Part shown: positions 1 to 64,000 of the stretch, piece by piece
Numbering within the stretch: the first letter of the stretch is position 1
Layout: every line of letters starts with the position of its first letter
Assembly: GCF_022811925.1 (NCBI RefSeq)
Contig: NZ_CP065511.1
Location: forward strand, 3,217,501-3,281,500
DNA from: Cytobacillus oceanisediminis
GTDB lineage: Bacteria; Bacillota; Bacilli; Bacillales; Cytobacillaceae
Direction: 5' to 3'
DNA length: 64,000 bases
Made by a program: the position numbers and the translations under genes
Notes under the pieces: model-generated
What the model was told of the DNA's origin: nothing
Database searches by the model: none
What the model saw: only the letters and a program-made list of their open reading frames with translations

Positions 1-85
1 TCCACATAATCATTATTTCCTTGTTATGTCCCAAAAGTCTTTGGAAGGGGGTCGCCCCGTACTGTGATTCCTCAATTCTTGCCAT
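1..85 (-). CDS. Carboxymuconolactone decarboxylase / AhpD-like protein, 5' end only
   Basis: The minus strand opens an ATG at 85 behind a strong CAAGGAGGG ribosome binding site and stays open to the window edge. The visible residues begin MARIEESQYGATPFQRLLGH and continue NKEIMIMW, which fits the start of carboxymuconolactone decarboxylase (AhpD-fold) proteins, small enzymes that act on peroxides or lactones. Only 28 residues are visible, so the catalytic CxxC region cannot be checked. It is divergent from the Lrp-type regulator at 207, which may control it. Confidence 0.5.
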   Translation of the reverse strand, partial: MARIEESQYGATPFQRLLGHNKEIMIMW

Positions 86-206
86 AATTAATCCCTCCTT
101 GTATTATTTATCATATCGAATTATTTCATCGCTTCACATTAAGTTTGAAATGCAGTTTTCAATATTTCATTAAAAATTTAACGAAAATGAGGGAAATAAG
201 ATTTAT

Positions 207-647
207 ATGAAAATCGATGATATTGATAAGAAAATAATAGATGTATTAAGCGAAGATAGCAGATTATCAATGAGCGCGCTTGGAAGAAAAATCAATTTAT
301 CTTCTCCATCGGTTACAGATCGTGTTAGGAAAATGGAATCACTTGGAATAATTAAGAAGTACACATTGGAAGTGGATTATGAGAAATTAGGGCTTCCAAT
401 CCAATGCATAATAGAAGCAACTGTTAAAAATGGGGACTATAGCTCTTTTAGGAAATATATTGAGGAGTTACCAAATGTAGAATTCTGTTATCGGATTGCA
501 GGAAATGCCTGTTATATGCTAAAAATACAATTCGACTCTTTTAGAAAGGCAGAAGGGTTTATTGAAAATGTAAGTCCGTATGCCCGTACTGTCACACATT
601 TTATTTTTTCGGAGGTCCAGACCAATTTGAAAATGAGTACCCAATAG
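207..647 (+). CDS. Lrp/AsnC-family transcriptional regulator
   Basis: A 146-residue protein with the standard two-domain Lrp layout: an N-terminal winged helix-turn-helix (about residues 5-50, with LSMSALGRKINLSSPSVTDR as the recognition region) and a C-terminal RAM ligand-binding domain (about 65-140). Family members sense amino acids or small metabolites and often regulate a divergent neighbour, here the AhpD-like gene starting at 85. A GAGGG ribosome site lies about 12 bases before the ATG. Full length; the effector cannot be inferred. Confidence 0.92.
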   Translation: MKIDDIDKKIIDVLSEDSRLSMSALGRKINLSSPSVTDRVRKMESLGIIKKYTLEVDYEKLGLPIQCIIEATVKNGDYSSFRKYIEELPNVEFCYRIAGNACYMLKIQFDSFRKAEGFIENVSPYARTVTHFIFSEVQTNLKMSTQ

Positions 648-747
648 GTAATAATCAAGTATATTTAACTAATCTGACTCGTTAACACAATAAGAAAAGC
701 GGCCGCAACACAGCCTGGACTAATAGTGGTGAACTATTATATATGGA

Positions 748-800
748 AAAGGAGGTCCTTAAGGCCTCCTCTTAAGGCCTCCTCTCTTTCTTTTTTTTAA
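748..800. terminator. Bidirectional intrinsic terminator between convergent genes
   Basis: AGGAGGTCC and GGCCTCCT (750-770) form a GC-rich stem, followed by a second CCTCC copy and a run of eight T. It separates the Lrp gene from the convergent exporter gene. Confidence 0.6.
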
Positions 801-885
801 AATTTAAACCTAGGCCAGCAAAAAAGCACTTTTAATTTAATGACATTGCAATACATGGACGAATAGGAAGAGGAGGAGGTTCAAG

Positions 886-2400
886 CTAGCTTTCCTGTTG
901 AGTGTCGTTGCTAGAAATACGGTCATTTGTCAAGAAAAACACGAAAAACAACGCCAATACGGATGGTATGAGAGCCCATGTGAATGTATAACTTATTGAC
1001 TCTGCAAGGGCATCTATGATTTTATCTAGTAATGGCTCTGGCATAGTCTTACGTGCTTGCTCAGATAAAATAGAGCGTGTATCATTTTGAGCCCCTCCGG
1101 TAATCATATGATTGTTTCCGCTGGAAATTTCTTGAATTTGATCTGAAAAATTAGAACGTTGAATAATCCCATAAATGGTAATTCCCAAACTCATCCCAAG
1201 CTGTCGTAAAAATGATACTGTTGATGTGGCTGAACCCCGGCTTTCTGGTCCGAAGCTATGGATAGCTGCCATATTTATTACAGAAAAAGAAGCTCCTGTG
1301 CCTAACCCGATAATTATCATATACAATGTAACTGCAAATCTTGATGTTTCTGCTGAAACTGTACTTAGCAAGTACATCCCGATTAGCAAAATAACTGCAA
1401 AAATGAGCATGACATTCCGAAACCCGAGTTTTGGAGCAGCCGTTGCCCCTATTTGTGAGGATACTACCACACCCAGCATCATAGGAAGTAGGATTAGGCC
1501 TGAATTTGTTGCACTGCCGCCTGTTACCCCCTGAATAAAGATCGGTATATACACAATACCTACAATAAAGGAAACTCCATAAAACAAGCCTACAATCGTG
1601 CTTGAAGCGAAGAGTCGATCTTTAAACATAGAGAAAGAAATAACAGGATCTTCAGCACTTTTTTCCGTAATAAAAAATATTGAAAATAAAATGAAAAATC
1701 CTGCAAATAAACTTAAAATTACAGTAGAGTCCCAAGTGTACTCATTGCCCCCAAGCTCTAGAGCAAATAGCAGACATACAATTGCTCCAACTAATGTAAT
1801 CGATCCCATCCAATCAATTTTTTGTTTCTTGCGTTCATGGGATTCTTTATAAAATAACGCGATTAACATTAATGAGAGAACACCAATAGGAAGATTGATG
1901 TAGAATATCCAATGCCAGCTGATATAATCAGTAATATATGCTCCAAGCAACGGACCGAATATACTTGATAAGCCAAAAACAGCTCCGAATAGCCCACTCA
2001 TCTTTCCTCGCTTACCGGGTGGGAAAAGATCAATAATAATGGTGAAGGTAATCGGTATTAATGCACCACCGCCAATTCCCTGTATAGCCCGATATACGCT
2101 AAGCTGCTCAATGGTCTGGGCAGTTCCGCAAAGAATTGACCCAAACATAAAAAAGATTAACCCCATCATAAAAAAACGTTTCCGTCCAAACATATCAGAA
2201 AGTTTACCAAATATCGGCATACCTGCCATTTCAGCCACCATATAAGCTGATGTTACCCAAATAAACTTATCAAGCCCTCCTAAATCCCCAACAATGGTCC
2301 CCATAGCTGTTGCAACAATGGTGTTATCCATTGAAGCCATAAGAATAGAGAGCAACAGTCCTGTTACTACCAGATTTTGTCTTCTTTGTAGCTGCTTCAT
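886..2400 (-). CDS. MFS drug:H+ antiporter, DHA2 (EmrB/QacA) family
   Basis: A 504-residue membrane protein with about 14 predicted transmembrane helices, the usual size for the DHA2 group that exports drugs or toxic compounds using the proton gradient. The first helix carries the family motif around MASMDNTIV (about residues 21-29), and the helix 2-3 loop has motif A GKLSDMFGRKR (about 65-75). The motif-C-like stretch GLSSIFGPLLGAYI follows at about 143-156. The start has a TAGGAGATATTT leader. No cognate TetR or MarR gene is adjacent. Substrate unknown. Confidence 0.9.
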   Translation of the reverse strand: MKQLQRRQNLVVTGLLLSILMASMDNTIVATAMGTIVGDLGGLDKFIWVTSAYMVAEMAGMPIFGKLSDMFGRKRFFMMGLIFFMFGSILCGTAQTIEQLSVYRAIQGIGGGALIPITFTIIIDLFPPGKRGKMSGLFGAVFGLSSIFGPLLGAYITDYISWHWIFYINLPIGVLSLMLIALFYKESHERKKQKIDWMGSITLVGAIVCLLFALELGGNEYTWDSTVILSLFAGFFILFSIFFITEKSAEDPVISFSMFKDRLFASSTIVGLFYGVSFIVGIVYIPIFIQGVTGGSATNSGLILLPMMLGVVVSSQIGATAAPKLGFRNVMLIFAVILLIGMYLLSTVSAETSRFAVTLYMIIIGLGTGASFSVINMAAIHSFGPESRGSATSTVSFLRQLGMSLGITIYGIIQRSNFSDQIQEISSGNNHMITGGAQNDTRSILSEQARKTMPEPLLDKIIDALAESISYTFTWALIPSVLALFFVFFLTNDRISSNDTQQES

Positions 2401-2806
2401 AAATATCTCCTAGCTTTTTCTAAAATTAAGGCTCTTGTTATACTTACTTTGTTGACCCACTCCAGGAAATCGAGTCCGCATGCGTTTCGATACTCCTTCT
2501 ATAAGACATATCTCCGCTTCCATCAACAGGGTAATAAATCAAAATGAGTTTTAACACCTAGCATAAAAAAGTACATTGATGGTCTCTCAATATCCAATTA
2601 CCTTCCCTTTTACATTTTAGAAAATAGGATTAAATTGTTAAATGCCAAGAATGATTTATAATCAAATTTGCCATTTAGCAATAGCATAAATATTTATTTA
2701 TCAACCACTTCTTTTAGTCCTTTATATAAAACAGCATCTAATATATATTCTATATATAGCAGAAAGCTAGTATAATCTTATTATCATTTTATGAAAGGAA
2801 TGAACT
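2401..2806. other. Intergenic stretch without a recognised gene
   Basis: AT-rich spacer between divergent genes. A TATAAT box at 2771-2776 could serve the downstream GNAT transcript, with only a poor -35 (TTCTAT). A 21-codon minus-strand ORF (2444-2509) precedes the exporter but has no convincing ribosome site. Confidence 0.4.
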
Positions 2807-2863
2807 ATGCCCAGATATCAATATCTTGACCCGCATAAAAACATAATGGAGGGAAAATATTGA
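2807..2863 (+). CDS. Putative 18-residue upstream ORF coupled to the GNAT gene
   Basis: An ATG at 2807 follows GAAAGGAATGAACT and encodes MPRYQYLDPHKNIMEGKY. Its TGA overlaps the likely TTG start of the next gene (TATTGATT), a layout typical of translational coupling. I do not recognise the peptide; it could be a leader or chance. Confidence 0.3.
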   Translation: MPRYQYLDPHKNIMEGKY

Positions 2864-3389
2864 TTAAAGAACTTAGCACAAAAGATTAATGTTAAGAAAA
2901 ATGCAGGTATCAGACTCAGAGAAATTGTTTCAAGTTTGGTCTAATCCAGAAGTAACTAGATTTATGAATATTGATAAGTTCACTGATAAAAAACAAGCAA
3001 CAGAAATGATTATATTATTTGATAAACTATCAAAAGAAAACACTGCAATTCGCTACTCAATAATTGAGTTAGAATCAAATGAAATTATTGGTTCTTGCGG
3101 TTTTAACATTTTAGATTTTGAAAATGCAAAAGCTGAAATTGGTTACGAAATTAATAAACATTATTGGGGCAAAGGATTTGCTCCTGAAGCTATTACTTGT
3201 TTAATAAGGCATGCCTTTAACGATTTAAAACTTAATCGAATAGAAGCAAGAGTAGAACCTGAAAATTTCAACTCAATTAAAGTCCTGAGAAAATTAAATT
3301 TCCGCTTTGAAGGAACAATGAGAAAAGTGGAAAGACCAAAAGGACACTTTATTGATCTCAATCTATATTCGTTGTTAGTAACAGATTAA
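2860..3389 (+). CDS. RimJ/RimL-type GNAT N-acetyltransferase, frameshifted near its start
   Basis: The protein has the GNAT fold used to acetylate amino termini or small molecules with acetyl-CoA. The core motif reads EIGYEINKHYWGKGFAPEAI (roughly residues 88-107 of the ATG 2889 frame), followed by the IEARVEPENFNSIKVLRKLNF region. The open frame starts at ATG 2889 with no ribosome site. A GGAGGG site at 2848-2853 instead points to TTG 2860. That frame encodes the expected LIKELSTK but hits a stop unless one A is restored at 2881-2883, giving the usual RLMLRKM. Either one base was lost from an A run or the assembly is wrong there. Confidence 0.8.
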
Positions 3390-3392
3390 ATC

Positions 3393-3425
3393 GACTGCCT
3401 ATACTTGTAAAAGTATGGGCTATTT
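3393..3425 (+). terminator. Intrinsic terminator after the GNAT gene
   Basis: GCCTATACTT and AAGTATGGGC pair around a short TGTAA-type loop, directly after the stop codon. Confidence 0.45.
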
Positions 3426-3569
3426 ATCATTAATAATTCGATGGAGCTACTAAACAGTTATACTAATGTGACATAAAAGCATATATTCTTGTTGACCTAA
3501 TCTGCCTCGTTCGTAATATAAGGTCACCAGTTTCTTCTGTTCGACCATATTTTATTTGGTCTTTTATAT

Positions 3570-3757
3570 CAGTAGCCAGGATAGAACGTACCTGCCCGTG
3601 GGGCTTTGACCCAGTCAGCTAAACCCTTCGCCCCCTATTTGCAGAAACATGATTGAGGCTGGTTGGGGCATAGATCTCGTATAACAAGCGAAGCTGTGAC
3701 ACTGCATAGAGGAATTAGGGGTACTGGCAAATCATTAGTTTAGGAGGAGGATTTAGA
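3570..3757 (+). ncRNA. Candidate IS110 bridge RNA region, copy A
   Basis: This stretch lies immediately 5' of the transposase, where IS110-group elements encode their bridge RNA. Blocks shared with the second copy include CAGTAGCCAGG, TAGAACGTAC, TTCGCCCCCTA, GAGGCTGGTTGGG and CTCGTATAACAAGCGAAGCT. About 30 bases between the second and third blocks differ, as expected for a target-guide loop. The assignment rests on position and conservation only. Confidence 0.45.
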
Positions 3758-3758
3758 A

Positions 3759-4735
3759 ATGAATCCAGCCATTGATCTGGATGTTTCCAAAGGGGAAAGT
3801 CAAGTTCAAGCATTTTGCAAAAAGGTAAACCTTGTCGTAAGAGTTTTAAAGTTTCGCATACTGTTGAAGGTTTTGGTTTACTTGTAGAATTCCTGGAGGA
3901 AGTAAAGAGACAAGCAGGTCAGAAACCACCCTTTGTATTAGAAGTAACAGGACATTATCATTCCCCTGTTGTTCAATATTTGGAGGATCGTGGATATTTA
4001 TTGATCATTGTTAATCCACTGATTTCTTATAAGGCTAAGTAAAAACAAATGCCGTTGATGCTTACCACTTCTGTGAGCTGTTTTATAAAGAGGAGGCTAG
4101 GGCCATATAAATAACGATGGAGTCCAGCTACTAACCTTGGGAACCCTACATGACAACACGAGAATATTACTGGGGTTTTCGTTCAGACGAAGCTGCAATT
4201 TCAAGCAAATCTAGACCAAGTCTTCCCCGAATATAGAGGGGTTTATAGTGACTTATTTTCAATCGTATCACTCTTAACTCTTTTAGAGTCTCCCTCATCT
4301 GAGGATATATTAGCGGTAAGTTTCGCTGATATGTAAGAGTCGATCTTAAAGATGGGCAAATGAATAGCTATTGAGCTCAAAGCTTCGGCAAAACGAAATC
4401 CTTTAGAAAAGACGTTTTATCAGAGTCATATATTAAATCTAGGAATGTATAAAGAGCACCTATCCAAATTAGAGTCTGAGATAGATGCCCTCGCTAAAGA
4501 AGTTGAATAATATAATATTATTAAATCTATCCCTGGTATAGGAGAAAAGATCGCTGCCACGATTATTTCAGAAATTGGGGAGATAGATTGATTTACTGAT
4601 CCTAAAAAGCTGATAGCTTTCGCTGGGGTTGATCCCAGTGTATTCAAAATCTGGTAGTTTACAAAAAATCGAATCACAAAAAGAGGATCTAGTAGGTTTT
4701 GTCACGCCTTATACTCTGCAAATAATAGTATCTAA
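3759..4735 (+). pseudogene. IS110-group transposase, degenerate
   Basis: It starts ATG 3759 behind TAGGAGGAGG and opens with the RuvC-like DEDD domain (NPAIDLDVSKGESQVQAF). It shifts frame near 3820, continues as VLEVTGHYHSPVVQYLEDRG, then shows stops and shifts to the C-terminal IPGIGEKIAATIISEIGEID segment near 4530. No intact enzyme can be made. It is more decayed than copy B. Confidence 0.75.
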
Positions 4736-4808
4736 CAACATATTTAGGCAAAATAACAGCCTGTAATGGATTTACCTCCATTAATGAGTATTGTTCAACA
4801 AATTAAAA

Positions 4809-5636
4809 TTAAAAGTAAATCCTACAAACGTTTTGGATACCTTTGGCATAAGGATCTGCCGTTATCGTATCATGCAGTTGTTTTGCTTCTTCTGTAGCAT
4901 TCTTCAATAGATATCCATGCTTTACGGCTTTAAGCATCTCTATATCATTCCCACTATCCCCAAACGCAAATGTATTCTCAACAGAGATCCTAAACTGTTT
5001 TATGACGAAGTACACTACTGCACGTTTGCCTGTATTTTGTGGAATAAAATCTACATCAAATGCATTTACCGGATCTCCAGCTAGAGGGTTACAACGGTTA
5101 ATATTGAAGTTTATTCCGCTATTGCGTGCTAGTTGTTTTATGATATCAAGATCATACTTAACCCTCGCACTATCTTCTATAAAATAATAATAATTCATTT
5201 TAAACGATTGTTGACCAAATTGTGTTTGTTTTTGTAACTGTATCCCATATAACTGTCTTAAATCATTAATAAAATCTTCAACCACTCTATGGCTAAATCC
5301 TGACCTTTTGATTCTTTTCCTCCACTCTTGATTTTGATAAAATTCTCCTTTTGGATTGATCTCCCATAACTCCGTTCCTAGGTTTGATGCAATAAAATGC
5401 GGAAGGTAGTTCATCCGAGCTGCTCTCATTTTTTTATGGATATCAGCCAAACTACTGCCTGTTACCCAACCAATTCTGATATTTTTCTTATGAACAATCC
5501 TATCAAGATACTCCTCAAGCTCATACAAATCTTTTAACTGCCAGCCTTTTAGCTCATGCGGATAGTATGTTTCGTCAAAATCAAATATCATTAAGTAGTC
5601 AGGATTTCCGTTAGAATGGTACACTTTAAATGTCAC
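4809..5636 (-). CDS. ntdB: HAD-family sugar phosphatase, NtdB-like (kanosamine-6-phosphate phosphatase type)
   Basis: A 275-residue HAD-IIB enzyme, full length for the family, starting at GTG with a GGGAGG ribosome site. Motif I is FDFDETY (nucleophile D19, acid D21), motif II is WVTGSS, and motif IV is FGDSGNDIEM near residue 228. Blocks such as PHFIASNLGTEL, INRCNPLAGDP and GYLLKNAT are, from memory, close to Bacillus subtilis NtdB, which dephosphorylates kanosamine 6-phosphate. The ntdA aminotransferase and ntdC dehydrogenase partners are absent. It is divergent from a LacI regulator, as expected for an ntdR relative. Substrate assignment is inference. Confidence 0.75.
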   Translation of the reverse strand: MTFKVYHSNGNPDYLMIFDFDETYYPHELKGWQLKDLYELEEYLDRIVHKKNIRIGWVTGSSLADIHKKMRAARMNYLPHFIASNLGTELWEINPKGEFYQNQEWRKRIKRSGFSHRVVEDFINDLRQLYGIQLQKQTQFGQQSFKMNYYYFIEDSARVKYDLDIIKQLARNSGINFNINRCNPLAGDPVNAFDVDFIPQNTGKRAVVYFVIKQFRISVENTFAFGDSGNDIEMLKAVKHGYLLKNATEEAKQLHDTITADPYAKGIQNVCRIYF

Positions 5637-5679
5637 GTTTAATACCTCCCTGTTCTATGTTATTTTTAGGTTACAGGCA

Positions 5680-5691
5680 GGGAACGTTCCC
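5680..5691. promoter_or_regulatory. LacI-type operator in the divergent ntdB/regulator promoter
   Basis: The perfect 12-bp palindrome GGGAACGTTCCC has the central CG typical of LacI-family operators. On the minus strand it falls between a TTGACC -35 (5696-5691) and a TGTAAC -10 spaced 17 bp, so a bound regulator would block the phosphatase promoter. It lies about 30 bp before the regulator's own start. Confidence 0.65.
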
Positions 5692-5720
5692 AGGTCAAAT
5701 CTTTTTTAGAGGTAAAATAA

Positions 5721-6704
5721 ATGGCTACTATTCTAGATATAGCTCGACTTAGTGGCGTTTCTAAGTCCACGGTATCACGCGTTATCAATAATCATCCTCA
5801 TGTTTCAGAAGACAGCCGAACAAGAGTAATGGAAGCAATAGAAAAGTTGTCTTTTGTTCGAAATGCACGAGGTGTACACCTTAGAACACAGTCAACAAAA
5901 ACTATTGGTGTGACTATCCCGGTCCTTGATCACCCCTATTTTAGCCCGCTTGTTGGCATGATTGCAGCAAAATGCAGAAAAGTTGGATATAAGATAGTGA
6001 TTTTCCAAACGTTTTATTCTATTGATGAGGAATATGAAATTTATGAGAAGTTAACTGAAAATGAGCTGGACGCGGTAATTATCACTCATACTTTATTAGG
6101 TGAGAAGGAGATTAAACAGAGAGTTAGAGATAAGATAGTGCTTATTTGCAACGAACCACTTCAAACAAGGCATTTAGATGTCTTTTCACTTGATGAAAGG
6201 GATGCAGTTTATTCGTCTACCCAATACCTGCTGAAGGAAGGACGCAACCACCTATTATTTTGTGCGGATGAAGAAAGAACGCCACTTCAGCGACAAAGAT
6301 GGGAAGGGTTTAAACAAGCTCATCTTGATTTAAATAAAACATGTACTATTCAGCAAAAAATAAGTGGTTACTCTACGATTGAAGAAGGTATACTACTGGG
6401 AGATGAAATTTTTTCAGGTCATTGCAATCATGATGGAATTCTTGCAGGCAGTGACTTTTTAGCGGCAGGATTACTTTCGTCAGCTAAAAAACATGGTGTT
6501 TCTGTTCCAAAAGAACTTTCCATTATTGGTTTTGACAACCACCCAATTTGCCTGACAACTTTCCCTGCACTTTCTAGCATTCAAAATCAGACTGAATTGA
6601 TGGTCAAGGATTTAATTACCTGTTTACTAGACAGACTTGGCGGTAAAGAATTTCCCACTGCAAGAAAAGTTTATAAAGGGGATCTGGTGATAAGGGGGAC
6701 CTAA
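5721..6704 (+). CDS. LacI-family transcriptional regulator, NtdR-like
   Basis: A 327-residue regulator with an N-terminal LacI helix-turn-helix (ATILDIARLSGVSKSTVSRV, residues 2-21) and hinge (about 45-60). The sugar-binding periplasmic-like domain follows, including GVTIPVLDHPYFSPL and the C-terminal LSIIGFDNHPICLTTFPAL signature. It is divergent from the NtdB-like phosphatase with a perfect palindrome between them, so it most likely controls that gene and itself. In B. subtilis the related NtdR responds to 3,3'-neotrehalosadiamine; the ligand here is unknown. Confidence 0.88.
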   Translation: MATILDIARLSGVSKSTVSRVINNHPHVSEDSRTRVMEAIEKLSFVRNARGVHLRTQSTKTIGVTIPVLDHPYFSPLVGMIAAKCRKVGYKIVIFQTFYSIDEEYEIYEKLTENELDAVIITHTLLGEKEIKQRVRDKIVLICNEPLQTRHLDVFSLDERDAVYSSTQYLLKEGRNHLLFCADEERTPLQRQRWEGFKQAHLDLNKTCTIQQKISGYSTIEEGILLGDEIFSGHCNHDGILAGSDFLAAGLLSSAKKHGVSVPKELSIIGFDNHPICLTTFPALSSIQNQTELMVKDLITCLLDRLGGKEFPTARKVYKGDLVIRGT

Positions 6705-6789
6705 GAAAGGAACATAAACCAGCTAATAGGAGTCAAGAACTTCTTATTAAAATATCTAATCCACCGTGTTATACTTTTGAAAGCAAGCC

Positions 6790-6823
6790 AAATAACCCTC
6801 CAAATTCCTTTTGGAAGGTTTTT
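6790..6823 (+). terminator. Intrinsic terminator after the LacI regulator
   Basis: AACCCTCCAAA and TTTTGGAAGGTT form a stem with one bulge, followed by TTTTTC. It may lie inside the right end of the adjacent insertion sequence. Confidence 0.5.
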
Positions 6824-6846
6824 CTTAATCTGCTGTTTTCTGTGGA

Positions 6847-8044
6847 TTAAGCCAAATCCAGGAACTGTTCATTCCTTTTTAGCATTGCGTAAATCCAGTG
6901 TAAAAGCTTGTTTACACAAGCTATCATTGCTACTTTTGAAGGCTTTCCTTCATTTCGTTTTCGATCATAATACTCTTTTAGCTTCTTGTTCCTCGAGCTT
7001 CTTATACCGCATAAAACGGCCATATACAAAGCGTGCCATAATCGGCTTGAACCTCGTTTAGTAATATGATTCATAGTAGATGTGAACTTACCTGATGCAT
7101 GGACACTGGGATCTATTCCCGCATAAGCCACAAGTTTTTTAGGGTGATTAAACCGGTCAATTTCTCCGATTTCAGAAATGATCGTTGCCGCGATTTTTCC
7201 TCCTATTCCGGGAATTGACTGGATTATCTTACATTCTTCAATTTCTTCTGCCAGGACATCTATCTCTGCCTCTATACTGGATAGGTGCTCTTGGTACTGA
7301 AGAAGCATAGTGATATACATATCCAAACTGAACAACTGACTTTGATACACACCTTGTTGGAAAGGATTTCGCTTGGCCGAATCTATTAATTTAGCTGCCC
7401 TCTCCCTGGCCCAACCCGCAGACCGTTTTATACGCATTTCCACAATTCTCTCCAGTATCTTTGCTTCACCAATCCTCAGAACATCTTCAGACGTAGGAAA
7501 CTCCTTTAAAACCTGAAGAGAGACTTTTGAAAATAAATCTCCAAATACTCCCCTATATTCCGGAAATACCTGATCAAGAATTGTGTGGAATTGAAGTTTT
7601 GCCTGAATGTAAAGGTTCGTAACGGCTTCGTATTGCCTTGACAATGTTCTTAGGTTTAGCAGCCCTAAGCCTCTTTTCTTATAAGGCTCAAATTCTTCCT
7701 TATAATACAGAATACAAAGTTGATATGCATCAAACGCATCCGTCTTTACCTTTCTTAGACTGGTTTTCTTAGCCTGATGAGAAATGATGGGATTTACCAA
7801 AATATATAGATATTGACTGTCCTCCAGACATTGAATAATCGGTGTATGGTAATGCCCTGTAGATTCAAGAATTACTGCTGACACCAGTCTTTCTTTCTAT
7901 CTCTTTCAAAAAAGAGACGAAAGTATCTAAATCCTCAGTGATATGTTTTATCTTGAAGCTCTTTCCAAATGGCTTGTCTTTATCTAGAAATGCCTGAGCT
8001 TCACTTTCCCCTTTGGCCACATCCAGGCCAACTACTGGATTCAA
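6847..8044 (-). pseudogene. IS110-group transposase with one frameshift
   Basis: The N-terminal frame starts at TTG 8044 (NPVVGLDVAKGESEAQAF) and the long open frame runs from 7884 to 6847 (345 residues). The first part carries the DEDD RuvC-like domain, with STGHYH and KTDAFDAYQL. The second carries the Tnp_20 domain, with SIPGIGGKIAATIISEIG and the presumed catalytic serine in PSVHASGKFTS. The frames join if one A is removed from the A-rich run near 7890. Only about 1 base separates it from a full 398-codon gene. Confidence 0.85.
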
Positions 8045-8049
8045 TGATT

Positions 8050-8235
8050 ATCTCTCCCTTTGTTATACTCGCCAGTAACCCCTTTACCTTCCTGTAGTTC
8101 CATAGCTTCGCTTGTTATACGAGGTCAAATTGTCCCAACCAGCCTCAAACATCATTCTACAAGTAGGGGGCGAACAGTTTATATTACGAGATCTAACTCC
8201 CACGCACCCGTACGTTCTACCCTGGCTACTGAAAT
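8050..8235 (-). ncRNA. Candidate IS110 bridge RNA region, copy B
   Basis: It sits immediately 5' of the transposase start on the minus strand and shares CAGTAGCCAGG, TAGAACGTAC, TTCGCCCCCTA, GAGGCTGGTTGGG and CTCGTATAACAAGCGAAGCT with copy A. A 30-base block between them is unrelated to copy A. Position fits the IS110-group bridge RNA. Confidence 0.45.
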
Positions 8236-8426
8236 AATAGGTCCTATAAAATAAAGAGCAACCAGTAAAAACTGGTTAACTCTATAATACGAAGCACCCT
8301 TAAGTTGAATAACCACCTTCTTCGTTAGTGCATATTTCTATCGGAATAGGTAACAAGGAACCTGTAATATCGCTTAATTAATAGGAAATGGTAAAATTAA
8401 ACTATAATAACAAAGGAGTGAAAGAA

Positions 8427-8785
8427 GTGAATATTCTCAATCAATATATTAAGGCAACAAACACCCACAATTTTGCAGAAGTTAAAAAGTTACTCCACCC
8501 TAATGCGATATACTTTTTAGTAATAGAACTTGTACAAATCATGAAGAAATTCAAAATTATTTTGAGAATGCATGGTCATTAGTTAAAGATGAGAATTATG
8601 AAGCTCATGATGTACAATGGCTATTTAGTTCTAATTCATCTTTAATTTGTACCTATATATACTTTTATGAAGGTTATATTAATGGAAAATATACAAGTGG
8701 CCGAGGTAGAGCAACCAATGTGTTTGTTAAAAATTCAGGTGTGTGGTTGATAATCCATGAACATTTAAGTCCTTTACCAATATAA
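8427..8785 (+). pseudogene. NTF2-like / SnoaL-type small protein, frameshifted
   Basis: GTG 8427 follows CAAAGGAG. The first frame encodes NILNQYIKATNTHNFAEVKK. Restoring one T in the T run near 8516 continues it as FFSNRTCTNHEEIQNYF and on to GRATNVFVKNSGVWLIIHEH. The helix, LHPNAIY and terminal VWLIIHEHLSPLP pattern is that of NTF2-like (DUF4440/SnoaL) domains. The repaired length is about 119 residues, complete for the family. Function not predictable. Confidence 0.65.
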
Positions 8786-8875
8786 TTAGAATGAAGGGGT
8801 ATCTTAGTGAGAGATCCCTCTTTTTGTTACACCTTTTGTGTCTAATGCGATATTACAGAATAGATTCTTATTAAC

Positions 8876-9000
8876 AAACCTGCCCCGTTTGTACAATAAG
8901 AAAAGCCACCTGAGATGGCAGCTGGACCTTAAAGTAATGCACCCTTTAGTTAAATAAGAAAAGGGACGCTTATTCCACAATCGCGCCCGATTGTTGAATA
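8876..9000. repeat. Cluster of three CCC-core palindromic repeats with terminator
   Basis: Cores are CTGCCCC at 8880, GCACCCT at 8939 and GCGCCCG at 8983. The third has arms CTTATTCCACAATC and GATTGTTGAATA with one mismatch. Between the first two lies AAAAGCCACC...TGGCAGCTGG, which on the minus strand is a terminator stem followed by T-rich sequence, downstream of the exporter gene at 9101. Confidence 0.7.
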
Positions 9001-9100
9001 TCCTAATTTAAAATATTTAAGATTATTTTCTGTTCCGATTAACTATATTCTAGAGATTTTTTATAGAACAAAAGCTCATTATACACAAGGATATTCTCTA

Positions 9101-9982
9101 TTAATTGTCCTTCCTAACCCATTTTCTAAAAATATCAGGATTCGAAAATAAAAGTGCTAAAAGAATGATTAATATGCCAATCTTATCTTGCAAAAATAAT
9201 GGATCTTTTAAAATAATATAGCCTAAAATTACACCAATAACCGGGTTAATATAGTTGCTAAAAGAGGCAAATAATGCTCCCTCTTCTTGAATTAAGAGAT
9301 TATACAGCATATAGACAATTCCTGCATGGAATATACCTAAAATGATAATATATAATACTTGTGAATGATTGATATCGATTTGTAATGGCTTTTCAAAAAG
9401 GAATGCCATTGGCAATAAGACAATACTTGCAATCCATAAAACATTTCTCATATGGACCACCGGAGAACCATCTTCTAATTTTTCCATTAGAATTAAAGAC
9501 AATGCAAAACTTATAGCAGCAAGAATGAGCAACACATTACCCAATATATTACCTGAAACGTTCATAATTCCTTGCGTTGGCCACGATAAGATTACAATTC
9601 CTAAAAATCCTAATATTATGCTGACTATTTCAAAGTTGCTAGCTTTCTTTTTGAAGAGCAATACGAAAAATACTAATGTAAAGATTGGGACCATTGCGAT
9701 TAGCATAGATGCAATACTGCTCGATACGTACTTTTGGCCTTGTGCAATAAGAATAAACGGCAATACTACTTCAAAAAGTGCAATCCAAAAATATTTTTTA
9801 GTATTGGTTGTGTAGTTTTTCTTTGATTGAAACAGACTAATCACTGATAAACAAATTGCACCGATCAGTGCTTTAAAAGCAGACAACGAAATGGAACCTG
9901 CATCATTCGTTACTAATTCCACGAAGAAAAATTGAGATCCCCAAATGAGGCTTATGATTAGCAAGAGACTATATTTTTTCAT
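9101..9982 (-). CDS. EamA-family (DMT) transporter
   Basis: A ten-helix permease of the drug/metabolite transporter superfamily, about 293 residues from ATG 9982, which has AAGGGG upstream; the longer open frame to 10024 lacks a ribosome site. Two EamA repeats are visible (about 1-140 and 150-290), beginning with the typical SLIWGSQFFFVEL. Its start overlaps the end of the upstream EamA gene by 14 bases, so the two are translationally coupled. Such proteins often export amino acids or related metabolites. Substrate unknown. Confidence 0.85.
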   Translation of the reverse strand: MKKYSLLLIISLIWGSQFFFVELVTNDAGSISLSAFKALIGAICLSVISLFQSKKNYTTNTKKYFWIALFEVVLPFILIAQGQKYVSSSIASMLIAMVPIFTLVFFVLLFKKKASNFEIVSIILGFLGIVILSWPTQGIMNVSGNILGNVLLILAAISFALSLILMEKLEDGSPVVHMRNVLWIASIVLLPMAFLFEKPLQIDINHSQVLYIIILGIFHAGIVYMLYNLLIQEEGALFASFSNYINPVIGVILGYIILKDPLFLQDKIGILIILLALLFSNPDIFRKWVRKDN

Positions 9983-10832
9983 TTGATTTGCCCCTTGCAC
10001 CAAAATAGTTAGTACCAACAACACCGATGATAATGATAATTGATCCAGCTATATGGTATAAATGAAATTCCTCTTTTAAAAAAATGACCCCTGCTAAAAT
10101 GGTAATGAGCGTAGCAAAATTACTGAAAACACTCATTTTCGATGCGTCTATTTTTGATAAAGCATAGTTGGAAAGATAGGTCGTTCCTAAAGACGATAGG
10201 ATACCTAAATATAAAATGGCAAGAATAAAATCCCAGTGTCCAAAAGGTTGCATAAATTGATGGACTGTTTCGTTCATTACATGGTTTGTCAGTGCCAGTC
10301 CATTAAAAGCTATAAACCCAAACAAGGTCATGAAATATGTGATAGTGAATAACGAATAGCGTTGTGTTAACTTTCTGGTAAATACGTTGTATAGTGAGGC
10401 GGTAAATGCTGAAAGTAAAATTAAACCAGTCCCAAGGAGACTTGTATTTGTGCTCCCTGCCCCGTTCATGTACATAATATAGATCACACCGAGTACAGAT
10501 AAACCAATCGCTATTTTTTGACTACTTGTAGATGTTTCCTTTAAAATGATACTTGCAAAAATTAACGTAAAAATTGGTATTGTTGCTTGAATAATACCAG
10601 CTTCCGATGAAGATGTATGCACTAACCCAAATACTTGAAAAGCAAAAAAGAGTGTCGGATATAAGATGGCTAACAAGGCAATCCGCAGTACATCTTTTTT
10701 TGTTACTTTGATCGGTTCTTTTTTTAACACGAACAACACTGTGGCAGCGATCCATGCAATGGTAAACCGATGAGCCAATGTATCTAACGGTGTTGCAACC
10801 GTTAATGTCACTTTAACAAACATAAATGACAA
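9969..10832 (-). CDS. EamA-family (DMT) transporter, start displaced
   Basis: A second EamA permease (287 residues in the open frame). The frame starts in the middle of the first helix (GLSFMFVKVTL). The upstream bases encode AYIAATIYAIIIGLSFMF with no usable start in frame. A TTG at 10885, behind AAGGGGG, would join this frame if one A were added (MKNRNAYIA). So the true start is probably near 10885 with a one-base loss. It is the first gene of an exporter pair and is divergent from a MocR regulator. Confidence 0.82.
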   Translation of the reverse strand: MSFMFVKVTLTVATPLDTLAHRFTIAWIAATVLFVLKKEPIKVTKKDVLRIALLAILYPTLFFAFQVFGLVHTSSSEAGIIQATIPIFTLIFASIILKETSTSSQKIAIGLSVLGVIYIMYMNGAGSTNTSLLGTGLILLSAFTASLYNVFTRKLTQRYSLFTITYFMTLFGFIAFNGLALTNHVMNETVHQFMQPFGHWDFILAILYLGILSSLGTTYLSNYALSKIDASKMSVFSNFATLITILAGVIFLKEEFHLYHIAGSIIIIIGVVGTNYFGARGKSNEKI

Positions 10833-10967
10833 TCCGATAATGATTGCATAGATGGTTGCTGCGATATATGCATTTCTATTTTCAATTATTTCGATTACCC
10901 CCTTATATTGATCCGGCCGGTACCATTATCGTAAGAGAAAATAATAACCTTTACGATATAAAAAATA

Positions 10968-10991
10968 CACATCTGTACCGATACAGATGTG
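10968..10991. promoter_or_regulatory. Perfect dyad before the MocR gene
   Basis: CACATCTGTA and TACAGATGTG form perfect 10-bp arms around CCGA, about 15 bp before the regulator's start and in the divergent gap to the exporters. A MocR autoregulatory or exporter operator is the natural reading; an mRNA hairpin is the alternative. Confidence 0.55.
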
Positions 10992-11005
10992 CAAAGAGGT
11001 TTATG

Positions 11006-12346
11006 ATGCTTAAATATGAATCAATCTATCAATCACTTATGATGCAAATTCAGTCTGGAAAATTTTCGACCGGTGCAAAATTACCATCAATTCGAAATTT
11101 AACACAACAATATTCTTGTAGTAAAAGCACGGTATTGACCGCTTTAAAAAAATTGGAGGAGCAACATATTATTTATGCCATACAGAAAAGTGGTTATTAT
11201 GTTGTGGATAATCACTTCTTCAAAACCCCATTGTCCACTGAAATAATTGACTTTGCAAGCGCATCTCCTACTTGGCATGCATTTCCTTATAAAGAATTTC
11301 AACACTGCATAAATAAAGCAATTGATACCTATCAAGAAGAATTATTTCGCTACGGAACGCCAAAAGGTTGGCCGCCACTCATAGCAGAAGCTAAAAAAAT
11401 GTTAGAATCTTACCAAGTATTCACGCATAACGAACAGATTTTCATCACTACAGGTGTTCAACAGGCTCTTTCTTTAGTAAGTATGATGCCCTTTCCAAAT
11501 AATCGTTCCACCATTCTAGTTGAACAACCTAGCTATCATTTATATATGGAACTGCTGAAAACCTTACAGCTGCCAGCAATAGGAATTCAACGTACCGCGA
11601 AAGGTATTGATTTAGGTCGACTAGAAAAAATATTTCATGAAGAAGATATTAAATTCTTTTATACAATGCCTCGCTTCCATAATCCTTTAGGATCTTCATA
11701 CGGTAAAAAAGAAAAAGAAACTATTTTACAATTAGCAGACCAATATAATGTATACATTTTAGAAGATGATTATTTAGCAGATTTTGAATACAACCCGAAG
11801 AACGATCCTCTTTTTGCTGATGATTACCATGATAAAGTCATCTATTTAAAAAGTTTTTCAAAAATTATGTTTCCTGGGTTAAGAGTTGGATTGGCGGTTC
11901 TTCCTTATTCAATTATTGACATTTTTCAAAAATACAAAATGACAACGGATATCGACAGCTCTATGATTTCACAAGCCGCATTATATCTCTATTTGAAAAA
12001 TGGTATGTTTGAACATAATAAAACGAAAGTCAGTAACATCTATCATGCACGTGCGAGAATTCTGCATCAATCAATACAAGATCATTTCTCTACTTACGAA
12101 TCATCATCAGAAATTGTAATGCATAATCATATTAGGTTGCCCAAGCGTGTGAATTTGAAATCATTTGTTTATCATTTGCATGAAGAAGGCATATATCTGG
12201 ATTCAGTTGAAAGAAATTATTTAGATGACTTTTACCACGAACGGATTTTGAAGTTGAATGTTTCAAATGTTGACGGCCATCGAATTGAAGAAGGAATTAG
12301 GAAAATTGCAAGTGCATTAAAAAATCCTCAAAACTACTTTTTATAA
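11006..12346 (+). CDS. MocR-type regulator: GntR helix-turn-helix fused to a PLP aminotransferase-like domain
   Basis: About 446 residues from ATG 11006, the second of two adjacent ATGs behind AAAGAGG; the longer frame from 10844 covers the promoter dyad and is not credible. An N-terminal GntR winged helix (YQSLMMQIQSGKFSTGAKLP, then SIRNLTQQYSCSKSTVLTAL) is followed by a fold-type I aminotransferase domain. That domain includes the EDDYLADFEY segment and the PLP lysine in LKSFSKIMFPGLRVG. MocR proteins sense PLP or amine adducts and commonly control a divergent transporter, matching the EamA pair here. Confidence 0.92.
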   Translation: MLKYESIYQSLMMQIQSGKFSTGAKLPSIRNLTQQYSCSKSTVLTALKKLEEQHIIYAIQKSGYYVVDNHFFKTPLSTEIIDFASASPTWHAFPYKEFQHCINKAIDTYQEELFRYGTPKGWPPLIAEAKKMLESYQVFTHNEQIFITTGVQQALSLVSMMPFPNNRSTILVEQPSYHLYMELLKTLQLPAIGIQRTAKGIDLGRLEKIFHEEDIKFFYTMPRFHNPLGSSYGKKEKETILQLADQYNVYILEDDYLADFEYNPKNDPLFADDYHDKVIYLKSFSKIMFPGLRVGLAVLPYSIIDIFQKYKMTTDIDSSMISQAALYLYLKNGMFEHNKTKVSNIYHARARILHQSIQDHFSTYESSSEIVMHNHIRLPKRVNLKSFVYHLHEEGIYLDSVERNYLDDFYHERILKLNVSNVDGHRIEEGIRKIASALKNPQNYFL

Positions 12347-12386
12347 ATTCTTTCAACAAGGCAAAACTATCCTTGTTCGAAAGTAT

Positions 12387-12431
12387 AAAGGGTGAGGGAT
12401 ATTAAACATGAATAATATCCCTCACCCTTTT
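12387..12431. terminator. Strong intrinsic terminator after the MocR gene
   Basis: An 18-bp uninterrupted stem (AAAGGGTGAGGGATATTA with its complement at 12413-12430) and an 8-base loop, ending in a T run. Confidence 0.9.
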
Positions 12432-12556
12432 ACTCTTGTCTAATAGATTCACCTTTATATTTTGTCTTACGGCTCCTTTAGCATTCCTTCATCGTCTAAT
12501 AGATTTTCAGATTAAAAAAGTCCACTCATTCGATATTATTATAAATTCTTATTCCA

Positions 12557-12799
12557 TTAAATGGCCCTAGGATAATTACCAGCTTCTCCTTCAATAAATG
12601 TTAATATCTCTCAATCTTTTTCATCAATACCTAGAAACTTCGGTGCATAGTCGAACCCTTCACTTTCTAAATGCTGATATAACTTATGAATTTTTACACT
12701 ATCAGGTTTTAATTCTCGTCGAACAGTATCTCCCGAACGATAGACTTTTGAGACATTTCCTCCTGTTAGTACTTCTTCGTTTTCGTACTGACTTTTCAT
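12557..12799 (-). pseudogene. Aminoglycoside/choline phosphotransferase-like remnant (N-terminal 80 residues)
   Basis: It starts ATG 12799 with a GGGGGAATT site. The fragment shows the nucleotide-binding start of APH-family kinases: EVLTGGNVSKVYRSGDTVRR, then FDYAPKFLGIDEKD. A TGA follows, and the same frame continues EILTFIEGEAGNYP. The stop therefore looks like CGA (Arg) changed to TGA. Homology ends exactly at a TGGCCCT repeat core (12562-12568). The remaining roughly 200 residues of the kinase are missing. Confidence 0.65.
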
Positions 12800-13224
12800 T
12801 AGAATTCCCCCTGTTTAGGGACGTTATGACTGTGTCAATTGAGATGTATTTTTACCCATAAATAAAAACAGATATATAAGGATATCTGCTTGGCAATGGG
12901 AATTTAATTGTCCACACCTTGTATCCCTTGAATGATTTCAGAGAGACAAATAAACGCATCCTTAACGATCAAGGACCGCACCCTGTCTCTATCCAATTAA
13001 ATAATCATTTCAAGGTATTCCACATGTGTAATATAGATGCCCCTTTCTTTACATCTCTTTAAATTACATAATACCAAATATTAGTAATTGAATAAAGGAA
13101 ATGTGATTAGTTTTTCAATTATTCTGCCCCTCGTATATTATGTTTAACTCCTTAAATAAGAATAGCTGCCTGGTTGGCAACTGATCTTAAACGTAGTCAC
13201 TTTGTAGATAAATCAGGGGAAGGT
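12800..13224. other. Intergenic stretch with one CCC-core repeat
   Basis: A repeat core CTGCCCC lies at 13124-13130, followed by a degraded terminator-like segment (AGCTGCC near 13165). A short minus-strand frame near 12910-13010 (ending KDAFICLSEIIQGIQGVDN) may be the tail of a lost gene. Nothing else was recognised. Confidence 0.4.
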
Positions 13225-13658
13225 TCAGATAGAGAATTCACCAACAGTCCAACCTTTGATAAACTCTTCTAACGATAAAGCGATAACACTTCGACTATCA
13301 TCTTCATGGTTCCATACATAAATATCCTCATTCTGAATACTTCCGTTTACTATTGAAAAGCCAAAAAAGTCTCCATTACCAACATCAGAGAAAAATAAAA
13401 ATAGATCAAGTGGTTTTATAAAGTCCCTTTGTTCATGAATGGTCCAAAGAAATAAGTTTTCTACCATCTGTTCTATTGACCAAATGAATGAAATTCCATA
13501 GTTTCCACATAGACTCCATTTGTTTCATTGTATAAATCAGCCAATTTTGTTGGCAAGCCGACATTTAGTTTCTCTTTAATGAAAGCCATCTCCGCTTCCG
13601 TTGCAGGTGCTTTAAACTCACACTCTTTTGAAATGTTGCTTAAATAATTTCTCCACAT
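13225..13658 (-). pseudogene. SMI1/KNR4 (SUKH) family protein, split by a frameshift
   Basis: Two adjacent frames make one protein: 13658-13473 (AEMAFIKEKLNVGLPTKLAD, then LYNETNGVY) and 13467-13225 (DVGNGDFFGFSI, IYVWNHEDDSRSVIALSLEE). The SMI1/KNR4 signature is clear in both. In the shifted frame the join reads GNYGISFIWSIEQ. Family members are often immunity proteins of contact-dependent or polymorphic toxins, but no toxin gene is adjacent. Broken unless the indel is an assembly error. Confidence 0.75.
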
Positions 13659-14072
13659 TGTTGACTACTTACCACCTTAGAATTCAAAATTCTCTCAAAA
13701 ATCTTATTTCTCCTTCATTAATTAACCTCCCCCGTTAGTAAAATAATTATAGTTTTACTTTTCTATTAAAATGGCAATAATTCCTCTATAAAATAATATT
13801 TTAGGAGGAATACAATTGCTATTATCAATTGGCATGATTTCTTGCGATGTTAGGGTGTTGTTTTGAAATAAAGTTTGATTAAAACTCACTCAGAACTCTT
13901 TAATCCAAAAGTGCAAAACATCGCGTCTTTTTATAAACATCGTGATTTTATTTCAAATCCACACTATATTCAAGAAATATAACATTTACAATTTTATTCT
14001 TCTTGTGTTATTATATATTAAATTTGTTCCATAAACATCGAACTGATTATTGTTTCAAGGAGGTAGAACTAT
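13659..14072. other. Intergenic region upstream of the ArsR-MFS operon
   Basis: No gene recognised. The segment near 13980-14030 (TTTACA followed by TTATATATT-type boxes) could be the operon promoter, and AAGGAGG at 14060 is the ribosome site of the regulator. Confidence 0.35.
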
Positions 14073-14996
14073 ATGTCTTTTCGAGTAATTGTAGATTTTT
14101 CACCTGTTAACGAACTTATTACAAGTTTGTATCACTACATCAATTTCAAACAGCATCGTAATTTCTCCCTCAGTAAAGACTGGTATAATTCCGTTAAAAC
14201 GGAACTTCATCCTCATTTCGCAGCTGAGCTGGAAGATGACCGATTAGAAGTATTGCATCGAATCAATTTATTAGTTTGGCAATGCCCCGGAGAGAGAACA
14301 CCAAAAGAATTTATCGAATGGCTTCAAGACCAGCCACCCGGTGAATTATATGAACGATTGGCTCCCTGGATCAACAATATACCTGGTAATTTAAAAGAAC
14401 TGCGTGATCGAATGGTATACCTATTATCAGAGTGGGATGTACAGTACTTTCAGCACATTGATCCTAGAATTATTGAACAATTAAAGGATGATGCAAAACA
14501 AAAACGGGACCTGATTTCTAAAGTAACTTCTATTAATTTAATTGAAGAAGCGACAAATGGAATTAGGATTGAACCAAATGAAATTTTAAAAACCGTGTTT
14601 CTCATTCCTCAATATCATTGCCGTCCGGCAACAATACTCGATTACTTCGAATCTATGTGCACTTGTCTATATCCGGTAAAGTCAGCACTAAATGATGCTA
14701 ACGAACTGCCCTGGGAATTAACATTTGTTACCCATGCTTTAGCTGATGAGAATCGTTTGAAAATACTGCGATTTTTGAATTCCGGGATGCAAAGTTTTTC
14801 GGCCGTTCAAAGTTATACTGGACTCGCAAAAAGCACTACCAACCACCATTTGTCTATTTTAAGAAGGGCGGGATTGATCCGGACTCACTATTTTGGAAGT
14901 AAGTTTATTCACCAATACAGTCTGCGTGAGGAAGGGCTGGGGCAAATGCAATACCTGATCAATGCTTATATTAGAAACAACGACAGAGGAGTATAA
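14073..14996 (+). CDS. ArsR-type winged-helix regulator with long N-terminal domain
   Basis: A 307-residue protein. The N-terminal part of about 200 residues (MSFRVIVDFSPVNELITSLY and following) resembles the DUF5937-type sensor region. The C-terminal part (about 218-300) is an ArsR helix-turn-helix: ALADENRLKILRFLNSG, then TTNHHLSILRRAGLIRTHYF. An AAGGAGG site precedes the ATG. The next gene, an MFS exporter, begins one base after this stop, so the pair is an operon in which the regulator probably controls the exporter. Ligand unknown. Confidence 0.85.
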   Translation: MSFRVIVDFSPVNELITSLYHYINFKQHRNFSLSKDWYNSVKTELHPHFAAELEDDRLEVLHRINLLVWQCPGERTPKEFIEWLQDQPPGELYERLAPWINNIPGNLKELRDRMVYLLSEWDVQYFQHIDPRIIEQLKDDAKQKRDLISKVTSINLIEEATNGIRIEPNEILKTVFLIPQYHCRPATILDYFESMCTCLYPVKSALNDANELPWELTFVTHALADENRLKILRFLNSGMQSFSAVQSYTGLAKSTTNHHLSILRRAGLIRTHYFGSKFIHQYSLREEGLGQMQYLINAYIRNNDRGV

Positions 14997-14997
14997 C

Positions 14998-16263
14998 ATG
15001 AATAAAGCCAATCTTTTCTTAAAACAATATCACCCAATCGTACATACACTTCTTTTTGGTACGTTTTTAATCGCGCTTGCTCAATCAATGAGTCTGTTAT
15101 TTTTGCCTATCTATTTGGTGAAAGAACTTCATATGGATTCTGTAGTCATAGGACTTACTGTTGGGGCTGGTCCTCTAGCGGCTACGATTGGGGGATTCAT
15201 AGCAGGTGTTGTGTCAGACATGATAGGGAGAAGGAAGGTATTGCTTGCATCCCTTTTATTATCATCGTTTTCTTTTTTGGGCTTTGTTTTTGCTGAAACG
15301 CCAATTTTTCTCCTCATATTAGTGATCTTAATAGGGTTAAGCAACTCATTTTTTACGCCTGTCGCTAAGGCACTGATGGGAGATGTCACCCATGCGGATA
15401 AACGAATTCGCGTCTTTTCCCTTCGATATGTAGTTAACAATCTCGGTTTTGCAATCGGCCCAATAATTGGGGTTTATCTTGCACTGACTGCAAATGAAGT
15501 TCCCTTTCTTATTGCAGCATGTCTATATTTGGGATTCACTATTCTTCTTCATATTTTATTGAAACGATTTAGCATTAAACAAATAGAGGCTAAAGATACA
15601 GAAAAGATAACCTTAAAGAAGTCTTTAAGTGTACTGCGCTCAGACACTATCCTTCTCTATTTTGTCATTGGAGGAATCATTTGTATGGTAGTACATGGAC
15701 AATGGTCGGTTCCTGTATCACAATATTTGGAAAATGATTTCACGAATGGTGTTCAATTGTTTGCTATCATCTTGATAGCAAACAGCATTGGAGTCATTGC
15801 CATGCAATATCCAATAACGAGATGGGCAGAAAAACGAACACCATTATTTACAATTATAATCGGATGTATTTTTACAGCTTTTGGCTTGTTATTGTTTGCT
15901 GTATCCGAGACTGCGGTTATGTTCGTTATGTCGACGATTATTTTTACTATAGGGGAAGTACTTGTGATACCGGCAGAGTATACACTTATTGATCAAATCA
16001 CGCCAAAAGCATTGAGAGGAACGTATTATGGGGCACAGAGCTTTAACTCTTTAGGTAGTTTTATCGGACCAATGCTCGGAGGCTTTATGTTAAAACAATT
16101 TAGCGGAACTGCTTTTTTTCTAACAATGGCTCTCATTTCAATACTGAGCATTCTATTCTTCTGGCGTGGTGTTAATCTTTTCAAATATAAAAACACAGCT
16201 TCAAATGTTGATTTTGAAAGAAGCTTGATTAAAAGTAACTCACAAACCAGCATTTTACGATAA
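14998..16263 (+). CDS. MFS transporter
   Basis: A 12-helix permease of 421 residues from ATG 14998, whose GAGGAG site lies inside the end of the upstream gene. Motif A reads GVVSDMIGRRKV in the helix 2-3 loop. The balance of helices and the short loops fit sugar- or drug-efflux MFS proteins. Co-transcribed with the ArsR-type regulator, consistent with a self-regulated efflux unit. A terminator follows at once. Confidence 0.88.
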   Translation: MNKANLFLKQYHPIVHTLLFGTFLIALAQSMSLLFLPIYLVKELHMDSVVIGLTVGAGPLAATIGGFIAGVVSDMIGRRKVLLASLLLSSFSFLGFVFAETPIFLLILVILIGLSNSFFTPVAKALMGDVTHADKRIRVFSLRYVVNNLGFAIGPIIGVYLALTANEVPFLIAACLYLGFTILLHILLKRFSIKQIEAKDTEKITLKKSLSVLRSDTILLYFVIGGIICMVVHGQWSVPVSQYLENDFTNGVQLFAIILIANSIGVIAMQYPITRWAEKRTPLFTIIIGCIFTAFGLLLFAVSETAVMFVMSTIIFTIGEVLVIPAEYTLIDQITPKALRGTYYGAQSFNSLGSFIGPMLGGFMLKQFSGTAFFLTMALISILSILFFWRGVNLFKYKNTASNVDFERSLIKSNSQTSILR

Positions 16264-16265
16264 AT

Positions 16266-16310
16266 AAAAAGAATCCATTTTGAAAAAAGATTGATAAAAA
16301 TGGATTCTTC
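16266..16310. terminator. Intrinsic terminator with a recurrent loop sequence
   Basis: AAGAATCCATTTT pairs with AAAAATGGATTCTT. The loop TGAAAAAAGATTGAT recurs in a different terminator near 42365. Confidence 0.8.
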
Positions 16311-16339
16311 TTCAGCAAATTTATGATTGGTTTGTATAA

Positions 16340-16400
16340 AAAAGAATGATCATTTTCTACCTATGTTGTTTAACAATCGCGCCCTTTAATGGAAGATTGT
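16340..16400. repeat. Dispersed repeat shared with 42415-42475
   Basis: GATCATTTTCTACCT followed by TTGTTTAACAATCGCGCCCT recurs near 42431 almost unchanged. It contains a GCGCCCT repeat core at 16379. Confidence 0.6.
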
Positions 16401-16483
16401 TCACAATAATAATTTGAGATAAAAGAAGCTTTAGAAATTTAAAAAAAGTCCCGATTTGTTAAAATAAAAAAATACATATTAAC

Positions 16484-16650
16484 CTAATCATTTGAATAAC
16501 GTTCAGACAGTTTCTTTTTATGTGACTGAAACACTTCTTCTAGAGGGATATTGTACTTGTTTGCATTCACAATTAAATTACCTAATACATCCCCTAATTC
16601 TTCAGTAACCCTTGTTTATTCTCCTCATAAGGTCCCTTAATTTCATCAGG
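16484..16650 (-). pseudogene. MazG-like nucleotide pyrophosphohydrolase remnant (C-terminal)
   Basis: The minus strand encodes VTEELGDVLGNLIVNANKYN and IPLEEVFQSHKKKLSERYSN to a TAG at 16486-16484. A one-base shift joins it to an upstream PDEIKGPYEENKQG. The EELGDVLGN segment is the metal-binding MazG motif. The remnant stops exactly where the CTGCCCC repeat begins (16652). Confidence 0.65.
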
Positions 16651-16737
16651 CCTGCCCCGTTTGTCAAAGAAGAAAAAGGCTGCCTTTTTTTGCGGCCTGA
16701 TCTTTAAGGAAAGCACCCAGTTAGTTCAATAAGAAAT
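16650..16737. repeat. Paired CCC-core repeats bracketing a terminator
   Basis: Cores CTGCCCC (16652) and GCACCCA (16712). Between them, on the minus strand, CAGGCCGC-type sequence pairs with GCAGCC and runs into T-rich DNA, serving the broken GNAT gene at 16752. Confidence 0.6.
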
Positions 16738-16751
16738 TTTTACTGGTCATT

Positions 16752-17254
16752 TCAAGTCCTAATATTATCCCAGCCATAAACAAGTTCTTTGAGTTTCTTT
16801 CCAGCAATCTCTACTTCAATTTTATCTATTATCTTACCGCCTATCGTCTCATAAAATAACCTTGAATCATTTTCTTCTAAAACAAAAACAAGCATTGAAT
16901 TTATCCCTAATTTCTCTAATTCCTTAATTACTGGATTAGTAAGTGCCTTACCTATTCCTTGCCCTTGGAACTCTTTTAAAATATAGATTGAACTTAGTTC
17001 TCCTTGATATTCTTTATACTTCCCACTTCTTTCTATACCACCAGATGAAAATCCAACAATCTCCCCTTTATCGTTTTCTGCGACAAAACATTTCCTTTTG
17101 GAATATTATTAATCCATAACTCTTCTCGTCTTTGATATGATAAATTATTTAAGAATTCATCTGGAATAATATTTTTATATGTTGTTCTCCAACTATCAAC
17201 GTGTACTTCGGCAATACCCTTTGCATCATTTAAAACAGCTTTTCTTATGTTCAT
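16752..17254 (-). pseudogene. GNAT N-acetyltransferase, one-base frameshift
   Basis: It starts ATG 17254 behind GAGAGGTG. The first 60 residues (MNIRKAVLNDAKGIAEVHVD, SWRTTYKNIIPDEFLN) are typical of Bacillus GNATs. Restoring one T in the T run near 17093 continues the frame through FVAENDKGEIVGFSSGG and the acetyl-CoA loop FQGQGIGKALTNPVIKELEK to a stop at 16752. The repaired length is about 168 residues, complete for the family. Confidence 0.8.
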
Positions 17255-17499
17255 TAAATACACCTCTCATAAAAGTATAAGGTGTATATTCCATTTAATT
17301 ACAAATAATCCTTCTTCTTATTAAACTAAACTCCCTCAATAAAAGAAGCGTACATATCCGATTACTCCTGATTTCTTAGATTTTCATAGCTATTTACCTG
17401 CCGGTAAATGGGTTTCAATTGGAGGATAGTAACTGAAAAGGATATATTTGGGCACGCCGAGAAAAATGAGCTACAACCCACTAACCAATCTATTACAAA

Positions 17500-17665
17500 A
17501 ATTGGTGGAGTAGTAAGAATATGACCGCACTGGTAGATGTCCACATATCTCATGGAGGTCAACCCTCCCATGCCTCACAGAGTCTTCGCTCTCAAATTCC
17601 TTCGTCCAACCTTTCCATGAGGTGGATGTCGGCCATGCTGCCCCACAGGGTCCATGCCCGTAATT
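17500..17665 (-). ncRNA. Candidate bridge RNA region of IS1111-group copy C
   Basis: It lies about 90 bases 3' of the transposase stop. Plus-strand blocks CCCTCCCATG, ATTCCTTCGTC and AGGGTC.ATGCCC are shared with 31.1-31.3 kb, while intervening segments differ. IS1111-group elements carry their bridge RNA on this side. Confidence 0.4.
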
Positions 17666-17749
17666 TAGTTGCTTTGCCGACTAATCCGTGCTTCAAATGT
17701 CTCCAAAACTATGAGCCAAGAACTATTTCTAATCTAAACGAAACCAGAA

Positions 17750-19042
17750 TTAAGCGGCCAGTTCTGCCTTCTTTGATCCTGCCAAGTGAGGGATATCTTT
17801 TAACATCTTTTCTTCACTAAATTCAAATTGCTTTTTACTTATACTAAAGAAAATACGAATCAATTTATTACACAAAGCGATAAGGGACTGCATCTTCTTT
17901 AGGGTTGTCTGGCCGTTGTGTAAAGTAAGCATGCAGGGCCTTAAAAGCTGAATTTTTGGCAACGAGAATCATGCAAACCCTAAACAACAGAGCCCTTAGC
18001 TTCTTCCGTCCTCTCTTGGAGATGGTGGTTTTTCCTTATGCTTTCCAGACGTATTTTCCTTCAGACTCAAGCCAGCCAGCTTAATAATTTGTCGGGGGTG
18101 AGTGTACTCACGTAGGTCACCCACTTCCGCAAAGAAACCAGCGACTGTATCTCTTCCAACACCCTTGATCGCTAACATTTGGGCTACACCTGGAATTTCA
18201 TCAAGCAGGTAATCTATTTTTCCGTCCAATTCTTCGAATTCCTTCTGAATCAAATCATATTTAGCCAGAAGAGTTTTCAGCTCCATTTTTGCCATCTCAG
18301 AGCCTTGGCGAAGTCCGATGGACTAACTCGCTGCTTGCTTTAACTCCCGAATCTTATTAGCACCTACACTTCTTTTTACGGATTTTCTTAAATGGATAAG
18401 CAATTCATCTTCTGTGAAATTGGCTATTTCATGCGGTAGAGCATAAAGCCGTAAGAATTGTAATGCAGCCTTGCCCTCCCACTTCTTAAAGACCTTAAGA
18501 AATTCCGGAAAATACCGGTCAATCCAGTTATGCACCTGGCCCTGGACCGTTTGAAGGTCCTCGGCTAAAAGATCGCGTATTTTCTTTGCCACACGGAGTT
18601 CGGCATAAACACCTTGCGGTAGGGTAGGTTCGGCGTATCTTCCGTCCTTGACCAGTTGGGCAATGACTTTGGCATCTTTTACATCATTTTTAGTTGGAGA
18701 ATTATCATCAAGTTCCTTGCTTTTCTTTACGTGCAAGGGATTTACAGCTACAAACTTAATCTCGTTCTCTTTTAAAATATGAGCCAGGTTAAACCAATAA
18801 TGACCTGTTGGCTCCATACCGACAATCACTTTCTCCATACTACGTGCTTTCTTCGTTTCCGAAATCCAATGAAGAAAATGCTCAAAACCTTCTTTTGTAT
18901 TTTCAAAATAACAAGGGGTTCCAAACTCCATTCCCCTGAAATCCTGGGCACGTGCCACATGCTTGAATTTCGCGGTATCCACCCCTATAATCAGGGTGTA
19001 AGGAGTAATTTGAGCAATCTACTTATTCTGGTTATAATTCAT
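17750..19042 (-). pseudogene. IS1111-group transposase with two nonsense codons and two frameshifts
   Basis: ATG 19042 has a CAGGAGGC site. In-frame TAG codons occur at about codon 8 and at 18310-18308, each explained by CAG to TAG. Frameshifts lie near 18035 and 17905. The DEDD region (IIGVDTAKFKHVARAQDFRG, VGMEPTGHYWFNL) and the Tnp_20 domain (KGVGRDTVAGFFAEVGDL, catalytic-serine region TSGKHK) are all recognisable. Inactive as read. Confidence 0.85.
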
Positions 19043-19144
19043 TTTAAAGCCTCCTGGTATTTGAGTAATGTCCTTTTCGCTTGCCGGCTTCAGGACTCTC
19101 TCATTCTACCAAGAGGTTATTTTTTTGTTCAAACTCCATTTTCC

Positions 19145-19255
19145 TTCATTACAGGAATGCTGCCCCTTTTGTTAAAAAATAAAAAGCCGCCTAGTCTGGC
19201 AGCTGATCTTGAGCATATGGACCCTTTAGCTTAAGTACAAATCTTCACAATCTGT
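19145..19255. repeat. Paired CCC-core repeats with terminator, 3' of the Lrp gene
   Basis: Cores CTGCCCC (19160) and GGACCCT (19219). The minus strand reads GCTGCCAGACTAGGCGGC followed by TTTTTATTTTTT, a clean intrinsic terminator for the gene at 19273. The flanking TTACAGGAATGC recurs at 29833 and 62091. Confidence 0.75.
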
Positions 19256-19272
19256 GTTTTTCATTAAGATTC

Positions 19273-19719
19273 CTATTGTATTACAGCAGCCAATGGGTGA
19301 AGCTGTTTTACCTCTTGTATTGATAGGTGTAAACTATAGTTTCCATGTTCGAGAAGTTTATTAAGAAAAAGATTTAATTGTTCTTGGGATTTAACTTTTA
19401 TTTTTAAATGGTAACAGCCTTCTCCAGATACTCGGTGAGCTTCAACTACCTCTATTCGACCTTGAATAAAACGTATAAACGCATCATGATTAGCTGTTTT
19501 CATATGAACAATGACAAACGCTGTATAAGAAAGCCCTAGTTTCAGTTCATCGATTATAAGGGAGTAGGCTTTAATAACACCACTTTCCTCAAGCTTTTTA
19601 ATACGATTCCCTACTGCTTGGCCAGTCATATGAATTTGTTCTCCTAAGTCCTTCCATTGAATACGTGAATTTTCAGTTAGTAACCGGAGGATCTGAAAAT
19701 CAATTTGATCAATATCCAT
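19273..19719 (-). CDS. Lrp/AsnC-family transcriptional regulator
   Basis: A 148-residue Lrp-type regulator with an N-terminal winged helix (IDFQILRLLTENSRIQWKDL, then QAVGNRIKKLEESGVIKAYS) and a C-terminal RAM domain. AAAGGATTTT precedes the ATG. It is divergent from the isochorismatase-family hydrolase at 19838 with about 118 bases between, so local control of that gene is likely. It is distinct in sequence from the Lrp protein at 207. Confidence 0.92.
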   Translation of the reverse strand: MDIDQIDFQILRLLTENSRIQWKDLGEQIHMTGQAVGNRIKKLEESGVIKAYSLIIDELKLGLSYTAFVIVHMKTANHDAFIRFIQGRIEVVEAHRVSGEGCYHLKIKVKSQEQLNLFLNKLLEHGNYSLHLSIQEVKQLHPLAAVIQ

Positions 19720-19837
19720 AATAAAATCCTTTCACCGTGAAATTATTTGATATAAAAGTCTTTCATCAAAGTATCGATAAAAATCAAGATATTATTTATC
19801 ATTTTATTATACTGAATCTTTAAATGAGGTGGAAAAA

Positions 19838-20392
19838 ATGAGCACAGCTTTAATCATTGTCGATATTCAAAATGACTATTTTCCTAATGGAAAGATGGAA
19901 TTAAGCAATCCTGAAAAAGCAGCCGCTAATGCTGCTAAAGTTCTTAATTGGTTTAGACAGAATAACAAAGATAATATTTTCCATGTGCAGCATATCGCAA
20001 GTGATCCAGGGTTAGGCTTCTTCCTTCCGAATACGGAGGGAGTTAAACTAAATGAAGCTGTTCTGCCATTAGAAAACGAAAGCATTATTATTAAAAATTT
20101 CGCTAACAGCTTTTTAAAGACACAATTAGAAAGCAAATTAAAAGAAAAAGGAATAACCAAGTTAGTGATCACAGGTATGATGACACATATGTGTATTGAT
20201 GCAACAGTTAGAGCTGCTGTGGATCTAGGCTTTGAAACTACATTGATTGAAGATGCATGTGCGACAAGAGACTTATCTTATCAAGACAAGGTCGTGCCAG
20301 CTGAACAGGTTCATTATGCGTTTGTCAGCGCACTTAACGGTATGTATGCCAATGTAATTTCGACCGAGGATTTCCTGCAGCAGAACAACTAA
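19838..20392 (+). CDS. Isochorismatase-family cysteine hydrolase
   Basis: A 184-residue enzyme from ATG 19838 with GAGGTGG upstream; a GTG three codons earlier overlaps that site. The catalytic triad pattern of the family is visible: Asp in ALIIVDIQNDYF, Lys in SIIIKNFANSF, and the nucleophilic Cys in GMMTHMCIDATVRAA. Such enzymes hydrolyse amides or vinyl ethers (nicotinamide, isochorismate, peroxyureidoacrylate). The Cys-centred motif favours an amidase-type role. It is divergent from an Lrp regulator and followed by a terminator, so it stands alone. Confidence 0.9.
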   Translation: MSTALIIVDIQNDYFPNGKMELSNPEKAAANAAKVLNWFRQNNKDNIFHVQHIASDPGLGFFLPNTEGVKLNEAVLPLENESIIIKNFANSFLKTQLESKLKEKGITKLVITGMMTHMCIDATVRAAVDLGFETTLIEDACATRDLSYQDKVVPAEQVHYAFVSALNGMYANVISTEDFLQQNN

Positions 20393-20397
20393 TTAAA

Positions 20398-20438
20398 TTG
20401 AAAAGGGAGTTTGTTTAAATACAAATTCCCTTTTTTGC
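20398..20438 (+). terminator. Intrinsic terminator after the isochorismatase gene
   Basis: AAAAGGGAGTTTGT pairs with ACAAATTCCCTTTTTT around a TTAAAT loop. Confidence 0.85.
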
Positions 20439-20501
20439 TGTTGTTTATAAAGTACAAACCTGCCCCGTTAATTGAATAATTTTTTTACCTATTTGATAGG
20501 T

Positions 20502-21044
20502 CTAATTATCAATCACAATTTCTCCTTCACCATTTGGTATTTCAAAACCATTAAGGTAAGAAGTTAAAATTTCTTCTGAAATAGTGAACGCGTTTGCATC
20601 AAATCGTTTGTTACGTAACTTAAGTCGTTCACGTAAATCATTAGGTTGAACTTTTAAATAAATAAGTTTCCATTTACCCCCAGAATCCTCAATAAGTTTT
20701 TTATATTGGTACCTTCTTGCACGATCCCAAAAACTGAAGTCGATTACCACCTGCTGTTTATCGTGTATTAACTTTATTAAACGATTGCGTAAATTTTTTT
20801 CTGCATCTTTCTTGTATTCCTCAATTTTTTCAATTGGGAAATCAATCCCATAACGACCATTAACAGCCCATATTTCTTCATCAATAGAAAGACGCAAAAA
20901 ACCTTCTTTTTCCAATTTTTTTGAGAAAGTAGTTTTCCCAGAACCAGTCACACCACACATCATCACCACTAATGGGGTTAAATCATCTCGTTCACGATAA
21001 ATCAAGTCAAAATTAAATTTTTCAAACACCCTTACATCCCCCAA
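20502..21044 (-). CDS. P-loop kinase, AAA_33 / zeta-toxin-like
   Basis: A 180-residue protein starting at TTG with AAGGAGGG nine bases upstream. Walker A is CGVTGSGKTTFSKKL (about 30-44). The next strand carries LSIDEEIW, and VVIDFSFWDRARRYQYKKLI fits the family's catalytic and substrate segment, followed by a LID-like RERLKLRNKRFD. Related proteins phosphorylate small molecules or act as zeta-like toxins, but no antitoxin gene is adjacent and the protein is short. A small-molecule kinase, possibly of an antibiotic, is more likely. Confidence 0.8.
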   Translation of the reverse strand: MGDVRVFEKFNFDLIYRERDDLTPLVVMMCGVTGSGKTTFSKKLEKEGFLRLSIDEEIWAVNGRYGIDFPIEKIEEYKKDAEKNLRNRLIKLIHDKQQVVIDFSFWDRARRYQYKKLIEDSGGKWKLIYLKVQPNDLRERLKLRNKRFDANAFTISEEILTSYLNGFEIPNGEGEIVIDN

Positions 21045-21238
21045 TTGGGAATTCCCTCCTTACCCTAAATTAATCCTCAATCGACTTTATGGTAAATGCC
21101 CCTTCCTATATTTAATATATCTCGTCAAGAACCAGCAGGATTATTTTTTAATCGTTCTCTTTTATCTTCAGGCGTTTCATTACCAATAGTTTCTATAGTG
21201 AATATATTCTATATTTTATCGTCTATACCTTTTAAAGC

Positions 21239-21300
21239 TAACCTGCCCCTATAGTTAATAATAAAAAGCCGCCTAGTTTGGCAGCTGGATCTTAAATCGG
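21239..21300. repeat. CCC-core repeat plus terminator, 3' of a DinB gene
   Basis: Core CTGCCCC at 21243. The minus strand gives CAGCTGCCAAACTAGGCGGC and then TTTTTATTATT, near-identical to the copy at 19145-19255. Confidence 0.75.
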
Positions 21301-21354
21301 TTATTATGGTCTTTGTATATTGATTAAACCTACTTACAATAGTGGCTCTAGAAT

Positions 21355-21870
21355 TTAATCAAATAAAGTTTGTCTAGGTTCAGCCATTCCAAATTGTGCC
21401 CATTCTTCTTTTGAAGGACCGTAAATCCCTGGAACACTAAGTCCTGCTTGTCTCATTAGTATAGTCATTTGTCCCCGGTGATGAGTTTGATGTTGGTTTA
21501 AAAATAATAACAGACTTCCCTTTGTCATTTTTGTTCCAAAGAAATCAATTTGTTCCAACAGGGTCTGATCAGTCCAGTGAGTTTCCAAAGCCTCAATTAG
21601 GTTATTTGATGAACTAGTATAGCTTTCAGCAATGAAATTAGCTGAAGATGGAACAGACCAGTCTTCACTTGGAGCTGCAAACCTTAAACCTGCCTGTGAA
21701 CTAATTACTTTAATAGCAGTGACCGTATGCCACGCAATACGCCCTAAAGACCATTGATTTGGTGTGACTTCCTGCTTTAATGATTCATCTGTGAGATTCT
21801 TAAGAACCCTGCTTGTAGCCCCAGCCTCAAATTCCCAGGATTTAAAAAAATCGCTTAAGCTATGATACAT
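21355..21870 (-). CDS. DinB-like four-helix-bundle protein
   Basis: A 171-residue DinB-family protein with GAGAGGAG before the ATG. The metal-binding histidines are in WSLGRIAWHTVTA (about residue 48) and NQHQTHHRGQMTILMR (about 129-140). DinB-fold proteins in Bacillaceae include thiol (bacillithiol) transferases acting on toxic electrophiles. This is one of five in the window and is a monocistronic unit with its own terminator. Confidence 0.85.
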   Translation of the reverse strand: MYHSLSDFFKSWEFEAGATSRVLKNLTDESLKQEVTPNQWSLGRIAWHTVTAIKVISSQAGLRFAAPSEDWSVPSSANFIAESYTSSSNNLIEALETHWTDQTLLEQIDFFGTKMTKGSLLLFLNQHQTHHRGQMTILMRQAGLSVPGIYGPSKEEWAQFGMAEPRQTLFD

Positions 21871-22065
21871 TTTCAGACTCCTCTCAATTTATACTCATAT
21901 TAACATTCTCCCTCTTTATTAAATTACCTCCTCCTTTTTTCTTTAAGTCTGTACCCCAGAAGTTTTGGATTTCCGATCATTAACTGCCCCGTATTTTTAA
22001 TTAACTTAAAAAGTAAAGTACATTATTTTTATACCTGCTAATCAAACTAAGAATGGTGAATTCAA

Positions 22066-22203
22066 ATGGCTAATTCAAGAACTAACCGACTGCTTATTGG
22101 AAGTACAATCTTATCTAGTGCTCTTAGTATCACAATTATTGCTTTAACAATATATCACCATGTTACAATTCAAGATAAAATCGATGAACTGAAGAGGGCT
22201 TAG
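22066..22203 (+). CDS. Small predicted membrane protein (45 residues)
   Basis: The ORF encodes MANSRTNRLLIGSTILSSAL and continues with a hydrophobic stretch through ITIIALTIY, then a charged tail IQDKIDELKRA: one transmembrane segment with a basic N-terminus. The ribosome site is weak. A clean terminator overlaps its stop codon, which supports expression. No family recognised. Confidence 0.5.
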   Translation: MANSRTNRLLIGSTILSSALSITIIALTIYHHVTIQDKIDELKRA

Positions 22204-22222
22204 GAAACTAAGCCTTCTTTAA
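22194..22222 (+). terminator. Intrinsic terminator of the small membrane protein gene
   Basis: GGGCTTAG, a GAAA tetraloop and CTAAGCC, followed by TTCTTT. Confidence 0.8.
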
Positions 22223-22288
22223 CTACTTGCCCCATAGTCGAATAAGAAAATGAGCAGCCGCAGAACTTTTTTTAACCAGCAGCAATCA

Positions 22289-22715
22289 TAGTTAATCGGG
22301 ATGTATTACGATGAAAATGACGAGGGTCGAGGGAAAATGGTAGTTAATCGAGAGGAATAACGACGAAAATGACATGGGGCCAGGGAAAATGGTAGTTAAT
22401 CGGGATGTTTAACGACCAAAAGGACGAAGGTCCAAGGAAAATGGTAGTTAATCGGGATGTTTAACGACCAAAAGGACGAGGGTCAAAGGAAAATGGTAGT
22501 TAATCGAGATGTATTACGACGAAAATGACATGGGCCAGGGAAAATGGTAGTTAATCGGGATGTATTACGACGAAAATGACGAGGGTCGAGGGAAAATGGT
22601 AGTTAATCGAGAGGAATAACGACGAAAATGACATGGGGCCAGGGAAAATGGTAGTTAATCGGGATGTTTAACGACCAAAAGGACGAAGGTCGAGAGAAAA
22701 TGGAGTTAATCGTAA
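22289..22715. repeat. 52-bp tandem repeat array, about eight units
   Basis: Units begin TAGTTAATCG at 22289, 22341, 22393, 22445, 22497, 22548, 22600 and 22652, with a partial ninth near 22703; spacing is 52, 52, 52, 52, 51, 52, 52. Each ends GGGAAAATGG or AGGAAAATGG. Units 6-8 repeat the variants of units 1-3, so the last part arose by duplicating a five-unit block (259 bp). The unit length is not a multiple of three and no ORF runs through it. Confidence 0.95.
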
Positions 22716-22747
22716 TGAATTACCAGATTGATTAGTGAAAGAACAAA

Positions 22748-22882
22748 TCAAAATTCCGGATTTTTCATTTGCTGTATTGACTCTGCAACATCGGAAAACA
22801 ATTTAAAGTCTCCTGGATAAATAACACTGTCACTTCCACCGATAGTTCCATACCTATCAATAAAAACTGCTTGTAAAAACAT
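22748..22882 (-). pseudogene. HAD-IIIA-like hydrolase remnant (N-terminal 44 residues)
   Basis: ATG 22882 sits behind CGGAGGAATTATTTT and encodes MFLQAVFIDRYGTIGGSDSV, the start of an HAD-IIIA hydrolase with the second catalytic Asp of FIDRDGT replaced by Tyr. The frame stops at 22748, just before the tandem repeat array; the rest of the gene is gone. Confidence 0.5.
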
Positions 22883-23036
22883 AAAATAATTCCTCCGAAA
22901 CACCTGTAATTTTTAATAAATTATTCTGTATTAATTAAAGGAAGTCCTGTATTTTGGAAATTACTGCTTTAACTAACCTGCACCGCCTGTTAAATAAGAA
23001 AAACGTCCCTGCATTTGCGCAGGTACGTTTAAACAA

Positions 23037-23768
23037 TTACTTTTCTGCTGAGATTATTAAGAACATAGGTCTACGGAGTTCATCTTTCATTTTAGGAATA
23101 CTGATTAACATTTCCTCAGAGGGAATAGGTTCCTTAATTGTCCTTATATTAAATCCAGCATTAATTAAGACATTGATATAAGTTGAAAATGTGCGATGGT
23201 ATTTTATAACGTTTTCAGTTAGAAATGTTGTTTCACGTAATCCTTCCAATTGGTAATTGTCAACTGCCCAATGCAAACGATTCCCTTTGTCATCATGATA
23301 CCAATCTTGTTCGTTCCGAGAAGTGAAGATTGGATGTTCAACTGAAAAGACAAAAGAACCTCCAGGCTTTAAACAATCATAGACCTTCTTACAAATTGCT
23401 TCAAAGGACTTAATATAATGAAAAGCCAATGAGCTGATGACAACATCAAATGGAGAGTCTGAAAAATCAATGTCTTCAATTGGCATTTTAATGTATGAAA
23501 TGAAGGAATCATGAGTCATTTCACGAGCTTGTTCAAGCATTTTTTCAGATATATCTACTCCAATAACAGACCTCGCTTGCTGTTCACGAGCAAAACGGCA
23601 ATGCCAACCGAAACCGCATCCCAAATCTAGTACACTTTTATTTCGGAGTTCTGGTAAAAGTTCTTTTAATACATGCCATTCTCCAGCAGCTTCAAGTCCT
23701 TTGACTGAACGTGCCATTTTTTTATATGCAGAAAAGAAATTCACATCATCATACTTGTTTTGCTTCAT
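23037..23768 (-). CDS. Class I SAM-dependent methyltransferase
   Basis: About 243 residues from ATG 23768 (TAGGAGTTGT upstream). The SAM-binding motif I is SVLDLGCGFGWHCRFA (about 46-61). Motif II is VIGVDISEKMLEQA and the post-I motif is PFDVVISSLAFHYI. The C-terminal EHPIFTSRNEQDWYHD region is typical of small Bacillus methyltransferases of unknown substrate. Monocistronic, with a CCC-core repeat (22978) just past the stop. Confidence 0.88.
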   Translation of the reverse strand: MKQNKYDDVNFFSAYKKMARSVKGLEAAGEWHVLKELLPELRNKSVLDLGCGFGWHCRFAREQQARSVIGVDISEKMLEQAREMTHDSFISYIKMPIEDIDFSDSPFDVVISSLAFHYIKSFEAICKKVYDCLKPGGSFVFSVEHPIFTSRNEQDWYHDDKGNRLHWAVDNYQLEGLRETTFLTENVIKYHRTFSTYINVLINAGFNIRTIKEPIPSEEMLISIPKMKDELRRPMFLIISAEK

Positions 23769-23895
23769 TTTATACAACTCCTAAAAATATTAGTTAGCCT
23801 CCTAAAATTAAAACAGCATCTAATTCAGGAGGCTATCTATCTCCTTCTAACCATTTCTTTCACCTCATTAAAAGTTGCACCTAATATAACACAAT

Positions 23896-23975
23896 GCTTC
23901 TTAAACAAACTTGCCCTGTTTGTTTAAGAAAGCAAGCGGTCCTGTATGCTGCTAAGCCTAGCCAAAGCACCCTTT
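23896..23975. repeat. CCC-core repeats, including the best-conserved palindrome
   Basis: TTCTTAAACAAAC (23898-23910) and GTTTGTTTAAGAA (23918-23930) are perfect 13-bp arms around TTGCCCT. A second core GCACCCT follows at 23967, just past the stop of the NUDIX gene. Confidence 0.8.
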
Positions 23976-23994
23976 AGCAAAGAAAATCAAGTGA

Positions 23995-24405
23995 CTATGA
24001 TTGAAAAGTGTAGGCAGAAGACGATTTAAGCAGACCTTCTACACCGTTTGGAAAGTAGGGCATTAATTTATTTGCCCTTTGTAAATCAACCCATTTTATT
24101 TCTGCGATTTCCTCTTCATATCTAATTTCACATTCTCCCTCCAATATATTTGCTTCAAATGTTATAAATAAAGCGTGATGACTTTTCTCCTGAAAAAATG
24201 CTTCATTAACTGCTAAAACATTTCCCGCCTTAATAGTTAGTCCTGTCTCCTCTTCGACTTCACGAACAACAGCTTGTTCTAAACTTTCATCTTTTTCAAC
24301 TGCACCACCAGGAAGTGACCAACCTTGTCCTTTATTATTAACCATTAAAATTTGTTCACTATCTTTGTTGTAAATAAGGGCGTAAACGACATCAACTCTT
24401 AACAT
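23995..24405 (-). CDS. NUDIX hydrolase
   Basis: From ATG 24405 (AGAGGATAAT upstream) the protein is 136 residues. The NUDIX box is complete: GGAVEKDESLEQAVVREVEE then ETGLT (about residues 33-57), giving the G-x5-E-x7-REVEEETGL pattern that binds the metal-pyrophosphate substrate. Likely hydrolyses a nucleoside diphosphate derivative; the specific substrate cannot be read. Single-gene unit between two repeat clusters. Confidence 0.9.
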   Translation of the reverse strand: MLRVDVVYALIYNKDSEQILMVNNKGQGWSLPGGAVEKDESLEQAVVREVEEETGLTIKAGNVLAVNEAFFQEKSHHALFITFEANILEGECEIRYEEEIAEIKWVDLQRANKLMPYFPNGVEGLLKSSSAYTFQS

Positions 24406-24469
24406 ATTATCCTCTTCACCTCTATCTATTGTTTTAGATAGCACTATTAGTAAAAACATATACCTTCTT

Positions 24470-24545
24470 AAACAAACCTGCCCTTTTGCCTAATAAGAAA
24501 AACAGCGATATTCTAAATTGAACGATCGCTGTCGTACCAGGGCTT
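24470..24545. repeat. CCC-core repeat plus terminator
   Basis: Core CTGCCCT at 24478 with left arm TTCTTAAACAAAC. It is followed by AACAGCGATA...CGATCGCTGT, a terminator stem for the minus-strand HAD remnant. Confidence 0.65.
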
Positions 24546-24550
24546 AATAA

Positions 24551-24898
24551 TTAAATAATCCCATACTTTTTTAATGCATAGTCAATTCCATTTTCACTTG
24601 ATTGTTTAGTGACAAAATCGGCAGCCTTTTTCAATTTTTCGTTTCCATTCCCCATTGCTATACCTAACCCCGCCAATTCCAACATATCAATATCGTTTTC
24701 ACCGTCACCAAAAGCGATAGCTTCCGATTTATCGATTCCAAAGAAATCTAAAGTTTTCATAATAGCTTAAGACTTTGAAACATCCTCCTGCAAAACATTT
24801 AACACATAAGGATGCCATCTTTTAAATGTTAGATGTGGAAACTTTAGTTCATACTTCTCAACTGTTTCATCATTTGCAAACAAACACAATAAGAATAT
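24551..24898 (-). pseudogene. Cof-type HAD phosphatase remnant (C-terminal)
   Basis: The open part (24760-24551) carries the HAD motif IV IAFGDGENDIDMLELAG. Upstream the same frame reads KFPHLTFKRWHPYVLNVLQE, then a TAA where Lys (AAA) is expected (SKS-stop-AIMKTL). The N-terminal half is missing, so it is a remnant of a roughly 260-residue Cof enzyme. Confidence 0.75.
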
Positions 24899-24905
24899 AT
24901 CTTCA

Positions 24906-25418
24906 TTATGAAGTCTGGGGCATGAATAGGTAAAGTCCATAATCCTGCATCACGGAGGTGTGTCCCATTTGCCGTAACATGGTAGCTATATTGCCGCGAT
25001 GATAAGATCCGTGAGTAACAACATGCAGCACCGTTTCAGAAACAGTAGTTTCAAGTAATCCAGCATAGGGGTTATCAACTACTATCACCTTTTCAATATT
25101 TTCCTGGCTGTTCAAAAGTTCTTTGTAACGTTCAGATAACTCTAAAAAGGTCTTTTTCATTTCTTCAATACTTTTTGTTTCTGCCTGCTCTTTTAATTGT
25201 TCTGCATACGCCAATGCTTCTTTCATATTTTCTCCTGAAATAATATTAAACCATGTGTAATCTGTGGTATAAATGTGAGTCAGCACCTTTGAAATTGAAG
25301 AAAAACCTGTTTGAATTTCCTTATGATAAATGTCTTGGGGAAGTTCTTTTAAACGGTCAATTATAACTCCATTTGCCCATACGTGGTAATCGTACATTTT
25401 TAATGCGGGATGTGTCAT
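24906..25418 (-). CDS. DinB-family protein
   Basis: 170 residues from ATG 25418 with an AAAGGAGGGG site; the longer frame is not needed. DinB fold with histidines in VLTHIYTTDYTW (about 47-58) and HVVTHGSYHRGNIATMLRQM (about 130-149), the classic H...H-x3-H metal site. Likely a thiol-dependent transferase or detoxification protein. Tightly packed after the HAD remnant. Confidence 0.87.
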   Translation of the reverse strand: MTHPALKMYDYHVWANGVIIDRLKELPQDIYHKEIQTGFSSISKVLTHIYTTDYTWFNIISGENMKEALAYAEQLKEQAETKSIEEMKKTFLELSERYKELLNSQENIEKVIVVDNPYAGLLETTVSETVLHVVTHGSYHRGNIATMLRQMGHTSVMQDYGLYLFMPQTS

Positions 25419-25552
25419 TTTAAACCCCTCCTTTTTTCGATCATGTTTTATTTTCAATTGATTTCTAAGAAAAATTACCTGATGTTTTTAAACACCTTTA
25501 TTAGTGAACAGTTTCTGTTTTTGTATTTCAATTATCTATACTCTTCTCCTGC

Positions 25553-25620
25553 TAACCTGCCCTATGCTCAGCAGAAAAAAACTCCTCGTTTGCCAGCTGA
25601 ATCTTCAACACTTGTCTTTA
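25553..25620. repeat. CCC-core repeat plus terminator-like stem
   Basis: Core CTGCCCT at 25557. It lies directly past the stop of the DinB gene at 25605 and is followed by GTTTGCCAGCTGAATCTTCA, the same module as at 21239 in degraded form. Confidence 0.55.
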
Positions 25621-26087
25621 ACCGTGCTTCTCCCTAAAAGCCTTTTTACTCTTTCAATTTGACCGATATGTCCTCGTATATGTTCGACTCGGAATTCCAG
25701 TAATTCTATGAATGTAAATCGCCCAGCATCAGCATACACTCCAACTCTTTCAAGTTGTTCAGCTTTCAAATTATGGAGGATAGGAAGCATACTGGAGCGA
25801 AGCATTTTAAACAGCAGAAGGTATTGTTCACGGTCTAATTGATCATAATTCAATGAATTCACCCAAGCGTCTTGATCAGGCGACGTTAAAAGCGGTTCAG
25901 GTTCTGACAAAACTTTTTTCAGTCTATGTGTAGACACCAATTCAGAATCTGTTATATGTATAATAATTTGATGTATACTCCATTTATCCTTTCCTGGCTT
26001 GAACCTAATCTCTTCCTCAGACAACTCTCTAATGGATTCTCTTAACATCTTATGTCCTTGACTGTACTCTTCAATTAACTCCTCCAT
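25605..26087 (-). CDS. DinB-family protein (DinB_2 type)
   Basis: 160 residues with AAGGAGGAACAA before the ATG. The conserved WSIHQIIIHITDSELVS segment (His near residue 44-48) and the C-terminal EHIRGHIGQIERVKR (about 134-148) supply the metal-binding histidines of the DinB_2 group. Monocistronic. Confidence 0.87.
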   Translation of the reverse strand: MEELIEEYSQGHKMLRESIRELSEEEIRFKPGKDKWSIHQIIIHITDSELVSTHRLKKVLSEPEPLLTSPDQDAWVNSLNYDQLDREQYLLLFKMLRSSMLPILHNLKAEQLERVGVYADAGRFTFIELLEFRVEHIRGHIGQIERVKRLLGRSTVKDKC

Positions 26088-26104
26088 TTGTTCCTCCTTG
26101 ATAT

Positions 26105-26412
26105 TTTGAATTTTAATTTGTAAGTGATCCCATTTAATTGGTCTTTCACTGCTTCAATGAATTTTCTCCTAGAATCTCTTCTTCTTTACTTGTCTTATAG
26201 ACTTCATCTTGTACAAAACCTATTTCATTGCCATCTAAATCTAGTGTTCCATTATTGCAAACATTGCTTCCCCTTCATGCTCAAAATGTACATATTAGGA
26301 TTTCCCGGGGCCTGGAGCCTCCAACAGAATAGCCTAAAACATCTTTATACCACTCCAAAGCCCTGCTTACCTCTTTAAAATTTGCTCGAACGTGTAATAG
26401 TCTTGGTATCAT
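26105..26412 (-). pseudogene. VOC (glyoxalase-fold) family remnant
   Basis: ATG 26412 begins MIPRLLHVRANFKEVSRALE followed by WYKDVLGY, the first beta-alpha unit of a VOC protein. Frame changes follow; another frame reads FEHEGEAMFAIMEH. Several stops and shifts make it non-functional. Confidence 0.65.
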
Positions 26413-26567
26413 TTGCACTGCCTCTCCAACTACTATCAATATTAAAATGGTTATATAGATTTAATTCATCATATATATAAAAAATCCTTGTTCAACTATG
26501 TTTGTCCTGTAACATAAAATTTAGTTTAATTGTCTTCTTTCCCATTGTTGATTCCATTACGGAATAA

Positions 26568-26606
26568 AAAAGGACCGGCTGCAATTACAGCCGGTCTAAA
26601 AAAAAG
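26568..26606 (-). terminator. Intrinsic terminator of the ABC-F gene
   Basis: GACCGGCTG and CAGCCGGTC around CAATTA, with A/T tracts on both sides; the T run is correctly placed for the minus strand. Confidence 0.92.
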
Positions 26607-26652
26607 AAAGGATTGTTTATTAACCTGATTATTTTCAATTTCTCCATATTTT

Positions 26653-28131
26653 CTACATAGATATTATTTTTGTAGCAACTGTTTGTTGAAATGCCTGATC
26701 ATGCTCAACAATAACCATTGTAGGATGAAATCTTTGAATAAGCTCTTCAATCTGCATTCGCGAATATATATCAATAAAATTTAACGGTTCATCCCAAATA
26801 TATAAATGAGCTTTTTCACATAAACTTTTAGCTATAAGCAGCTTTTTCTTTTGGCCTCCGGAATAATGAGAAATATCTTTCTCAAATTGTATCCGGTCAA
26901 AGTCCATCTTTCGCAAAATGGATTTAAATAGAGTCTCATCAATCTTGTGCTCTTCAATAAAATCCGATAACAGCCCTTTTAAATTAGAGGTATCTTGCTG
27001 GACATAGGAAATGGTGAGTCCTGAACCTGCAGTTATTGAGCCTGTATGCTGAATCGGAGTTCCTAGTATTAGTTTTAAAACACTGCTTTTTCCGCTTCCA
27101 TTCTTGCCATCAAGTACAATTCTGTCACCTTGTTCAACTTTAAAACTAATAGGCTTATTTACTATTTGGCCATCGTACTTAACAGACACATCAGTCAAAG
27201 AAATCAATTCATTGGACTGAAATTCAAATGGTTCTAATTTTAATGATTCGGTTTTTTCTACATTTTTAAGCAGTTTTGATTTTTCCTCAATCGCTTTTTG
27301 CTGCCTTGACTCCAGGCTCTTTGCTCTTTTCATCATCTTTGCTGCTTTATGTCCTACAAACCCCTTGTCCAGCTTAGAGCCCGAATTCGTTGTTCCATTC
27401 TTGGAAGCCTCCACTTGATTAGACCAGCCTGCTGAGCGCTTTGAAGATTGCTTTAATCTCCCAATGTCTTTTTGCAGGCGCTGATTTGCTGCCTCTTGGT
27501 GTTCTTGCTCCCGATCAAAATTTAGCTTCCATGAAGAATAGTTACCACTCTGTACTTCAATATTTGCTCTATTTATAGATAAGATATGGTCAACGCATCC
27601 ATCCAAAAAGATTCTATCATGTGAAATTAAAATAAACCCTTTTTTCTTCCTTAGATAATCAGAGACCACCTTTCGTGCATCAGTATCCAGATGATTGGTT
27701 GGCTCATCAATCAAAAGAAATTGACCCTCATTCAAAAATAGTGCAGCAAGCAATACCTTTGTTTGTTCTCCATTTGATAATGTATTAAATGTGCGGTACA
27801 TGACCTCTGCATCAACATTCAAATAGGATATTTCACGAAAAAATTCCCAATCTTCTGCCTGGGGGCAAATCTCTTCTAAGATTTCATGCGTATACTTATT
27901 TTTATCCGAAACCGGATAAGGGAAATAATTAAATTCTACCGAAGAGATGATTGTCCCGCTATACTCATAATTTCCTAGTAACAAATTAAAAAATGTTGTT
28001 TTACCGCGTCCATTCCTGCCAATAAAACCTAGTTTCCAATCCGTATCTATTTGAAAGTTTACACCTTCAAAAATATTGTCAAAGCTGCCTAGATAAGAAA
28101 AAGTTAAGTCTTGAACCTTTATCATCGACAT
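26653..28131 (-). CDS. ABC-F ribosomal protection protein, Lsa type
   Basis: 492 residues from ATG 28131, whose AAAGGAGG site lies in a hairpin. Two ATPase domains without membrane helices: Walker A GFIGRNGRGKTTFF (about 35-48), signature LSNGEQTK, Walker B FLLIDEPTNHLD, linker, then second Walker A LDGKNGSGKSS, signature YSGGQKKK and IWDEPLNFID. ABC-F proteins of this group displace lincosamide, pleuromutilin or streptogramin A drugs from the ribosome. The sequence resembles Lsa proteins, but the spectrum is inference. A leader peptide and attenuator precede it. Confidence 0.88.
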   Translation of the reverse strand: MSMIKVQDLTFSYLGSFDNIFEGVNFQIDTDWKLGFIGRNGRGKTTFFNLLLGNYEYSGTIISSVEFNYFPYPVSDKNKYTHEILEEICPQAEDWEFFREISYLNVDAEVMYRTFNTLSNGEQTKVLLAALFLNEGQFLLIDEPTNHLDTDARKVVSDYLRKKKGFILISHDRIFLDGCVDHILSINRANIEVQSGNYSSWKLNFDREQEHQEAANQRLQKDIGRLKQSSKRSAGWSNQVEASKNGTTNSGSKLDKGFVGHKAAKMMKRAKSLESRQQKAIEEKSKLLKNVEKTESLKLEPFEFQSNELISLTDVSVKYDGQIVNKPISFKVEQGDRIVLDGKNGSGKSSVLKLILGTPIQHTGSITAGSGLTISYVQQDTSNLKGLLSDFIEEHKIDETLFKSILRKMDFDRIQFEKDISHYSGGQKKKLLIAKSLCEKAHLYIWDEPLNFIDIYSRMQIEELIQRFHPTMVIVEHDQAFQQTVATKIISM

Positions 28132-28138
28132 AATTATT

Positions 28139-28280
28139 CCTCCTTTGTATATCAATTCATTCTTCTTTTTATACAAAGTCGGTATACCCATCTATTTTAC
28201 TAGTTCTCCGTATAAGTTTGATGGATACTAACGACTTATACGGAGTCTACATGCGTAACAATTGTGTCTGAATTGCTCAT
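28139..28280 (-). promoter_or_regulatory. Translational attenuator upstream of the ABC-F gene
   Basis: On the minus strand four segments occur in order: CTCCGTATAAGT (28245-28234, overlapping the leader stop codon), ACTTATACGGAG (28217-28206), CTTTGTATAA (28178-28169) and TATACAAAGGAGG (28151-28139, containing the ribosome site). Segments 1:2 (12 bp) and 3:4 (9 bp) pair perfectly, hiding the ribosome site. Segments 2:3 can pair instead through TTATAC/GTATAA. This is the logic of erm- and cat-type drug-induced attenuation. Confidence 0.75.
28236..28280 (-). CDS. 14-residue leader peptide of the ABC-F gene
   Basis: ATG 28280 follows AAAGGAG at eight bases and encodes MSNSDTIVTHVDSV. Its last codons lie in the first arm of the attenuator, so a ribosome stalled here would open that hairpin. 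Confidence 0.65.
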   Translation of the reverse strand: MSNSDTIVTHVDSV

Positions 28281-28510
28281 TTCTCGGTCTCCTTTATTAT
28301 TTAGATTAGATTTTATACGATCTATCTTATCATTGGGAGTATAAAAATCCTCCCATTAAATTATTAGGAAGGATTAGTCTTTAATATTAAATAAGCTCCT
28401 ATTTTGCCAGCGGAATCATGACAAATAAAAGTTGGTTTATAAAAATGGATAGACTAACCCCTATATTTTGTAGTTTGAAGTTATTCATTTCAAATAAAAA
28501 TATAGATTAG

Positions 28511-28655
28511 TTAATCATTGTCCATCCATCAGTCCTCTCATAAATCGTATCCTTATAGTAACAATTTTTTTCCCGGAATACAATATCACAATAGTTCATT
28601 TCGTCTAGATTCCCATTTTTCCCCAACATCACATAGGTGACATCTTCTTCAATTA
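28511..28655 (-). pseudogene. Remnant of an unrecognised protein (C-terminal)
   Basis: The minus frame reads IEEDVTYVMLGKNGNLDEMN, then CDIVFREKNCYYKDTIYERT and DGWTMIN to a TAA at 28513-28511. It lacks a start and breaks exactly at a CCGCCCC repeat core (28658). Family not recognised. Confidence 0.4.
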
Positions 28656-28732
28656 ACCCGCCCCGTTAGTTAAGTAAGAAAAAAAGCCGTCATTTAGCAG
28701 CGGGATGTAAATGTAATGCACCCTGTAGTTTT
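28650..28732. repeat. Paired CCC-core repeats bracketing a terminator
   Basis: Cores CCGCCCC (28658) and GCACCCT (28718), with AAAAAAAGCCGTCATTTAGCAGC between. It lies directly after the stop of the minus-strand hydrolase gene. Confidence 0.7.
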
Positions 28733-29624
28733 CAAGCAGGGAAGCACTTTTTAAGAAATGCTATTTGGTCTGCAATAACTCCTTCTCTCACCTCAGGATT
28801 ATAAAATTCAAAGTGAGGAACAGGATAGGACTTTACTTCAACGTTTGGAATGCTTTTAATCATTTCCATTGTTTGAGGCCCTTGTGTATCTTTATCGTAC
28901 TCACCATAACATATCAAAACTTTAGCTTTTACTTGCCCCCCACTATTACTTGGTTTATATTTCATCATTTCAATTAATGCCCGTGGTGCTACTTCATTAC
29001 GCCACGTTTTTGATTGCATTCCTGCAATGGTCTTTGATGCTTCCTCGCTGGTCATCACAGCCAACTCACCTACTTGCCCAACAACAGGGATATAAAATGA
29101 CGGCTCTCCTTTTTTTCCGCGTTTTAGGTCTTTATACATTGCTCTTAAAAGGCTAACTGTCCCCTTTAGGGAACGTCCATTATTTTTGGGAAATCCATTG
29201 AACGGAATTTGTGAAATAACAGTAGATATATCTGATGATATGGCTGCCACCGATACTACATGACCACCACCTAGTGAGCTTCCCCATAGAGCCAATCGTT
29301 TGCCATCAACAGATGGCTGCCCCTTAATAAAGCTAATAGCAGATAAAAAGTCTTCCTGTTGTCCTGCTATACTCACTAATTGTCTTGGCCGACCTTCGCT
29401 TTCACCCAGATTTCGATAATCAAAAGTAAAAGCGGCAAATCCAGCCTGTGCAAAGCTTTTAGCCTTGGCGATCATACTTGGAGTATCTTGTGTTCCCCCA
29501 AAACCGGAACCCATAATGATACATGGTAACTGATTATCATTTTTTACTTGATACAGATAACCGACCATGTTATATCACGGCTTTTGAATGTTAATTTTTC
29601 TACCGTTACAATATTTTCACTCAT
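28732..29624 (-). CDS. Alpha/beta hydrolase, N-terminus displaced by a frameshift
   Basis: The open frame (29568-28732, 278 residues) has the alpha/beta hydrolase features. The oxyanion region is GSGFGGTQD and the nucleophile elbow is ALWGSSLGGGH (Ser near 101). An Asp lies in YGEYDKD and a His in VPHFEFY. It resembles DLH/BAAT-type or X-Pro-like hydrolases. The first ATG lacks a ribosome site. ATG 29624, behind GGGGGGAGAG, encodes SENIVTVEKLTFKSRDIT and joins the frame if one base is restored just before 29568. Confidence 0.78.
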
Positions 29625-29727
29625 AACTCTCCCCCCTTTTTATAAAAAACTATTCTTAGCATTTCTAAAATATTTTTAAACTCATCACGGCGGTCACATA
29701 TTCTTATTTGATATTTCTGCTTCCTCT

Positions 29728-29890
29728 AACCTGGCCCTTTACGTTGAAAAAAAGCCGCCATTTGGCAGCTGGATGTTAAAGTAATGCACCCTATAGTTTA
29801 AGTGTATTTCTTCACAAAGTTATTCTTTTATTACAGGAATGCTGCCCCTTTTGTTTAACAAAAAAAGCTGCCTGATTAGCAGCCCGTTCG
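29728..29890. repeat. Triple CCC-core repeat with two terminator stems
   Basis: Cores TGGCCCT (29732), GCACCCT (29786) and CTGCCCC (29842). Between the first two is AAAAGCCGCCATTTGGCAGC; after the third is AAAAAAAGCTGCCTGATTAG then CAGCC. The spacer TTCTTTTATTACAGGAATGC recurs at 62082. Confidence 0.75.
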
Positions 29891-29892
29891 TT

Positions 29893-30387
29893 TTAATAAG
29901 TCATTAATTTGTTCATATTCTTTTCCATTACAACTGTATTAACAGGGTAACCATTAGGATTAGTTACAATTTCTTCTTTAGTAACAATATAACCCATATT
30001 CTCGTATAAACTTATATTTTTAGATAATGAAGCACGAACTCGACATTTCATTTTCTTTAGTCCATTTTCATTGGAGTATTTTTCAAGCCACAATAATACT
30101 GCCCTTGCAATCCCTTGTCCTCTTGAGTCAGGTGCTACAGATAGTCTTGAAAAATATATTGAATCTTTTTTAATAGTAAATCTCAAGGAACCTTTTGGTT
30201 CTCCATTTACGAAACACAATAAGGCTTTTTCTGTGCCGTTCTTAAGTTCATTAACTAAAGTATCTAATGATTCATCTGTTGCACTAGAAGGGACTTCAAG
30301 GTATCGATATTCTTCAAACGCCTCTAGCATAAGTTTATGAACTATATGTACTTCCTCCACATTTGCTAGCCTTATTTCTATATTCAT
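29893..30387 (-). CDS. GNAT N-acetyltransferase
   Basis: 164 residues from ATG 30387 (GGGAGGGAGTTAT upstream). The GNAT acetyl-CoA loop is SRLSVAPDSRGQGIARAVLL (about 86-105, with the R/Q-x-x-G-x-A motif as RGQGIA). The final strand is ISLYENMGYIVTKEE. Substrate unknown. One of three GNAT genes in the window and the only one whose reading frame is intact. Confidence 0.9.
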   Translation of the reverse strand: MNIEIRLANVEEVHIVHKLMLEAFEEYRYLEVPSSATDESLDTLVNELKNGTEKALLCFVNGEPKGSLRFTIKKDSIYFSRLSVAPDSRGQGIARAVLLWLEKYSNENGLKKMKCRVRASLSKNISLYENMGYIVTKEEIVTNPNGYPVNTVVMEKNMNKLMTY

Positions 30388-30402
30388 ATAACTCCCTCCC
30401 AA

Positions 30403-30713
30403 AATACTCCAAGCAACTACATTAACTTAGTCTCTGAGATAAAAATAGCATACAATACATTCAATAAATAGCTTATTGTAAGAAAGTCTAACAAGGGTTA
30501 TTGTCATAATTCATGCCCCAGTACCCTATTCTAAAACCTTAGTGTTAACAATTTTACGGTGGGTCTTATAGTATTCCGTTATATTTCTTATTGAACAAAC
30601 CTGCCCCGTTTGTTGAATAAGGAATTCAGTAAAAAAGGTGCCTCAATCCTTCTGGGATCAACGCACCCTATATTTGAAAGATACTTTTCATAACAGCAAT
30701 TACTGGAGGCACT
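30403..30713. other. Intergenic stretch with a CCC-core repeat
   Basis: CTTATTGAACAAAC and GTTTGTTGAATAAG surround CTGCCCC (core 30601), pairing 13 of 14 positions. A terminator-like GGTGCCTC...GATCAACGCACCC follows. No gene seen. Confidence 0.6.
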
Positions 30714-30896
30714 CTATGTGTTTTTATTAATTTTCTTTTTTACTTTTAAATTTAAAACAATTTGATAAAAACCAAATAGTAGCCCTACGGTTATTAAGGA
30801 TATAAAAGTATACTCACGAGGAATCGTTAAATACACAAGTACCATTAACAGGATGAAAACTAAGTAACCTAAAATAAAGCCTTTATTAAAAGTCAT
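30714..30896 (-). CDS. Small membrane protein (60 residues)
   Basis: ATG 30896 follows AAAGGAGGCGTGAAA. The protein has two hydrophobic helices (GYLVFILLMVLVYLTI and FISLITVGLLFGFYQIVL) and a Lys-rich tail (KVKKKINKN), so both ends are probably cytosolic. No family recognised. Confidence 0.65.
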   Translation of the reverse strand: MTFNKGFILGYLVFILLMVLVYLTIPREYTFISLITVGLLFGFYQIVLNLKVKKKINKNT

Positions 30897-31010
30897 TTTC
30901 ACGCCTCCTTTATTAAAGGATAACACAAAAAATGGAAATTACGATGCGTTTTTTGTGATGTTCTTTGTTCATCTCCCTCAGTTTAATACGGTTTACTCAC
31001 GAATGCTCCC

Positions 31011-31320
31011 TTATTCGCAGGATTTCATCCTCCATGGATATATATTTCTTAATTGAAAAAAGTAGATTCTGGACAAATGGCTACGTGAAGACATAGTTAA
31101 ATAGAGGAGTAGGATTATACTCCAAATTCTACCATATGATGTACTTCTCCACGCCAGCCCTTGGAGGCTTTCCCTCCCATGTCTCAACGGGTCAATTGCC
31201 CTCTCATTCCTTCGTCATGCCTATCCAAGGGGTGGAGGCCAGTTATGCTAACCTGATGGGTCAGTGCCCTTTTGTTGAACAAACCTGATACTCCGTACAT
31301 ATTTGAAATCCTGCGAATAA
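31011..31320. repeat. 16-bp perfect inverted repeat, arms 278 bp apart
   Basis: TTATTCGCAGGATTTC (31011-31026) and GAAATCCTGCGAATAA (31305-31320) are exact reverse complements flanking the candidate bridge RNA of the IS1111-group element. Confidence 0.8.
31105..31285 (-). ncRNA. Candidate bridge RNA region of IS1111-group copy D
   Basis: It begins about 95 bases 3' of the transposase stop, as in copy C, and shares CCCTCCCATG, ATTCCTTCGTC and the GGAGTAG block. Intervening segments differ, as guide loops would. Confidence 0.4.
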
Positions 31321-31383
31321 GCCAACACTCGACCTTTAAAAATATAAGGGGTAATGATTCTCTTCGAGAAAAAGTGAATTGAA

Positions 31384-32657
31384 CTACGCTGCCAACTCAG
31401 TTAACGGCTGGACCTTCTTGGCACAATAAGCTTCGTTTTTTCGCGCTATCCCTACAAAGATCCTAGCTAACTTCCCGATGAGCTTCATTATAGATTTCAT
31501 TTTTTTCATTTTCTTGACCTTAACATTATTCGAGTGGAGGGCTTTAAATTCCGGGTTGTTCATTACCAGACTCATAGTAGCTAAATAGAGGAAACGTCTT
31601 AACCTTGATCTTCCACGCTTTGAAATGATAATTTGCCCTTTCCACTTCCCTGAACTGGCTTCGGCTAGATGGAGTCCTGCATGGCGAAGTAAAGAGTTGC
31701 CGTGTGAAAAACCACTTAAATCTCCTGCTTCCCCTAAAATACCAGCTAACGAAATTTCACTAATTCCCTTAATCATAAGTAACTTATTCGCGAAAGGAAT
31801 TTTAGGTAGTTCATCCTTAATTGCCAGCTCAACTCTTTCAAGTTGTTGAATCGCAAGGTCATACTCTTCGAGTAATTGTTCAAGATGAAATTTATAAGCT
31901 TCTAATGCTTGCCTTGTACCAACTGATTTCCTGGCTACATTGAGGAGTAAATAGGCTTTCTTTAATCCAGGCTGTCGCTTCATCAGTAACTTCCACCCGG
32001 CCACGATCTCTTCAGGCTTCATGGAACCCAGTTCCATCGGAGACGGGAAAAGCCGAAGTGTTGCGATGGCCCTTTAGCAGTGATGTCTTTAAATACTTGC
32101 CTAAGCTCGGGGAAGACAATATCCACCCAGCGATTCAATTGATTAATCGAGCTTACAAGCCTCTTAACAATGACATCCCGATTTGACATGAGCACCCTGA
32201 GCTTTTCAAACGACTCAGAAGTATTCCTTACAAAGGCATAGTAACCGTTCTTCACCATATCGGCTATTACAAGAGCGTCTTTTTTATCACTCTTTGATTG
32301 GGTATTATCACGGTTTTCTTTATTTCTTTTCACCAAATGAGGGTTAACTGTCACTACCTCAATATCTTGTTTCATCAGCCATTTAGAAAGGTTAATCCAA
32401 TAATGACCGGTAGGTTCCATACCAACTATGGCAGCCTCAAGTTTATGTAATCTTTTAATGCTATTAATCCAGATTAACAGGGACGAAAATCCCTCTTCGT
32501 TGTTTGGAAAAGTGATTGGATCTCCTACTACAATCCCACGGAAATTCACTGCTCTGGCTACGTGATATTGTTGTGCAATATCCACACCAACCACAAGATG
32601 TTTATCAGTAATTCTTTCTATTAGTTGATTTTGTTTGTCCTGCATTTTAAACTTCAT
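31384..32657 (-). pseudogene. IS1111-group transposase with one frameshift
   Basis: Frames 32657-32019 and 32037-31384 overlap. Restoring one G in the AAAGGGCC run near 32070 joins them as AKGAIATLRLFPSPMELGSM. The DEDD domain (HLVVGVDIAQQYHVARAVNF, VGMEPTGHYWINL, KSDKKDALVIADM) and the Tnp_20 domain (IKGISEISLAGILGEAGDL, serine in EASSGKWKGQ) are complete. The repaired protein has about 424 residues. Confidence 0.88.
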
Positions 32658-32761
32658 AGTAAGGGTTCCTCCTAAGTTTGAGTTAGAGTCGTGTCTTACT
32701 CATATCTTACTGAGGAGCCCTATTTTTTTCAAAGCTCAAAAATAACGATCTACAGGAATGC

Positions 32762-32810
32762 TAACCTGCCCCGATAGTCGAAGAAGAAAAAAGAGCTGCC
32801 AATAATACAC
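32762..32810. repeat. CCC-core repeat
   Basis: CTAACCTGCCCCGATAGTCG (core 32766) followed by AAGAAGAAAAAAGAGCTGCC, the usual repeat plus terminator-like half. Confidence 0.6.
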
Positions 32811-32811
32811 T

Positions 32812-32850
32812 AAAAAAGCTAATCGATTAACGTCGATTAGCTTTTTTTTA
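32812..32850 (-). terminator. Intrinsic terminator of the mhq cluster
   Basis: AAAAAGCTAATCGA and TCGATTAGCTTTTTTT form a 14-bp stem around TTAACG, at the end of the minus-strand mhqD transcript. Confidence 0.9.
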
Positions 32851-32988
32851 CTGATTGGCTTTCTTTACCCACTCAGCGACGGTTACTGTACATTTAGCTT
32901 GATGTTTTACAATTGCTTGGATCTTCAATCATTTTTCCATCCTGGCCAACTGTAACACTTGTTCCATATGGATTGCCTTCGGCTTCAC
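32848..32988 (-). pseudogene. Short ORF after mhqD interrupted by TGA
   Basis: GTG 32988 follows ACGGAGGAGTAA and encodes MKPKAIHMEQVLQLARMEK. A TGA follows, then the same frame continues LKIQAIVKHQAKCTVTVAEW and ends right at the terminator. The good ribosome site suggests a small gene with one nonsense change. No family recognised. Confidence 0.4.
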
Positions 32989-33014
32989 TTACTCCTCCGT
33001 TAATATTCTTTATT

Positions 33015-33626
33015 TTAATGAAAAGAACATTTTCTATACCACTTTGCAGCAGCCTCGACCTCTTGTGCAGTAAGTTGATGCCCCCTGTTTTCCCAATGAA
33101 GCTCTGTATAAGCGTTGGCCTTTTCCAGAATGGAGTGCAATTCTTTCGATTCCATTGGTGAACAAATGGGATCATTAGTACCAGCAGCGATAAACACATA
33201 CTTTCCAGTCAGATCAGGAAGCTCAATTCCTTTTCTTGGCACCATTGGATGATGAAGAATGGCCCCTTTCAACGCATTTTGATAATGGAACAATAAACTG
33301 GCTGCAATATTCGCTCCATTTGAGTACCCGATGGCAATAATATTATCTCTGTCAAACTCATACCTTTCAGCAGATTCATCAAGAAATTCATTTAGTTCTT
33401 TCGTACGGAGAATTAGATCTTCCTCATCAAAAACACCTTCAGATAATCTGCGAAAGAAACGAGGCATGCCATTTTCAAGAACATTCCCCCTGCCACTTAA
33501 AATGGAAGCTTCATCGTCGATTCTTCCAGCAAGGGGCAATAAATCTAACTCATTGCCTCCGGTTCCATGAAGCAGTAATAAGGTCGGTTTTGATTGGCTT
33601 TTCCCTTTTTGAAATATGTGCTTCAT
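33015..33626 (-). CDS. mhqD: Carboxylesterase/phospholipase-type hydrolase, MhqD-like
   Basis: 203 residues from the second of two ATGs behind AAAGGAGG. Alpha/beta hydrolase with LLLLHGTGGNELDLLPLA (oxyanion region), nucleophile IAIGYSNGANIA (Ser near 99), Asp in AAGTNDPICSP and His in WENRGHQLT. Closely matches the MhqD group that acts with ring-cleaving dioxygenases in quinone and catechol stress. It ends a four-gene minus-strand run with 10-20 base gaps, so one transcript is likely. Confidence 0.85.
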   Translation of the reverse strand: MKHIFQKGKSQSKPTLLLLHGTGGNELDLLPLAGRIDDEASILSGRGNVLENGMPRFFRRLSEGVFDEEDLILRTKELNEFLDESAERYEFDRDNIIAIGYSNGANIAASLLFHYQNALKGAILHHPMVPRKGIELPDLTGKYVFIAAGTNDPICSPMESKELHSILEKANAYTELHWENRGHQLTAQEVEAAAKWYRKCSFH

Positions 33627-33639
33627 CATTTACCTCCTT

Positions 33640-34575
33640 TTATACAGGGACCTCTAAAACAGGTAAGGACTCTTCCAATTCTCCCCTCTTAGATTCCAGC
33701 CAAGAAGGTAACATAAGCCTGCTGCCAAGTTCCTTTAGTGGTTCATCAACCGTAAATCCTGGAGGGTCTGTCGCGATTTCGAACAAAATGCCTCCTTCTT
33801 CATGAAAGTAAAGTGCTTTGAAGTAATTGCGATCCAGAATTTCAGTTGGATAATAGCCCTTCTCCTGAAGAAGGTTTCTCCACCTCATATGGTCCTGTTC
33901 ATCTTTCGCTCTCCAGGCAATATGATGAACTGTACCAGCCCCCATCAATCCTCGAACAGAGGGGGTAAGTTTTATATCGATTGTATTTCCAAGATCGGCT
34001 TCTGATTTAAATCTTAAGAATCCTTCTTCTTGGCCGAGGCCTTCAAGCCCTAATACATCCTCAAGTACTTCAGCCGTTTTATTTGGCTTTGCAGAAATCA
34101 GGGTTGCTCCTCCAAATCCTTTAATGGCAACCTCAGTATGAATGTCTTTCAAACTCCATGTATTCAAAGGCCCTGCAGACCGCTCTACCAGTTCGATTTC
34201 AAGGCCGTCTGGATCCTGGAATTGCAGGTAGGTTTCACCGTAGCGAACCGTTTGTATAAACTTAACTCCAAATTTACTTAACCGTTTTTTCCAAAATTCA
34301 ATTGATTGATCAGGGATCACATAACTGGTGACCCCGACCTGTCCCGTTCCAATCCGCCCTTGTAGCTGCTTCTCCCACGGGAAGAAAGTCATAACCGTTC
34401 CAGGATCACCATTTTCATTTCCAAAATAAAGATGATAGACTTCCGGCCGGTCAAAATTAATTGTTTTTTTTACTAGCCTAAGTCCCAGTACCCCTGCATA
34501 AAAGTCGATATTTCGCTGGGCATCGTTAACCATTGCCGTAATGTGATGGATACCTGAAGTTATTTGCAAATTCAT
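33640..34575 (-). CDS. Ring-cleaving dioxygenase (VOC family), MhqO/MhqE-like
   Basis: About 311 residues; GTGGAGGGG lies so close to ATG 34575 that TTG 34569 may be the real start. Two VOC repeats. The metal His is in SGIHHITAMVNDAQRN, with partner His and Glu in TVHHIAWRAKD and GGILFEIATDPPGF. These enzymes open hydroquinone- or catechol-type rings or their thiol adducts. A paralogue lies two genes upstream in the same operon. Confidence 0.87.
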   Translation of the reverse strand: MNLQITSGIHHITAMVNDAQRNIDFYAGVLGLRLVKKTINFDRPEVYHLYFGNENGDPGTVMTFFPWEKQLQGRIGTGQVGVTSYVIPDQSIEFWKKRLSKFGVKFIQTVRYGETYLQFQDPDGLEIELVERSAGPLNTWSLKDIHTEVAIKGFGGATLISAKPNKTAEVLEDVLGLEGLGQEEGFLRFKSEADLGNTIDIKLTPSVRGLMGAGTVHHIAWRAKDEQDHMRWRNLLQEKGYYPTEILDRNYFKALYFHEEGGILFEIATDPPGFTVDEPLKELGSRLMLPSWLESKRGELEESLPVLEVPV

Positions 34576-34606
34576 CCCCTCCACTTCTTTAAGAGTGACT
34601 TAAATT

Positions 34607-35215
34607 CTACTTGGGTCTTTCGATAGAAAACAGTTCGCCAATCTTTGCATAATGGATGCCAGCTAAACGGCTCACTGCAGCGAGCCCCCTTGGATCAATT
34701 CTTCCTTTTTCATAGATGTTTTCATCAATATGAAATTGAACAACTTTTCCAATAATAAGATCACAGCCAGGAGTATCCGTACCCCCTAATGAAAGCGATT
34801 GTTCCAAGGTACACTCCATACGGATTTTCGCTTCCATCACACCAGGCACGGAAATTTTCGTACTTTCAGTCGGAGTTAATTGTGCTAATTCTATTTCACT
34901 TTGATCAGGAGGCAGAGCTGCTGCTGTCTTATTTATATTTTCTACATTCTCCTCATCGACAATATGAACAACAAATTCCTTTGTGCTGATAATATTTCTG
35001 GCCGTATCCTTCTGTGTTCCTTCATTTCTTTGAATCGCCAAGGATATCATTGGGGGATTTGATGTTACGATATTGAAATAACTGAATGGTGCCCCATTCA
35101 ATACACCTTCATTTGAGATAGTTGTTACAAAAGCAATCGGCCTTGGTATGATGCTTCCTATTAAAAATTTGTAATTTTCTCTTTCACTATTGTCAGTTGG
35201 GTCAATTGAAAGCAT
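34607..35215 (-). CDS. Flavin reductase-like FMN-binding protein
   Basis: 202 residues from ATG 35215, nine bases after GGAGGTG. The split-barrel flavin reductase fold shows in FLIGSIIPRPIAFVTTIS, NGAPFSYFNIVTSNPPM and the KDTARNIISTKEFVVHIVDE segment. It may reduce FMN for, or reduce quinones alongside, the dioxygenases on both sides. Such genes accompany mhq-type dioxygenases in other Bacilli. It could also supply reduced flavin to the monooxygenase at 44.4 kb, which is speculation. Confidence 0.85.
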   Translation of the reverse strand: MLSIDPTDNSERENYKFLIGSIIPRPIAFVTTISNEGVLNGAPFSYFNIVTSNPPMISLAIQRNEGTQKDTARNIISTKEFVVHIVDEENVENINKTAAALPPDQSEIELAQLTPTESTKISVPGVMEAKIRMECTLEQSLSLGGTDTPGCDLIIGKVVQFHIDENIYEKGRIDPRGLAAVSRLAGIHYAKIGELFSIERPK

Positions 35216-35235
35216 AGCGGGCATCACCTCCAAAT

Positions 35236-36174
35236 TTAATCCAATTCTCTTACTGTAAACGGAAGCAGAACACTTTCTATCTTATCCCTTTGTGGCTCAT
35301 ATTGTTCAGGCAGCATTAATTTCCCGCCCATTGTTTCCTGGGATTCATCATGGGCAAACCCTGGAGGATCAGTAGCAATTTCAAATAAAATTTCCCCATG
35401 TTCCCTAAAATAGATAGCATTAAAGTAGTTTCGGTCTTGAACTGGTGTAACCCCATATCCATTATCGGCAACATACTTTTGCCAATCCAATTGATCCTGA
35501 TCATCAATAGCCCTCCAGGCAATATGATGGACGGTTCCCACACCCATTCGCCCCCGTCCAATTGGAGTTAATTTAAGATCGATGATATTTCCAATATCAG
35601 CAGAAGATCGGTAACGGATAAAATCTCCTTCCTGACCTACAACTTCAAGTCCCATAATGTTTTCCAGCAGATCAGCCGTCTTCGCTGGCTGAGTTGATAA
35701 GAGAGTTGCTCCACCGAATCCTTTTATAGCTTCTTCAGGGGTAACCTCCCCGAAAGTCCAGGAATTTACTTCCCCTTCTTCTCTTTCAACAATCTCCAAA
35801 TGTAGTCCATGAGGATCGTCAAATTCCATATATTGCTCTCCGAAACGTTCCATTTTTGTATAAGGAACTTTAAATTTTTCAAGCCTTTCTTCCCAAAACT
35901 TCATGGCGCCTGCCGGAACGACATACGAAGTAACTCCTACCTGGCCATCGCCAATAACCCCTTGACGGGCACCTGCCCAAGGAAAGAAAGTAATGATTGT
36001 TCCTGGCTTGCCGCCCTCATTTCCAAAGTAAAGGTGATAAGTGCCTGGATCGTCAAAATTGACCGTTTGCTTGACTAAACGCAATCCTAAAACTCCGGCA
36101 TAGAAATCTACATTCTCTTGAGGATGGCCTACGATTGCAGTTATATGATGAATCCCCATTGTTTTTTTACCCAT
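35236..36174 (-). CDS. Ring-cleaving dioxygenase (VOC family), MhqA/MhqO-like
   Basis: 312 residues from ATG 36174 (AAAAGGAGTGAGG upstream). Two VOC repeats with metal ligands in MGIHHITAIVGHPQEN, GTVHHIAWRAID and GEILFEIATDPPGF. Strongly similar to the downstream dioxygenase (shared NVDFYAGVLGLRLVK-type and TVHHIAWRA blocks), so the operon carries a duplicated enzyme. First gene of the four-gene run toward mhqD. Confidence 0.88.
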   Translation of the reverse strand: MGKKTMGIHHITAIVGHPQENVDFYAGVLGLRLVKQTVNFDDPGTYHLYFGNEGGKPGTIITFFPWAGARQGVIGDGQVGVTSYVVPAGAMKFWEERLEKFKVPYTKMERFGEQYMEFDDPHGLHLEIVEREEGEVNSWTFGEVTPEEAIKGFGGATLLSTQPAKTADLLENIMGLEVVGQEGDFIRYRSSADIGNIIDLKLTPIGRGRMGVGTVHHIAWRAIDDQDQLDWQKYVADNGYGVTPVQDRNYFNAIYFREHGEILFEIATDPPGFAHDESQETMGGKLMLPEQYEPQRDKIESVLLPFTVRELD

Positions 36175-36552
36175 ATTTTCCTCACTCCTTTTAAAATTGG
36201 ATTGATTATATTCTGTAATCACTGACATGCTTATGATACCCAGGTAATTGTTCTGCTGTCATCTTTGCTTTTTATTCCGCTAAATAGTTATAATGAAATC
36301 TTCATCAGAGTTTAGAACAAACACAAGTATTCAGGCATTGTTGTTTTACTTATAAATTTTGCCGGCTGTGAGCAGTAAGTTTTCCATCGGTGAGGATGAG
36401 AGCCCCTTTAGCACGTGGGGCTCCACTATTCTCTACCGAACAGTCAGATACCCTTCCCTGCTATCAATTCAGTTATACAATGGATATAGAAGCTGAAAAG
36501 GAACAAAGATTAACGAAAAGATTAATTTAAAGAATTTTTAATTCGAGATAGT
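36175..36552. other. Intergenic region with a hairpin and a half MhqR site
   Basis: GAGCCCC and GGGGCTC (about 36400-36424) form a hairpin without a T run. AATTCGAGATA at 36540-36550 is a half copy of the MhqR palindrome, just past the DoxX stop. It could contribute to control of the dioxygenase operon. No gene seen. Confidence 0.45.
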
Positions 36553-36951
36553 TTAGAATAAAAAGAAATCCAATGCATATCGGCCTGGGCCAATTAATGC
36601 GATACCAATGGCTACAGAGATTAAAGTTAAGTTATATTCATATCCATTAGATGTTGCCCATAAACCATTTGGACCATGCACCTTTACGATTGCCATTATC
36701 ATAGTTCCTGCAATCATTAATGCTGCGAGAGGTGTTAAAAATCCTAATGCAAACAAAATTCCCCCGATTAGTTCTGCTAATCCTGCGGAAAGGGCCATCA
36801 TTACTCCCGGCTTCATCCCAATGGAATCAAACCAGCCTCCGGTTCCCTTTAATCCATGCCCCCCAAACCACCCAAACAATTTTTGAGCACCGTGACCAAT
36901 GAATAATACGCCAATTACCAGCCTAATAATTAATAAACCTAAGTCCATCAT
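36553..36951 (-). CDS. mhqP: DoxX-family membrane protein, MhqP-like
   Basis: 132 residues with four hydrophobic helices, starting at ATG 36951 behind AGGAGG. The DoxX signature is RLVIGVLFIGHGAQKLFGWF, followed by KPGVMMALSAGLAELIGGIL. In B. subtilis the DoxX protein MhqP belongs to the MhqR regulon. A perfect MhqR-type operator precedes this gene, which supports the name. It may act at the membrane in quinone redox balance. Confidence 0.88.
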   Translation of the reverse strand: MMDLGLLIIRLVIGVLFIGHGAQKLFGWFGGHGLKGTGGWFDSIGMKPGVMMALSAGLAELIGGILFALGFLTPLAALMIAGTMIMAIVKVHGPNGLWATSNGYEYNLTLISVAIGIALIGPGRYALDFFLF

Positions 36952-36972
36952 TTTTAATTCCTCCTAGTTTTA

Positions 36973-36994
36973 ATTATCTCGAATTCGAGATAAT
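36973..36994. promoter_or_regulatory. MhqR operator upstream of mhqP
   Basis: A perfect 22-bp palindrome with half-site ATTATCTCGAA. It matches the known MhqR consensus (TATCTCGAATTCGAGATA) at every core position. MhqR is a MarR-type repressor released by quinones; its gene is not in this window. Confidence 0.92.
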
Positions 36995-37146
36995 ATATAA
37001 AAATTTATTGACTTTTTCTTACCTTTTCGAGAAGTTGAACTAATGCCTCATTTCCTCTGCATTTAATGATCTAAACATATCAATTAAATTGATGAATGTT
37101 TTGTTTCCCTTTGTAACTGCTGCCCGCTTTCACGATAAAATATGGT

Positions 37147-37383
37147 TTACCATATGGGCTTAACTTTATGTCTTGCTTGGGCTCTTTTTAATTTTTCCGG
37201 AGTTACATCATCTCCTATAGGATCAATGATGGTTGTGTTTAATAGCAGCTCTTCTATAGATCCGCGAAATTCTTGTATATATTGACTGCGCAAATTGACT
37301 ATTTCTGCACTTTCAACTTGTGTTAAGCCTTCCGTCTTTCTTTTAACTGCGAGTTCATTTATTCTTTTTAAAATTTCATGCAT
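37147..37383 (-). CDS. DUF896 (YnzC-like) small protein
   Basis: 78 residues from ATG 37383, the start of the DUF896 domain (MHEILKRINELAVKRKTEGL, then TQVESAEIVNLRSQYIQEFR). A GAAAGGAGTAAGTC site precedes it; the longer frame upstream is AT-rich noise. DUF896 proteins are short helical cytosolic proteins, some LexA- or stress-linked. Two MhqR-like sites lie upstream, suggesting it is co-regulated with the quinone cluster. Confidence 0.85.
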   Translation of the reverse strand: MHEILKRINELAVKRKTEGLTQVESAEIVNLRSQYIQEFRGSIEELLLNTTIIDPIGDDVTPEKLKRAQARHKVKPIW

Positions 37384-37420
37384 AAGACTTACTCCTTTCA
37401 AGTAATAATTCGAATAATAA

Positions 37421-37453
37421 TATCTCGAAATCAAATATCTTGAATTAAAGATA
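37421..37453. promoter_or_regulatory. Degenerate MhqR-like sites before the DUF896 gene
   Basis: TATCTTGAATTAAAGATA (37436-37453) is a palindrome with one mismatch and keeps the TATCT...AGATA ends of the MhqR box. An adjacent TATCTCGAAATC (37421-37432) is a further half-site. Confidence 0.55.
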
Positions 37454-37798
37454 ATATATATTATTAAATATGTCAACACTCTTCTCTTGATTATTCAGAT
37501 GGTAATTTTTCATCTTGGAGATATTTAGCGTGTATTTTAATTGTAGTTTTGCATAGACAACTTTAAACTCGGCTTCCTTAAAATGAACATTAGCTGTTTT
37601 ACAAAAAAGTGATAAATCGTCGTGTAAAACGCACACTACTTGTCTTCAAATCTATAATCGTTTGATTTCCTCTCCTATATAATTTAAGTACTCACTTTTT
37701 TGTGGAAAATGTCTTATTAGCTATAATGCCCCGTTTGTTTACTAATAAATATTCGGGGAAAATGCAGCACTAATGCACTCTGTAATAAGTGCTGATTT

Positions 37799-38506
37799 TT
37801 ATCCTTCCTCTTTTAATGCACATTTTAGGCGTACACTATGAACTTCCATGGTTCCTCGCCTACCTGCTTTGCGTACAATTCCTTCTGCATTCAATTCATT
37901 TAAAAGTGCTGACACTGTTTCACGGATACTGCCCATCATCATTGCTAACTCTTGATGAGTGATGTGAATATCAAGTGCAATCCAATCTCCCGGACTGCTT
38001 TTTGACAATTTATTCCCAAACTTTTCTGTAAGTTTATTTAACAGGAATAAAAGCCGTTTTCTTGCACTGCTATATGCCATATACTCTAATAACTCTTCGA
38101 CTTCCTTTAAACGGCTGGAGATTAATTCAAGAAGCTTTAATGAAATACTTGGATTTTCACGTATTATTTTTTCAAACTGCACTCTATCTATTCTGCAAAT
38201 AACAGAATCTTCCCATGCCTCAGCATATAAATTTTCAGAACCTGTTGTAAACGTACCAATCTCTCCAAACACATGCCCAGTTTCTAAAATATCAACTGTA
38301 AACTCTTTCCCGCTTTCAGTTAATCTATACAAACGAACTTTACCCGATTTGATTAAATACAATATCTTTTGATTCATATGAGGAGAACTAATAATGGTAC
38401 CTTTTTTCACCACTTTCATGGGTGTGACTGATTCATATTTCTTTAATTCTTCCAAGTCCAGATCCCCAAAAAGCTGTATTCTCGATAAATACTTAATTTT
38501 ATCCAT
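37799..38506 (-). CDS. Crp/Fnr-family transcriptional regulator
   Basis: 235 residues: an N-terminal cyclic-nucleotide-binding-like beta barrel (about 15-125, with LETGHVFGEIGTF), a dimer helix, and a C-terminal Crp helix-turn-helix (ITHQELAMMMGSIRETVSAL, about 180-199). The cAMP-contact residues are not obvious and no FeS-cluster cysteine cluster is present, so the signal is unknown. GGGAGGG precedes the ATG. It is divergent from a DoxX-like gene with a palindrome between them. Confidence 0.9.
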   Translation of the reverse strand: MDKIKYLSRIQLFGDLDLEELKKYESVTPMKVVKKGTIISSPHMNQKILYLIKSGKVRLYRLTESGKEFTVDILETGHVFGEIGTFTTGSENLYAEAWEDSVICRIDRVQFEKIIRENPSISLKLLELISSRLKEVEELLEYMAYSSARKRLLFLLNKLTEKFGNKLSKSSPGDWIALDIHITHQELAMMMGSIRETVSALLNELNAEGIVRKAGRRGTMEVHSVRLKCALKEEG

Positions 38507-38530
38507 ATAGCCCTCCCAAAATTTTGCCGA

Positions 38531-38548
38531 ATGTAGTCCAGACTACAT
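38531..38548. promoter_or_regulatory. Palindromic operator between the Crp regulator and DoxX gene
   Basis: ATGTAGTC and GACTACAT are perfect 8-bp arms around CA. A Crp-family dimer site is the likely reading; it lies 25 bp before the regulator's start. Confidence 0.6.
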
Positions 38549-38618
38549 ACTCACTAAACTATTAAGTCTAGAATTTATATATAGCAGCTACGTCTATTAT
38601 ACAAAAGGAGGAAACTGT

Positions 38619-38972
38619 GTGGATGTTATAACTATGACCATTCAAATTATTTTAATTTTGATTTTCGCAATATCCATTTCGATGAAATTAACACGTACCA
38701 AGTCAATGGTTAAGCACTGGAGCGAATATCGTTACCCCCTATGGTTTATGCAATTAACTGCTTTCTTGGAAAGTTTGAGCGTAGGTGGATTGATCATAGG
38801 ATTTTGGCTTCCTAAATTTATTTTGCTTTCAGGATCCCTAATTATTATTCTTATGCTTGGTGCTTTACATGCTCACTTCTTAAGAGCCAAACATAGACCG
38901 ATTATGGGGTTAAATGCTTTAACTATGCTTACTTTAGCTATCGTAATCACCTTTATTCAAATTGTTAAATAG
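38619..38972 (+). CDS. DoxX-like membrane protein
   Basis: 117 residues starting at GTG, seven bases after AAAGGAGG. Four hydrophobic helices with the DoxX_2-type KLTRTKSMVKHWSEYRYPLW motif after helix 1. Probably controlled by the divergent Crp-type regulator through the palindrome at 38531. Function unknown; such proteins are often tied to redox or thiol stress. Confidence 0.8.
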   Translation: MDVITMTIQIILILIFAISISMKLTRTKSMVKHWSEYRYPLWFMQLTAFLESLSVGGLIIGFWLPKFILLSGSLIIILMLGALHAHFLRAKHRPIMGLNALTMLTLAIVITFIQIVK

Positions 38973-39046
38973 TTGAGAATAGCTATGCAATTACATATGT
39001 TACATGCACAAAACGTGCTCTATTATGGGAGCCTTAGGCTTACATA

Positions 39047-39086
39047 AAATAAATAGCCCGCTTCTAATAAAAAAACGGGCTATTGT
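39047..39086. terminator. Intrinsic terminator after the DoxX gene
   Basis: AATAGCCCG and CGGGCTATT around a 13-base A-rich loop, followed by GTTTACT. Confidence 0.8.
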
Positions 39087-39215
39087 TTACTCGAAGGTAA
39101 AGGCAACTGTTTTACCAAAGTGCAGTTTCTCTTATTCCTCAATTGTATATAAGTGTTTTCTGAGACATGGCTTTTTCATTTCCAAACCACCGCATTGCTT
39201 AAATGCGACGAGAAT

Positions 39216-39703
39216 TTACTCAATATAGTTAATTAGCTTTGCTGCAACTTGTTCAAAAATATATAGTTCAGGGTTATTATAAGGCTTGTTTTTCAAAAAC
39301 TCATCAAGAGTTCTCATACATGCCCAATAAAGTTTCATTAAATCTTCTTTTGAGGGTAAGCCTTCAACAAAACGCCCTTTGCCACCATCATATCTATCTT
39401 CAAAATAAGCAAATAAATCACTTGATTTTCTAGGTTAAAAACTAATACTTTATCACTAAACACAGGAAATCGATAGTATGGTTTTTCATAAGCTTCCAAA
39501 TCTGCTTTAATTGCAAACTTAAAATCAGTCCACTTTGATAAATTTGCTGGTCTGAAACGTTCTGTTAATTCTGGAAATAAATTAACGCTATCAGAATACC
39601 ATATGGTTGCTGTCTTATGATTTAAACCTTCCTTTAAGCATCTAAAGAAATTGTAACCAACCGCAAACATTATTCCAATCGGAATGTTATTCTGCTTAAC
39701 CAA
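39216..39703 (-). pseudogene. Unrecognised protein, frameshifted
   Basis: One frame reads GIMFAVGYNFFRCLKEGLNH and KWTDFKFAIKADLEAYEKPY. A shift near 39435 leads to SSDLFAYFEDRYDGGKGRFV and LPSKEDLMKLYWACMRTLDE, ending at 39216. Both parts look like genuine coding sequence of one protein of at least 160 residues. I do not recognise the family. Confidence 0.5.
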
Positions 39704-39794
39704 GTCGGTGTTTCAGATACTTTTATCGGATAATCGAATAAATATATGAACCGAGAGTACACTACACATAAAACTAATGTGGGGTTTTAATGAC

Positions 39795-40271
39795 ATGAAA
39801 CAGATTATTCTCTGGTCACTCTTGATATTGCCTTGGGCATCCTTGTTCTTTTTGAAAATGGATACTGTACGCAGGTACATGCCGGTCGCTCTATTTATGA
39901 CCGTTATTCATACCTTGGCATATCAAGCGGCTTACCATTACGGATGGTGGAAAGAGACAGGTTCCAGTCTGTTCGGGTGGGATAAAGTCGTCCCGGTTCC
40001 TTGGGTGTATGGAGCATATTTAGTTATAGTTATCTGGGTATTCAGCTTTACTTTCGGGAAATTTTGGATGTATTTGACAGTCAATATACTTTTGGACGGA
40101 TTATTTATGTACATCGTTTACCCGGTATGGCAACGGATGGGGCTTGTTTCGAGTGAATCGACTTTGTCTACAATAGCTATTGTTGCTATGATGGTCGGTT
40201 TTGCGTTCATCATCTATCTGTATCAATTGTGGCAGGACGAAGTGTTGAAACAACCCAAAGCGAATAAATGA
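39795..40271 (+). CDS. CBO0543-type integral membrane protein
   Basis: About 158 residues from ATG 39795 (an earlier ATG at 39777 is possible; neither has a strong ribosome site). Four to five hydrophobic helices beginning MKQIILWSLLILPWASLFFL, with conserved charged loops (KMDTVRRYMP, YGWWKETGSSLFGWD). This is the pattern of the CBO0543 family found in sporulating Firmicutes, function unknown. It precedes the germination operon. Confidence 0.6.
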   Translation: MKQIILWSLLILPWASLFFLKMDTVRRYMPVALFMTVIHTLAYQAAYHYGWWKETGSSLFGWDKVVPVPWVYGAYLVIVIWVFSFTFGKFWMYLTVNILLDGLFMYIVYPVWQRMGLVSSESTLSTIAIVAMMVGFAFIIYLYQLWQDEVLKQPKANK

Positions 40272-40476
40272 CCAAGAACTGACTTTACGTCCCCTTCATT
40301 GGAGAAGGAAAGCGAAGTAAATGAAAACATGGAGATTTCCGAGTCGAAGAATTGTTCACGTTGGCTTCACAATAGCGATACCCCTGCTCCACAGACTGTA
40401 CGAAGCAGTAGATTCCGCACATTCATCATTGGTTTGGCCTGCGCCTTTCTGGTTGAAAAAAAACGGATTAAAGAGG

Positions 40477-40935
40477 ATGTCCAGCATTAGGTATGGGAAA
40501 AATCCTTTATTAAATCCAAAGACTTTAAGAAAATTTTTTACTACAACCAAGAAACAAATGTGCGCTTTGGGCTTACTTTCATAGCCACTTTCCACTTTAA
40601 TTGATGAAAATATGATCCAGGATGGTATTCTCCCATATCTTCTGGAAGAGGAATTCCGGGAAATCGAGGACATTAAACAGCTTGTACCTGTTGCAGATGT
40701 GCAGATTTGTGATGACCCTTCATTAATCGAACAAAAAATTTTAAATGGCTACGTCATTCTGACGATTGAAACAGAACTTAAGCATTTATATCCGCCAAGG
40801 GTTACAGATATGAAAGATGCGATTATCAGGCTTCCATTTCAAATGCAATCCAAGAGGCCGCTCTTTTTGCGAACTAAAAATCCTATCCGCTTTAGCAAGA
40901 AAAAAGCACTAGAGAAAAAGGATATTGATGAATAA
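40477..40935 (+). pseudogene. Spore germination receptor A subunit (GerA family), internally deleted
   Basis: The N-terminus (YGKNPLLNPKTLRKFFTTTK) is separated by a frameshift from STLIDENMIQDGILPYLLEE and DVQICDDPSLIEQKILNGYV, the soluble part of a GerA A subunit. The frame then jumps into the C-terminal tail (RPLFLRTKNPIRFSKKKAL). About 350 residues, including the membrane domain, are missing. The receptor cannot be functional. Confidence 0.75.
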
Positions 40936-40989
40936 AGCGGGAGCGGGAACGCAGTTTTACAGCAGCCAGTTACCAATCATGAAACGGAG

Positions 40990-42102
40990 GTGAACCAGAT
41001 ACAAGAACAGCCAATACCAGACAGATTGAAGATATCCCCATTTCTAGTGTTTTATTTAATTATGTCCATGCAAATTGGCATTGGGGTTCTTGGCTATCAG
41101 AGAGTCATCGCAAAGGATGCAGGCTATGATGCCTGGATTTCCATCCTGTTTGCCGGGGGATGCATACATGTCATCATTTGGATGATTTATAAAATTGCCG
41201 AAACGGTTGATGGAGATTTTGTGACAGCCCATAAGTACCTTACAGGCAATTTGATCGGCAAGGCAATCAGCTCCATTTTCATAGGCTACTTTTTTTTGTA
41301 CGTCTTAGCTATAGTACGAACATTTATCGAGGTCATTCAAGTGTGGATGTTTCCGGAGCTTAGCACTTTCTGGTTCTCCTTAGGATTCATGATTCTCTGT
41401 ACTTATATCATTTTTGGAGGATTCAGAACGGTAGTCGGTATAGCCTTTTTCGGCCTGGTATTGCCGGCTTATCTCCTTCTGACATTTGGCTGGGCCATTA
41501 AATTCTCAAATTTCTATAATCTCCTCCCTATTTGGGATCATTCAGTTAAGGAACTTCTCATCGGTTCCTATAATATGTCGCTTACCTTCATCGGGTTTGA
41601 GATTGTTCCGTTCATTTATCCTTTTATAAAAGAACCAAAGAAATCCAAAAAGTGGGCCCACCTTGCTGTTTTAACCACCACCTTGATATATACTTTTTTA
41701 GCAGTCATTACATTTGCCTATTATTCGGAAGATCTGCTTGCTAAACAGGTCTGGCCCACTTTGACCCTGTGGAAAATTGTTGAAATGCCTTTTGTGGAAC
41801 GTTTCGAATATATTGGAATTGCAAACTGGAACTTAATTATGCTTCCGAATGTGTGTATTGCCATTTGGATTTCTTCTAGACTTATCAAGAGAATCTTTAA
41901 TATTAGACAAAAAATCGGAGTGTTTTTTGTTGTCAGTGCTTTATTATTATTGATTAACTTTATTAATACGCACGAAAAGATTAGTATGGTTAATGACTAT
42001 TTTGGGAAAATAGGGTTTGGCTTTACATTCATTTATATCCCCTTGCTCTTTGCCGCCATCATGATTGCCAAGAGGGTAAAAAAGAAGGTGAAAAAGAAAT
42101 GA
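40990..42102 (+). CDS. Spore germination permease, GerAB/GerB family, start codon probably lost
   Basis: A 370-residue protein with ten hydrophobic helices (KISPFLVFYLIMSMQIGIGV at the start, FIGFEIVPFIYPFIKEPKKS in the middle), the APC-type B subunit of germinant receptors that binds amino-acid germinants. The open frame begins at a GTG that is itself part of the GGAGGTG ribosome site. The codon at the right distance (40999) is ATA followed by QEQPIPDRLK, suggesting ATG changed to ATA. It lies between broken A and C subunit genes, so it is probably decaying too. Confidence 0.82.
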   Translation: MNQIQEQPIPDRLKISPFLVFYLIMSMQIGIGVLGYQRVIAKDAGYDAWISILFAGGCIHVIIWMIYKIAETVDGDFVTAHKYLTGNLIGKAISSIFIGYFFLYVLAIVRTFIEVIQVWMFPELSTFWFSLGFMILCTYIIFGGFRTVVGIAFFGLVLPAYLLLTFGWAIKFSNFYNLLPIWDHSVKELLIGSYNMSLTFIGFEIVPFIYPFIKEPKKSKKWAHLAVLTTTLIYTFLAVITFAYYSEDLLAKQVWPTLTLWKIVEMPFVERFEYIGIANWNLIMLPNVCIAIWISSRLIKRIFNIRQKIGVFFVVSALLLLINFINTHEKISMVNDYFGKIGFGFTFIYIPLLFAAIMIAKRVKKKVKKK

Positions 42103-42194
42103 AAAGGCTTATCTTAATGTGTATGGTTCTGCTGCTTGCCGGATGTGTGGAAAAGGAGATAATTGATAATATATATGTATGCACACAACTGTAA
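42099..42194 (+). pseudogene. Spore germination lipoprotein (GerC family), truncated
   Basis: Its ATG overlaps the stop of the B subunit (ATGA). The peptide MKRLILMCMVLLLAGCVEKE is a lipoprotein signal with an LAGC lipobox, followed by EIIDN and a premature end after 31 residues. A full C subunit has about 370-400 residues. Confidence 0.7.
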
Positions 42195-42289
42195 GAGGTA
42201 CGTTTTACTCTTTTACTTATTTAATGGAATACACAAGTAACTTCTTTTAGCTTTTTTTTGAAAATCAAATCCTATTGAAGGTATCCCTG

Positions 42290-42475
42290 TTAGGTTAGAA
42301 AAAAGATTGATCAAAAACACGTCTAATAATGTTGATTTTCCAAATATAAAGAGCCTGCTTTTGAAAAAAAGATTGATCAAAACAGGCTCTTTAAATATTT
42401 CACCAGGACGATTTTTATAAAAAAGTTTGATCATTTTCTACCTGTGTTGCTCAACAATCGCGCCCTATTCTGGAA
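42290..42475. repeat. Terminator-like repeat shared with 16.27-16.40 kb
   Basis: GAAAAAAGATTGATC occurs twice (42300 and 42366). The second forms the loop of an AGAGCCTGCTTTT/AAAACAGGCTCT stem. GATCATTTTCTACCTGTGTT follows, with a GCGCCCT core at 42460, matching the block downstream of the MFS gene at 16.3 kb. Confidence 0.65.
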
Positions 42476-42523
42476 TAGTCCTTTTACTAATATTACCTCG
42501 TAAAGCCCTTTTTTTACCTTTTC

Positions 42524-42700
42524 ACTTTTCTTGTGCTTTTTGTCTTCAGAATAGTAGTTGAATACCGAATAGTTAGTGTAAGCATAATATAAATTGAGAC
42601 AGCCACTGCACAGATAATTGCTACACCCCACAGTGCTGCTTTCCAAGCCTCAGTCCACTGTGAATGCCGACGGCTAGGGTTACACTTTTCTGGTCGAACC
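42524..42700 (-). pseudogene. C-terminal remnant of a membrane protein
   Basis: The minus frame reads HSQWTEAWKAALWGVAIICA and VAVSIYIMLTLTIRYSTTIL, then a basic tail and a stop at 42524. One transmembrane helix is clear, but there is no start. Family not recognised. Confidence 0.35.
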
Positions 42701-42712
42701 CAGAACCTCCAA

Positions 42713-43096
42713 TTAGTGCTTATTGTACATAATGCCTAGGATGTTCCCAAAGGGATCGACCACGGAAGCAGTGATGAACCCCTCGCCACGCTCTGTGGGT
42801 GCCTCGTACTCTTTCGCTCCCATAGACAGCAGCTTCTTGAAAGTTCCTGTTACATCGTCGACGTGCCAGTACACTATAGCGCCGGCAAGGCCGGTCGCTG
42901 AACCATCGGGCGCGTAGCTGCTATCGATCAGGCCGAGCTCGTGCTGATAGTCGCCGATGCGAAACTCGGCATATCCTGGACGTTCGAAGTATGGTTCGAT
43001 GCCCAATACCTCGGTGTACCACTTCTTTGCCGCTGTTAGATCATCCGTCCAAAAACTAACTGTGGTGAGTCCTCGTAATGTCTGTGTATCACTCAT
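42713..43096 (-). CDS. VOC-family protein of higher GC content
   Basis: 127 residues from ATG 43096 (AAGGAGGAAAGCGATT upstream). One VOC domain: TTVSFWTDDLTAAKKWYTEV, DYQHELGLIDSSYAPDGS, and GFITASVVDPFGNILGIMYN with the usual C-terminal Glu replaced. Much of the gene is clearly richer in GC and in G/C third positions than its neighbours (for example GCCGGCAAGGCCGG near 42872), pointing to transfer from a high-GC donor. Substrate unknown. Confidence 0.85.
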   Translation of the reverse strand: MSDTQTLRGLTTVSFWTDDLTAAKKWYTEVLGIEPYFERPGYAEFRIGDYQHELGLIDSSYAPDGSATGLAGAIVYWHVDDVTGTFKKLLSMGAKEYEAPTERGEGFITASVVDPFGNILGIMYNKH

Positions 43097-43267
43097 AATC
43101 GCTTTCCTCCTTAATGTTGAGTAGTATTTCTTGATACTCAACTAAATAACATCTTCTGGTTAACTTCGATTTATTTACGATTAATCCCTTCTCTTATTCA
43201 ACAAATATGGCCCTTTAACGCAAAAAGTACGCTATCCTTGCTCCGGAATGCGCCCTCTAATTGAAGT

Positions 43268-44017
43268 TTACATATTCCTAAAAAGATATATCCCAAATCC
43301 AAGGGTATCTCTGCCCCATTTCAGATATGTATTTCTCCACGTTCGGATCTTTTGTAACATCGCATCGCGATCTGGATCATCAGGATGTTCGTAGCAATAA
43401 TTCTCAATGGACATAGCATAAAGCCACTCATATTCATCCCATTCATCGTCGTTAGTAGTGTAAGACCAGAGTGGAATTAGGCCTAGTTTTTCTCCAACCT
43501 TTACATTTTCAAAGTGGCTTCGTAATTCGGATTCTTCTGCTCCTCCGAGCGCCTCCAAATATTCTTTACTTGGCTGTTGCTTCCAGTAGCCTTCACCAAT
43601 GAGCACATATCCACCCTTATTTACACACTTCCTCAGCGTATCCAACGTTTCATGCAATCCGCCTAATGCGTGAGTTGAACCAATACAAATCGCTACATTA
43701 AACTTCTCATTTATTGTCTTAATTGCTACTTTTGCATCTTCTGTAATGATTTCAATATTCTTTAAAACCCCTCTATTTTTAGCATTTACTTGAAGTTGTT
43801 CTGTGAAATCACTATATTTCTCAATAGCAATACATTTAGATCTGTACCTTTCAATAATCCGAAGAAGAATTTCACCTTTCCCAGCACCTATATCAATTAC
43901 TTTGTCATTATCTTTTAAAGCAAGTAACTCAATAACTTTGTCTATCTTTGTTGGATTAATCGGATTATAAAAAGTATGGTTTTGATGTGCTATTGCTGAA
44001 TATCTGTTTCTATCCAT
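43268..44017 (-). CDS. Class I SAM-dependent methyltransferase
   Basis: 249 residues with TGGAGGTAAT before the ATG. SAM motif I is DKVIDIGAGKGEILLRIIER (about 38-57), followed by CIAIEKYSDFTEQL and the motif IV-like NVAICIGSTHALGG. The C-terminal half is rich in acidic and aromatic residues (EWLYAMSIENYCYEHPDDPD). Substrate unknown. Flanked by CCC-core repeats at 43253 and 44084. Confidence 0.88.
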   Translation of the reverse strand: MDRNRYSAIAHQNHTFYNPINPTKIDKVIELLALKDNDKVIDIGAGKGEILLRIIERYRSKCIAIEKYSDFTEQLQVNAKNRGVLKNIEIITEDAKVAIKTINEKFNVAICIGSTHALGGLHETLDTLRKCVNKGGYVLIGEGYWKQQPSKEYLEALGGAEESELRSHFENVKVGEKLGLIPLWSYTTNDDEWDEYEWLYAMSIENYCYEHPDDPDRDAMLQKIRTWRNTYLKWGRDTLGFGIYLFRNM

Positions 44018-44403
44018 ATTACCTCCAGTGACTTATTTTATTTACCTCTACCATATTGTAAAAGTAAGGCTTATTCAATTATCTGGCCCTTAAATGGAAA
44101 ATAAGCGCTTATCCTTGTTCAAGACAAGCGCCCGATTGCTAAACAAGAAAAGATTATTTTTTTACGGCCTATTGAACATTAATAAGAAAATTACAAATTT
44201 ACTCGTTCAACCACTAATTATAATTTTTACTTTCTATATTGAATTTCTCTTTAGTTTGAGGAATACAAGAAAAATCATTTTCTAGAGTTAATATAAATCA
44301 ATATTTAATGATTTTTTTCTGATATTCCAGTCTTCTTTAAACAGACTAAATGTAGGTACATTTAAAATAGGGGCTGTCATATCACTTTTATTTTGTTCTG
44401 TTC
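44018..44403. other. Intergenic stretch with two CCC-core repeats
   Basis: Cores TGGCCCT (44084) and GCGCCCG (44128). Between them AAGCGCTTATCC...ACAAGCGC forms a hairpin. An AT-rich 63-codon frame over this repeat is judged spurious. Confidence 0.5.
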
Positions 44404-45585
44404 TTAATGTAGATTAGATGGTTGAAAAAAAGCTTCATAAGCTTTTCGCGGATCCGCAAACCATTCTGCCACTTCATCTGCGATCTTTTGATTTTCTGAA
44501 CCCGCTAACAGGATTTGAACAACATGCTGAGGCAGTACCTGAGTCATTGCATTTGTCCATTCTGTTACTTCTTTTACAAATGTTTTTGTTCGATCCCAAT
44601 ATGTCTCTCCAAGTTGGATGTCCCAGTTAGAATTTCTATATTGAATCAAAGTTTCGTACAATTGTTCAGCACAATAAGAAGAAAGATTACAGCCTTGGCC
44701 AGTAATCGGATCATTAAGAAAAACACTATCTCCACAACCAACTACTAGTTTATTTTTAAAGGTTGCATAAGGTTTTCTAATTACAGGCTTAATGGCAACT
44801 TGAAGGAAGGCATTATCATCGGAAAGAGCAAAGATATCTTGTTCGATACGTTCGTGGATGTCTTGGAAATATTTTCGTGTTACATTTTTCATTTGATTTG
44901 TAAATTCTTTTCCGTGCTTAATTTCTTTAAATACATCTAACTCTCTGTCTGGAATTGCCATAATGAACAATATAGTAACAGGACCGTGTTGTGTGATTGC
45001 AGGAATCTCAAACATTTCACCTATTTCAGGCAGAACTGTTACGCTTACGCCAAGAGGATTATTTGGCTTTACCCCCAAAAAATAACCAACGATACATTTT
45101 CGTTGAGGCACTTGGAAAGGAGAAAGCTCCTTTTCAAGTGGAAATGGAAAGAGAGGGCCCGATTTTCCAGTACAATCAATCATTAAATCAAACTCATCTG
45201 CCAAACTTTCTAGCTGATCTTTATTTACTCTTAAAAGCCGGAAAGAGACACCCTTGTCTTCAAGATCCTTCAAACAGTATGAAAAGTAGAAACGCTGGTC
45301 AACAGATAATGCTGGCTCCTTTAGCTTTCCAACAAAGAGTTTTTGATTACCAATCGTCATATGGATACTTTTAAGAAGAGTTTTATCTTCCCATTTTGGC
45401 ATTTTAAAGCGATTTTCTCGGGTTCTTGTTGAGCCAAAGTGTACCTGGGTAGACATAATTCGTCCATTTCGGATCTTATCCGAAGAGTTTGAGTGTATAA
45501 CAGTCACATCAAATTCTTCTTTAAGAGAATAAGCCAGCTGTATACCTGCAGTGCCACTGCCTATAATACATATTTTCTTTCTCAA
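44404..45585 (-). CDS. FAD-dependent monooxygenase, styrene monooxygenase StyA-like
   Basis: 393 residues from TTG 45585, behind AAAGGGGAGAGAATC; the longer open frame has no site. The N-terminal Rossmann motif is KICIIGSGTAGIQLAYSL and the FAD-ribose motif is KLVVGCGDSVFLNDPITGQG. Mid-protein features such as VHFGSTRTRENRFKMPKWED fit StyA/indole monooxygenase relatives, which use reduced FAD supplied by a separate reductase to epoxidise aromatics. No StyB reductase is adjacent. Confidence 0.8.
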   Translation of the reverse strand: MRKKICIIGSGTAGIQLAYSLKEEFDVTVIHSNSSDKIRNGRIMSTQVHFGSTRTRENRFKMPKWEDKTLLKSIHMTIGNQKLFVGKLKEPALSVDQRFYFSYCLKDLEDKGVSFRLLRVNKDQLESLADEFDLMIDCTGKSGPLFPFPLEKELSPFQVPQRKCIVGYFLGVKPNNPLGVSVTVLPEIGEMFEIPAITQHGPVTILFIMAIPDRELDVFKEIKHGKEFTNQMKNVTRKYFQDIHERIEQDIFALSDDNAFLQVAIKPVIRKPYATFKNKLVVGCGDSVFLNDPITGQGCNLSSYCAEQLYETLIQYRNSNWDIQLGETYWDRTKTFVKEVTEWTNAMTQVLPQHVVQILLAGSENQKIADEVAEWFADPRKAYEAFFQPSNLH

Positions 45586-45867
45586 GATTCTCTCCCCTTT
45601 GTTATTTGGTAGACGTAAAGAAGGTGAAATAACATTGGTAATTTTCTGACTTTTATAGTCTAAATAAAACAAAGAGTGATGTAAATGCGTCGATTTATTT
45701 AATTTCCATATTATTGATGTCTAAGGTAAACGATCACTTTTTCCACAATCTGGCCCTTTAATTGAATAATTGTGTATGACAAAACTGATGTGCGGATCTA
45801 TGCATAGAAAAATTGTGACCCCTTGTAGCTAAAGAAGCACTTCAAAATAAGCATTAATTCATAAAAC
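45586..45867. other. Intergenic stretch with a CCC-core repeat
   Basis: Core TGGCCCT at 45751 with right arm TTAATTGAATAATTG. No gene recognised. Confidence 0.45.
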
Positions 45868-45990
45868 AAGCGTTAATCCTTCTTAACGTTAAATATGATA
45901 TAAATAAAAAATGCCCAATCCCATATATACCAAGGGTTTGGACACTTTTCTAACCAGGTTTATGAAAGCGTTAATTTGTATTATACGAAT
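45868..45990. repeat. Direct repeat, copy 1 (copy 2 at 59.93 kb)
   Basis: It runs from AAGCGTTAATCCTTC through AACGTTAAATATGATATAA and ATACCAAGGGTTT to TTATACGAAT, almost identical to 59929-60041 in the same orientation. CGTTAA-TCCTTC-TTAACG at its left end is a small dyad. Confidence 0.9.
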
Positions 45991-45999
45991 TTATCTACC

Positions 46000-46324
46000 A
46001 TTATTTTACATACATTGACCATACCCACGGTGACTTATACAGCGACAGATGCTACCGGAAATACAAGCCAATGTATGTTCGACGAGATTTGTCAATTTTC
46101 CAGAACCTGCCATAATCAACAATTCTCCTGGTGTTACGGCTGTGTGTACACCAGAATCTGGTTCTTTCTTTCCTTCCGGTACGACAACTGTCACTTGTAC
46201 CGCAACCGATGCTAATGGAAATACCTGCACTTGTACGTTTAGAGTGACAGTAACTGTTGATCCTTGCCGGTTTTTTAGCAGAAGATGCCGTCGAAGAAGT
46301 ACTGGCAGCCACAATCACAGCTGA
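46000..46324 (+). pseudogene. HYR-like beta-domain remnant of a surface protein
   Basis: One frame gives TVTYTATDATGNTSQC. A shift leads to FVNFPEPAIINNSPGVTAVC and TTTVTCTATDANGNTCTCTF. Two copies of the TVT.TATDA.GNT motif mark HYR-type immunoglobulin-like repeats of secreted or exosporium proteins. No signal peptide or start is present. A fragment only. Confidence 0.5.
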
Positions 46325-46454
46325 AGTTAAACCTGTAGTATTTTGCTGCAAAACCACCCGTTTTTTTCTGTCATCTCTTTTTCTAATAGAATTTACACGG
46401 CTAAATCTAAAAAGTTGTTGGCATAGGAAATAGAAGTCTGGCCTATCTTTTCTA

Positions 46455-47390
46455 TTATTCTCCCTTATTGTAAATCCATTTTTCTTTTAGTCGGTCAAAT
46501 TCTCCATTGAGCTCCATCTCCTCCATCCAGAGATTGACCCAGTTCTGGAATACCGCATCCCCGCGATGCATAAGGTAGCCTTTCTGGCTCTTCGTGAACG
46601 TATTGTCCGTCAGAGCCGCATAAAGCCTGGAATCCTGGCTTGCATAGTAGATGGCCTCAATGCTGTCGGTAATCATCACGTCTACTTTTTCTTCAGCAAC
46701 CATGTTCGGAATATCCAGATTGTTTTCGATTACGACAACCTTTGCCTCTGTAATGTTGGCATTCACGAATTTTTGGTTGGTTCCCCCTGGGTTTACACCG
46801 ATGGTGACATCTGGCTGGTCAATCGCTTCCAAGCTTGTATATTTCTCCTTATCTTCCTGTCGGATTAAAGGAGCCTTTCCGTCATTAATATAAGGATGCG
46901 TTAAGTGTGCTGTTTTTTGCCGATCGGTATTGCGGCTTATCCCGCCAACCGCTATATCAAACTTATTTTTATGGAGGTCCTCCATTAAGGTTGGCCAGGA
47001 AGTTTTAACGAAAGTGATCTTGACCCCAAGGTCTGCTGCCATTAATTTAGCCGCTTCGATATCATAGCCTTCAAACTCTTTTGTTTTCGGATTAAAGTAC
47101 GTAAATGGCTTATAGTCACCAGTTGTACCTACCCGAATCACACCTTTCTTTAAAATATGGTCGAGCCTTGAGCCAATGACGAATGTATTGGCCTTTTTAT
47201 CTACATACCCTCCTGCAGCCTCGGCCACCTGTTTCACTGATACATAAGGTTTTTCATTTACAGTAACCGTTCTTAACGTCTTTCCGTTTAACTCAAGCTG
47301 TTCGGTTTGGCTGTCGGCAAGCGACAGGCTTGTCCCTCCGGTAATCAATAGTGCAAAAAGAGCAAACACGATGAGTACTTTTTTTTGCAA
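46455..47390 (-). CDS. Amino-acid-type solute-binding protein with N-terminal copper-amine-oxidase-like domain
   Basis: 311 residues from TTG 47390, seven bases after GGAGGG. A Sec signal peptide (MQKKVLIVFALFALLITGGT, cleaved near LADS) is followed by a short copper amine oxidase N-like domain (TVNEKPYVSVKQVAEAAGGY, about 42-72). A family 3 solute-binding domain follows (VIRVGTTGDYKPFTYFN, FDIAVGGISRNTDRQKTAHL). The binding part resembles cyclohexadienyl dehydratase/PheC-type proteins. No permease or ATPase is nearby, so an extracellular enzyme or orphan sensor is possible. Confidence 0.82.
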   Translation of the reverse strand: MQKKVLIVFALFALLITGGTSLSLADSQTEQLELNGKTLRTVTVNEKPYVSVKQVAEAAGGYVDKKANTFVIGSRLDHILKKGVIRVGTTGDYKPFTYFNPKTKEFEGYDIEAAKLMAADLGVKITFVKTSWPTLMEDLHKNKFDIAVGGISRNTDRQKTAHLTHPYINDGKAPLIRQEDKEKYTSLEAIDQPDVTIGVNPGGTNQKFVNANITEAKVVVIENNLDIPNMVAEEKVDVMITDSIEAIYYASQDSRLYAALTDNTFTKSQKGYLMHRGDAVFQNWVNLWMEEMELNGEFDRLKEKWIYNKGE

Positions 47391-47696
47391 ACTGTTTCCC
47401 TCCTATTCAATTGGTTATGTCTATTATCTTTAGGAAGGTACATAAAGTAAATTTGTTTTCTGAATTTTCAATAAAACAGTTCTTATATACGAGGAAAATA
47501 GCCCCTATGTTATTTAAACACAATAACGTTCGGCCCTTAGCCAAGTTAATTATGCACCTGGTATTCCGCTAATGGTCCTAAAATGTAAAGAAGCACTTTC
47601 CTTGTTACAGAAAAGCGCCTTTTAATGGAGAAAATTAATTTGAAATTGGGGTTATTTAGGTAAACTTTTTGAGCAATTATATAGTAAATTATCACA
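47391..47696. other. Intergenic stretch, repeat remnants only
   Basis: Degenerate cores GGCCCTT (about 47536) and GCGCCTT (about 47618), with AAGCACTTTCCTTGTTACAG resembling the hairpin near 44100. No gene. Confidence 0.4.
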
Positions 47697-48215
47697 TTAC
47701 CAATCTAATCGATCTCGAGTAGAAGTAATATGCGCAACATGATGTCGCCCGTGCCAAGCGTAGATCCCAATATTAATACCTAACTTTCCAACACCTGATT
47801 CTGGGTGTTGGAAAGTCTTCCCTAGATCATCTGATTTCATAGAACGTAACAGACAAACCCATCTGCTGTGTAAAGCTTCTATTAGTTTTAATGAAATGTC
47901 TATTGGTAACTTCGAATCAGGGAGCTCAGCCCATTTCCCTTCTTCATACAGTTTAATGGTGGGATTGTTTTCTGTTAGGGCTAACTTAAAACGAGAGTAG
48001 CTATTTAAATGGCTGTCGGCAATATGATGGACCACTTGACGAATGGTCCACCCTTCAGAGCGATAAGCTGTATCTAAATGCTCATCTCTTAAACCCTCCA
48101 CAGCTTCTGTTAATTGTAATGGAAGTTCTTCAATCTCTATTATCCACTTATCTAATACTTCGGTTGTAGGCTCACCTTCATATTTAAACTTTCCAATCGG
48201 ATAACGTAAATCCAT
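47697..48215 (-). CDS. bstA: Bacillithiol S-transferase BstA (YfiT), DinB superfamily
   Basis: 172 residues with GAAAGGAGTCG before the ATG. The N-terminus [10 protein letters not shown] and the blocks [20 protein letters not shown] (metal His near 64) and [12 protein letters not shown] (near 152-163) match YfiT/BstA, the Zn-dependent enzyme that conjugates bacillithiol to electrophiles. Five DinB-fold genes in this window suggest heavy investment in this chemistry. Confidence 0.85.
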
Positions 48216-48369
48216 TCAAACGACTCCTTTCAATACTTACTAAATGGGCATTGTCTATATATGAGTAATAAATAACACCTGTGCAATTCGGTATAGTATT
48301 GAACAAAATTACATAACAATCTGCTGTATGGAAGACTCTGTGCTGGTCGTTGGCGACTAAGTGAAGGTG

Positions 48370-48705
48370 TTACAGTTCACTTTCATGGTTCTTAAAGGTT
48401 TTCCCATCATGGTAGTAAAGTTCAGAGCCTAAATTATTATTTCTTTCTCCTTTCAATTGAAGAATAAGTTCTTCACTTTTTGTTTTATTCATTTCTTTAT
48501 ACCAGGTTCCTTGTGGATATAGAACAGCAATCGGACCATGCTTGCATTGACCGTTGCATAATGTTTTTGTTGTGTGAATCTCCCTATGCAGACCTAAATT
48601 TTTCAATTCTCCCCTAATGGTTTCCGTTACTTCTTCTGCTCCATTTTTCATGCATGTTTTCCCGTTGCAAATTAATAGATGTTTGCTAACCCCATCCAAG
48701 TTCAT
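48370..48705 (-). CDS. (2Fe-2S) ferredoxin, thioredoxin-like fold
   Basis: 111 residues. The cluster cysteines follow the thioredoxin-like ferredoxin spacing: LLICNGKTCMKNGAEEV (Cys 13, 18) and TLCNGQCKHGPIAVLYPQGT (Cys near 49, 53). A C-terminal tail follows the domain. Downstream of the copper-cluster genes and separated from them by only 25 bases, so possibly co-transcribed. Electron partner unknown. Confidence 0.85.
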   Translation of the reverse strand: MNLDGVSKHLLICNGKTCMKNGAEEVTETIRGELKNLGLHREIHTTKTLCNGQCKHGPIAVLYPQGTWYKEMNKTKSEELILQLKGERNNNLGSELYYHDGKTFKNHESEL

Positions 48706-48730
48706 AAAAATTCCCCTTTTTGCTTCCTTT

Positions 48731-49606
48731 TTATTTGACCTCTATAACAAATGGATAGCTATTGACTTTACCATCAAATTTAAATTCTCCCCACACTTTG
48801 TAGATCCCAGGTTTATCAAATTTTGTATCAAATTGTGTCTTTTCTTCTGATGCAGGGTGCACATGAACAAATTTCTCACCCTTTTCATCTAAAATTACGA
48901 CATGTCCTAAAGCCCCCAGGTAGGGCTCTGGTGTAATCCCATTTGTATCAAAGTTTAACGTAACATCTTTGTTTATTCCTAGCCCTGAAGTTGTTAATTC
49001 AACAGTCTTTCCATTGATTGTTTTTGTTAAATTTGTATCAGTCTTCAGCGAATCTTCCTCATGTTGGCCATGACCTTTCCCCACATGCAGCTTGATCGGA
49101 CTAATTTGATAGGCAAGGTTTTTTGGTTTAATATCAACAAACGATTTATAAGAGTTTTCAGCCAGGTCGAATTTCAGAGTATATACACCATTTCCTTTTT
49201 CCTCAGGATGCAAATGGTAATAATCTTCTAAGTCTGCACTTACAATAATTAGATGCATAATCTTTTCATGTGAAATTTCTAATTCAGGAGAATTTTGATC
49301 TTTATCCTTCACATCTATATTTATAAAACCATTTTCATATTTTACGTTTGTGACCACTTCACTTTCGGATTGATCTCCATGATCAGAATGCTCTGATTCC
49401 TTGCCATCACTTCCATGGCTAGCATGATTATCGTTATTATGCGCTTGCTCATTAATAGACTTTTCCTTATTACCATTTGCTGACTCATGGCTATCCGTGT
49501 GATCGTTACTGCCATCCAAGCTTGCATACACAGTATAGCTTCCAATGACTAACCCGAGATAAACAATGGCTGAAATCGCCCAGGTCAACATGCTTTTTTG
49601 TTTCAT
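48731..49606 (-). CDS. Histidine-rich membrane-anchored copper-associated protein
   Basis: 291 residues behind AAAAGAGGAGTG. One N-terminal membrane segment (LTWAISAIVYLGLVIGSYTV) anchors an extracellular protein. Residues 35-80 are rich in His, Asp and Glu (HTDSHESANG, ASHGSDGKESEHSDHGDQ), a likely metal-binding stretch. Later HVHP and YYHLHPEE motifs add ligands, and GALGHVVILDEKGEKFVHVH resembles domains beside copper exporters. It lies 28 bases after copA, so it probably buffers copper outside the membrane. Confidence 0.75.
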   Translation of the reverse strand: MKQKSMLTWAISAIVYLGLVIGSYTVYASLDGSNDHTDSHESANGNKEKSINEQAHNNDNHASHGSDGKESEHSDHGDQSESEVVTNVKYENGFINIDVKDKDQNSPELEISHEKIMHLIIVSADLEDYYHLHPEEKGNGVYTLKFDLAENSYKSFVDIKPKNLAYQISPIKLHVGKGHGQHEEDSLKTDTNLTKTINGKTVELTTSGLGINKDVTLNFDTNGITPEPYLGALGHVVILDEKGEKFVHVHPASEEKTQFDTKFDKPGIYKVWGEFKFDGKVNSYPFVIEVK

Positions 49607-49634
49607 AAAAACACTCCTCTTTTTAATTGATAAA

Positions 49635-52055
49635 TTATGTTTTTAACTTAATCCTTTGTAATCTGAGTGCGTTTAAAACAACCGAAACTGAACTAAATGC
49701 CATTGCTACTCCTGCAAGCCATGGTGCCAGAAAGCCTAGTGCCGCAATTGGAACTCCTAAAGTATTATAAGCAAATGCCCAAAATAGATTTTGCTTGATA
49801 TTTCGAATAGTCATTTTACTCATAAAGATAGCATCGGCAATACTATTTAAGTCTCCTCTGATTAAGGTGATATCAGCAGCCTCCATTGCTACATCAGTAC
49901 CAGTACCGATTGCCATGCCAATATCTGCAGTCGCTAACGCTGGTGCATCGTTAATACCGTCGCCAACCATCGCCACTTTCTTTCCGGCTTTTTGAAGCTT
50001 TTTAACTTCCTCTGCCTTTCCTTCTGGCAGAACTTCTGCTATTACATGGTCAATTCCGACCTCATTTGCAATTGCTTGAGCTGTCTGCTTGTTATCTCCA
50101 GTAATCATCACAACCTCTAGACCCATATTTTTTAACCTTTCAATTGCTTTTTGAGAGGTCTCTTTTATTGTGTCTGCGACTGCAATCACTCCAGCAAATT
50201 GATGATCGATTGCGACTAGCATTGCTGTCTTACCTTGCATTTCTAAGTTCTCCATCTTAGGTAATAGGTTTCCAACATCAATGTTATTTCTCTCCATAAG
50301 TCGGCGCGTTCCGATAAGCAAGGATTTACTTTCAACTATAGATTCGATTCCAAAGCCAGGAATAGCTTCAAAATGTTCAGAGCTCCCCAGCTCAATACCT
50401 TTTTCTTTAATGCCCTCAACAATGGCCTCAGCTAACGGATGTTCAGAATTTCTTTCTGCGGAACCGACTAACTTTAAAAATTCCTTTTCTTCAAATCCAT
50501 TTGAGAGAATAACATCTGTAAGTGTTGGTTTTCCATTTGTTACAGTTCCAGTTTTATCAAGGATCACTGTATCCAATCGATGAGTCGTTTCAAGATGCTC
50601 CCCGCCTTTAAACAAAATTCCATATTCAGCGGCTCGGCCTGACCCTGCCATAATTGACGTAGGAGTAGCTAGGCCCAGTGCACATGGACATGCGATAACT
50701 AACACGGCAATTAATTTTTCAAGAGCTACTGCAAACTCTCCGGGACTTACAACAAAGTACCAAACCAGAAATGTCACAATAGCGATCCCAACGACAATTG
50801 GGACAAAAATTCCTGAGATAACATCGGCTAAACGTTGGATTGGTGCTTTTGATCCTTGAGCTTCTTCGACTACTTTGATGATTTGAGCTAAGGCAGTATC
50901 TTTTCCTACCTTTGTTGCTTTTACCTTTAAAAATCCGTTCTTGTTAATGGTTGATCCTATGACTAAATCTCCAACTGTTTTATCGACTGGAATACTTTCA
51001 CCTGTAATCATTGACTCATCAAGAGCAGATCTTCCTTCAAAAATCACTCCATCTACAGGTACCTTTTCACCTGGTTTCACATATACGATATCACCAGCGA
51101 TTACCTCTTCAATTGGTAATTTCAATTCTTTCCCTTCTCTTAATACTGTGGCTGTTTTCGCCTGTAAGCCCATAAGCTTTTTAATAGCTTCAGATGAACG
51201 TCCCTTTGCTTTTGCTTCAAACAGTTTACCTAATATAATAAGAGTAATTAACACTGCACTTGTTTCAAAGTACAATTCCACCATATGTGCTTCAGAGCCT
51301 ATTGATAAAATACTCAAGTAGATACTGTAGAAATAAGCTGCAGAGGTGCCAAGCGCAACCAAAACATCCATGTTTGCACTTTTATTCCTTAATGCTTTAT
51401 AAGCACCTACGTAAAATTGACCGCCGACTAAAAATTGAACTGGAGTCGCAAGCGCGAGTTGAACCCAAGGATTCATGAACATTTCTGGCAGCCAAATGAA
51501 AGAAGTAAATTCAAAATGACTGACCATCGCCCAAAGTAAAGGGATGGATAAAATAGCGGAGAAAATAAATTTTCCTTTTTGCTTTTTAATTTCTTTTTGT
51601 CTATGATCCACTTTTTCGCCTTTAGATTCTTGCTTTTGTTCCAAGCGATAACCCAATTTTTCAATGGCCTCCTTCATATCTGAGACCGAAACTTCATCAG
51701 GATTGTATTCTACAAGGCCTGATTCTAAGGCGAAGTTTACAGTTGCGGTTTGGACACCATTTAACTTATTCAAACGTTTTTCAATTTTATTAGCACACGC
51801 TGCACACGTCATGCCACTTATATCAAATTCAGCTTTCTCACTCATTACTTTATATCCTAAAGACTGCACTTTTTCTTTCAATTGATTTACATTTGCTTTA
51901 GACGGATCAAATGTTACTTTTGATTTTTCTAATGCGAAATTTACGCTCGCATCCTCTACACCATCTACTTTTTTGAGACCTTTTTCTATTCTCACTGCAC
52001 AAGCAGCACACGTCATGCCAGCTATTTGAAGTGTTGTTTCTCTTTTATCGCTCAT
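49635..52055 (-). CDS. copA: Copper-exporting P1B-type ATPase
   Basis: 806 residues with AGGAGTGT before the ATG. Two N-terminal heavy-metal-associated domains (MTCAACAVRIEK near 13 and MTCAACANKIEK near 81) are followed by eight helices. The ion-binding CPC is in VIACPCALGLATPTSIMAG, the phosphorylation site is ILDKTGTVTNG, and the hinge is MVGDGINDAPAL. This is the standard bacterial CopA that expels Cu(I). A CsoR-like operator lies just upstream (52077). Confidence 0.96.
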   Translation of the reverse strand: MSDKRETTLQIAGMTCAACAVRIEKGLKKVDGVEDASVNFALEKSKVTFDPSKANVNQLKEKVQSLGYKVMSEKAEFDISGMTCAACANKIEKRLNKLNGVQTATVNFALESGLVEYNPDEVSVSDMKEAIEKLGYRLEQKQESKGEKVDHRQKEIKKQKGKFIFSAILSIPLLWAMVSHFEFTSFIWLPEMFMNPWVQLALATPVQFLVGGQFYVGAYKALRNKSANMDVLVALGTSAAYFYSIYLSILSIGSEAHMVELYFETSAVLITLIILGKLFEAKAKGRSSEAIKKLMGLQAKTATVLREGKELKLPIEEVIAGDIVYVKPGEKVPVDGVIFEGRSALDESMITGESIPVDKTVGDLVIGSTINKNGFLKVKATKVGKDTALAQIIKVVEEAQGSKAPIQRLADVISGIFVPIVVGIAIVTFLVWYFVVSPGEFAVALEKLIAVLVIACPCALGLATPTSIMAGSGRAAEYGILFKGGEHLETTHRLDTVILDKTGTVTNGKPTLTDVILSNGFEEKEFLKLVGSAERNSEHPLAEAIVEGIKEKGIELGSSEHFEAIPGFGIESIVESKSLLIGTRRLMERNNIDVGNLLPKMENLEMQGKTAMLVAIDHQFAGVIAVADTIKETSQKAIERLKNMGLEVVMITGDNKQTAQAIANEVGIDHVIAEVLPEGKAEEVKKLQKAGKKVAMVGDGINDAPALATADIGMAIGTGTDVAMEAADITLIRGDLNSIADAIFMSKMTIRNIKQNLFWAFAYNTLGVPIAALGFLAPWLAGVAMAFSSVSVVLNALRLQRIKLKT

Positions 52056-52076
52056 TATTTTACACTCCTATCACCA

Positions 52077-52097
52077 CATACTATAGTTGGGTATATT
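52077..52097. promoter_or_regulatory. CsoR-like operator upstream of copA
   Basis: CATACTATAGTTGGGTATAT keeps the ATAC...GGGTAT pattern of CsoR sites and resembles the two further sites in this cluster. A separate copA promoter is therefore likely. Confidence 0.55.
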
Positions 52098-52146
52098 TTG
52101 AGGGGAATAAAACGTGCTGGGCGTGACAGCACGTTTTTTCAACTCC

Positions 52147-52389
52147 TTAGTGACAGCTTTGATCTTTAGCCGATTTACTCAATGCTACATCATAACCTTG
52201 ATCTTCTATAACGTCAGTGATTTCCTCTAAGGCAATCATCTTTGAATCAAATAATACATCTACTTTTTCATCATTTAAGTAAACCTTTACAACATGAACA
52301 CCATTTAATTTTCCTACGTTTCCTTCAATGGAATTCACACAATGCCCACACGACATTCCTTTAACAATTAATATTACATTCTCCATTCT
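52147..52389 (-). CDS. CopZ-like copper chaperone, diverged
   Basis: 80 residues from ATG 52389 (AAAGGAGAGTAT upstream). A single HMA domain with the copper site MSCGHCVNSIEGNVGK, plus an extended tail (SAKDQSCH) adding Cys and His. Paralogue of the neighbouring copZ. It delivers Cu(I) to CopA or CsoR. A CsoR-like site precedes it. Confidence 0.85.
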   Translation of the reverse strand, partial: RMENVILIVKGMSCGHCVNSIEGNVGKLNGVHVVKVYLNDEKVDVLFDSKMIALEEITDVIEDQGYDVALSKSAKDQSCH

Positions 52390-52414
52390 ATACTCTCCTT
52401 TTTCTAATTTTATT

Positions 52415-52436
52415 ACTATACCTAGGTATGGTATAT
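52415..52436. promoter_or_regulatory. CsoR-like operator between the two copZ genes
   Basis: ACTATACCTAGGTATGGTAT, close in form to the sites at 53079 and 52077, is placed directly before the second chaperone gene. Confidence 0.6.
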
Positions 52437-52484
52437 TTAATGTGTAAAGAAATCGTGCTTTATTTACACATTCTTTACTCAATT

Positions 52485-52691
52485 TTATTGAACATCATAA
52501 CCTTGATCGTCAATTATTTCTTTGATTTTATCAAGAGTAACTTCATTTGGGTTAAATTCCACATTTACAGTTCCTGAATCCAAGTTTACTTTAACATTGG
52601 TAACTCCGGCTAATTCGCCTACACTACCTTCAATTGAATTAATACAATGGCCACATGACATACCTTTTACGTTTAGAGTCATTTTTTCCAT
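52485..52691 (-). CDS. copZ: Copper chaperone CopZ
   Basis: 68 residues, the canonical CopZ length, with AAAAGGGGACG before the start. HMA fold with MSCGHCINSIEGSVGELAGV binding Cu(I) through Cys-x2-Cys. Seventeen bases after csoR, so in the same transcript. Confidence 0.93.
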   Translation of the reverse strand: MEKMTLNVKGMSCGHCINSIEGSVGELAGVTNVKVNLDSGTVNVEFNPNEVTLDKIKEIIDDQGYDVQ

Positions 52692-52707
52692 ATCGTATCG
52701 TCCCCTT

Positions 52708-53055
52708 TTACTTTTTCATTAATTTTTGAATGGTTACCATTACCTCATCCAAGATCTCCGTATCTCCTTCTTCAATTTTCTCTAGAACACATGTCTTCAT
52801 ATGCCCTTCAAGTAAAATTCGAGCAACACTATTTAAAGCAGATTGAGTTGCAGATATTTGAGTAATAACATCATCACAGTACGTATCTTTTTCAATTAAC
52901 CCTTTTATTCCTCGAATTTGCCCTTCAATTCGATTTAATCTTGTTGTTAAGTTATTCTTTACTTTATCTGAGTGGTGGCTTTTTCTTTCACCGTCTGATG
53001 AGCAGCATTGATCGATTTCAACAATTTCATCAAGATTTTCTGAATTCATCGACAT
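52708..53055 (-). CDS. csoR: Copper-sensing repressor CsoR
   Basis: 115 residues behind AAGGAGGTGAGG. All-helical CsoR fold with the Cu(I) ligands Cys60 (KDTYCDDVI), His85 and Cys89 (LLEGHMKTCV) in place. The first 30 residues carry an extra QCCSS and HH that are not standard and may add metal affinity. It leads the csoR-copZ-copZ-copA run and is preceded by its own operator. Confidence 0.93.
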   Translation of the reverse strand: MSMNSENLDEIVEIDQCCSSDGERKSHHSDKVKNNLTTRLNRIEGQIRGIKGLIEKDTYCDDVITQISATQSALNSVARILLEGHMKTCVLEKIEEGDTEILDEVMVTIQKLMKK

Positions 53056-53078
53056 TGCCTCACCTCCTTAATCACATA

Positions 53079-53100
53079 ATACTATACCCCTCCATAGTAT
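53079..53100. promoter_or_regulatory. CsoR-like operator upstream of csoR
   Basis: Dyad with arms ATACTAT (53079-53085) and ATAGTAT (53094-53100) around a C-rich centre ACCCCTCC, the G/C-tract form typical of CsoR sites. Confidence 0.7.
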
Positions 53101-53375
53101 GTGAAGGGTTTTTTTATAAAAAGTTTAAAATAGGTATTTGACATAGAATTTTATTTGGGATAAAAGGATTAAATGAAAATGTTAAAACCCGATGAGTAGA
53201 TATATACAATCTGATAAATCTCACCCTTATAGATCACTTTGTCTCCTATATTAATAAAAATCACCTCAAGTTTTTCTTTTGACATAAGTTAGAAAGCGAT
53301 GTAAATTTATATCATAATATATTCAAATAATCAGATATACTATTTCATGAATATTATAAAGAGAAAGGGTTCGCT

Positions 53376-55136
53376 ATGCAACGTAAATGGTTTTTTATAG
53401 GGAGATACAGTGGCTATTCTTTACAAAGTTTTCAAAAGGACCTTCTGTCTGGTTTAGTGGTTGGTGTCATTGCGATTCCTTTAGGTATGGCGTTTGCCAT
53501 AGCTTCTGGAGTTAATCCTGAATATGGAATTTATACGACAATCATTGCGGGTATACTAATTTCATTGTTCGGTGGGTCAAAATTTCAAATCGGTGGACCA
53601 ACTGGTGCATTTATCCCTATTTTGTTTGGAATTGTCATGACATATGGATATGAAAACCTATTAATTGCAGGGTTCATTGCAGGAGTTATATTATGTTTTA
53701 TGGGGATTTTTCGTGTTGGATCTTTGATTAAATTTATTCCAAGGCCTGTAACGATTGGATTTACATCGGGGATTGCTGTTATCATTTTTATCGGTCAACT
53801 TGCTAATTTTTTGGGACTTACAGGTGTAGAGAAGCATGAATCATTTCTTAGAAATATAAGAGAAATCATCCTTCATTTTCATACTATTAATGTTTATAGT
53901 GTTTTAACAGCTGGATTATGTTTGATTACTGTCATACTTACTCCTAAATTTATGTCGAAGATTCCGGGATCTCTTATAGGGTTACTGGTTTCTACCCTTG
54001 CAGCGATGTTCTTATATCCTAATCAAGTAGCAACAATTGGCTCAACATTCGGGGATATTCCAAGTTCGATACCCCGGTTTGGGTTCCCAGAGATTACTTT
54101 TGAAAAAATTCAACTGTTAATTGGACCTGCTTTTATTATTGCTTTACTTGGAGGCATCGAATCTTTATTATCTGCAGTAGTGGCCGATGGTATGACAAAA
54201 AGTAAGCATCATAGTAATCGAGAACTATTAGGCCAAGGAATTGCGAATATGATTACTCCGTTATTTGGGGGAATACCAGCAACCGGCGCAATAGCCAGAA
54301 CTGCCACAAATATTAAAAATGGAGCGATTTCTCCTCTTTCTGGGATGATTCATGGAATTGTGGTTTTGTTAATCTTAGTTCTCTTTGCACCATATGCTTC
54401 AAATATCCCTTTAGCCAGTATGGCCCCTATTCTAATGGTCGTTGCTTGGAACATGAGTGAGAGAAAAGAATTTTATCATGTACTGAAGACCAAAACGGAA
54501 GATTCACTTGTTTTAGTTGTAACATTTTTATTAACAATTTTTGTGAACCTTACGATTGCTGTTGAAGTAGGTCTTATATTAGCCATCGTTCTATTTACAA
54601 AACGAATGAGTGATATGTTAGTAACATCAAAGTCACTACCTAATCCCAAAAACAAACATGAAAAAATACAAACTCACATGGTGACAGATACTCATGACTG
54701 TCCTCAAATTAGTATTTATAATGTAGAAGGCCCTCTATTTTTTGGGGCTGCTCAAGCGTTTGAGCAATCGATTATGAATACAATCAATAATAATCCAAGA
54801 GTTATACTATTAAGAATGGGAAAAGTTCCTTTTGTGGATACAACGGGGGAATTTTATTTTTCAGGAATCGTAAAGGATTTGACAAAGCATGGGGTTATAT
54901 TGATATCTGGATTAAAACCTCAACCTAAAAGTGTGTTAATAAAGACAGGTATATATGATTTTATTGGAGAAGAACATTTCTTTGAACATACTGGTGATGC
55001 GATAAATTTTGCACTTAAACACTTAAATAAAGAACAGTGTTTTGGCTGCAAACATTTTGCATTTAGAGAGTGTGCAGTATTATCTTGTCAAAAAAGTGAT
55101 ATCGGACAAATAAGAAAAGTAGCAGATACATCTTAA
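53376..55136 (+). CDS. SulP-family anion transporter with STAS domain and cysteine-rich tail
   Basis: 586 residues: SulP membrane domain (about 20-410, with FQIGGPTGAFIPILFGIV, GGIPATGAIARTATNIKNGA) and a C-terminal STAS domain (about 440-555). Members carry sulfate, bicarbonate or other oxyanions. Unusually it ends with QCFGCKHFAFRECAVLSC (four Cys plus His), a probable metal or thiol site not needed for SulP transport. Co-oriented with an ArsR-type regulator 28 bases downstream. Confidence 0.9.
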   Translation: MQRKWFFIGRYSGYSLQSFQKDLLSGLVVGVIAIPLGMAFAIASGVNPEYGIYTTIIAGILISLFGGSKFQIGGPTGAFIPILFGIVMTYGYENLLIAGFIAGVILCFMGIFRVGSLIKFIPRPVTIGFTSGIAVIIFIGQLANFLGLTGVEKHESFLRNIREIILHFHTINVYSVLTAGLCLITVILTPKFMSKIPGSLIGLLVSTLAAMFLYPNQVATIGSTFGDIPSSIPRFGFPEITFEKIQLLIGPAFIIALLGGIESLLSAVVADGMTKSKHHSNRELLGQGIANMITPLFGGIPATGAIARTATNIKNGAISPLSGMIHGIVVLLILVLFAPYASNIPLASMAPILMVVAWNMSERKEFYHVLKTKTEDSLVLVVTFLLTIFVNLTIAVEVGLILAIVLFTKRMSDMLVTSKSLPNPKNKHEKIQTHMVTDTHDCPQISIYNVEGPLFFGAAQAFEQSIMNTINNNPRVILLRMGKVPFVDTTGEFYFSGIVKDLTKHGVILISGLKPQPKSVLIKTGIYDFIGEEHFFEHTGDAINFALKHLNKEQCFGCKHFAFRECAVLSCQKSDIGQIRKVADTS

Positions 55137-55164
55137 TTAATGATTTGAAAGTGAGGACAAGTAA

Positions 55165-55512
55165 TTGAACCTTGAAATACAGCAATTCAAAGCGGAATTC
55201 TTTAAAGCTCTTGCCCATCCATTAAGGATAAGGATACTCGAATTATTAGCGGATGGGGATAAGAATGTAAATGAAATTCAAAGTCTTGTAGGAAGTGAAG
55301 GATCTGCCGTTTCCCAGCAATTAACAGTTTTAAGGGCTAAAAATATTGTCACGGGAACGAAAAATGGCAATCGGGTGATCTATTCCTTAAGAGATCCGAT
55401 GATTATTGAATTACTTCATGTTGCACGTCAAATTTTCAACAATCACCTTGTCGATACGATAGAAATGTTAGATAAGTTTAATGATGTAAATGATAATTCT
55501 GAACAGCTTTAG
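55165..55512 (+). CDS. ArsR/SmtB-family regulator
   Basis: 115 residues starting at TTG, eight bases after GAGGAC. Winged helix with FKALAHPLRIRILELLADGD and the recognition helix GSAVSQQLTVLRAKN. It contains no cysteine, so classic thiolate metal sensing is unlikely; a sulfur-species, anion or redox-independent ligand is possible. Likely regulator of the SulP gene it follows. Confidence 0.88.
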   Translation: MNLEIQQFKAEFFKALAHPLRIRILELLADGDKNVNEIQSLVGSEGSAVSQQLTVLRAKNIVTGTKNGNRVIYSLRDPMIIELLHVARQIFNNHLVDTIEMLDKFNDVNDNSEQL

Positions 55513-55553
55513 TCAATGATTTTGGAAAAAATATATGAAATCAGGTGAATAAA

Positions 55554-55667
55554 ATGTTAATGGGTTTAATAATTGTTGGGGTTTTAATTGTTTTGATTGT
55601 GTTATTCTTAAGTGTTATAACAACTGCCAAAGCCTATAACTATAAGCATACAGTGGACCCCTTATAA
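55554..55667 (+). CDS. YtzI-like small membrane protein, probably truncated
   Basis: 37 residues from ATG 55554 (AGGTGAAT upstream): one hydrophobic helix (MGLIIVGVLIVLIVLFLSVI) followed by TTAKAYNYKHTVDPL. The last part matches the YtzI family, which usually continues with an NPNL segment. Here TAA intervenes and the same frame then reads TNPNLGEDGWAK, so the stop looks like a recent nonsense change. Confidence 0.55.
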   Translation: MLMGLIIVGVLIVLIVLFLSVITTAKAYNYKHTVDPL

Positions 55668-55891
55668 ACCAATCCAAATTTAGGCGAAGATGGCTGGGCA
55701 AAAAATAGTGACAAAAATACTTAGATGAATGGACCTTTTCAAAGGGCCCTTTTTCATTTTGTTATATAACCAATTTACTTTTTTTGTGATTTACAATGTC
55801 GTAATTGGTATTCTTACGAGATTGCAAAATGTTAATTGATATTAATTCTTATAAATTAGAATTAACAATATCGAATGGAGGAAATTCAATT

Positions 55892-56233
55892 ATGTCTAAA
55901 CTGCCAAATTGCCCAAAATGTAAATCAGAATATACTTATGAAGATAGAAGTCTATTTGTCTGCCCTGAATGTGCTAATGAGTGGGCATTAGACTTAGAAA
56001 CCGAAAATAGTGAAAATCAAAAGATGATCAAAGATGCAAACGGAAATGTTTTAAACGATGGTGATACTGTAACTGTAATCAAAGACCTTAAAGTAAAAGG
56101 AAGTTCATCTGTCTTAAAAATAGGTACAAAAGTTAAAAATATACGTTTAGTTGAGGGAGATCATGATATAGAATGTAAAATTGATGGTTTTGGAGCGATG
56201 AAATTAAAATCTGAGTTTGTTAAAAAGGTTTAA
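55892..56233 (+). CDS. PhnA/YjdM-family zinc-ribbon protein
   Basis: 113 residues from ATG 55892 (AATGGAGGAAATT upstream); the longer frame is not credible. N-terminal zinc ribbon [20 protein letters not shown] then [10 protein letters not shown] (two CxxC pairs). The PhnA domain follows: [20 protein letters not shown] and [18 protein letters not shown]. Despite the historical phosphonate name, the role is unknown. Ordinary full length. Confidence 0.9.
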
Positions 56234-56766
56234 TTGTGGTCTAAAGTTATCGGAGGGAGGCATAAAGAATTTGATTGGAGCAGCCTCATCGTTTCTCTAT
56301 GCGAGTCACGGATAACCATTTACAACGTTAAGGAAATTCCAAAATAAAAAGCCCTATTCTCTTAAAATGAGAATGGGGCTTTTATCGACACTGAAAAAAG
56401 ATAGAAATATTGTAGCGTTTATGGTCATTAAAGCTAACTCTATAAGGCACACAGCCCTGGCATAATGTCATAATGAAAGTAAGTTGTACTCTAGAAAATC
56501 CAAAGGAATGTCTCAATTTTGAAGACATTCCTTTTTCTAACTAGAAATATTTAGTTCCCCTTCTTAAATAAAAGCGCCCGACTGTTGAACAATGAAATAT
56601 GCGAAAGATCGCTCTGCAAATACGTTCTAATTTATTTGACTAACACACCCGTTTAGCCTCCATAAAGCAGGAAAATCACCCGCTTTACCATAGAGAATGA
56701 AAAGGGCTTCACACCGTCAATACTGCTTCTACGGCTGGGCGAAGAAGGTCGCTGCATTATGGTGCT
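56234..56766. other. Intergenic stretch with two terminators and one CCC-core repeat
   Basis: Terminator 1 at 56345-56384: AAAAGCCCTATTCTC/GAGAATGGGGCTTTT. Terminator 2 at 56500-56540: AAAGGAATGTCT/AGACATTCCTTTTT. A GCGCCCG core lies at 56574 with right arm ACTGTTGAACAATG. No gene seen. Confidence 0.7.
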
Positions 56767-57264
56767 TTAGGACCAATCAACGCCACCCCAAGAGGATTGC
56801 AACTTTCGCAAAAGAACAATTTGGCCGAGATGATACGTATCGTGCATCATGATATTGCTGAGTAAACGCTCAATAGAGTACCTGTTAACTGCATACGGAA
56901 CTTTTAACTTTTCATCGTCAAGGTCCGCAATGACCGTTTTTAATTTATTCATGACTTCATTAAGGCGCTGCACTGTCTGGGCCCACCCAATTTCGTCTTC
57001 TGGATCCCCCGGATTTCCAAAGGTTTCTTCATTGTCTTCTGCTTTATGCGGATTCTCTGTGCCCTTAATTCGATGGATTACGTCTTCATTCCAAAATATC
57101 AAGTGGTTGACAATCTGCCAAATCGAATTGCTGATTCCCGAACTTGTCCATGCTGCCTCAGCTGCGATGACTCCATGAAGCGCCTGATCCATGGATGCAA
57201 ACCAATCATTCTCATGGCAATGCATGTCGAGTTGTTCTAAAAACATTTTGGTTACAACTTGCAT
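56767..57264 (-). CDS. DinB-family protein
   Basis: About 165 residues from ATG 57264 (GTGAGGAAG upstream; a GTG six codons earlier is possible). DinB fold with SISNSIWQIVNHLIFWNEDV-type helix (His near 53) and IMMHDTYHLGQIVLLRKLQ (about 138-157) as the metal-binding C-terminal motif. Fifth DinB-type gene in the window. Monocistronic. Confidence 0.86.
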   Translation of the reverse strand: MQVVTKMFLEQLDMHCHENDWFASMDQALHGVIAAEAAWTSSGISNSIWQIVNHLIFWNEDVIHRIKGTENPHKAEDNEETFGNPGDPEDEIGWAQTVQRLNEVMNKLKTVIADLDDEKLKVPYAVNRYSIERLLSNIMMHDTYHLGQIVLLRKLQSSWGGVDWS

Positions 57265-57691
57265 ACAACCAATCTTCCTCACTGTATAGTGTAATCTTTC
57301 AAAGTTCTAATTCTATCTAACATGGCAGGGTAATCTGAAATTTGAGGGTGACGATAACAATAACCCTCAATCAATTTCGAAAAAAGCCATTCATACGCAT
57401 AAAACAACCGTCATTATCGACAGTCGGCCATATAATGAAATACTCCATTCTTTTATTTTGAGAATACATCAAAACCATGATCACTATGACTTATTCGGCT
57501 CATCCTGCTTTTATTCCTTCATCATGACAAATAATAAAAACACCCTTCTTCAGAAAAAGAGAATTTAATTTTGTTCCTAATCAATTTTAATAATGAAAAG
57601 TCCTTTTTAATAAACCTGCCCCTTGAGTACATTCCTTCGTAAAGAAGAAAGCCGATTATCCTACTTAGAAAAAGGAAAATCGGCTATTTCT
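57265..57691. other. Intergenic stretch with one CCC-core repeat
   Basis: Core CTGCCCC at 57616. After it, AAAGCCGATTATCC and AAAATCGGCTATTT form a terminator stem for the minus-strand gene above. No gene recognised. Confidence 0.55.
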
Positions 57692-57814
57692 TTAATTAAA
57701 ATAAGCCTGTTTGTAAAAACTTGATAATCGTCTTGGCGAGCCTGGCCGGTGGCAGCCTTTTTGATAATCTGTGCATTGTGAACAGCCCATTTCTTGGCCA
57801 TGCAAATCAGTCAT
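57692..57814 (-). CDS. Small cysteine-rich ORF overlapping the Rieske gene end
   Basis: ATG 57814 overlaps the Rieske stop (ATGACTGA) and encodes 40 residues, MTDLHGQEMGCSQCTDYQKG then CHRPGSPRRL, with Cys-x2-Cys-x6-Cys-His. The overlap suggests translational coupling and the motif suggests a metal or cluster site. The ribosome site is weak. May be a partner of the Rieske protein or chance. Confidence 0.4.
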   Translation of the reverse strand: MTDLHGQEMGCSQCTDYQKGCHRPGSPRRLSSFYKQAYFN

Positions 57815-59570
57815 CTTCAAATAATTTTTCTCCTCGATGGAGGCGCATTGCAATTTGTGCTGTATGTGGCATTTCTCTAGCAGTTGGGGCATGGCCTGCC
57901 AGATAACGTGTTAATGCGAGGATCAATGTTTCCTGTGCATATCCAGCAAACTCGGAATCCTCTTTTTCCCAATGATCATGTTCGATCATTGCTGCTTCAT
58001 ACATTTGAAATGAATGAAACTCTGCATCTTCTCTTAGTAAAGCATGCCCGAGCGTATTGAAGAGTTCACTTTTATCACCGCCGCGTGCCAGGTAATTCAC
58101 TACCCATCTTGCTGATTCTGCAACCTGTTGTTGTTGATTCATCATCTCCAATAATTCTGAAGGATTCTGCGGTTCAGTTTCCACATCCTTTGGTTCCGGT
58201 CTTCTTGCAGACGGTGTATTGAGAAAACGATCAAGATACACACTCATTGCTCCATGGAAAACAGCTCGGGTCAATTCAGGTGTAGTAGTGCGGCGTAACG
58301 ATTCATGTACCGCATGTGCGTGAGTAAAAGTATGAAGTACAGTAATCCAATCCCTGAAATCATTTTGTACATGGAAACGGGAAATTCGATCAGCAGCCGC
58401 TAAAGCTACGAGCTGGGCCAAACGGGAAGGGGTGACTCCGATTTTAAGTGCATCCAACATCGTATTTACAGTTTTTATAGGGTCATCTGATAAAATTTGT
58501 TCAACCAATACTGTCCCATCGATATCAGCGCCGCCTCGTGATGAGACATTAGCAAGGATATCAGGTAATTTTGGAAACGCCTCCATTAATGGTTTGACCA
58601 AGTTCACAGGAGATTGCCAGCTATGGGATTCTTCACTGCGGGATACATCTCCGATACCAGGTAACAAGGATGACAATACATATGGTCGATACTCAAAACC
58701 AATCTGATTTAAAATCTCGAATGCTTTATTATGAAAATCAAGAGTATGACCTGTATTTACATAAAAATGATCCGTGACCGCTGTCATCATCATGTCAGCA
58801 AGCTGCTCGTTCGAGAGTCCCAATTCTACCGCGGTCAATAGTACCCGCTCAGCTCCCTGTGAATCCCGCACCTCCACACAACGACGATACCATTCTGATA
58901 ATTGTTCGAATGATTTGGTATTCTTTTCATTTGATACAGGAAGGGACCCAAGTAAAAAGCGTGTTCCCATTCCGGAACTTTCCCGTGCAACATGAACCAG
59001 GCCTTGGAACAGTGCTAAAACCTGACCAGTTTTATCCAATTTAGGCAATATATTTGCCATGGCTGTTAAAATCGTTAATCCCGATCCCCACCCGCTCCTC
59101 CGATGTGTTGTCCCGAAGTCGACGCCGATCTTTGCAATCTCTGTCGCTGGATAACCCGCCTCCATCAATCCGACAACCGATTTGGCGATGACAAGACTAA
59201 TATTTTGCTCAAGTCCGTCACGTAATCGCTGCATCAACTTTTCGATTGTCACCTTATTAAATGGAACCGGGTGAACCCAAACCTCATCTTCCTTAATCTC
59301 GACAGGATAAGTAGGGACATCATCTGCCCATGGATCCAAGGTTCCACCGCTTTTTATATCAAAGCGAGCATGATGCCAGTGACAAGTCAAAATCCCATCA
59401 CATAGGCTTCCTGTATGGAGGGGAAAGCCCATATGCGGACAACGGTTATCCACCGCATAGACTTGTTTTTCGTAAACAAATACTGCAATTGCATGACTTC
59501 CACCTTTAATTACCTTTGCACCTTCATCTTCAAGCGTTTTTAATGAACCCGCATAAATCAATTCTGACAA
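57807..59570 (-). CDS. Rieske [2Fe-2S] protein with a 480-residue C-terminal domain of unknown function
   Basis: 587 residues from TTG 59570, six bases after GGGAGTG; a TTG five codons earlier lacks a site. The N-terminal ~100 residues are a ferredoxin-type Rieske domain, with ligands Cys44/His46 (NRCPHMGFPLH) and Cys63/His66 (TCHWHHARFD). The rest looks mostly helical and alanine/leucine-rich with many histidines (YVNTGHTLDFHNKAFEIL, VLHTFTHAHAVHESL, EAAMIEHDHWEKED). I do not recognise that domain. It is not the usual aromatic-ring dioxygenase catalytic domain, and no oxygenase partner or reductase is adjacent. Confidence 0.82.
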   Translation of the reverse strand: MSELIYAGSLKTLEDEGAKVIKGGSHAIAVFVYEKQVYAVDNRCPHMGFPLHTGSLCDGILTCHWHHARFDIKSGGTLDPWADDVPTYPVEIKEDEVWVHPVPFNKVTIEKLMQRLRDGLEQNISLVIAKSVVGLMEAGYPATEIAKIGVDFGTTHRRSGWGSGLTILTAMANILPKLDKTGQVLALFQGLVHVARESSGMGTRFLLGSLPVSNEKNTKSFEQLSEWYRRCVEVRDSQGAERVLLTAVELGLSNEQLADMMMTAVTDHFYVNTGHTLDFHNKAFEILNQIGFEYRPYVLSSLLPGIGDVSRSEESHSWQSPVNLVKPLMEAFPKLPDILANVSSRGGADIDGTVLVEQILSDDPIKTVNTMLDALKIGVTPSRLAQLVALAAADRISRFHVQNDFRDWITVLHTFTHAHAVHESLRRTTTPELTRAVFHGAMSVYLDRFLNTPSARRPEPKDVETEPQNPSELLEMMNQQQQVAESARWVVNYLARGGDKSELFNTLGHALLREDAEFHSFQMYEAAMIEHDHWEKEDSEFAGYAQETLILALTRYLAGHAPTAREMPHTAQIAMRLHRGEKLFEDD

Positions 59571-60319
59571 TGGTATCACTCCCAAAAATGAAATTTCAAT
59601 GGACCCTCTAGATAAGGATAGAGGGCATACAAAAATTGTTATCTACAACTTTATATTATTGATGGAATACAGTAATCCTTCATAAGTGTGGACTTTTCTC
59701 ATCCAAAAGGCTGATAAATAGACCCTAAAATTTTCTTGCTTATCAACCTGAAGAACGGATGGAGTCCCTTACCGATGAAGGAATAAATTGTTGAATTTGT
59801 TCTTCCCATAACGATTTTGACTGATAACCTATTAACATAATAATTTTAAATAGTAAAAACCTTTTTAAAGCCATACTCTCCAATTTGAATTTTTTCCACA
59901 GAGAAATAGGGCTTAGGTGAAGGCAAATAAGCGTTAATCCTTCTTAACGTTAAATATGATATAATTAAAAAAATGCCCATTCCCATGTATACCAAGGGTT
60001 TGAGCAATTTTTTTAAATGCGTTAAATTGTATTATACGAATACATGTTCCTTTATCGTTAGAACCTAGCCTGGCATTTAAGCCAGGCTTTCTAAATGTTT
60101 AGTATGTGAACGCTGACAAAAAATTCTGCCTTTTCATTCTTAGCAACATTCTTCCCTCGGAGAAACGATATCTTCTCTTCAAGTTAGGAAGAAAATATCT
60201 GGTTCCCTTCTAGTAACTGTATTAGCTTCCTCGATTGTTGAAGATCATTGCAACACTTTTATTCAACAAAAGCACCCTTTACTTTAAGTACATTACTTCA
60301 CAATCTTTCTTTAGGATAT
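59571..60319. other. Long intergenic region with a direct repeat and a CCC-core site
   Basis: It holds the second direct-repeat copy (59929-60041), a hairpin AGCCTGGCATTTAAGCCAGGCT (about 60066-60088) followed by TTCTAAATG, and a GCACCCT core at 60272. Nothing coding was recognised. Confidence 0.6.
59929..60041. repeat. Direct repeat, copy 2 (copy 1 at 45.87 kb)
   Basis: Shares AGCGTTAATCCTTCTTAACG, AAATATGATATAA, AATGCCCA.TCCCAT.TATA and CCAAGGGTTT with copy 1, same orientation, 14.06 kb away. Confidence 0.9.
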
Positions 60320-60985
60320 TTATTTAACTATGCTGGTCATTAAAATTTCTTTTATCTGATCAATACTATGAACAATGTAAGTAGGATTAAACTCACTTAA
60401 TTCTTCAAAGGATCCGTATCCATACGTTACTCCAATGGAATCAATCCCAACATTATTTGCACCAATAATATCGTGCTTACGATCTCCCATCATAATAAAG
60501 TTATCAAGCGTATAATTTTTGTGCTTATCAAGTATGTATTGAATAATTTCAGTTTTAGATGTTCTTGTGCCATCAAGATTACTTCCAACAACGAGATCGA
60601 AATAGTGGTCAATATTAAAATATTTAAGAATCTGTTCTGAAAATACCGTGGGTTTTGAAGTTGCAACGGTTAAGGTATATTGTTGTTCCTTTAATGATTT
60701 TAAAAATGGTGAAAGATTGGAATATAACTCATTCTCGAACATACCCCTTTGCTTAAATCGTTCCCTATAAAAATCAATAGCTTTTTGTGATTTCTCCTCA
60801 TTAAAACCGTAGTATTCAGAAAATGAAACCTGAAGTGGTGGTCCAATAAAACATTCAAGTTTATCAAGATTAGTTTCAATAATGCCCAATTTTTCTAATG
60901 CATATTGAACAGATTTAGTAATACCGACCTTCGGATCCGAAAGTGTGCCGTCTAAATCAAATAAAATTATTTTGTATTCACCCAT
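60320..60985 (-). CDS. HAD-family phosphatase (phosphoglycolate phosphatase/PpaX type)
   Basis: 221 residues with GGGAGGTATTTTTCT before the ATG. HAD subfamily IA: motif I ILFDLDGTLSDPKVG (Asp 10/12), cap domain (about 18-90), motif II VATSKP, motif III Lys in TSKTEII, motif IV IMMGDRKHDIIGANN. Likely hydrolyses a small phosphate ester such as phosphoglycolate or a nucleotide. Monocistronic between repeats. Confidence 0.9.
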   Translation of the reverse strand: MGEYKIILFDLDGTLSDPKVGITKSVQYALEKLGIIETNLDKLECFIGPPLQVSFSEYYGFNEEKSQKAIDFYRERFKQRGMFENELYSNLSPFLKSLKEQQYTLTVATSKPTVFSEQILKYFNIDHYFDLVVGSNLDGTRTSKTEIIQYILDKHKNYTLDNFIMMGDRKHDIIGANNVGIDSIGVTYGYGSFEELSEFNPTYIVHSIDQIKEILMTSIVK

Positions 60986-61259
60986 AGAAAAATACCTCCC
61001 GAATCATTAAAAGCAACCCAATTTTATCATAAAAAATTTAGAATAATTCAAAAAAAATAAACATACTAAACTAATCTGTCCCTTTAGTCGAAGAAAAAAA
61101 AGCTGCCGACCCACACGGGATCTTCAACTCTTGCACCCTATTGTTTAAGTGAAAATCTTTACAATATTTGTGTGGGAGCATACAAAATTGACGCCTTCTT
61201 CCTAAAGAAAAACGCCGTATTGCTGAAGAATTAAAAAATCTTAAAAAGACTTCATAACC
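60986..61259. repeat. Paired CCC-core repeats with terminator
   Basis: Cores CTGTCCC (61076) and GCACCCT (61133). Between them AAAAAAAAGCTGCCGACC and CGGGATC resemble the usual terminator half. Lies after the racemase gene stop. Confidence 0.6.
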
Positions 61260-61949
61260 CTACTTTAAGGACATATTTACAGATTCAAAAGCATGTATGT
61301 AGGTTGTGTCAAATAGAGGAACATCAGAATCCTCCTGCTTTACCAATAATCCAATTTCTGTACAGCCTAGTATAATCCCTTTAGCACCAGATTCGATTAA
61401 ACCATGGATAACTTTTTTATAATAATCCCTTGATTCTTGATGAATCTTACCCAAACATAACTCTTCGTAAATAACCTTGTTTACAGTCTCTCTTTCATTG
61501 TCATTTGGCACAATAACTTGTATACCGTTAAACTCCAAGCGTGATTTATAAAAATCCTGCTCCATTGTGTACCTTGTGCCTAGTAACCCGACAGAATTAA
61601 TTCCTTTCTCTTTAATTTGGGCTGGTGTTGCATCTGCGATATGTAAAATGGGGATATTAATTTTCGACTGGATATCACCTAAAACTTTGTGCATCGTATT
61701 AGTACAAATGATAATAAAGTCAGCCCCTCCCTTTTCCAAAGAACGCGCAGCATTACCTAACACTTCACCGGCCTTTCCCCAGGCGCCTTCTGATTGGTAA
61801 CGTTCAATTTCATGAAAATCGACACTATATAAAAGACATTTCGCTGAATGTAATCCCCCTAATCTTCTTTTAACCTCTTCATTGATAATCCGATAATATT
61901 CAACAGAAGATTCCCAACTCATTCCGCCAATAAGACCAATAACCTTCAT
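61260..61949 (-). CDS. Aspartate/glutamate racemase-family protein
   Basis: 229 residues from ATG 61949 (GGAGAGGATAAA upstream). Two-domain Asp/Glu racemase fold with the paired catalytic cysteines in IIICTNTMHKV (first Cys near 82) and KGIILGCTEIGLLV (second near 193). N-terminal MKVIGLIGGMSWESSVEYYR is the family start. It interconverts L- and D-amino acids, probably broad-specificity (RacX/YgeA-like). D-amino acids can modulate peptidoglycan and spore biology. Confidence 0.9.
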   Translation of the reverse strand: MKVIGLIGGMSWESSVEYYRIINEEVKRRLGGLHSAKCLLYSVDFHEIERYQSEGAWGKAGEVLGNAARSLEKGGADFIIICTNTMHKVLGDIQSKINIPILHIADATPAQIKEKGINSVGLLGTRYTMEQDFYKSRLEFNGIQVIVPNDNERETVNKVIYEELCLGKIHQESRDYYKKVIHGLIESGAKGIILGCTEIGLLVKQEDSDVPLFDTTYIHAFESVNMSLK

Positions 61950-62193
61950 TTTATCCTCTCCATTATCCGTTTTTCTCTTCATGATTAGCTTCGATTAACC
62001 TACAAACAATTCTTTTTTTATTCAACTAAATGGCCCATGAGTTTAAGTACATTTATTTACAAAGCAGTCCTTTTTACACTTCCTTTTATTACAGGAATGC
62101 TCTGGGCAATTACCTCGACCAAAAAGGGCCTTATCAATTAGAAAAAAGTAAAATTAAATTTTCATTAAATATGCCAATTTACTTTTACGAATA
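61950..62193. other. Intergenic stretch with a CCC-core repeat
   Basis: Core TGGCCCA at 62031 followed by GAGTTTAAGTACATTT and TTTTATTACAGGAATGC, the same spacer as at 29795-29841. No gene. Confidence 0.5.
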
Positions 62194-62712
62194 TTATTTT
62201 GATTTTTTATTTTTCTCCCGATATTTCTTTACTTTGGCTATTGTTCCACATGCTCTTCCAGATGAACTGTTCTTTTTCATACTGCACCATTTTTTTGTAC
62301 TGCTTTTGGATCTATCGTAGAACGCCCATTTACAATCTGGACAAATCTTATATCGGTGAAAATTTCCTTCTTCTACCTTCCGTAAAATTAGAATAAGTAT
62401 ATGGTCAATTATGCTATTTTGATTTGTGTGAAAATCCAACCTATATCTTCCATTATCTACCATCATCTGAATATTAATATTCCTTTTTATTATCCATTGA
62501 TTAATTACTTTTAAAGAGCTGTTTGACACAACTTTTCTGAGGTCATTCCTAAATAAAATAACATCTGTTAAATTATCTGTGTTTTCCTGTGCAAAATAAG
62601 TCTTCAAATCTTCTTGAGTAGTCAAGTGCTCCCTAGGAATTCGACTGTCGTTAGGTAATTCCCAAGTGTTAAGGAACATGATAATTTCATCTTTTTCTTT
62701 AGATTTGCCCAT
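62194..62712 (-). CDS. CGNR zinc-finger (ABATE-type) regulator
   Basis: 172 residues from ATG 62712 behind ATAGGTGG. N-terminal stress-response-type region (EIIMFLNTWELPNDSRIPRE) and C-terminal zinc finger CPDCKWAFYDRSKSSTKKWC followed by SM...CGTIAKVKKYR, where the family's CGNR is CGTI. Such proteins bind DNA and usually control a neighbouring efflux gene, here the divergent MFS transporter. Several GTAACCA/GGTTAC repeats lie between them. Confidence 0.82.
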   Translation of the reverse strand: MGKSKEKDEIIMFLNTWELPNDSRIPREHLTTQEDLKTYFAQENTDNLTDVILFRNDLRKVVSNSSLKVINQWIIKRNINIQMMVDNGRYRLDFHTNQNSIIDHILILILRKVEEGNFHRYKICPDCKWAFYDRSKSSTKKWCSMKKNSSSGRACGTIAKVKKYREKNKKSK

Positions 62713-62798
62713 TGTAACCACCTATCGTTTTTGAGAGTTGCACTTTTGGTTATTATAGCATAGAATAACCGTAACCATTGTACCGTTTTGATGGTTAC
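62711..62798. promoter_or_regulatory. Repeated GGTTA(C/T) operator-like motifs
   Basis: GTAACCAT (62771-62778) and ATGGTTAC (62791-62798) are exact inverted copies 12 bases apart. GGTTATT (62748-62754) and AATAACC (62764-62770) form a second pair. TTGTAACCA (near 62713) overlaps the CGNR ribosome site. Together they look like cooperative sites for the divergent regulator. Confidence 0.6.
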
Positions 62799-62816
62799 AA
62801 AAAAAGGGGGAGGATT

Positions 62817-63998
62817 ATGAATTTATCAACTAAGGTTACTTTAACATCCGGATTTTTTTTAAATTTTGCCGGATTTGCCGTGTTTTCATTTCTTGCAGTT
62901 TATTTGTCTAATACTCTTGAATTATCGGGTTGGGAAACAGGGACAATATTATCTTTGCTTACATTGTCTTCGCGAGTATTGCCTCTTTTTACTGGCGGTA
63001 TGGGTGATAAGTATGGATACAAAAGAATAATGGGGATTGGTCTTTTGCTAAGAGGAGTAGGATTTGTTACCTTGGCCTTTTCACATTCTTTTAGTTATGT
63101 TTCAGTAGCTGTTTTACTAATAGGAATTGGGGCAGCATGCTACGAGCCATCAGCTTTAGCATTTTTTTCTCAGGAAAATAACCCTGAATTAAGAAAGAAG
63201 ACCTTTATTTATTTGAATTTGGCTTTAAATGGAGGAGCAATAATAGGTCCGCTGCTCGGTGGTATTTTATTGGTCACTAACCCCCGTTTTCCGTTCTTAC
63301 TTAGTGCATCTATTTTTTTTATTTTATACATTGTTCAACTTATAATATTACCCAAGAAAGAAAACACTCAAGGCTCTGATTCAAATTCTATATTAGCTGG
63401 GGTTCCCCATATACTTAAAAACAAAAGATTTCTCTTATTTTGTTTTTCTATGATATTCTTTTGGTTTATGTTTGCTCAACTAACTGTAGCTTTGCCACTA
63501 CATATGTTTGCGATTTCGAATAATGAAAATCTCGTTAGTCTTGTTATCACGATCAATGCTCTTACAGGACTCATTTTTATGATTATCTTTAAAAAACTGT
63601 ATATTAAATCAAGTGCAATATTTTTATTAGTAGTAGGGACCTTAACAATGGCTTTATCTTTATTATTTATTAGCTTTTTTCCAAGCCCTCTGTGGCTTAT
63701 TTTATGTATCATTGGTTTCACAGTAGGCGAAACCCTCGTTCTTCCGTCCTCTGATATTGCAATAGCAGATTTTGTTGATGATCAATACAATGGGATCTAT
63801 TACGGATTTTCCGATCTTTCTTTTGCCGTGGGTGCAACTTTAGGAAATTTTACAGGAACTTTATTATTAGATATCTATCAACCCAATTCTTTTGTCCCGT
63901 GGGTCATCTTTTCAGGTATTGGTTTTTTAGGTTTTTTTCTTATACGAACACTGTTACTTCTACAAAGGGACCATGAAGCATTATTCCAAAACTATTAG
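62817..63998 (+). CDS. MFS transporter
   Basis: 393 residues from ATG 62817 (GGGGGAGGATT upstream); 12 helices. Helix 1 NFAGFAVFSFLAVYLSNTLE, motif A GGMGDKYGYKRIMGIG, and GPLLGGILLV near helix 5. Fits the drug- or metabolite-efflux MFS group. Divergent from the CGNR-type regulator, which most likely represses it. Complete within the window by two bases. Confidence 0.88.
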   Translation: MNLSTKVTLTSGFFLNFAGFAVFSFLAVYLSNTLELSGWETGTILSLLTLSSRVLPLFTGGMGDKYGYKRIMGIGLLLRGVGFVTLAFSHSFSYVSVAVLLIGIGAACYEPSALAFFSQENNPELRKKTFIYLNLALNGGAIIGPLLGGILLVTNPRFPFLLSASIFFILYIVQLIILPKKENTQGSDSNSILAGVPHILKNKRFLLFCFSMIFFWFMFAQLTVALPLHMFAISNNENLVSLVITINALTGLIFMIIFKKLYIKSSAIFLLVVGTLTMALSLLFISFFPSPLWLILCIIGFTVGETLVLPSSDIAIADFVDDQYNGIYYGFSDLSFAVGATLGNFTGTLLLDIYQPNSFVPWVIFSGIGFLGFFLIRTLLLLQRDHEALFQNY

Positions 63999-64000
63999 AG

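Follow-up and report, generated by a model that had tools for sequence, protein, structure and literature searches.

The 64-kb stretch of the Cytobacillus oceanisediminis genome analyzed here (the window) raises the question of why one short, oriented palindromic repeat recurs between small, mostly single-gene units. A first-pass annotation listed about 39 copies and proposed a cassette-like gene-capture system in a Firmicute, with a terminator-associated repeat family as the conservative alternative. Breakpoints at the repeat cores and an associated tyrosine recombinase support the former: judging from sequence comparisons, and with a probability of about 0.86, the repeats serve as recombination sites in an integron-like system of gene cassettes that belongs to the Bacillaceae and their relatives and has its own recombinase family and sites.

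Each site is a dyad of roughly 36 bp, in which 13-bp arms lie either side of an asymmetric spacer, GGGGCAG (consensus TTCTTATTNAACWAAM-GGGGCAG-KTTWGTTNAANAAGAA). Direct inspection of the 39 listed places confirms the repeats, which greatly exceed chance expectation and keep strictly to one orientation. A window-free profile, built from 98 rows from elsewhere whose selection had started from a window-trained profile, recovers 28 of the 39 at a score of at least 6 bits and 25 at a score of at least 8 bits, with chance rates of 0.7 and 0.15 matches, respectively, per dinucleotide-shuffled window (20 shuffles). Six places score weakly (1.5–5.9 bits; 12562, 13124, 25557, 29786, 42460 and 60272) and five have no match to this profile (19219, 23967, 28718, 43253 and 61133), the latter having minus-strand cores GGGTCC, GGGTGC or GGGCGC; these 11 are either weaker copies or minor core types poorly covered by the profile. 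Three places absent from the earlier list (13746, 31287 and 3522) score at least 8 bits. The pattern therefore stands, but with 25–33 firm copies the count of about 39 was slightly generous.

The single orientation claimed in the first-pass annotation is borne out by 33 minus-strand matches and one plus-strand match of at least 6 bits in the window, and by 27 occurrences of the exact 10-mer GGGGCAGGTT in the genome vs 3 of a reversed control. A profile scan of the genome, suggested at the same time, reveals not a genome-wide scatter at fixed positions in both orientations but two islands of one orientation each: together they make up 5.2% of the main contig C1 and hold 119 of the 131 R1 profile matches, 53 plus and 4 minus in island 1, and 59 minus and 3 plus in island 2. 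All seven minority-strand matches are the same palindromic place read on the opposite strand. Arm-to-arm covariation is absent in 150 sites (no palindrome pair has an MI z above 1.7), and because the arms vary independently the site is not a conserved fold. Sites, gene units and insertion elements of the window are listed in Table 1.

Table 1. Sites, gene units and IS110-family elements in the window (R1, match to the R1 profile; WF, match to the window-free profile).
Feature	Coordinates	Strand	Support
Site, core GGGGCAG	8866..8902	-	R1; WF, 28.9 bits
Site, core GGGTGC; pairs with site 8866..8902 around terminator-like hairpin	8928..8960	-	R1, WF
Site, core GGGCGC	8967..9000	-	R1, WF
Site missing from earlier list	13711..13747	-	R1; WF, 16.8 bits
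Site, core GGGCGC	16364..16396	-	R1
Site, core GGGGCAG	16637..16674	-	R1, WF
IS110-family element with fragmented transposase (18323-18982, 17996-18295), continuous with a site at one end	17316..19207	-	
Half site at edge of element 17316..19207	19145..19182	-	R1
Site	20451..20480	-	R1, WF
Unit gene, AAA (kinase-like) protein, between sites 20451 and 21227	20502..21044	-	
Site	21227..21264	-	R1, WF
DinB-gene unit; 88.7% paralogue in other island	21238..21978	-	
Site	22211..22248	-	R1, WF
Site	22961..23000	-	R1
Unit gene, methyltransferase, between sites 22961 and 23893	23037..23777	-	
Site, arms near-perfect palindrome	23893..23931	-	R1, WF
Unit gene, NUDIX hydrolase, between sites 23893 and 24462	23995..24459	-	
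Site	24462..24499	-	R1, WF
ABC-F-like ATPase gene 26653-28191 and ncr1575 leader 28341-28551	26625..28584	-	
Site	28641..28680	-	R1, WF; 36.0 bits
Site	29826..29864	-	R1, WF
Unit gene, GNAT acetyltransferase, between sites 29826 and 30583	29893..30402	-	
Site	30583..30621	-	R1, WF; 36.2 bits
IS110-family element inserted in site; transposase in two overlapping frames 31384-32037, 32019-32657	30961..32790	-	
Left part of site split by element 30961..32790	32760..32788	-	R1
Site; end of unit 37721-39159 in common with island 1 (92.1%)	37709..37748	-	R1
VOC-gene unit; 87% paralogue in island 1, identity starting exactly at core GGG	42602..43213	-	
Site, core GGGCCA	43190..43227	-	R1
Site, core GGGCCA	45735..45770	-	R1
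Site, core GGGCGC; end of DinB-gene unit 56559-57306	56558..56593	-	R1
Site	57599..57629	-	R1, WF
Site, core GGGTGC	60256..60291	-	R1
Site	61062..61098	-	R1, WF
Asp/Glu racemase-gene unit; 96.2% paralogue elsewhere in island 2	61241..62036	-	
Site, core GGGCCA	62014..62050	-	R1

Site-bounded gene units reappear in other islands, species and genera with different neighbours. The ABC-F unit, which has no recognisable site at its 3' edge in the window, shares 84–93% DNA identity with loci L003–L016, which lie in other species and genera and in other contexts. Two paralogous unit pairs in the genome start exactly at the core GGG; the racemase unit does so at one end, its opposite end not lying at a site. 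Similarity between the first DinB unit and its paralogue breaks off within a site on both sides in the window copy and on one side in the paralogue, and the second DinB unit has a 96.8% paralogue elsewhere in island 2. Among 236 shared segments of 200–8000 bp from 24 array loci (segments that are not independent of one another), 109 of 459 left ends and 147 of 461 right ends fall at −20 to +30 of a core, vs 2.4% and 2.3% of random positions, a 10–14-fold enrichment. Nine of the 236 have all four ends at −45 to +35 of a core, every one of them between different genomes.

The crossover point was mapped using 354 sites of at least 12 bits with GGG. Pairs with only the upstream unit in common (n = 45 after thinning, 30 families) have excess identity through spacer position +6, none at +7/+8, and a small and scattered excess beyond, and pairs with only the downstream unit in common (n = 30, 27 families) have it from about +4 to +6 onward. 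Exchange at the core, with the crossover point inside the 7-bp spacer, is thus well supported by sequence. The first-pass annotation had proposed looking for such unit exchange between strains; it is found, but between species, not strains of one species, and the sole indel seen between the near-identical arrays G019 and G020 is not at a site.

The first-pass annotation had reported no integrase, and a PF00589 search indeed gives no match inside the window. Its suggestion to look for a tyrosine recombinase beside an array leads to the nearest intact PF00589 match, at window coordinate 94,792–95,643, in the same island and 31 kb past the window. This gene, intA, codes for a Xer-like tyrosine recombinase. 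The protein is about 280 aa long, the Pfam domains of relatives point to a catalytic domain together with an N-terminal core-binding domain, and its sequence includes R, K, HxxR, H and Y, which we take to be the catalytic residues. It is not an IntI-type integrase: it scores 88.3 and 89.5 bits with the IntI model TIGR02249, far under the cut-off of 265 (IntI1 control, 508.6), and the IntI-specific insert is absent. TIGR02249 has no match at E≤1e-60 or over the cut-off in 193 family genomes, the control genomes giving none either.

Of 36 genus genomes, 13 have relatives of the recombinase at E 1e-50 or better, as do 82 of the 193 family genomes at 1e-70, and the majority of examined copies are located among sites. 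The remaining 23 of the genus give no match at E≤1e-50, and a further genome (G006) has only a 40% relative with no surrounding sites; leaving that relative out, the mean number of sites is 49.5 in the 12 genus genomes with the gene vs 16.9 in the other 24 (Mann-Whitney p = 1.1e-4, not corrected for kinship). No intA or intB match was found in the array loci of G007, G026, G027 and G034, and integrase loci L147 and L192 have no site at E<0.1 within 20 kb. In 22 copies of at least 72% identity the gene opposes the direction of 162 of 167 neighbouring sites, the five others all being at one 73% copy (L205), and in 10 of the 22 a site lies 62–77 bp ahead of residue 1, a place comparable to that of attI in integrons, although it may be no more than the integrase unit's own end. 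The gene forms its own site-bounded unit of ~1 kb, and in stretches of up to 20 kb compared between genomes of two genera this unit alone is in common (97.5% over 990 bp). In the window genome (G000) the site next to the intact integrase has decayed, a frameshift interrupts the island-1 recombinase copy and a third recombinase gene is also broken; the arrays of this genome may therefore be inactive.

We infer that the array recombinase catalyses cassette exchange. The genome has one dif-like site (C1:2588252, one mismatch to the Bacillus dif motif) and no further one within three mismatches of that motif; the array sites are unlike it and were rejected as variants of chromosomal dif. It is unlikely that cassette exchange is the work of a different enzyme (host XerC/XerD, or a recombinase so far unseen) and that intA is a mere cassette gene. 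Many array-bearing genomes, some of them array-rich, have no detected recombinase of the intA clade, intA moves as a site-bounded unit, and Xer proteins are held to drive dif modules in Acinetobacter (PMC12907356). These observations fit another enzyme, whereas the single-copy dif-like site, the opposed orientation and upstream sites of close intA relatives, and the tracking of intA by site number all argue against it, as does the separation of the intA clade (support 97/100) from the Xer-like proteins L112 and L113 of this genome, presumably XerC and XerD.

Homologous recombination in a variable genomic island, with the repeats as passive short homologies, is a distinctly improbable account of the shared segments. 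Variable islands are common, and most segment ends (76% on the left, 68% on the right) lie away from cores, but any two sites have only about 36 degenerate bases in common, and the enrichment at cores and the mapping within 7 bp run against it.

The conservative alternative, a repeat family ending minus-strand transcription with no part in gene movement, is already contradicted and can be given very little credence. The repeats are confined to two islands, their arms do not covary and crossovers map to the spacer, even though the ORF preceding a site is usually on the same strand (32/42 and 35/42) and three of seven tested close site pairs enclose a hairpin with a z of −2 or below. A terminator scan of 8800–28790 found 20 terminators vs 12.2 expected and picked T-run hairpins beside sites at 8923–8904, 19204–19185 and 21286–21267, but hairpin and T-run are located between paired sites, not in the repeat itself. 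A terminator association holds for some close pairs but leaves the breakpoints unexplained. The scan also picked the palindromic site 23893–23931 itself.

IS110-family elements use the same sites: that at 17316..19207 has two copies (95.3% and 97.8% identity) in the two islands, and that at 30961..32790 has four more (98.8–99.2%, in the fetched parts of the genome), each splitting a site. Such insertions, and short palindromes in many copies, might suggest a MITE or REP-like element transposing into intergenic regions, but this has next to no chance of being correct, as the left and right halves of a site go with different units and separate at the spacer, so that the repeat does not move as a whole, and its density is bound to islands.

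The cassette arrays resemble integrons in having many single-gene units with one site type in one orientation (several intervals here are multi-gene, some reaching 8–17 kb with 8–15 ORFs), units common to different genera and exchanged at sites, a tyrosine recombinase gene that mostly points the opposite way to the array, and sites hit by IS110-type elements; the many arrays lacking a detected intA-clade recombinase are like CALIN, the integrase-less integron arrays. Integron attC sites are folded and have a GTT-type core, whereas the sites here are dyads with core GGG(G)CAG and no conserved fold, and we reject them as attC. The recombinase here is of the Xer-like type and lacks the IntI insert, and its gene forms a site-bounded unit of its own. 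As in the dif/pdif modules of Acinetobacter, genes lie between Xer-type dyad sites, but module types alternate there, unlike the single orientation here, and these arrays contain their own recombinase clade. The dif modules are XerC/XerD-driven, clustered in module islands and held to move by site-specific recombination (PMC12907356), and IS elements target dif/pdif sites (PMC10132070); IS1111 elements target attC according to the title of Post & Hall 2009, in the references of PMC11187229. The size and two domains of intA match the simple Xer-group recombinases as outlined in PMC8138268, from which it differs as a separate clade tied to cassette arrays. Complete integrons are extremely rare in Firmicutes (PMC9024848), a near-absence that the IntegronFinder 2.0 authors find intriguing there.

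If the repeats are cassette recombination sites, a cassette would be a small unit with the right arm of one site at its start and a left arm and core at its end; often a single gene would lie between them, otherwise an integrase or, perhaps, nothing but a terminator. The array-encoded Xer-like recombinase, of one clade, would bind both arms of double-stranded sites and exchange strands across the spacer, tolerating mismatches beyond the common GGG, and the asymmetric spacer would force all cassettes into one orientation. The recombinase would itself be carried on a ~1-kb unit, its gene usually turned against the array, and any array might then be recharged by acquiring an integrase unit. Excised circles, cell-to-cell transfer and cassette expression are presumed. 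We found no description of such a system, nor of such a function for Xer-group recombinases, in the open-licence literature. We lean towards an independently invented integron analogue of the Bacillota, in which its own clade of Xer-derived recombinases acts on double-stranded dyad sites whose 7-bp spacer tolerates mismatches, some mini-cassettes consist of a terminator alone, and the recombinase itself travels as a cassette. Such a system would be a main channel through which soil Bacillaceae and their kin exchange accessory genes.

If true, a separate cassette system in Firmicutes would partly answer their near-lack of integrons and would account for the spread of single genes (methyltransferases, NUDIX, DinB, GNAT, ABC-F and others) among Bacillaceae. 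The sites would serve to find mobile genes, the compact recombinase would act on a short site tolerant of spacer mismatches, and convergent evolution of gene capture could be tested on this system.

The 39 places that the first-pass annotation had listed as copies of one repeat were confirmed by direct reading of the sequence, and the observation holds. A profile without window rows, whose rows come from elsewhere but whose selection began with a window-trained profile, recovers 28 of the 39 at 6 bits or more and 25 at 8 bits or more, with six below 6 bits and five giving no match; the background is 0.7 per window at 6 bits (20 dinucleotide shuffles), and three further places absent from that list reach at least 8 bits. 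The single orientation claimed for the copies also stands, with 33 window matches of this profile on the minus strand and 1 on the plus strand. A tandem array of 8.2 copies of a 52-bp unit (22289–22712) adjoins a recombination site, and a 59-bp repeat (45864–45922 and 59925–59983, 88% identical) has no relation to the sites.

In the genome search, the sequence-only model R1, built from 30 window copies, gives 131 matches (E≤5), with 119 located in two 140-kb stretches (islands 1 and 2) and twelve elsewhere. The seven minority-strand calls in the islands are the same palindromic places read from the opposite strand. GC skew is +0.11 in island 1 and -0.105 in island 2, which makes it probable that each array follows the leading strand; a site resembling the dif motif is at 2.588 Mb of the main contig (C1), between the two islands. 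In 32 of 42 and in 35 of 42 cases, a site and the open reading frame that precedes it (at least 80 aa) share a strand.

Islands of R1 matches and the recombinase genes within them
Feature	Location	Strand or orientation	Remarks
Island 1	C1:866001-1006000	53 plus, 4 minus	R1 matches
Island 2	C1:3195001-3335000	59 minus, 3 plus	R1 matches
Intact recombinase, 284 aa	C1:3312292-3313143	faces against island 2	
Frameshifted relative	island 1	faces with island	ends just before a site
intB, a second tyrosine recombinase, broken and of another type	L122 1504-2103 (minus strand), C1:3301708		island 2

Alignment of 150 sites gives the consensus TTCTTATTNAACWAAM-GGGGCAG-KTTWGTTNAANAAGAA, with two 13-bp inverted arms and an asymmetric spacer between them in which GGG is near-invariant; minor spacers are GGGTGC, GGGCGC and GGGCCA. 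The arms vary independently (W/W pair counts are TA 53, AT 35, AA 32 and TT 28), and no covariation was found between them, none of the palindrome pairs attaining an MI z of 1.7. Such variation is the pattern that would be expected of a protein-bound duplex site built from two independent halves; a hairpin or RNA reading was rejected, as covariation is lacking and a conserved fold would not give independent arms. Seven close site pairs are spaced 54–60 bp core to core, of which 8880/8939 (z -3.4), 19160/19219 (z -2.2) and 29732/29786 (z -3.1) enclose a hairpin and a T-run. Because a hairpin is not evident in the other four of the seven folded pairs (16652/16712, 23911/23967, 28658/28718 and 61076/61133; z -0.24 to -1.63), we regard the close pairs only as possibly gene-less terminator mini-cassettes; similar 60–130-bp pieces recur in other arrays.

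Judged by where sequences shared between loci end, the units are mobile, with their breaks falling within the spacer. The window's ABC-F-like gene recurs at 84–93% DNA identity in loci L003–L016, from other species, mostly of other genera, and with other neighbours. On its 3' side the shared sequence ends at a site core in several loci (L003, L004, L007 and L010), and joint similarity extends further in L006, L008, L009 and L011. The 5' edge of a 3.5-kb block common to L006, L007, L009 and L010 coincides with an R1 site in L010, and in L007 an R1 site is 20–50 bp outside this edge; none was called at the 5' side in L006 and L009. Directly before the gene, inside the block common to other genera, is the Rfam family ncr1575 ('Bacillus sRNA'; 28341–28551, minus strand), which possibly serves the ABC-F-like gene as a 5' leader or attenuator.

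Paralogous units within the islands of the window genome (G000) start or stop in cores; for two of the pairs the boundary is exactly at GGG. For 236 segments shared among 24 array loci, the left end is at a core in 23.7% and the right end in 31.9%, compared with 2.4% and 2.3% of random positions, and the majority of ends fall away from cores; this count leaves out three of 27 loci (fewer than three sites), self-matches less than 3 kb apart and segments outside 200–8000 bp, keeps two syntenic G019/G020 pieces, and counts related segments (e.g. integrase) many times. All four ends are at cores in nine segments, between nine genomes, and a linkage map of 354 sites puts the crossover within the spacer, between positions +3 and +7. 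The units of a 20-kb array in G020 are found singly, scattered in G017, G032, G034 and G009, many of them site to site. A 2.4-kb difference between sites in G019 and G020 (L107/L108 versus L109/L110), seemingly the gain of a unit, is an off-site insertion that carries an apparent 9-bp duplication, and it provides no evidence of unit gain; the two arrays are otherwise 99.4–99.6% identical around it.

There are eleven tyrosine recombinase matches in G000, three of them inside the islands, and the genome's own recombinase copies may be inactive. Relatives were sorted by a tree into three classes, whose names were coined in this analysis. The class I genes (about 72–99% identity; 22 copies) face against 162 of 167 neighbouring sites, the five exceptions all surrounding one 73% copy (L205); at the class I locus L192, no site passes E<0.1. 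In 10 of the 22 copies a site precedes residue 1 by 62–77 bp. Of 19 aligned upstream stretches, 13 have a block ahead of the gene that different genera share as far as a recognizable core, with divergent sequence beyond it; in the remaining six, including that of G000, the core is decayed or missing. Eight class II copies, some of them broken, are co-oriented with a site starting 21–25 bp past the last codon.

A class I gene and its end sites form their own unit of about 1 kb. The G163 and G152 copies of this unit are 97.5% identical over 990 bp, with nothing else common in the fetched stretches, and those of G002 and G003 are 95.8% identical over 975 bp, where otherwise only repeats shorter than 80 bp are common; in G000, L192, L194 and L195 the unit measures 1.9 kb and also contains a hydrolase gene. 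Because the integrase is itself a site-bounded unit, the reading of a special, attI-like role for the site beside it is weakened. A class I copy is also present, with the same layout, on a Sporosarcina psychrophila plasmid, pSP10-266k (L224); its array holds a class I integrase, an IS110 element, and merA/merR, NUDIX and GNAT genes. No relative was found in the phage collection at 60% identity or more, and many arrays are without a recombinase gene. Comparative evidence underlies the whole analysis; from position, orientation and co-occurrence we infer that the recombinase acts on the sites.

An IS110-family element is located at 30961–32790, with copies in both islands, and all five copies in the fetched parts of G000 interrupt a recombination site; one would expect the element's guide RNA to match that site. 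Unit A and a 1.83-kb repeat were considered as duplicated cassettes and rejected, both being IS110 elements sitting in sites. IS1111 elements target the attC sites of integrons, according to a title cited in PMC11187229, and the IS110-family copies likewise split array sites here.

R1 matches are present in 36 of 36 genus genomes (E≤0.01), 187 of 193 family genomes and 72 of 299 class genomes (E≤0.001), mostly at one to three per genome in the last; two class genomes outside the family hold at least 21 and at least 19. Per-genome counts near 33 (193-genome search) and 21 (class search) are lower bounds, and since the counts level off there, the site–integrase correlation used genus counts, in a test that ignores kinship. 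The recombinase is found at E≤1e-70 in 82 of 193 family genomes and 19 of 25 genera, and the best 120 of 1450 related proteins (E≤1e-30) include those of Neobacillus, Oceanobacillus, Viridibacillus, Peribacillus and others. We found no Bacillota cassette system described in the open-licence literature. None of the 193 family genomes matches the IntI model TIGR02249 at E≤1e-60 or above its cut-off, but no control genome matched either, so absence is not proven. The array system is not of the dif-module type by site sequence, and by the tests that define an integron it is not one, the array integrase not being IntI and the array sites not being attC, but it works like an integron.
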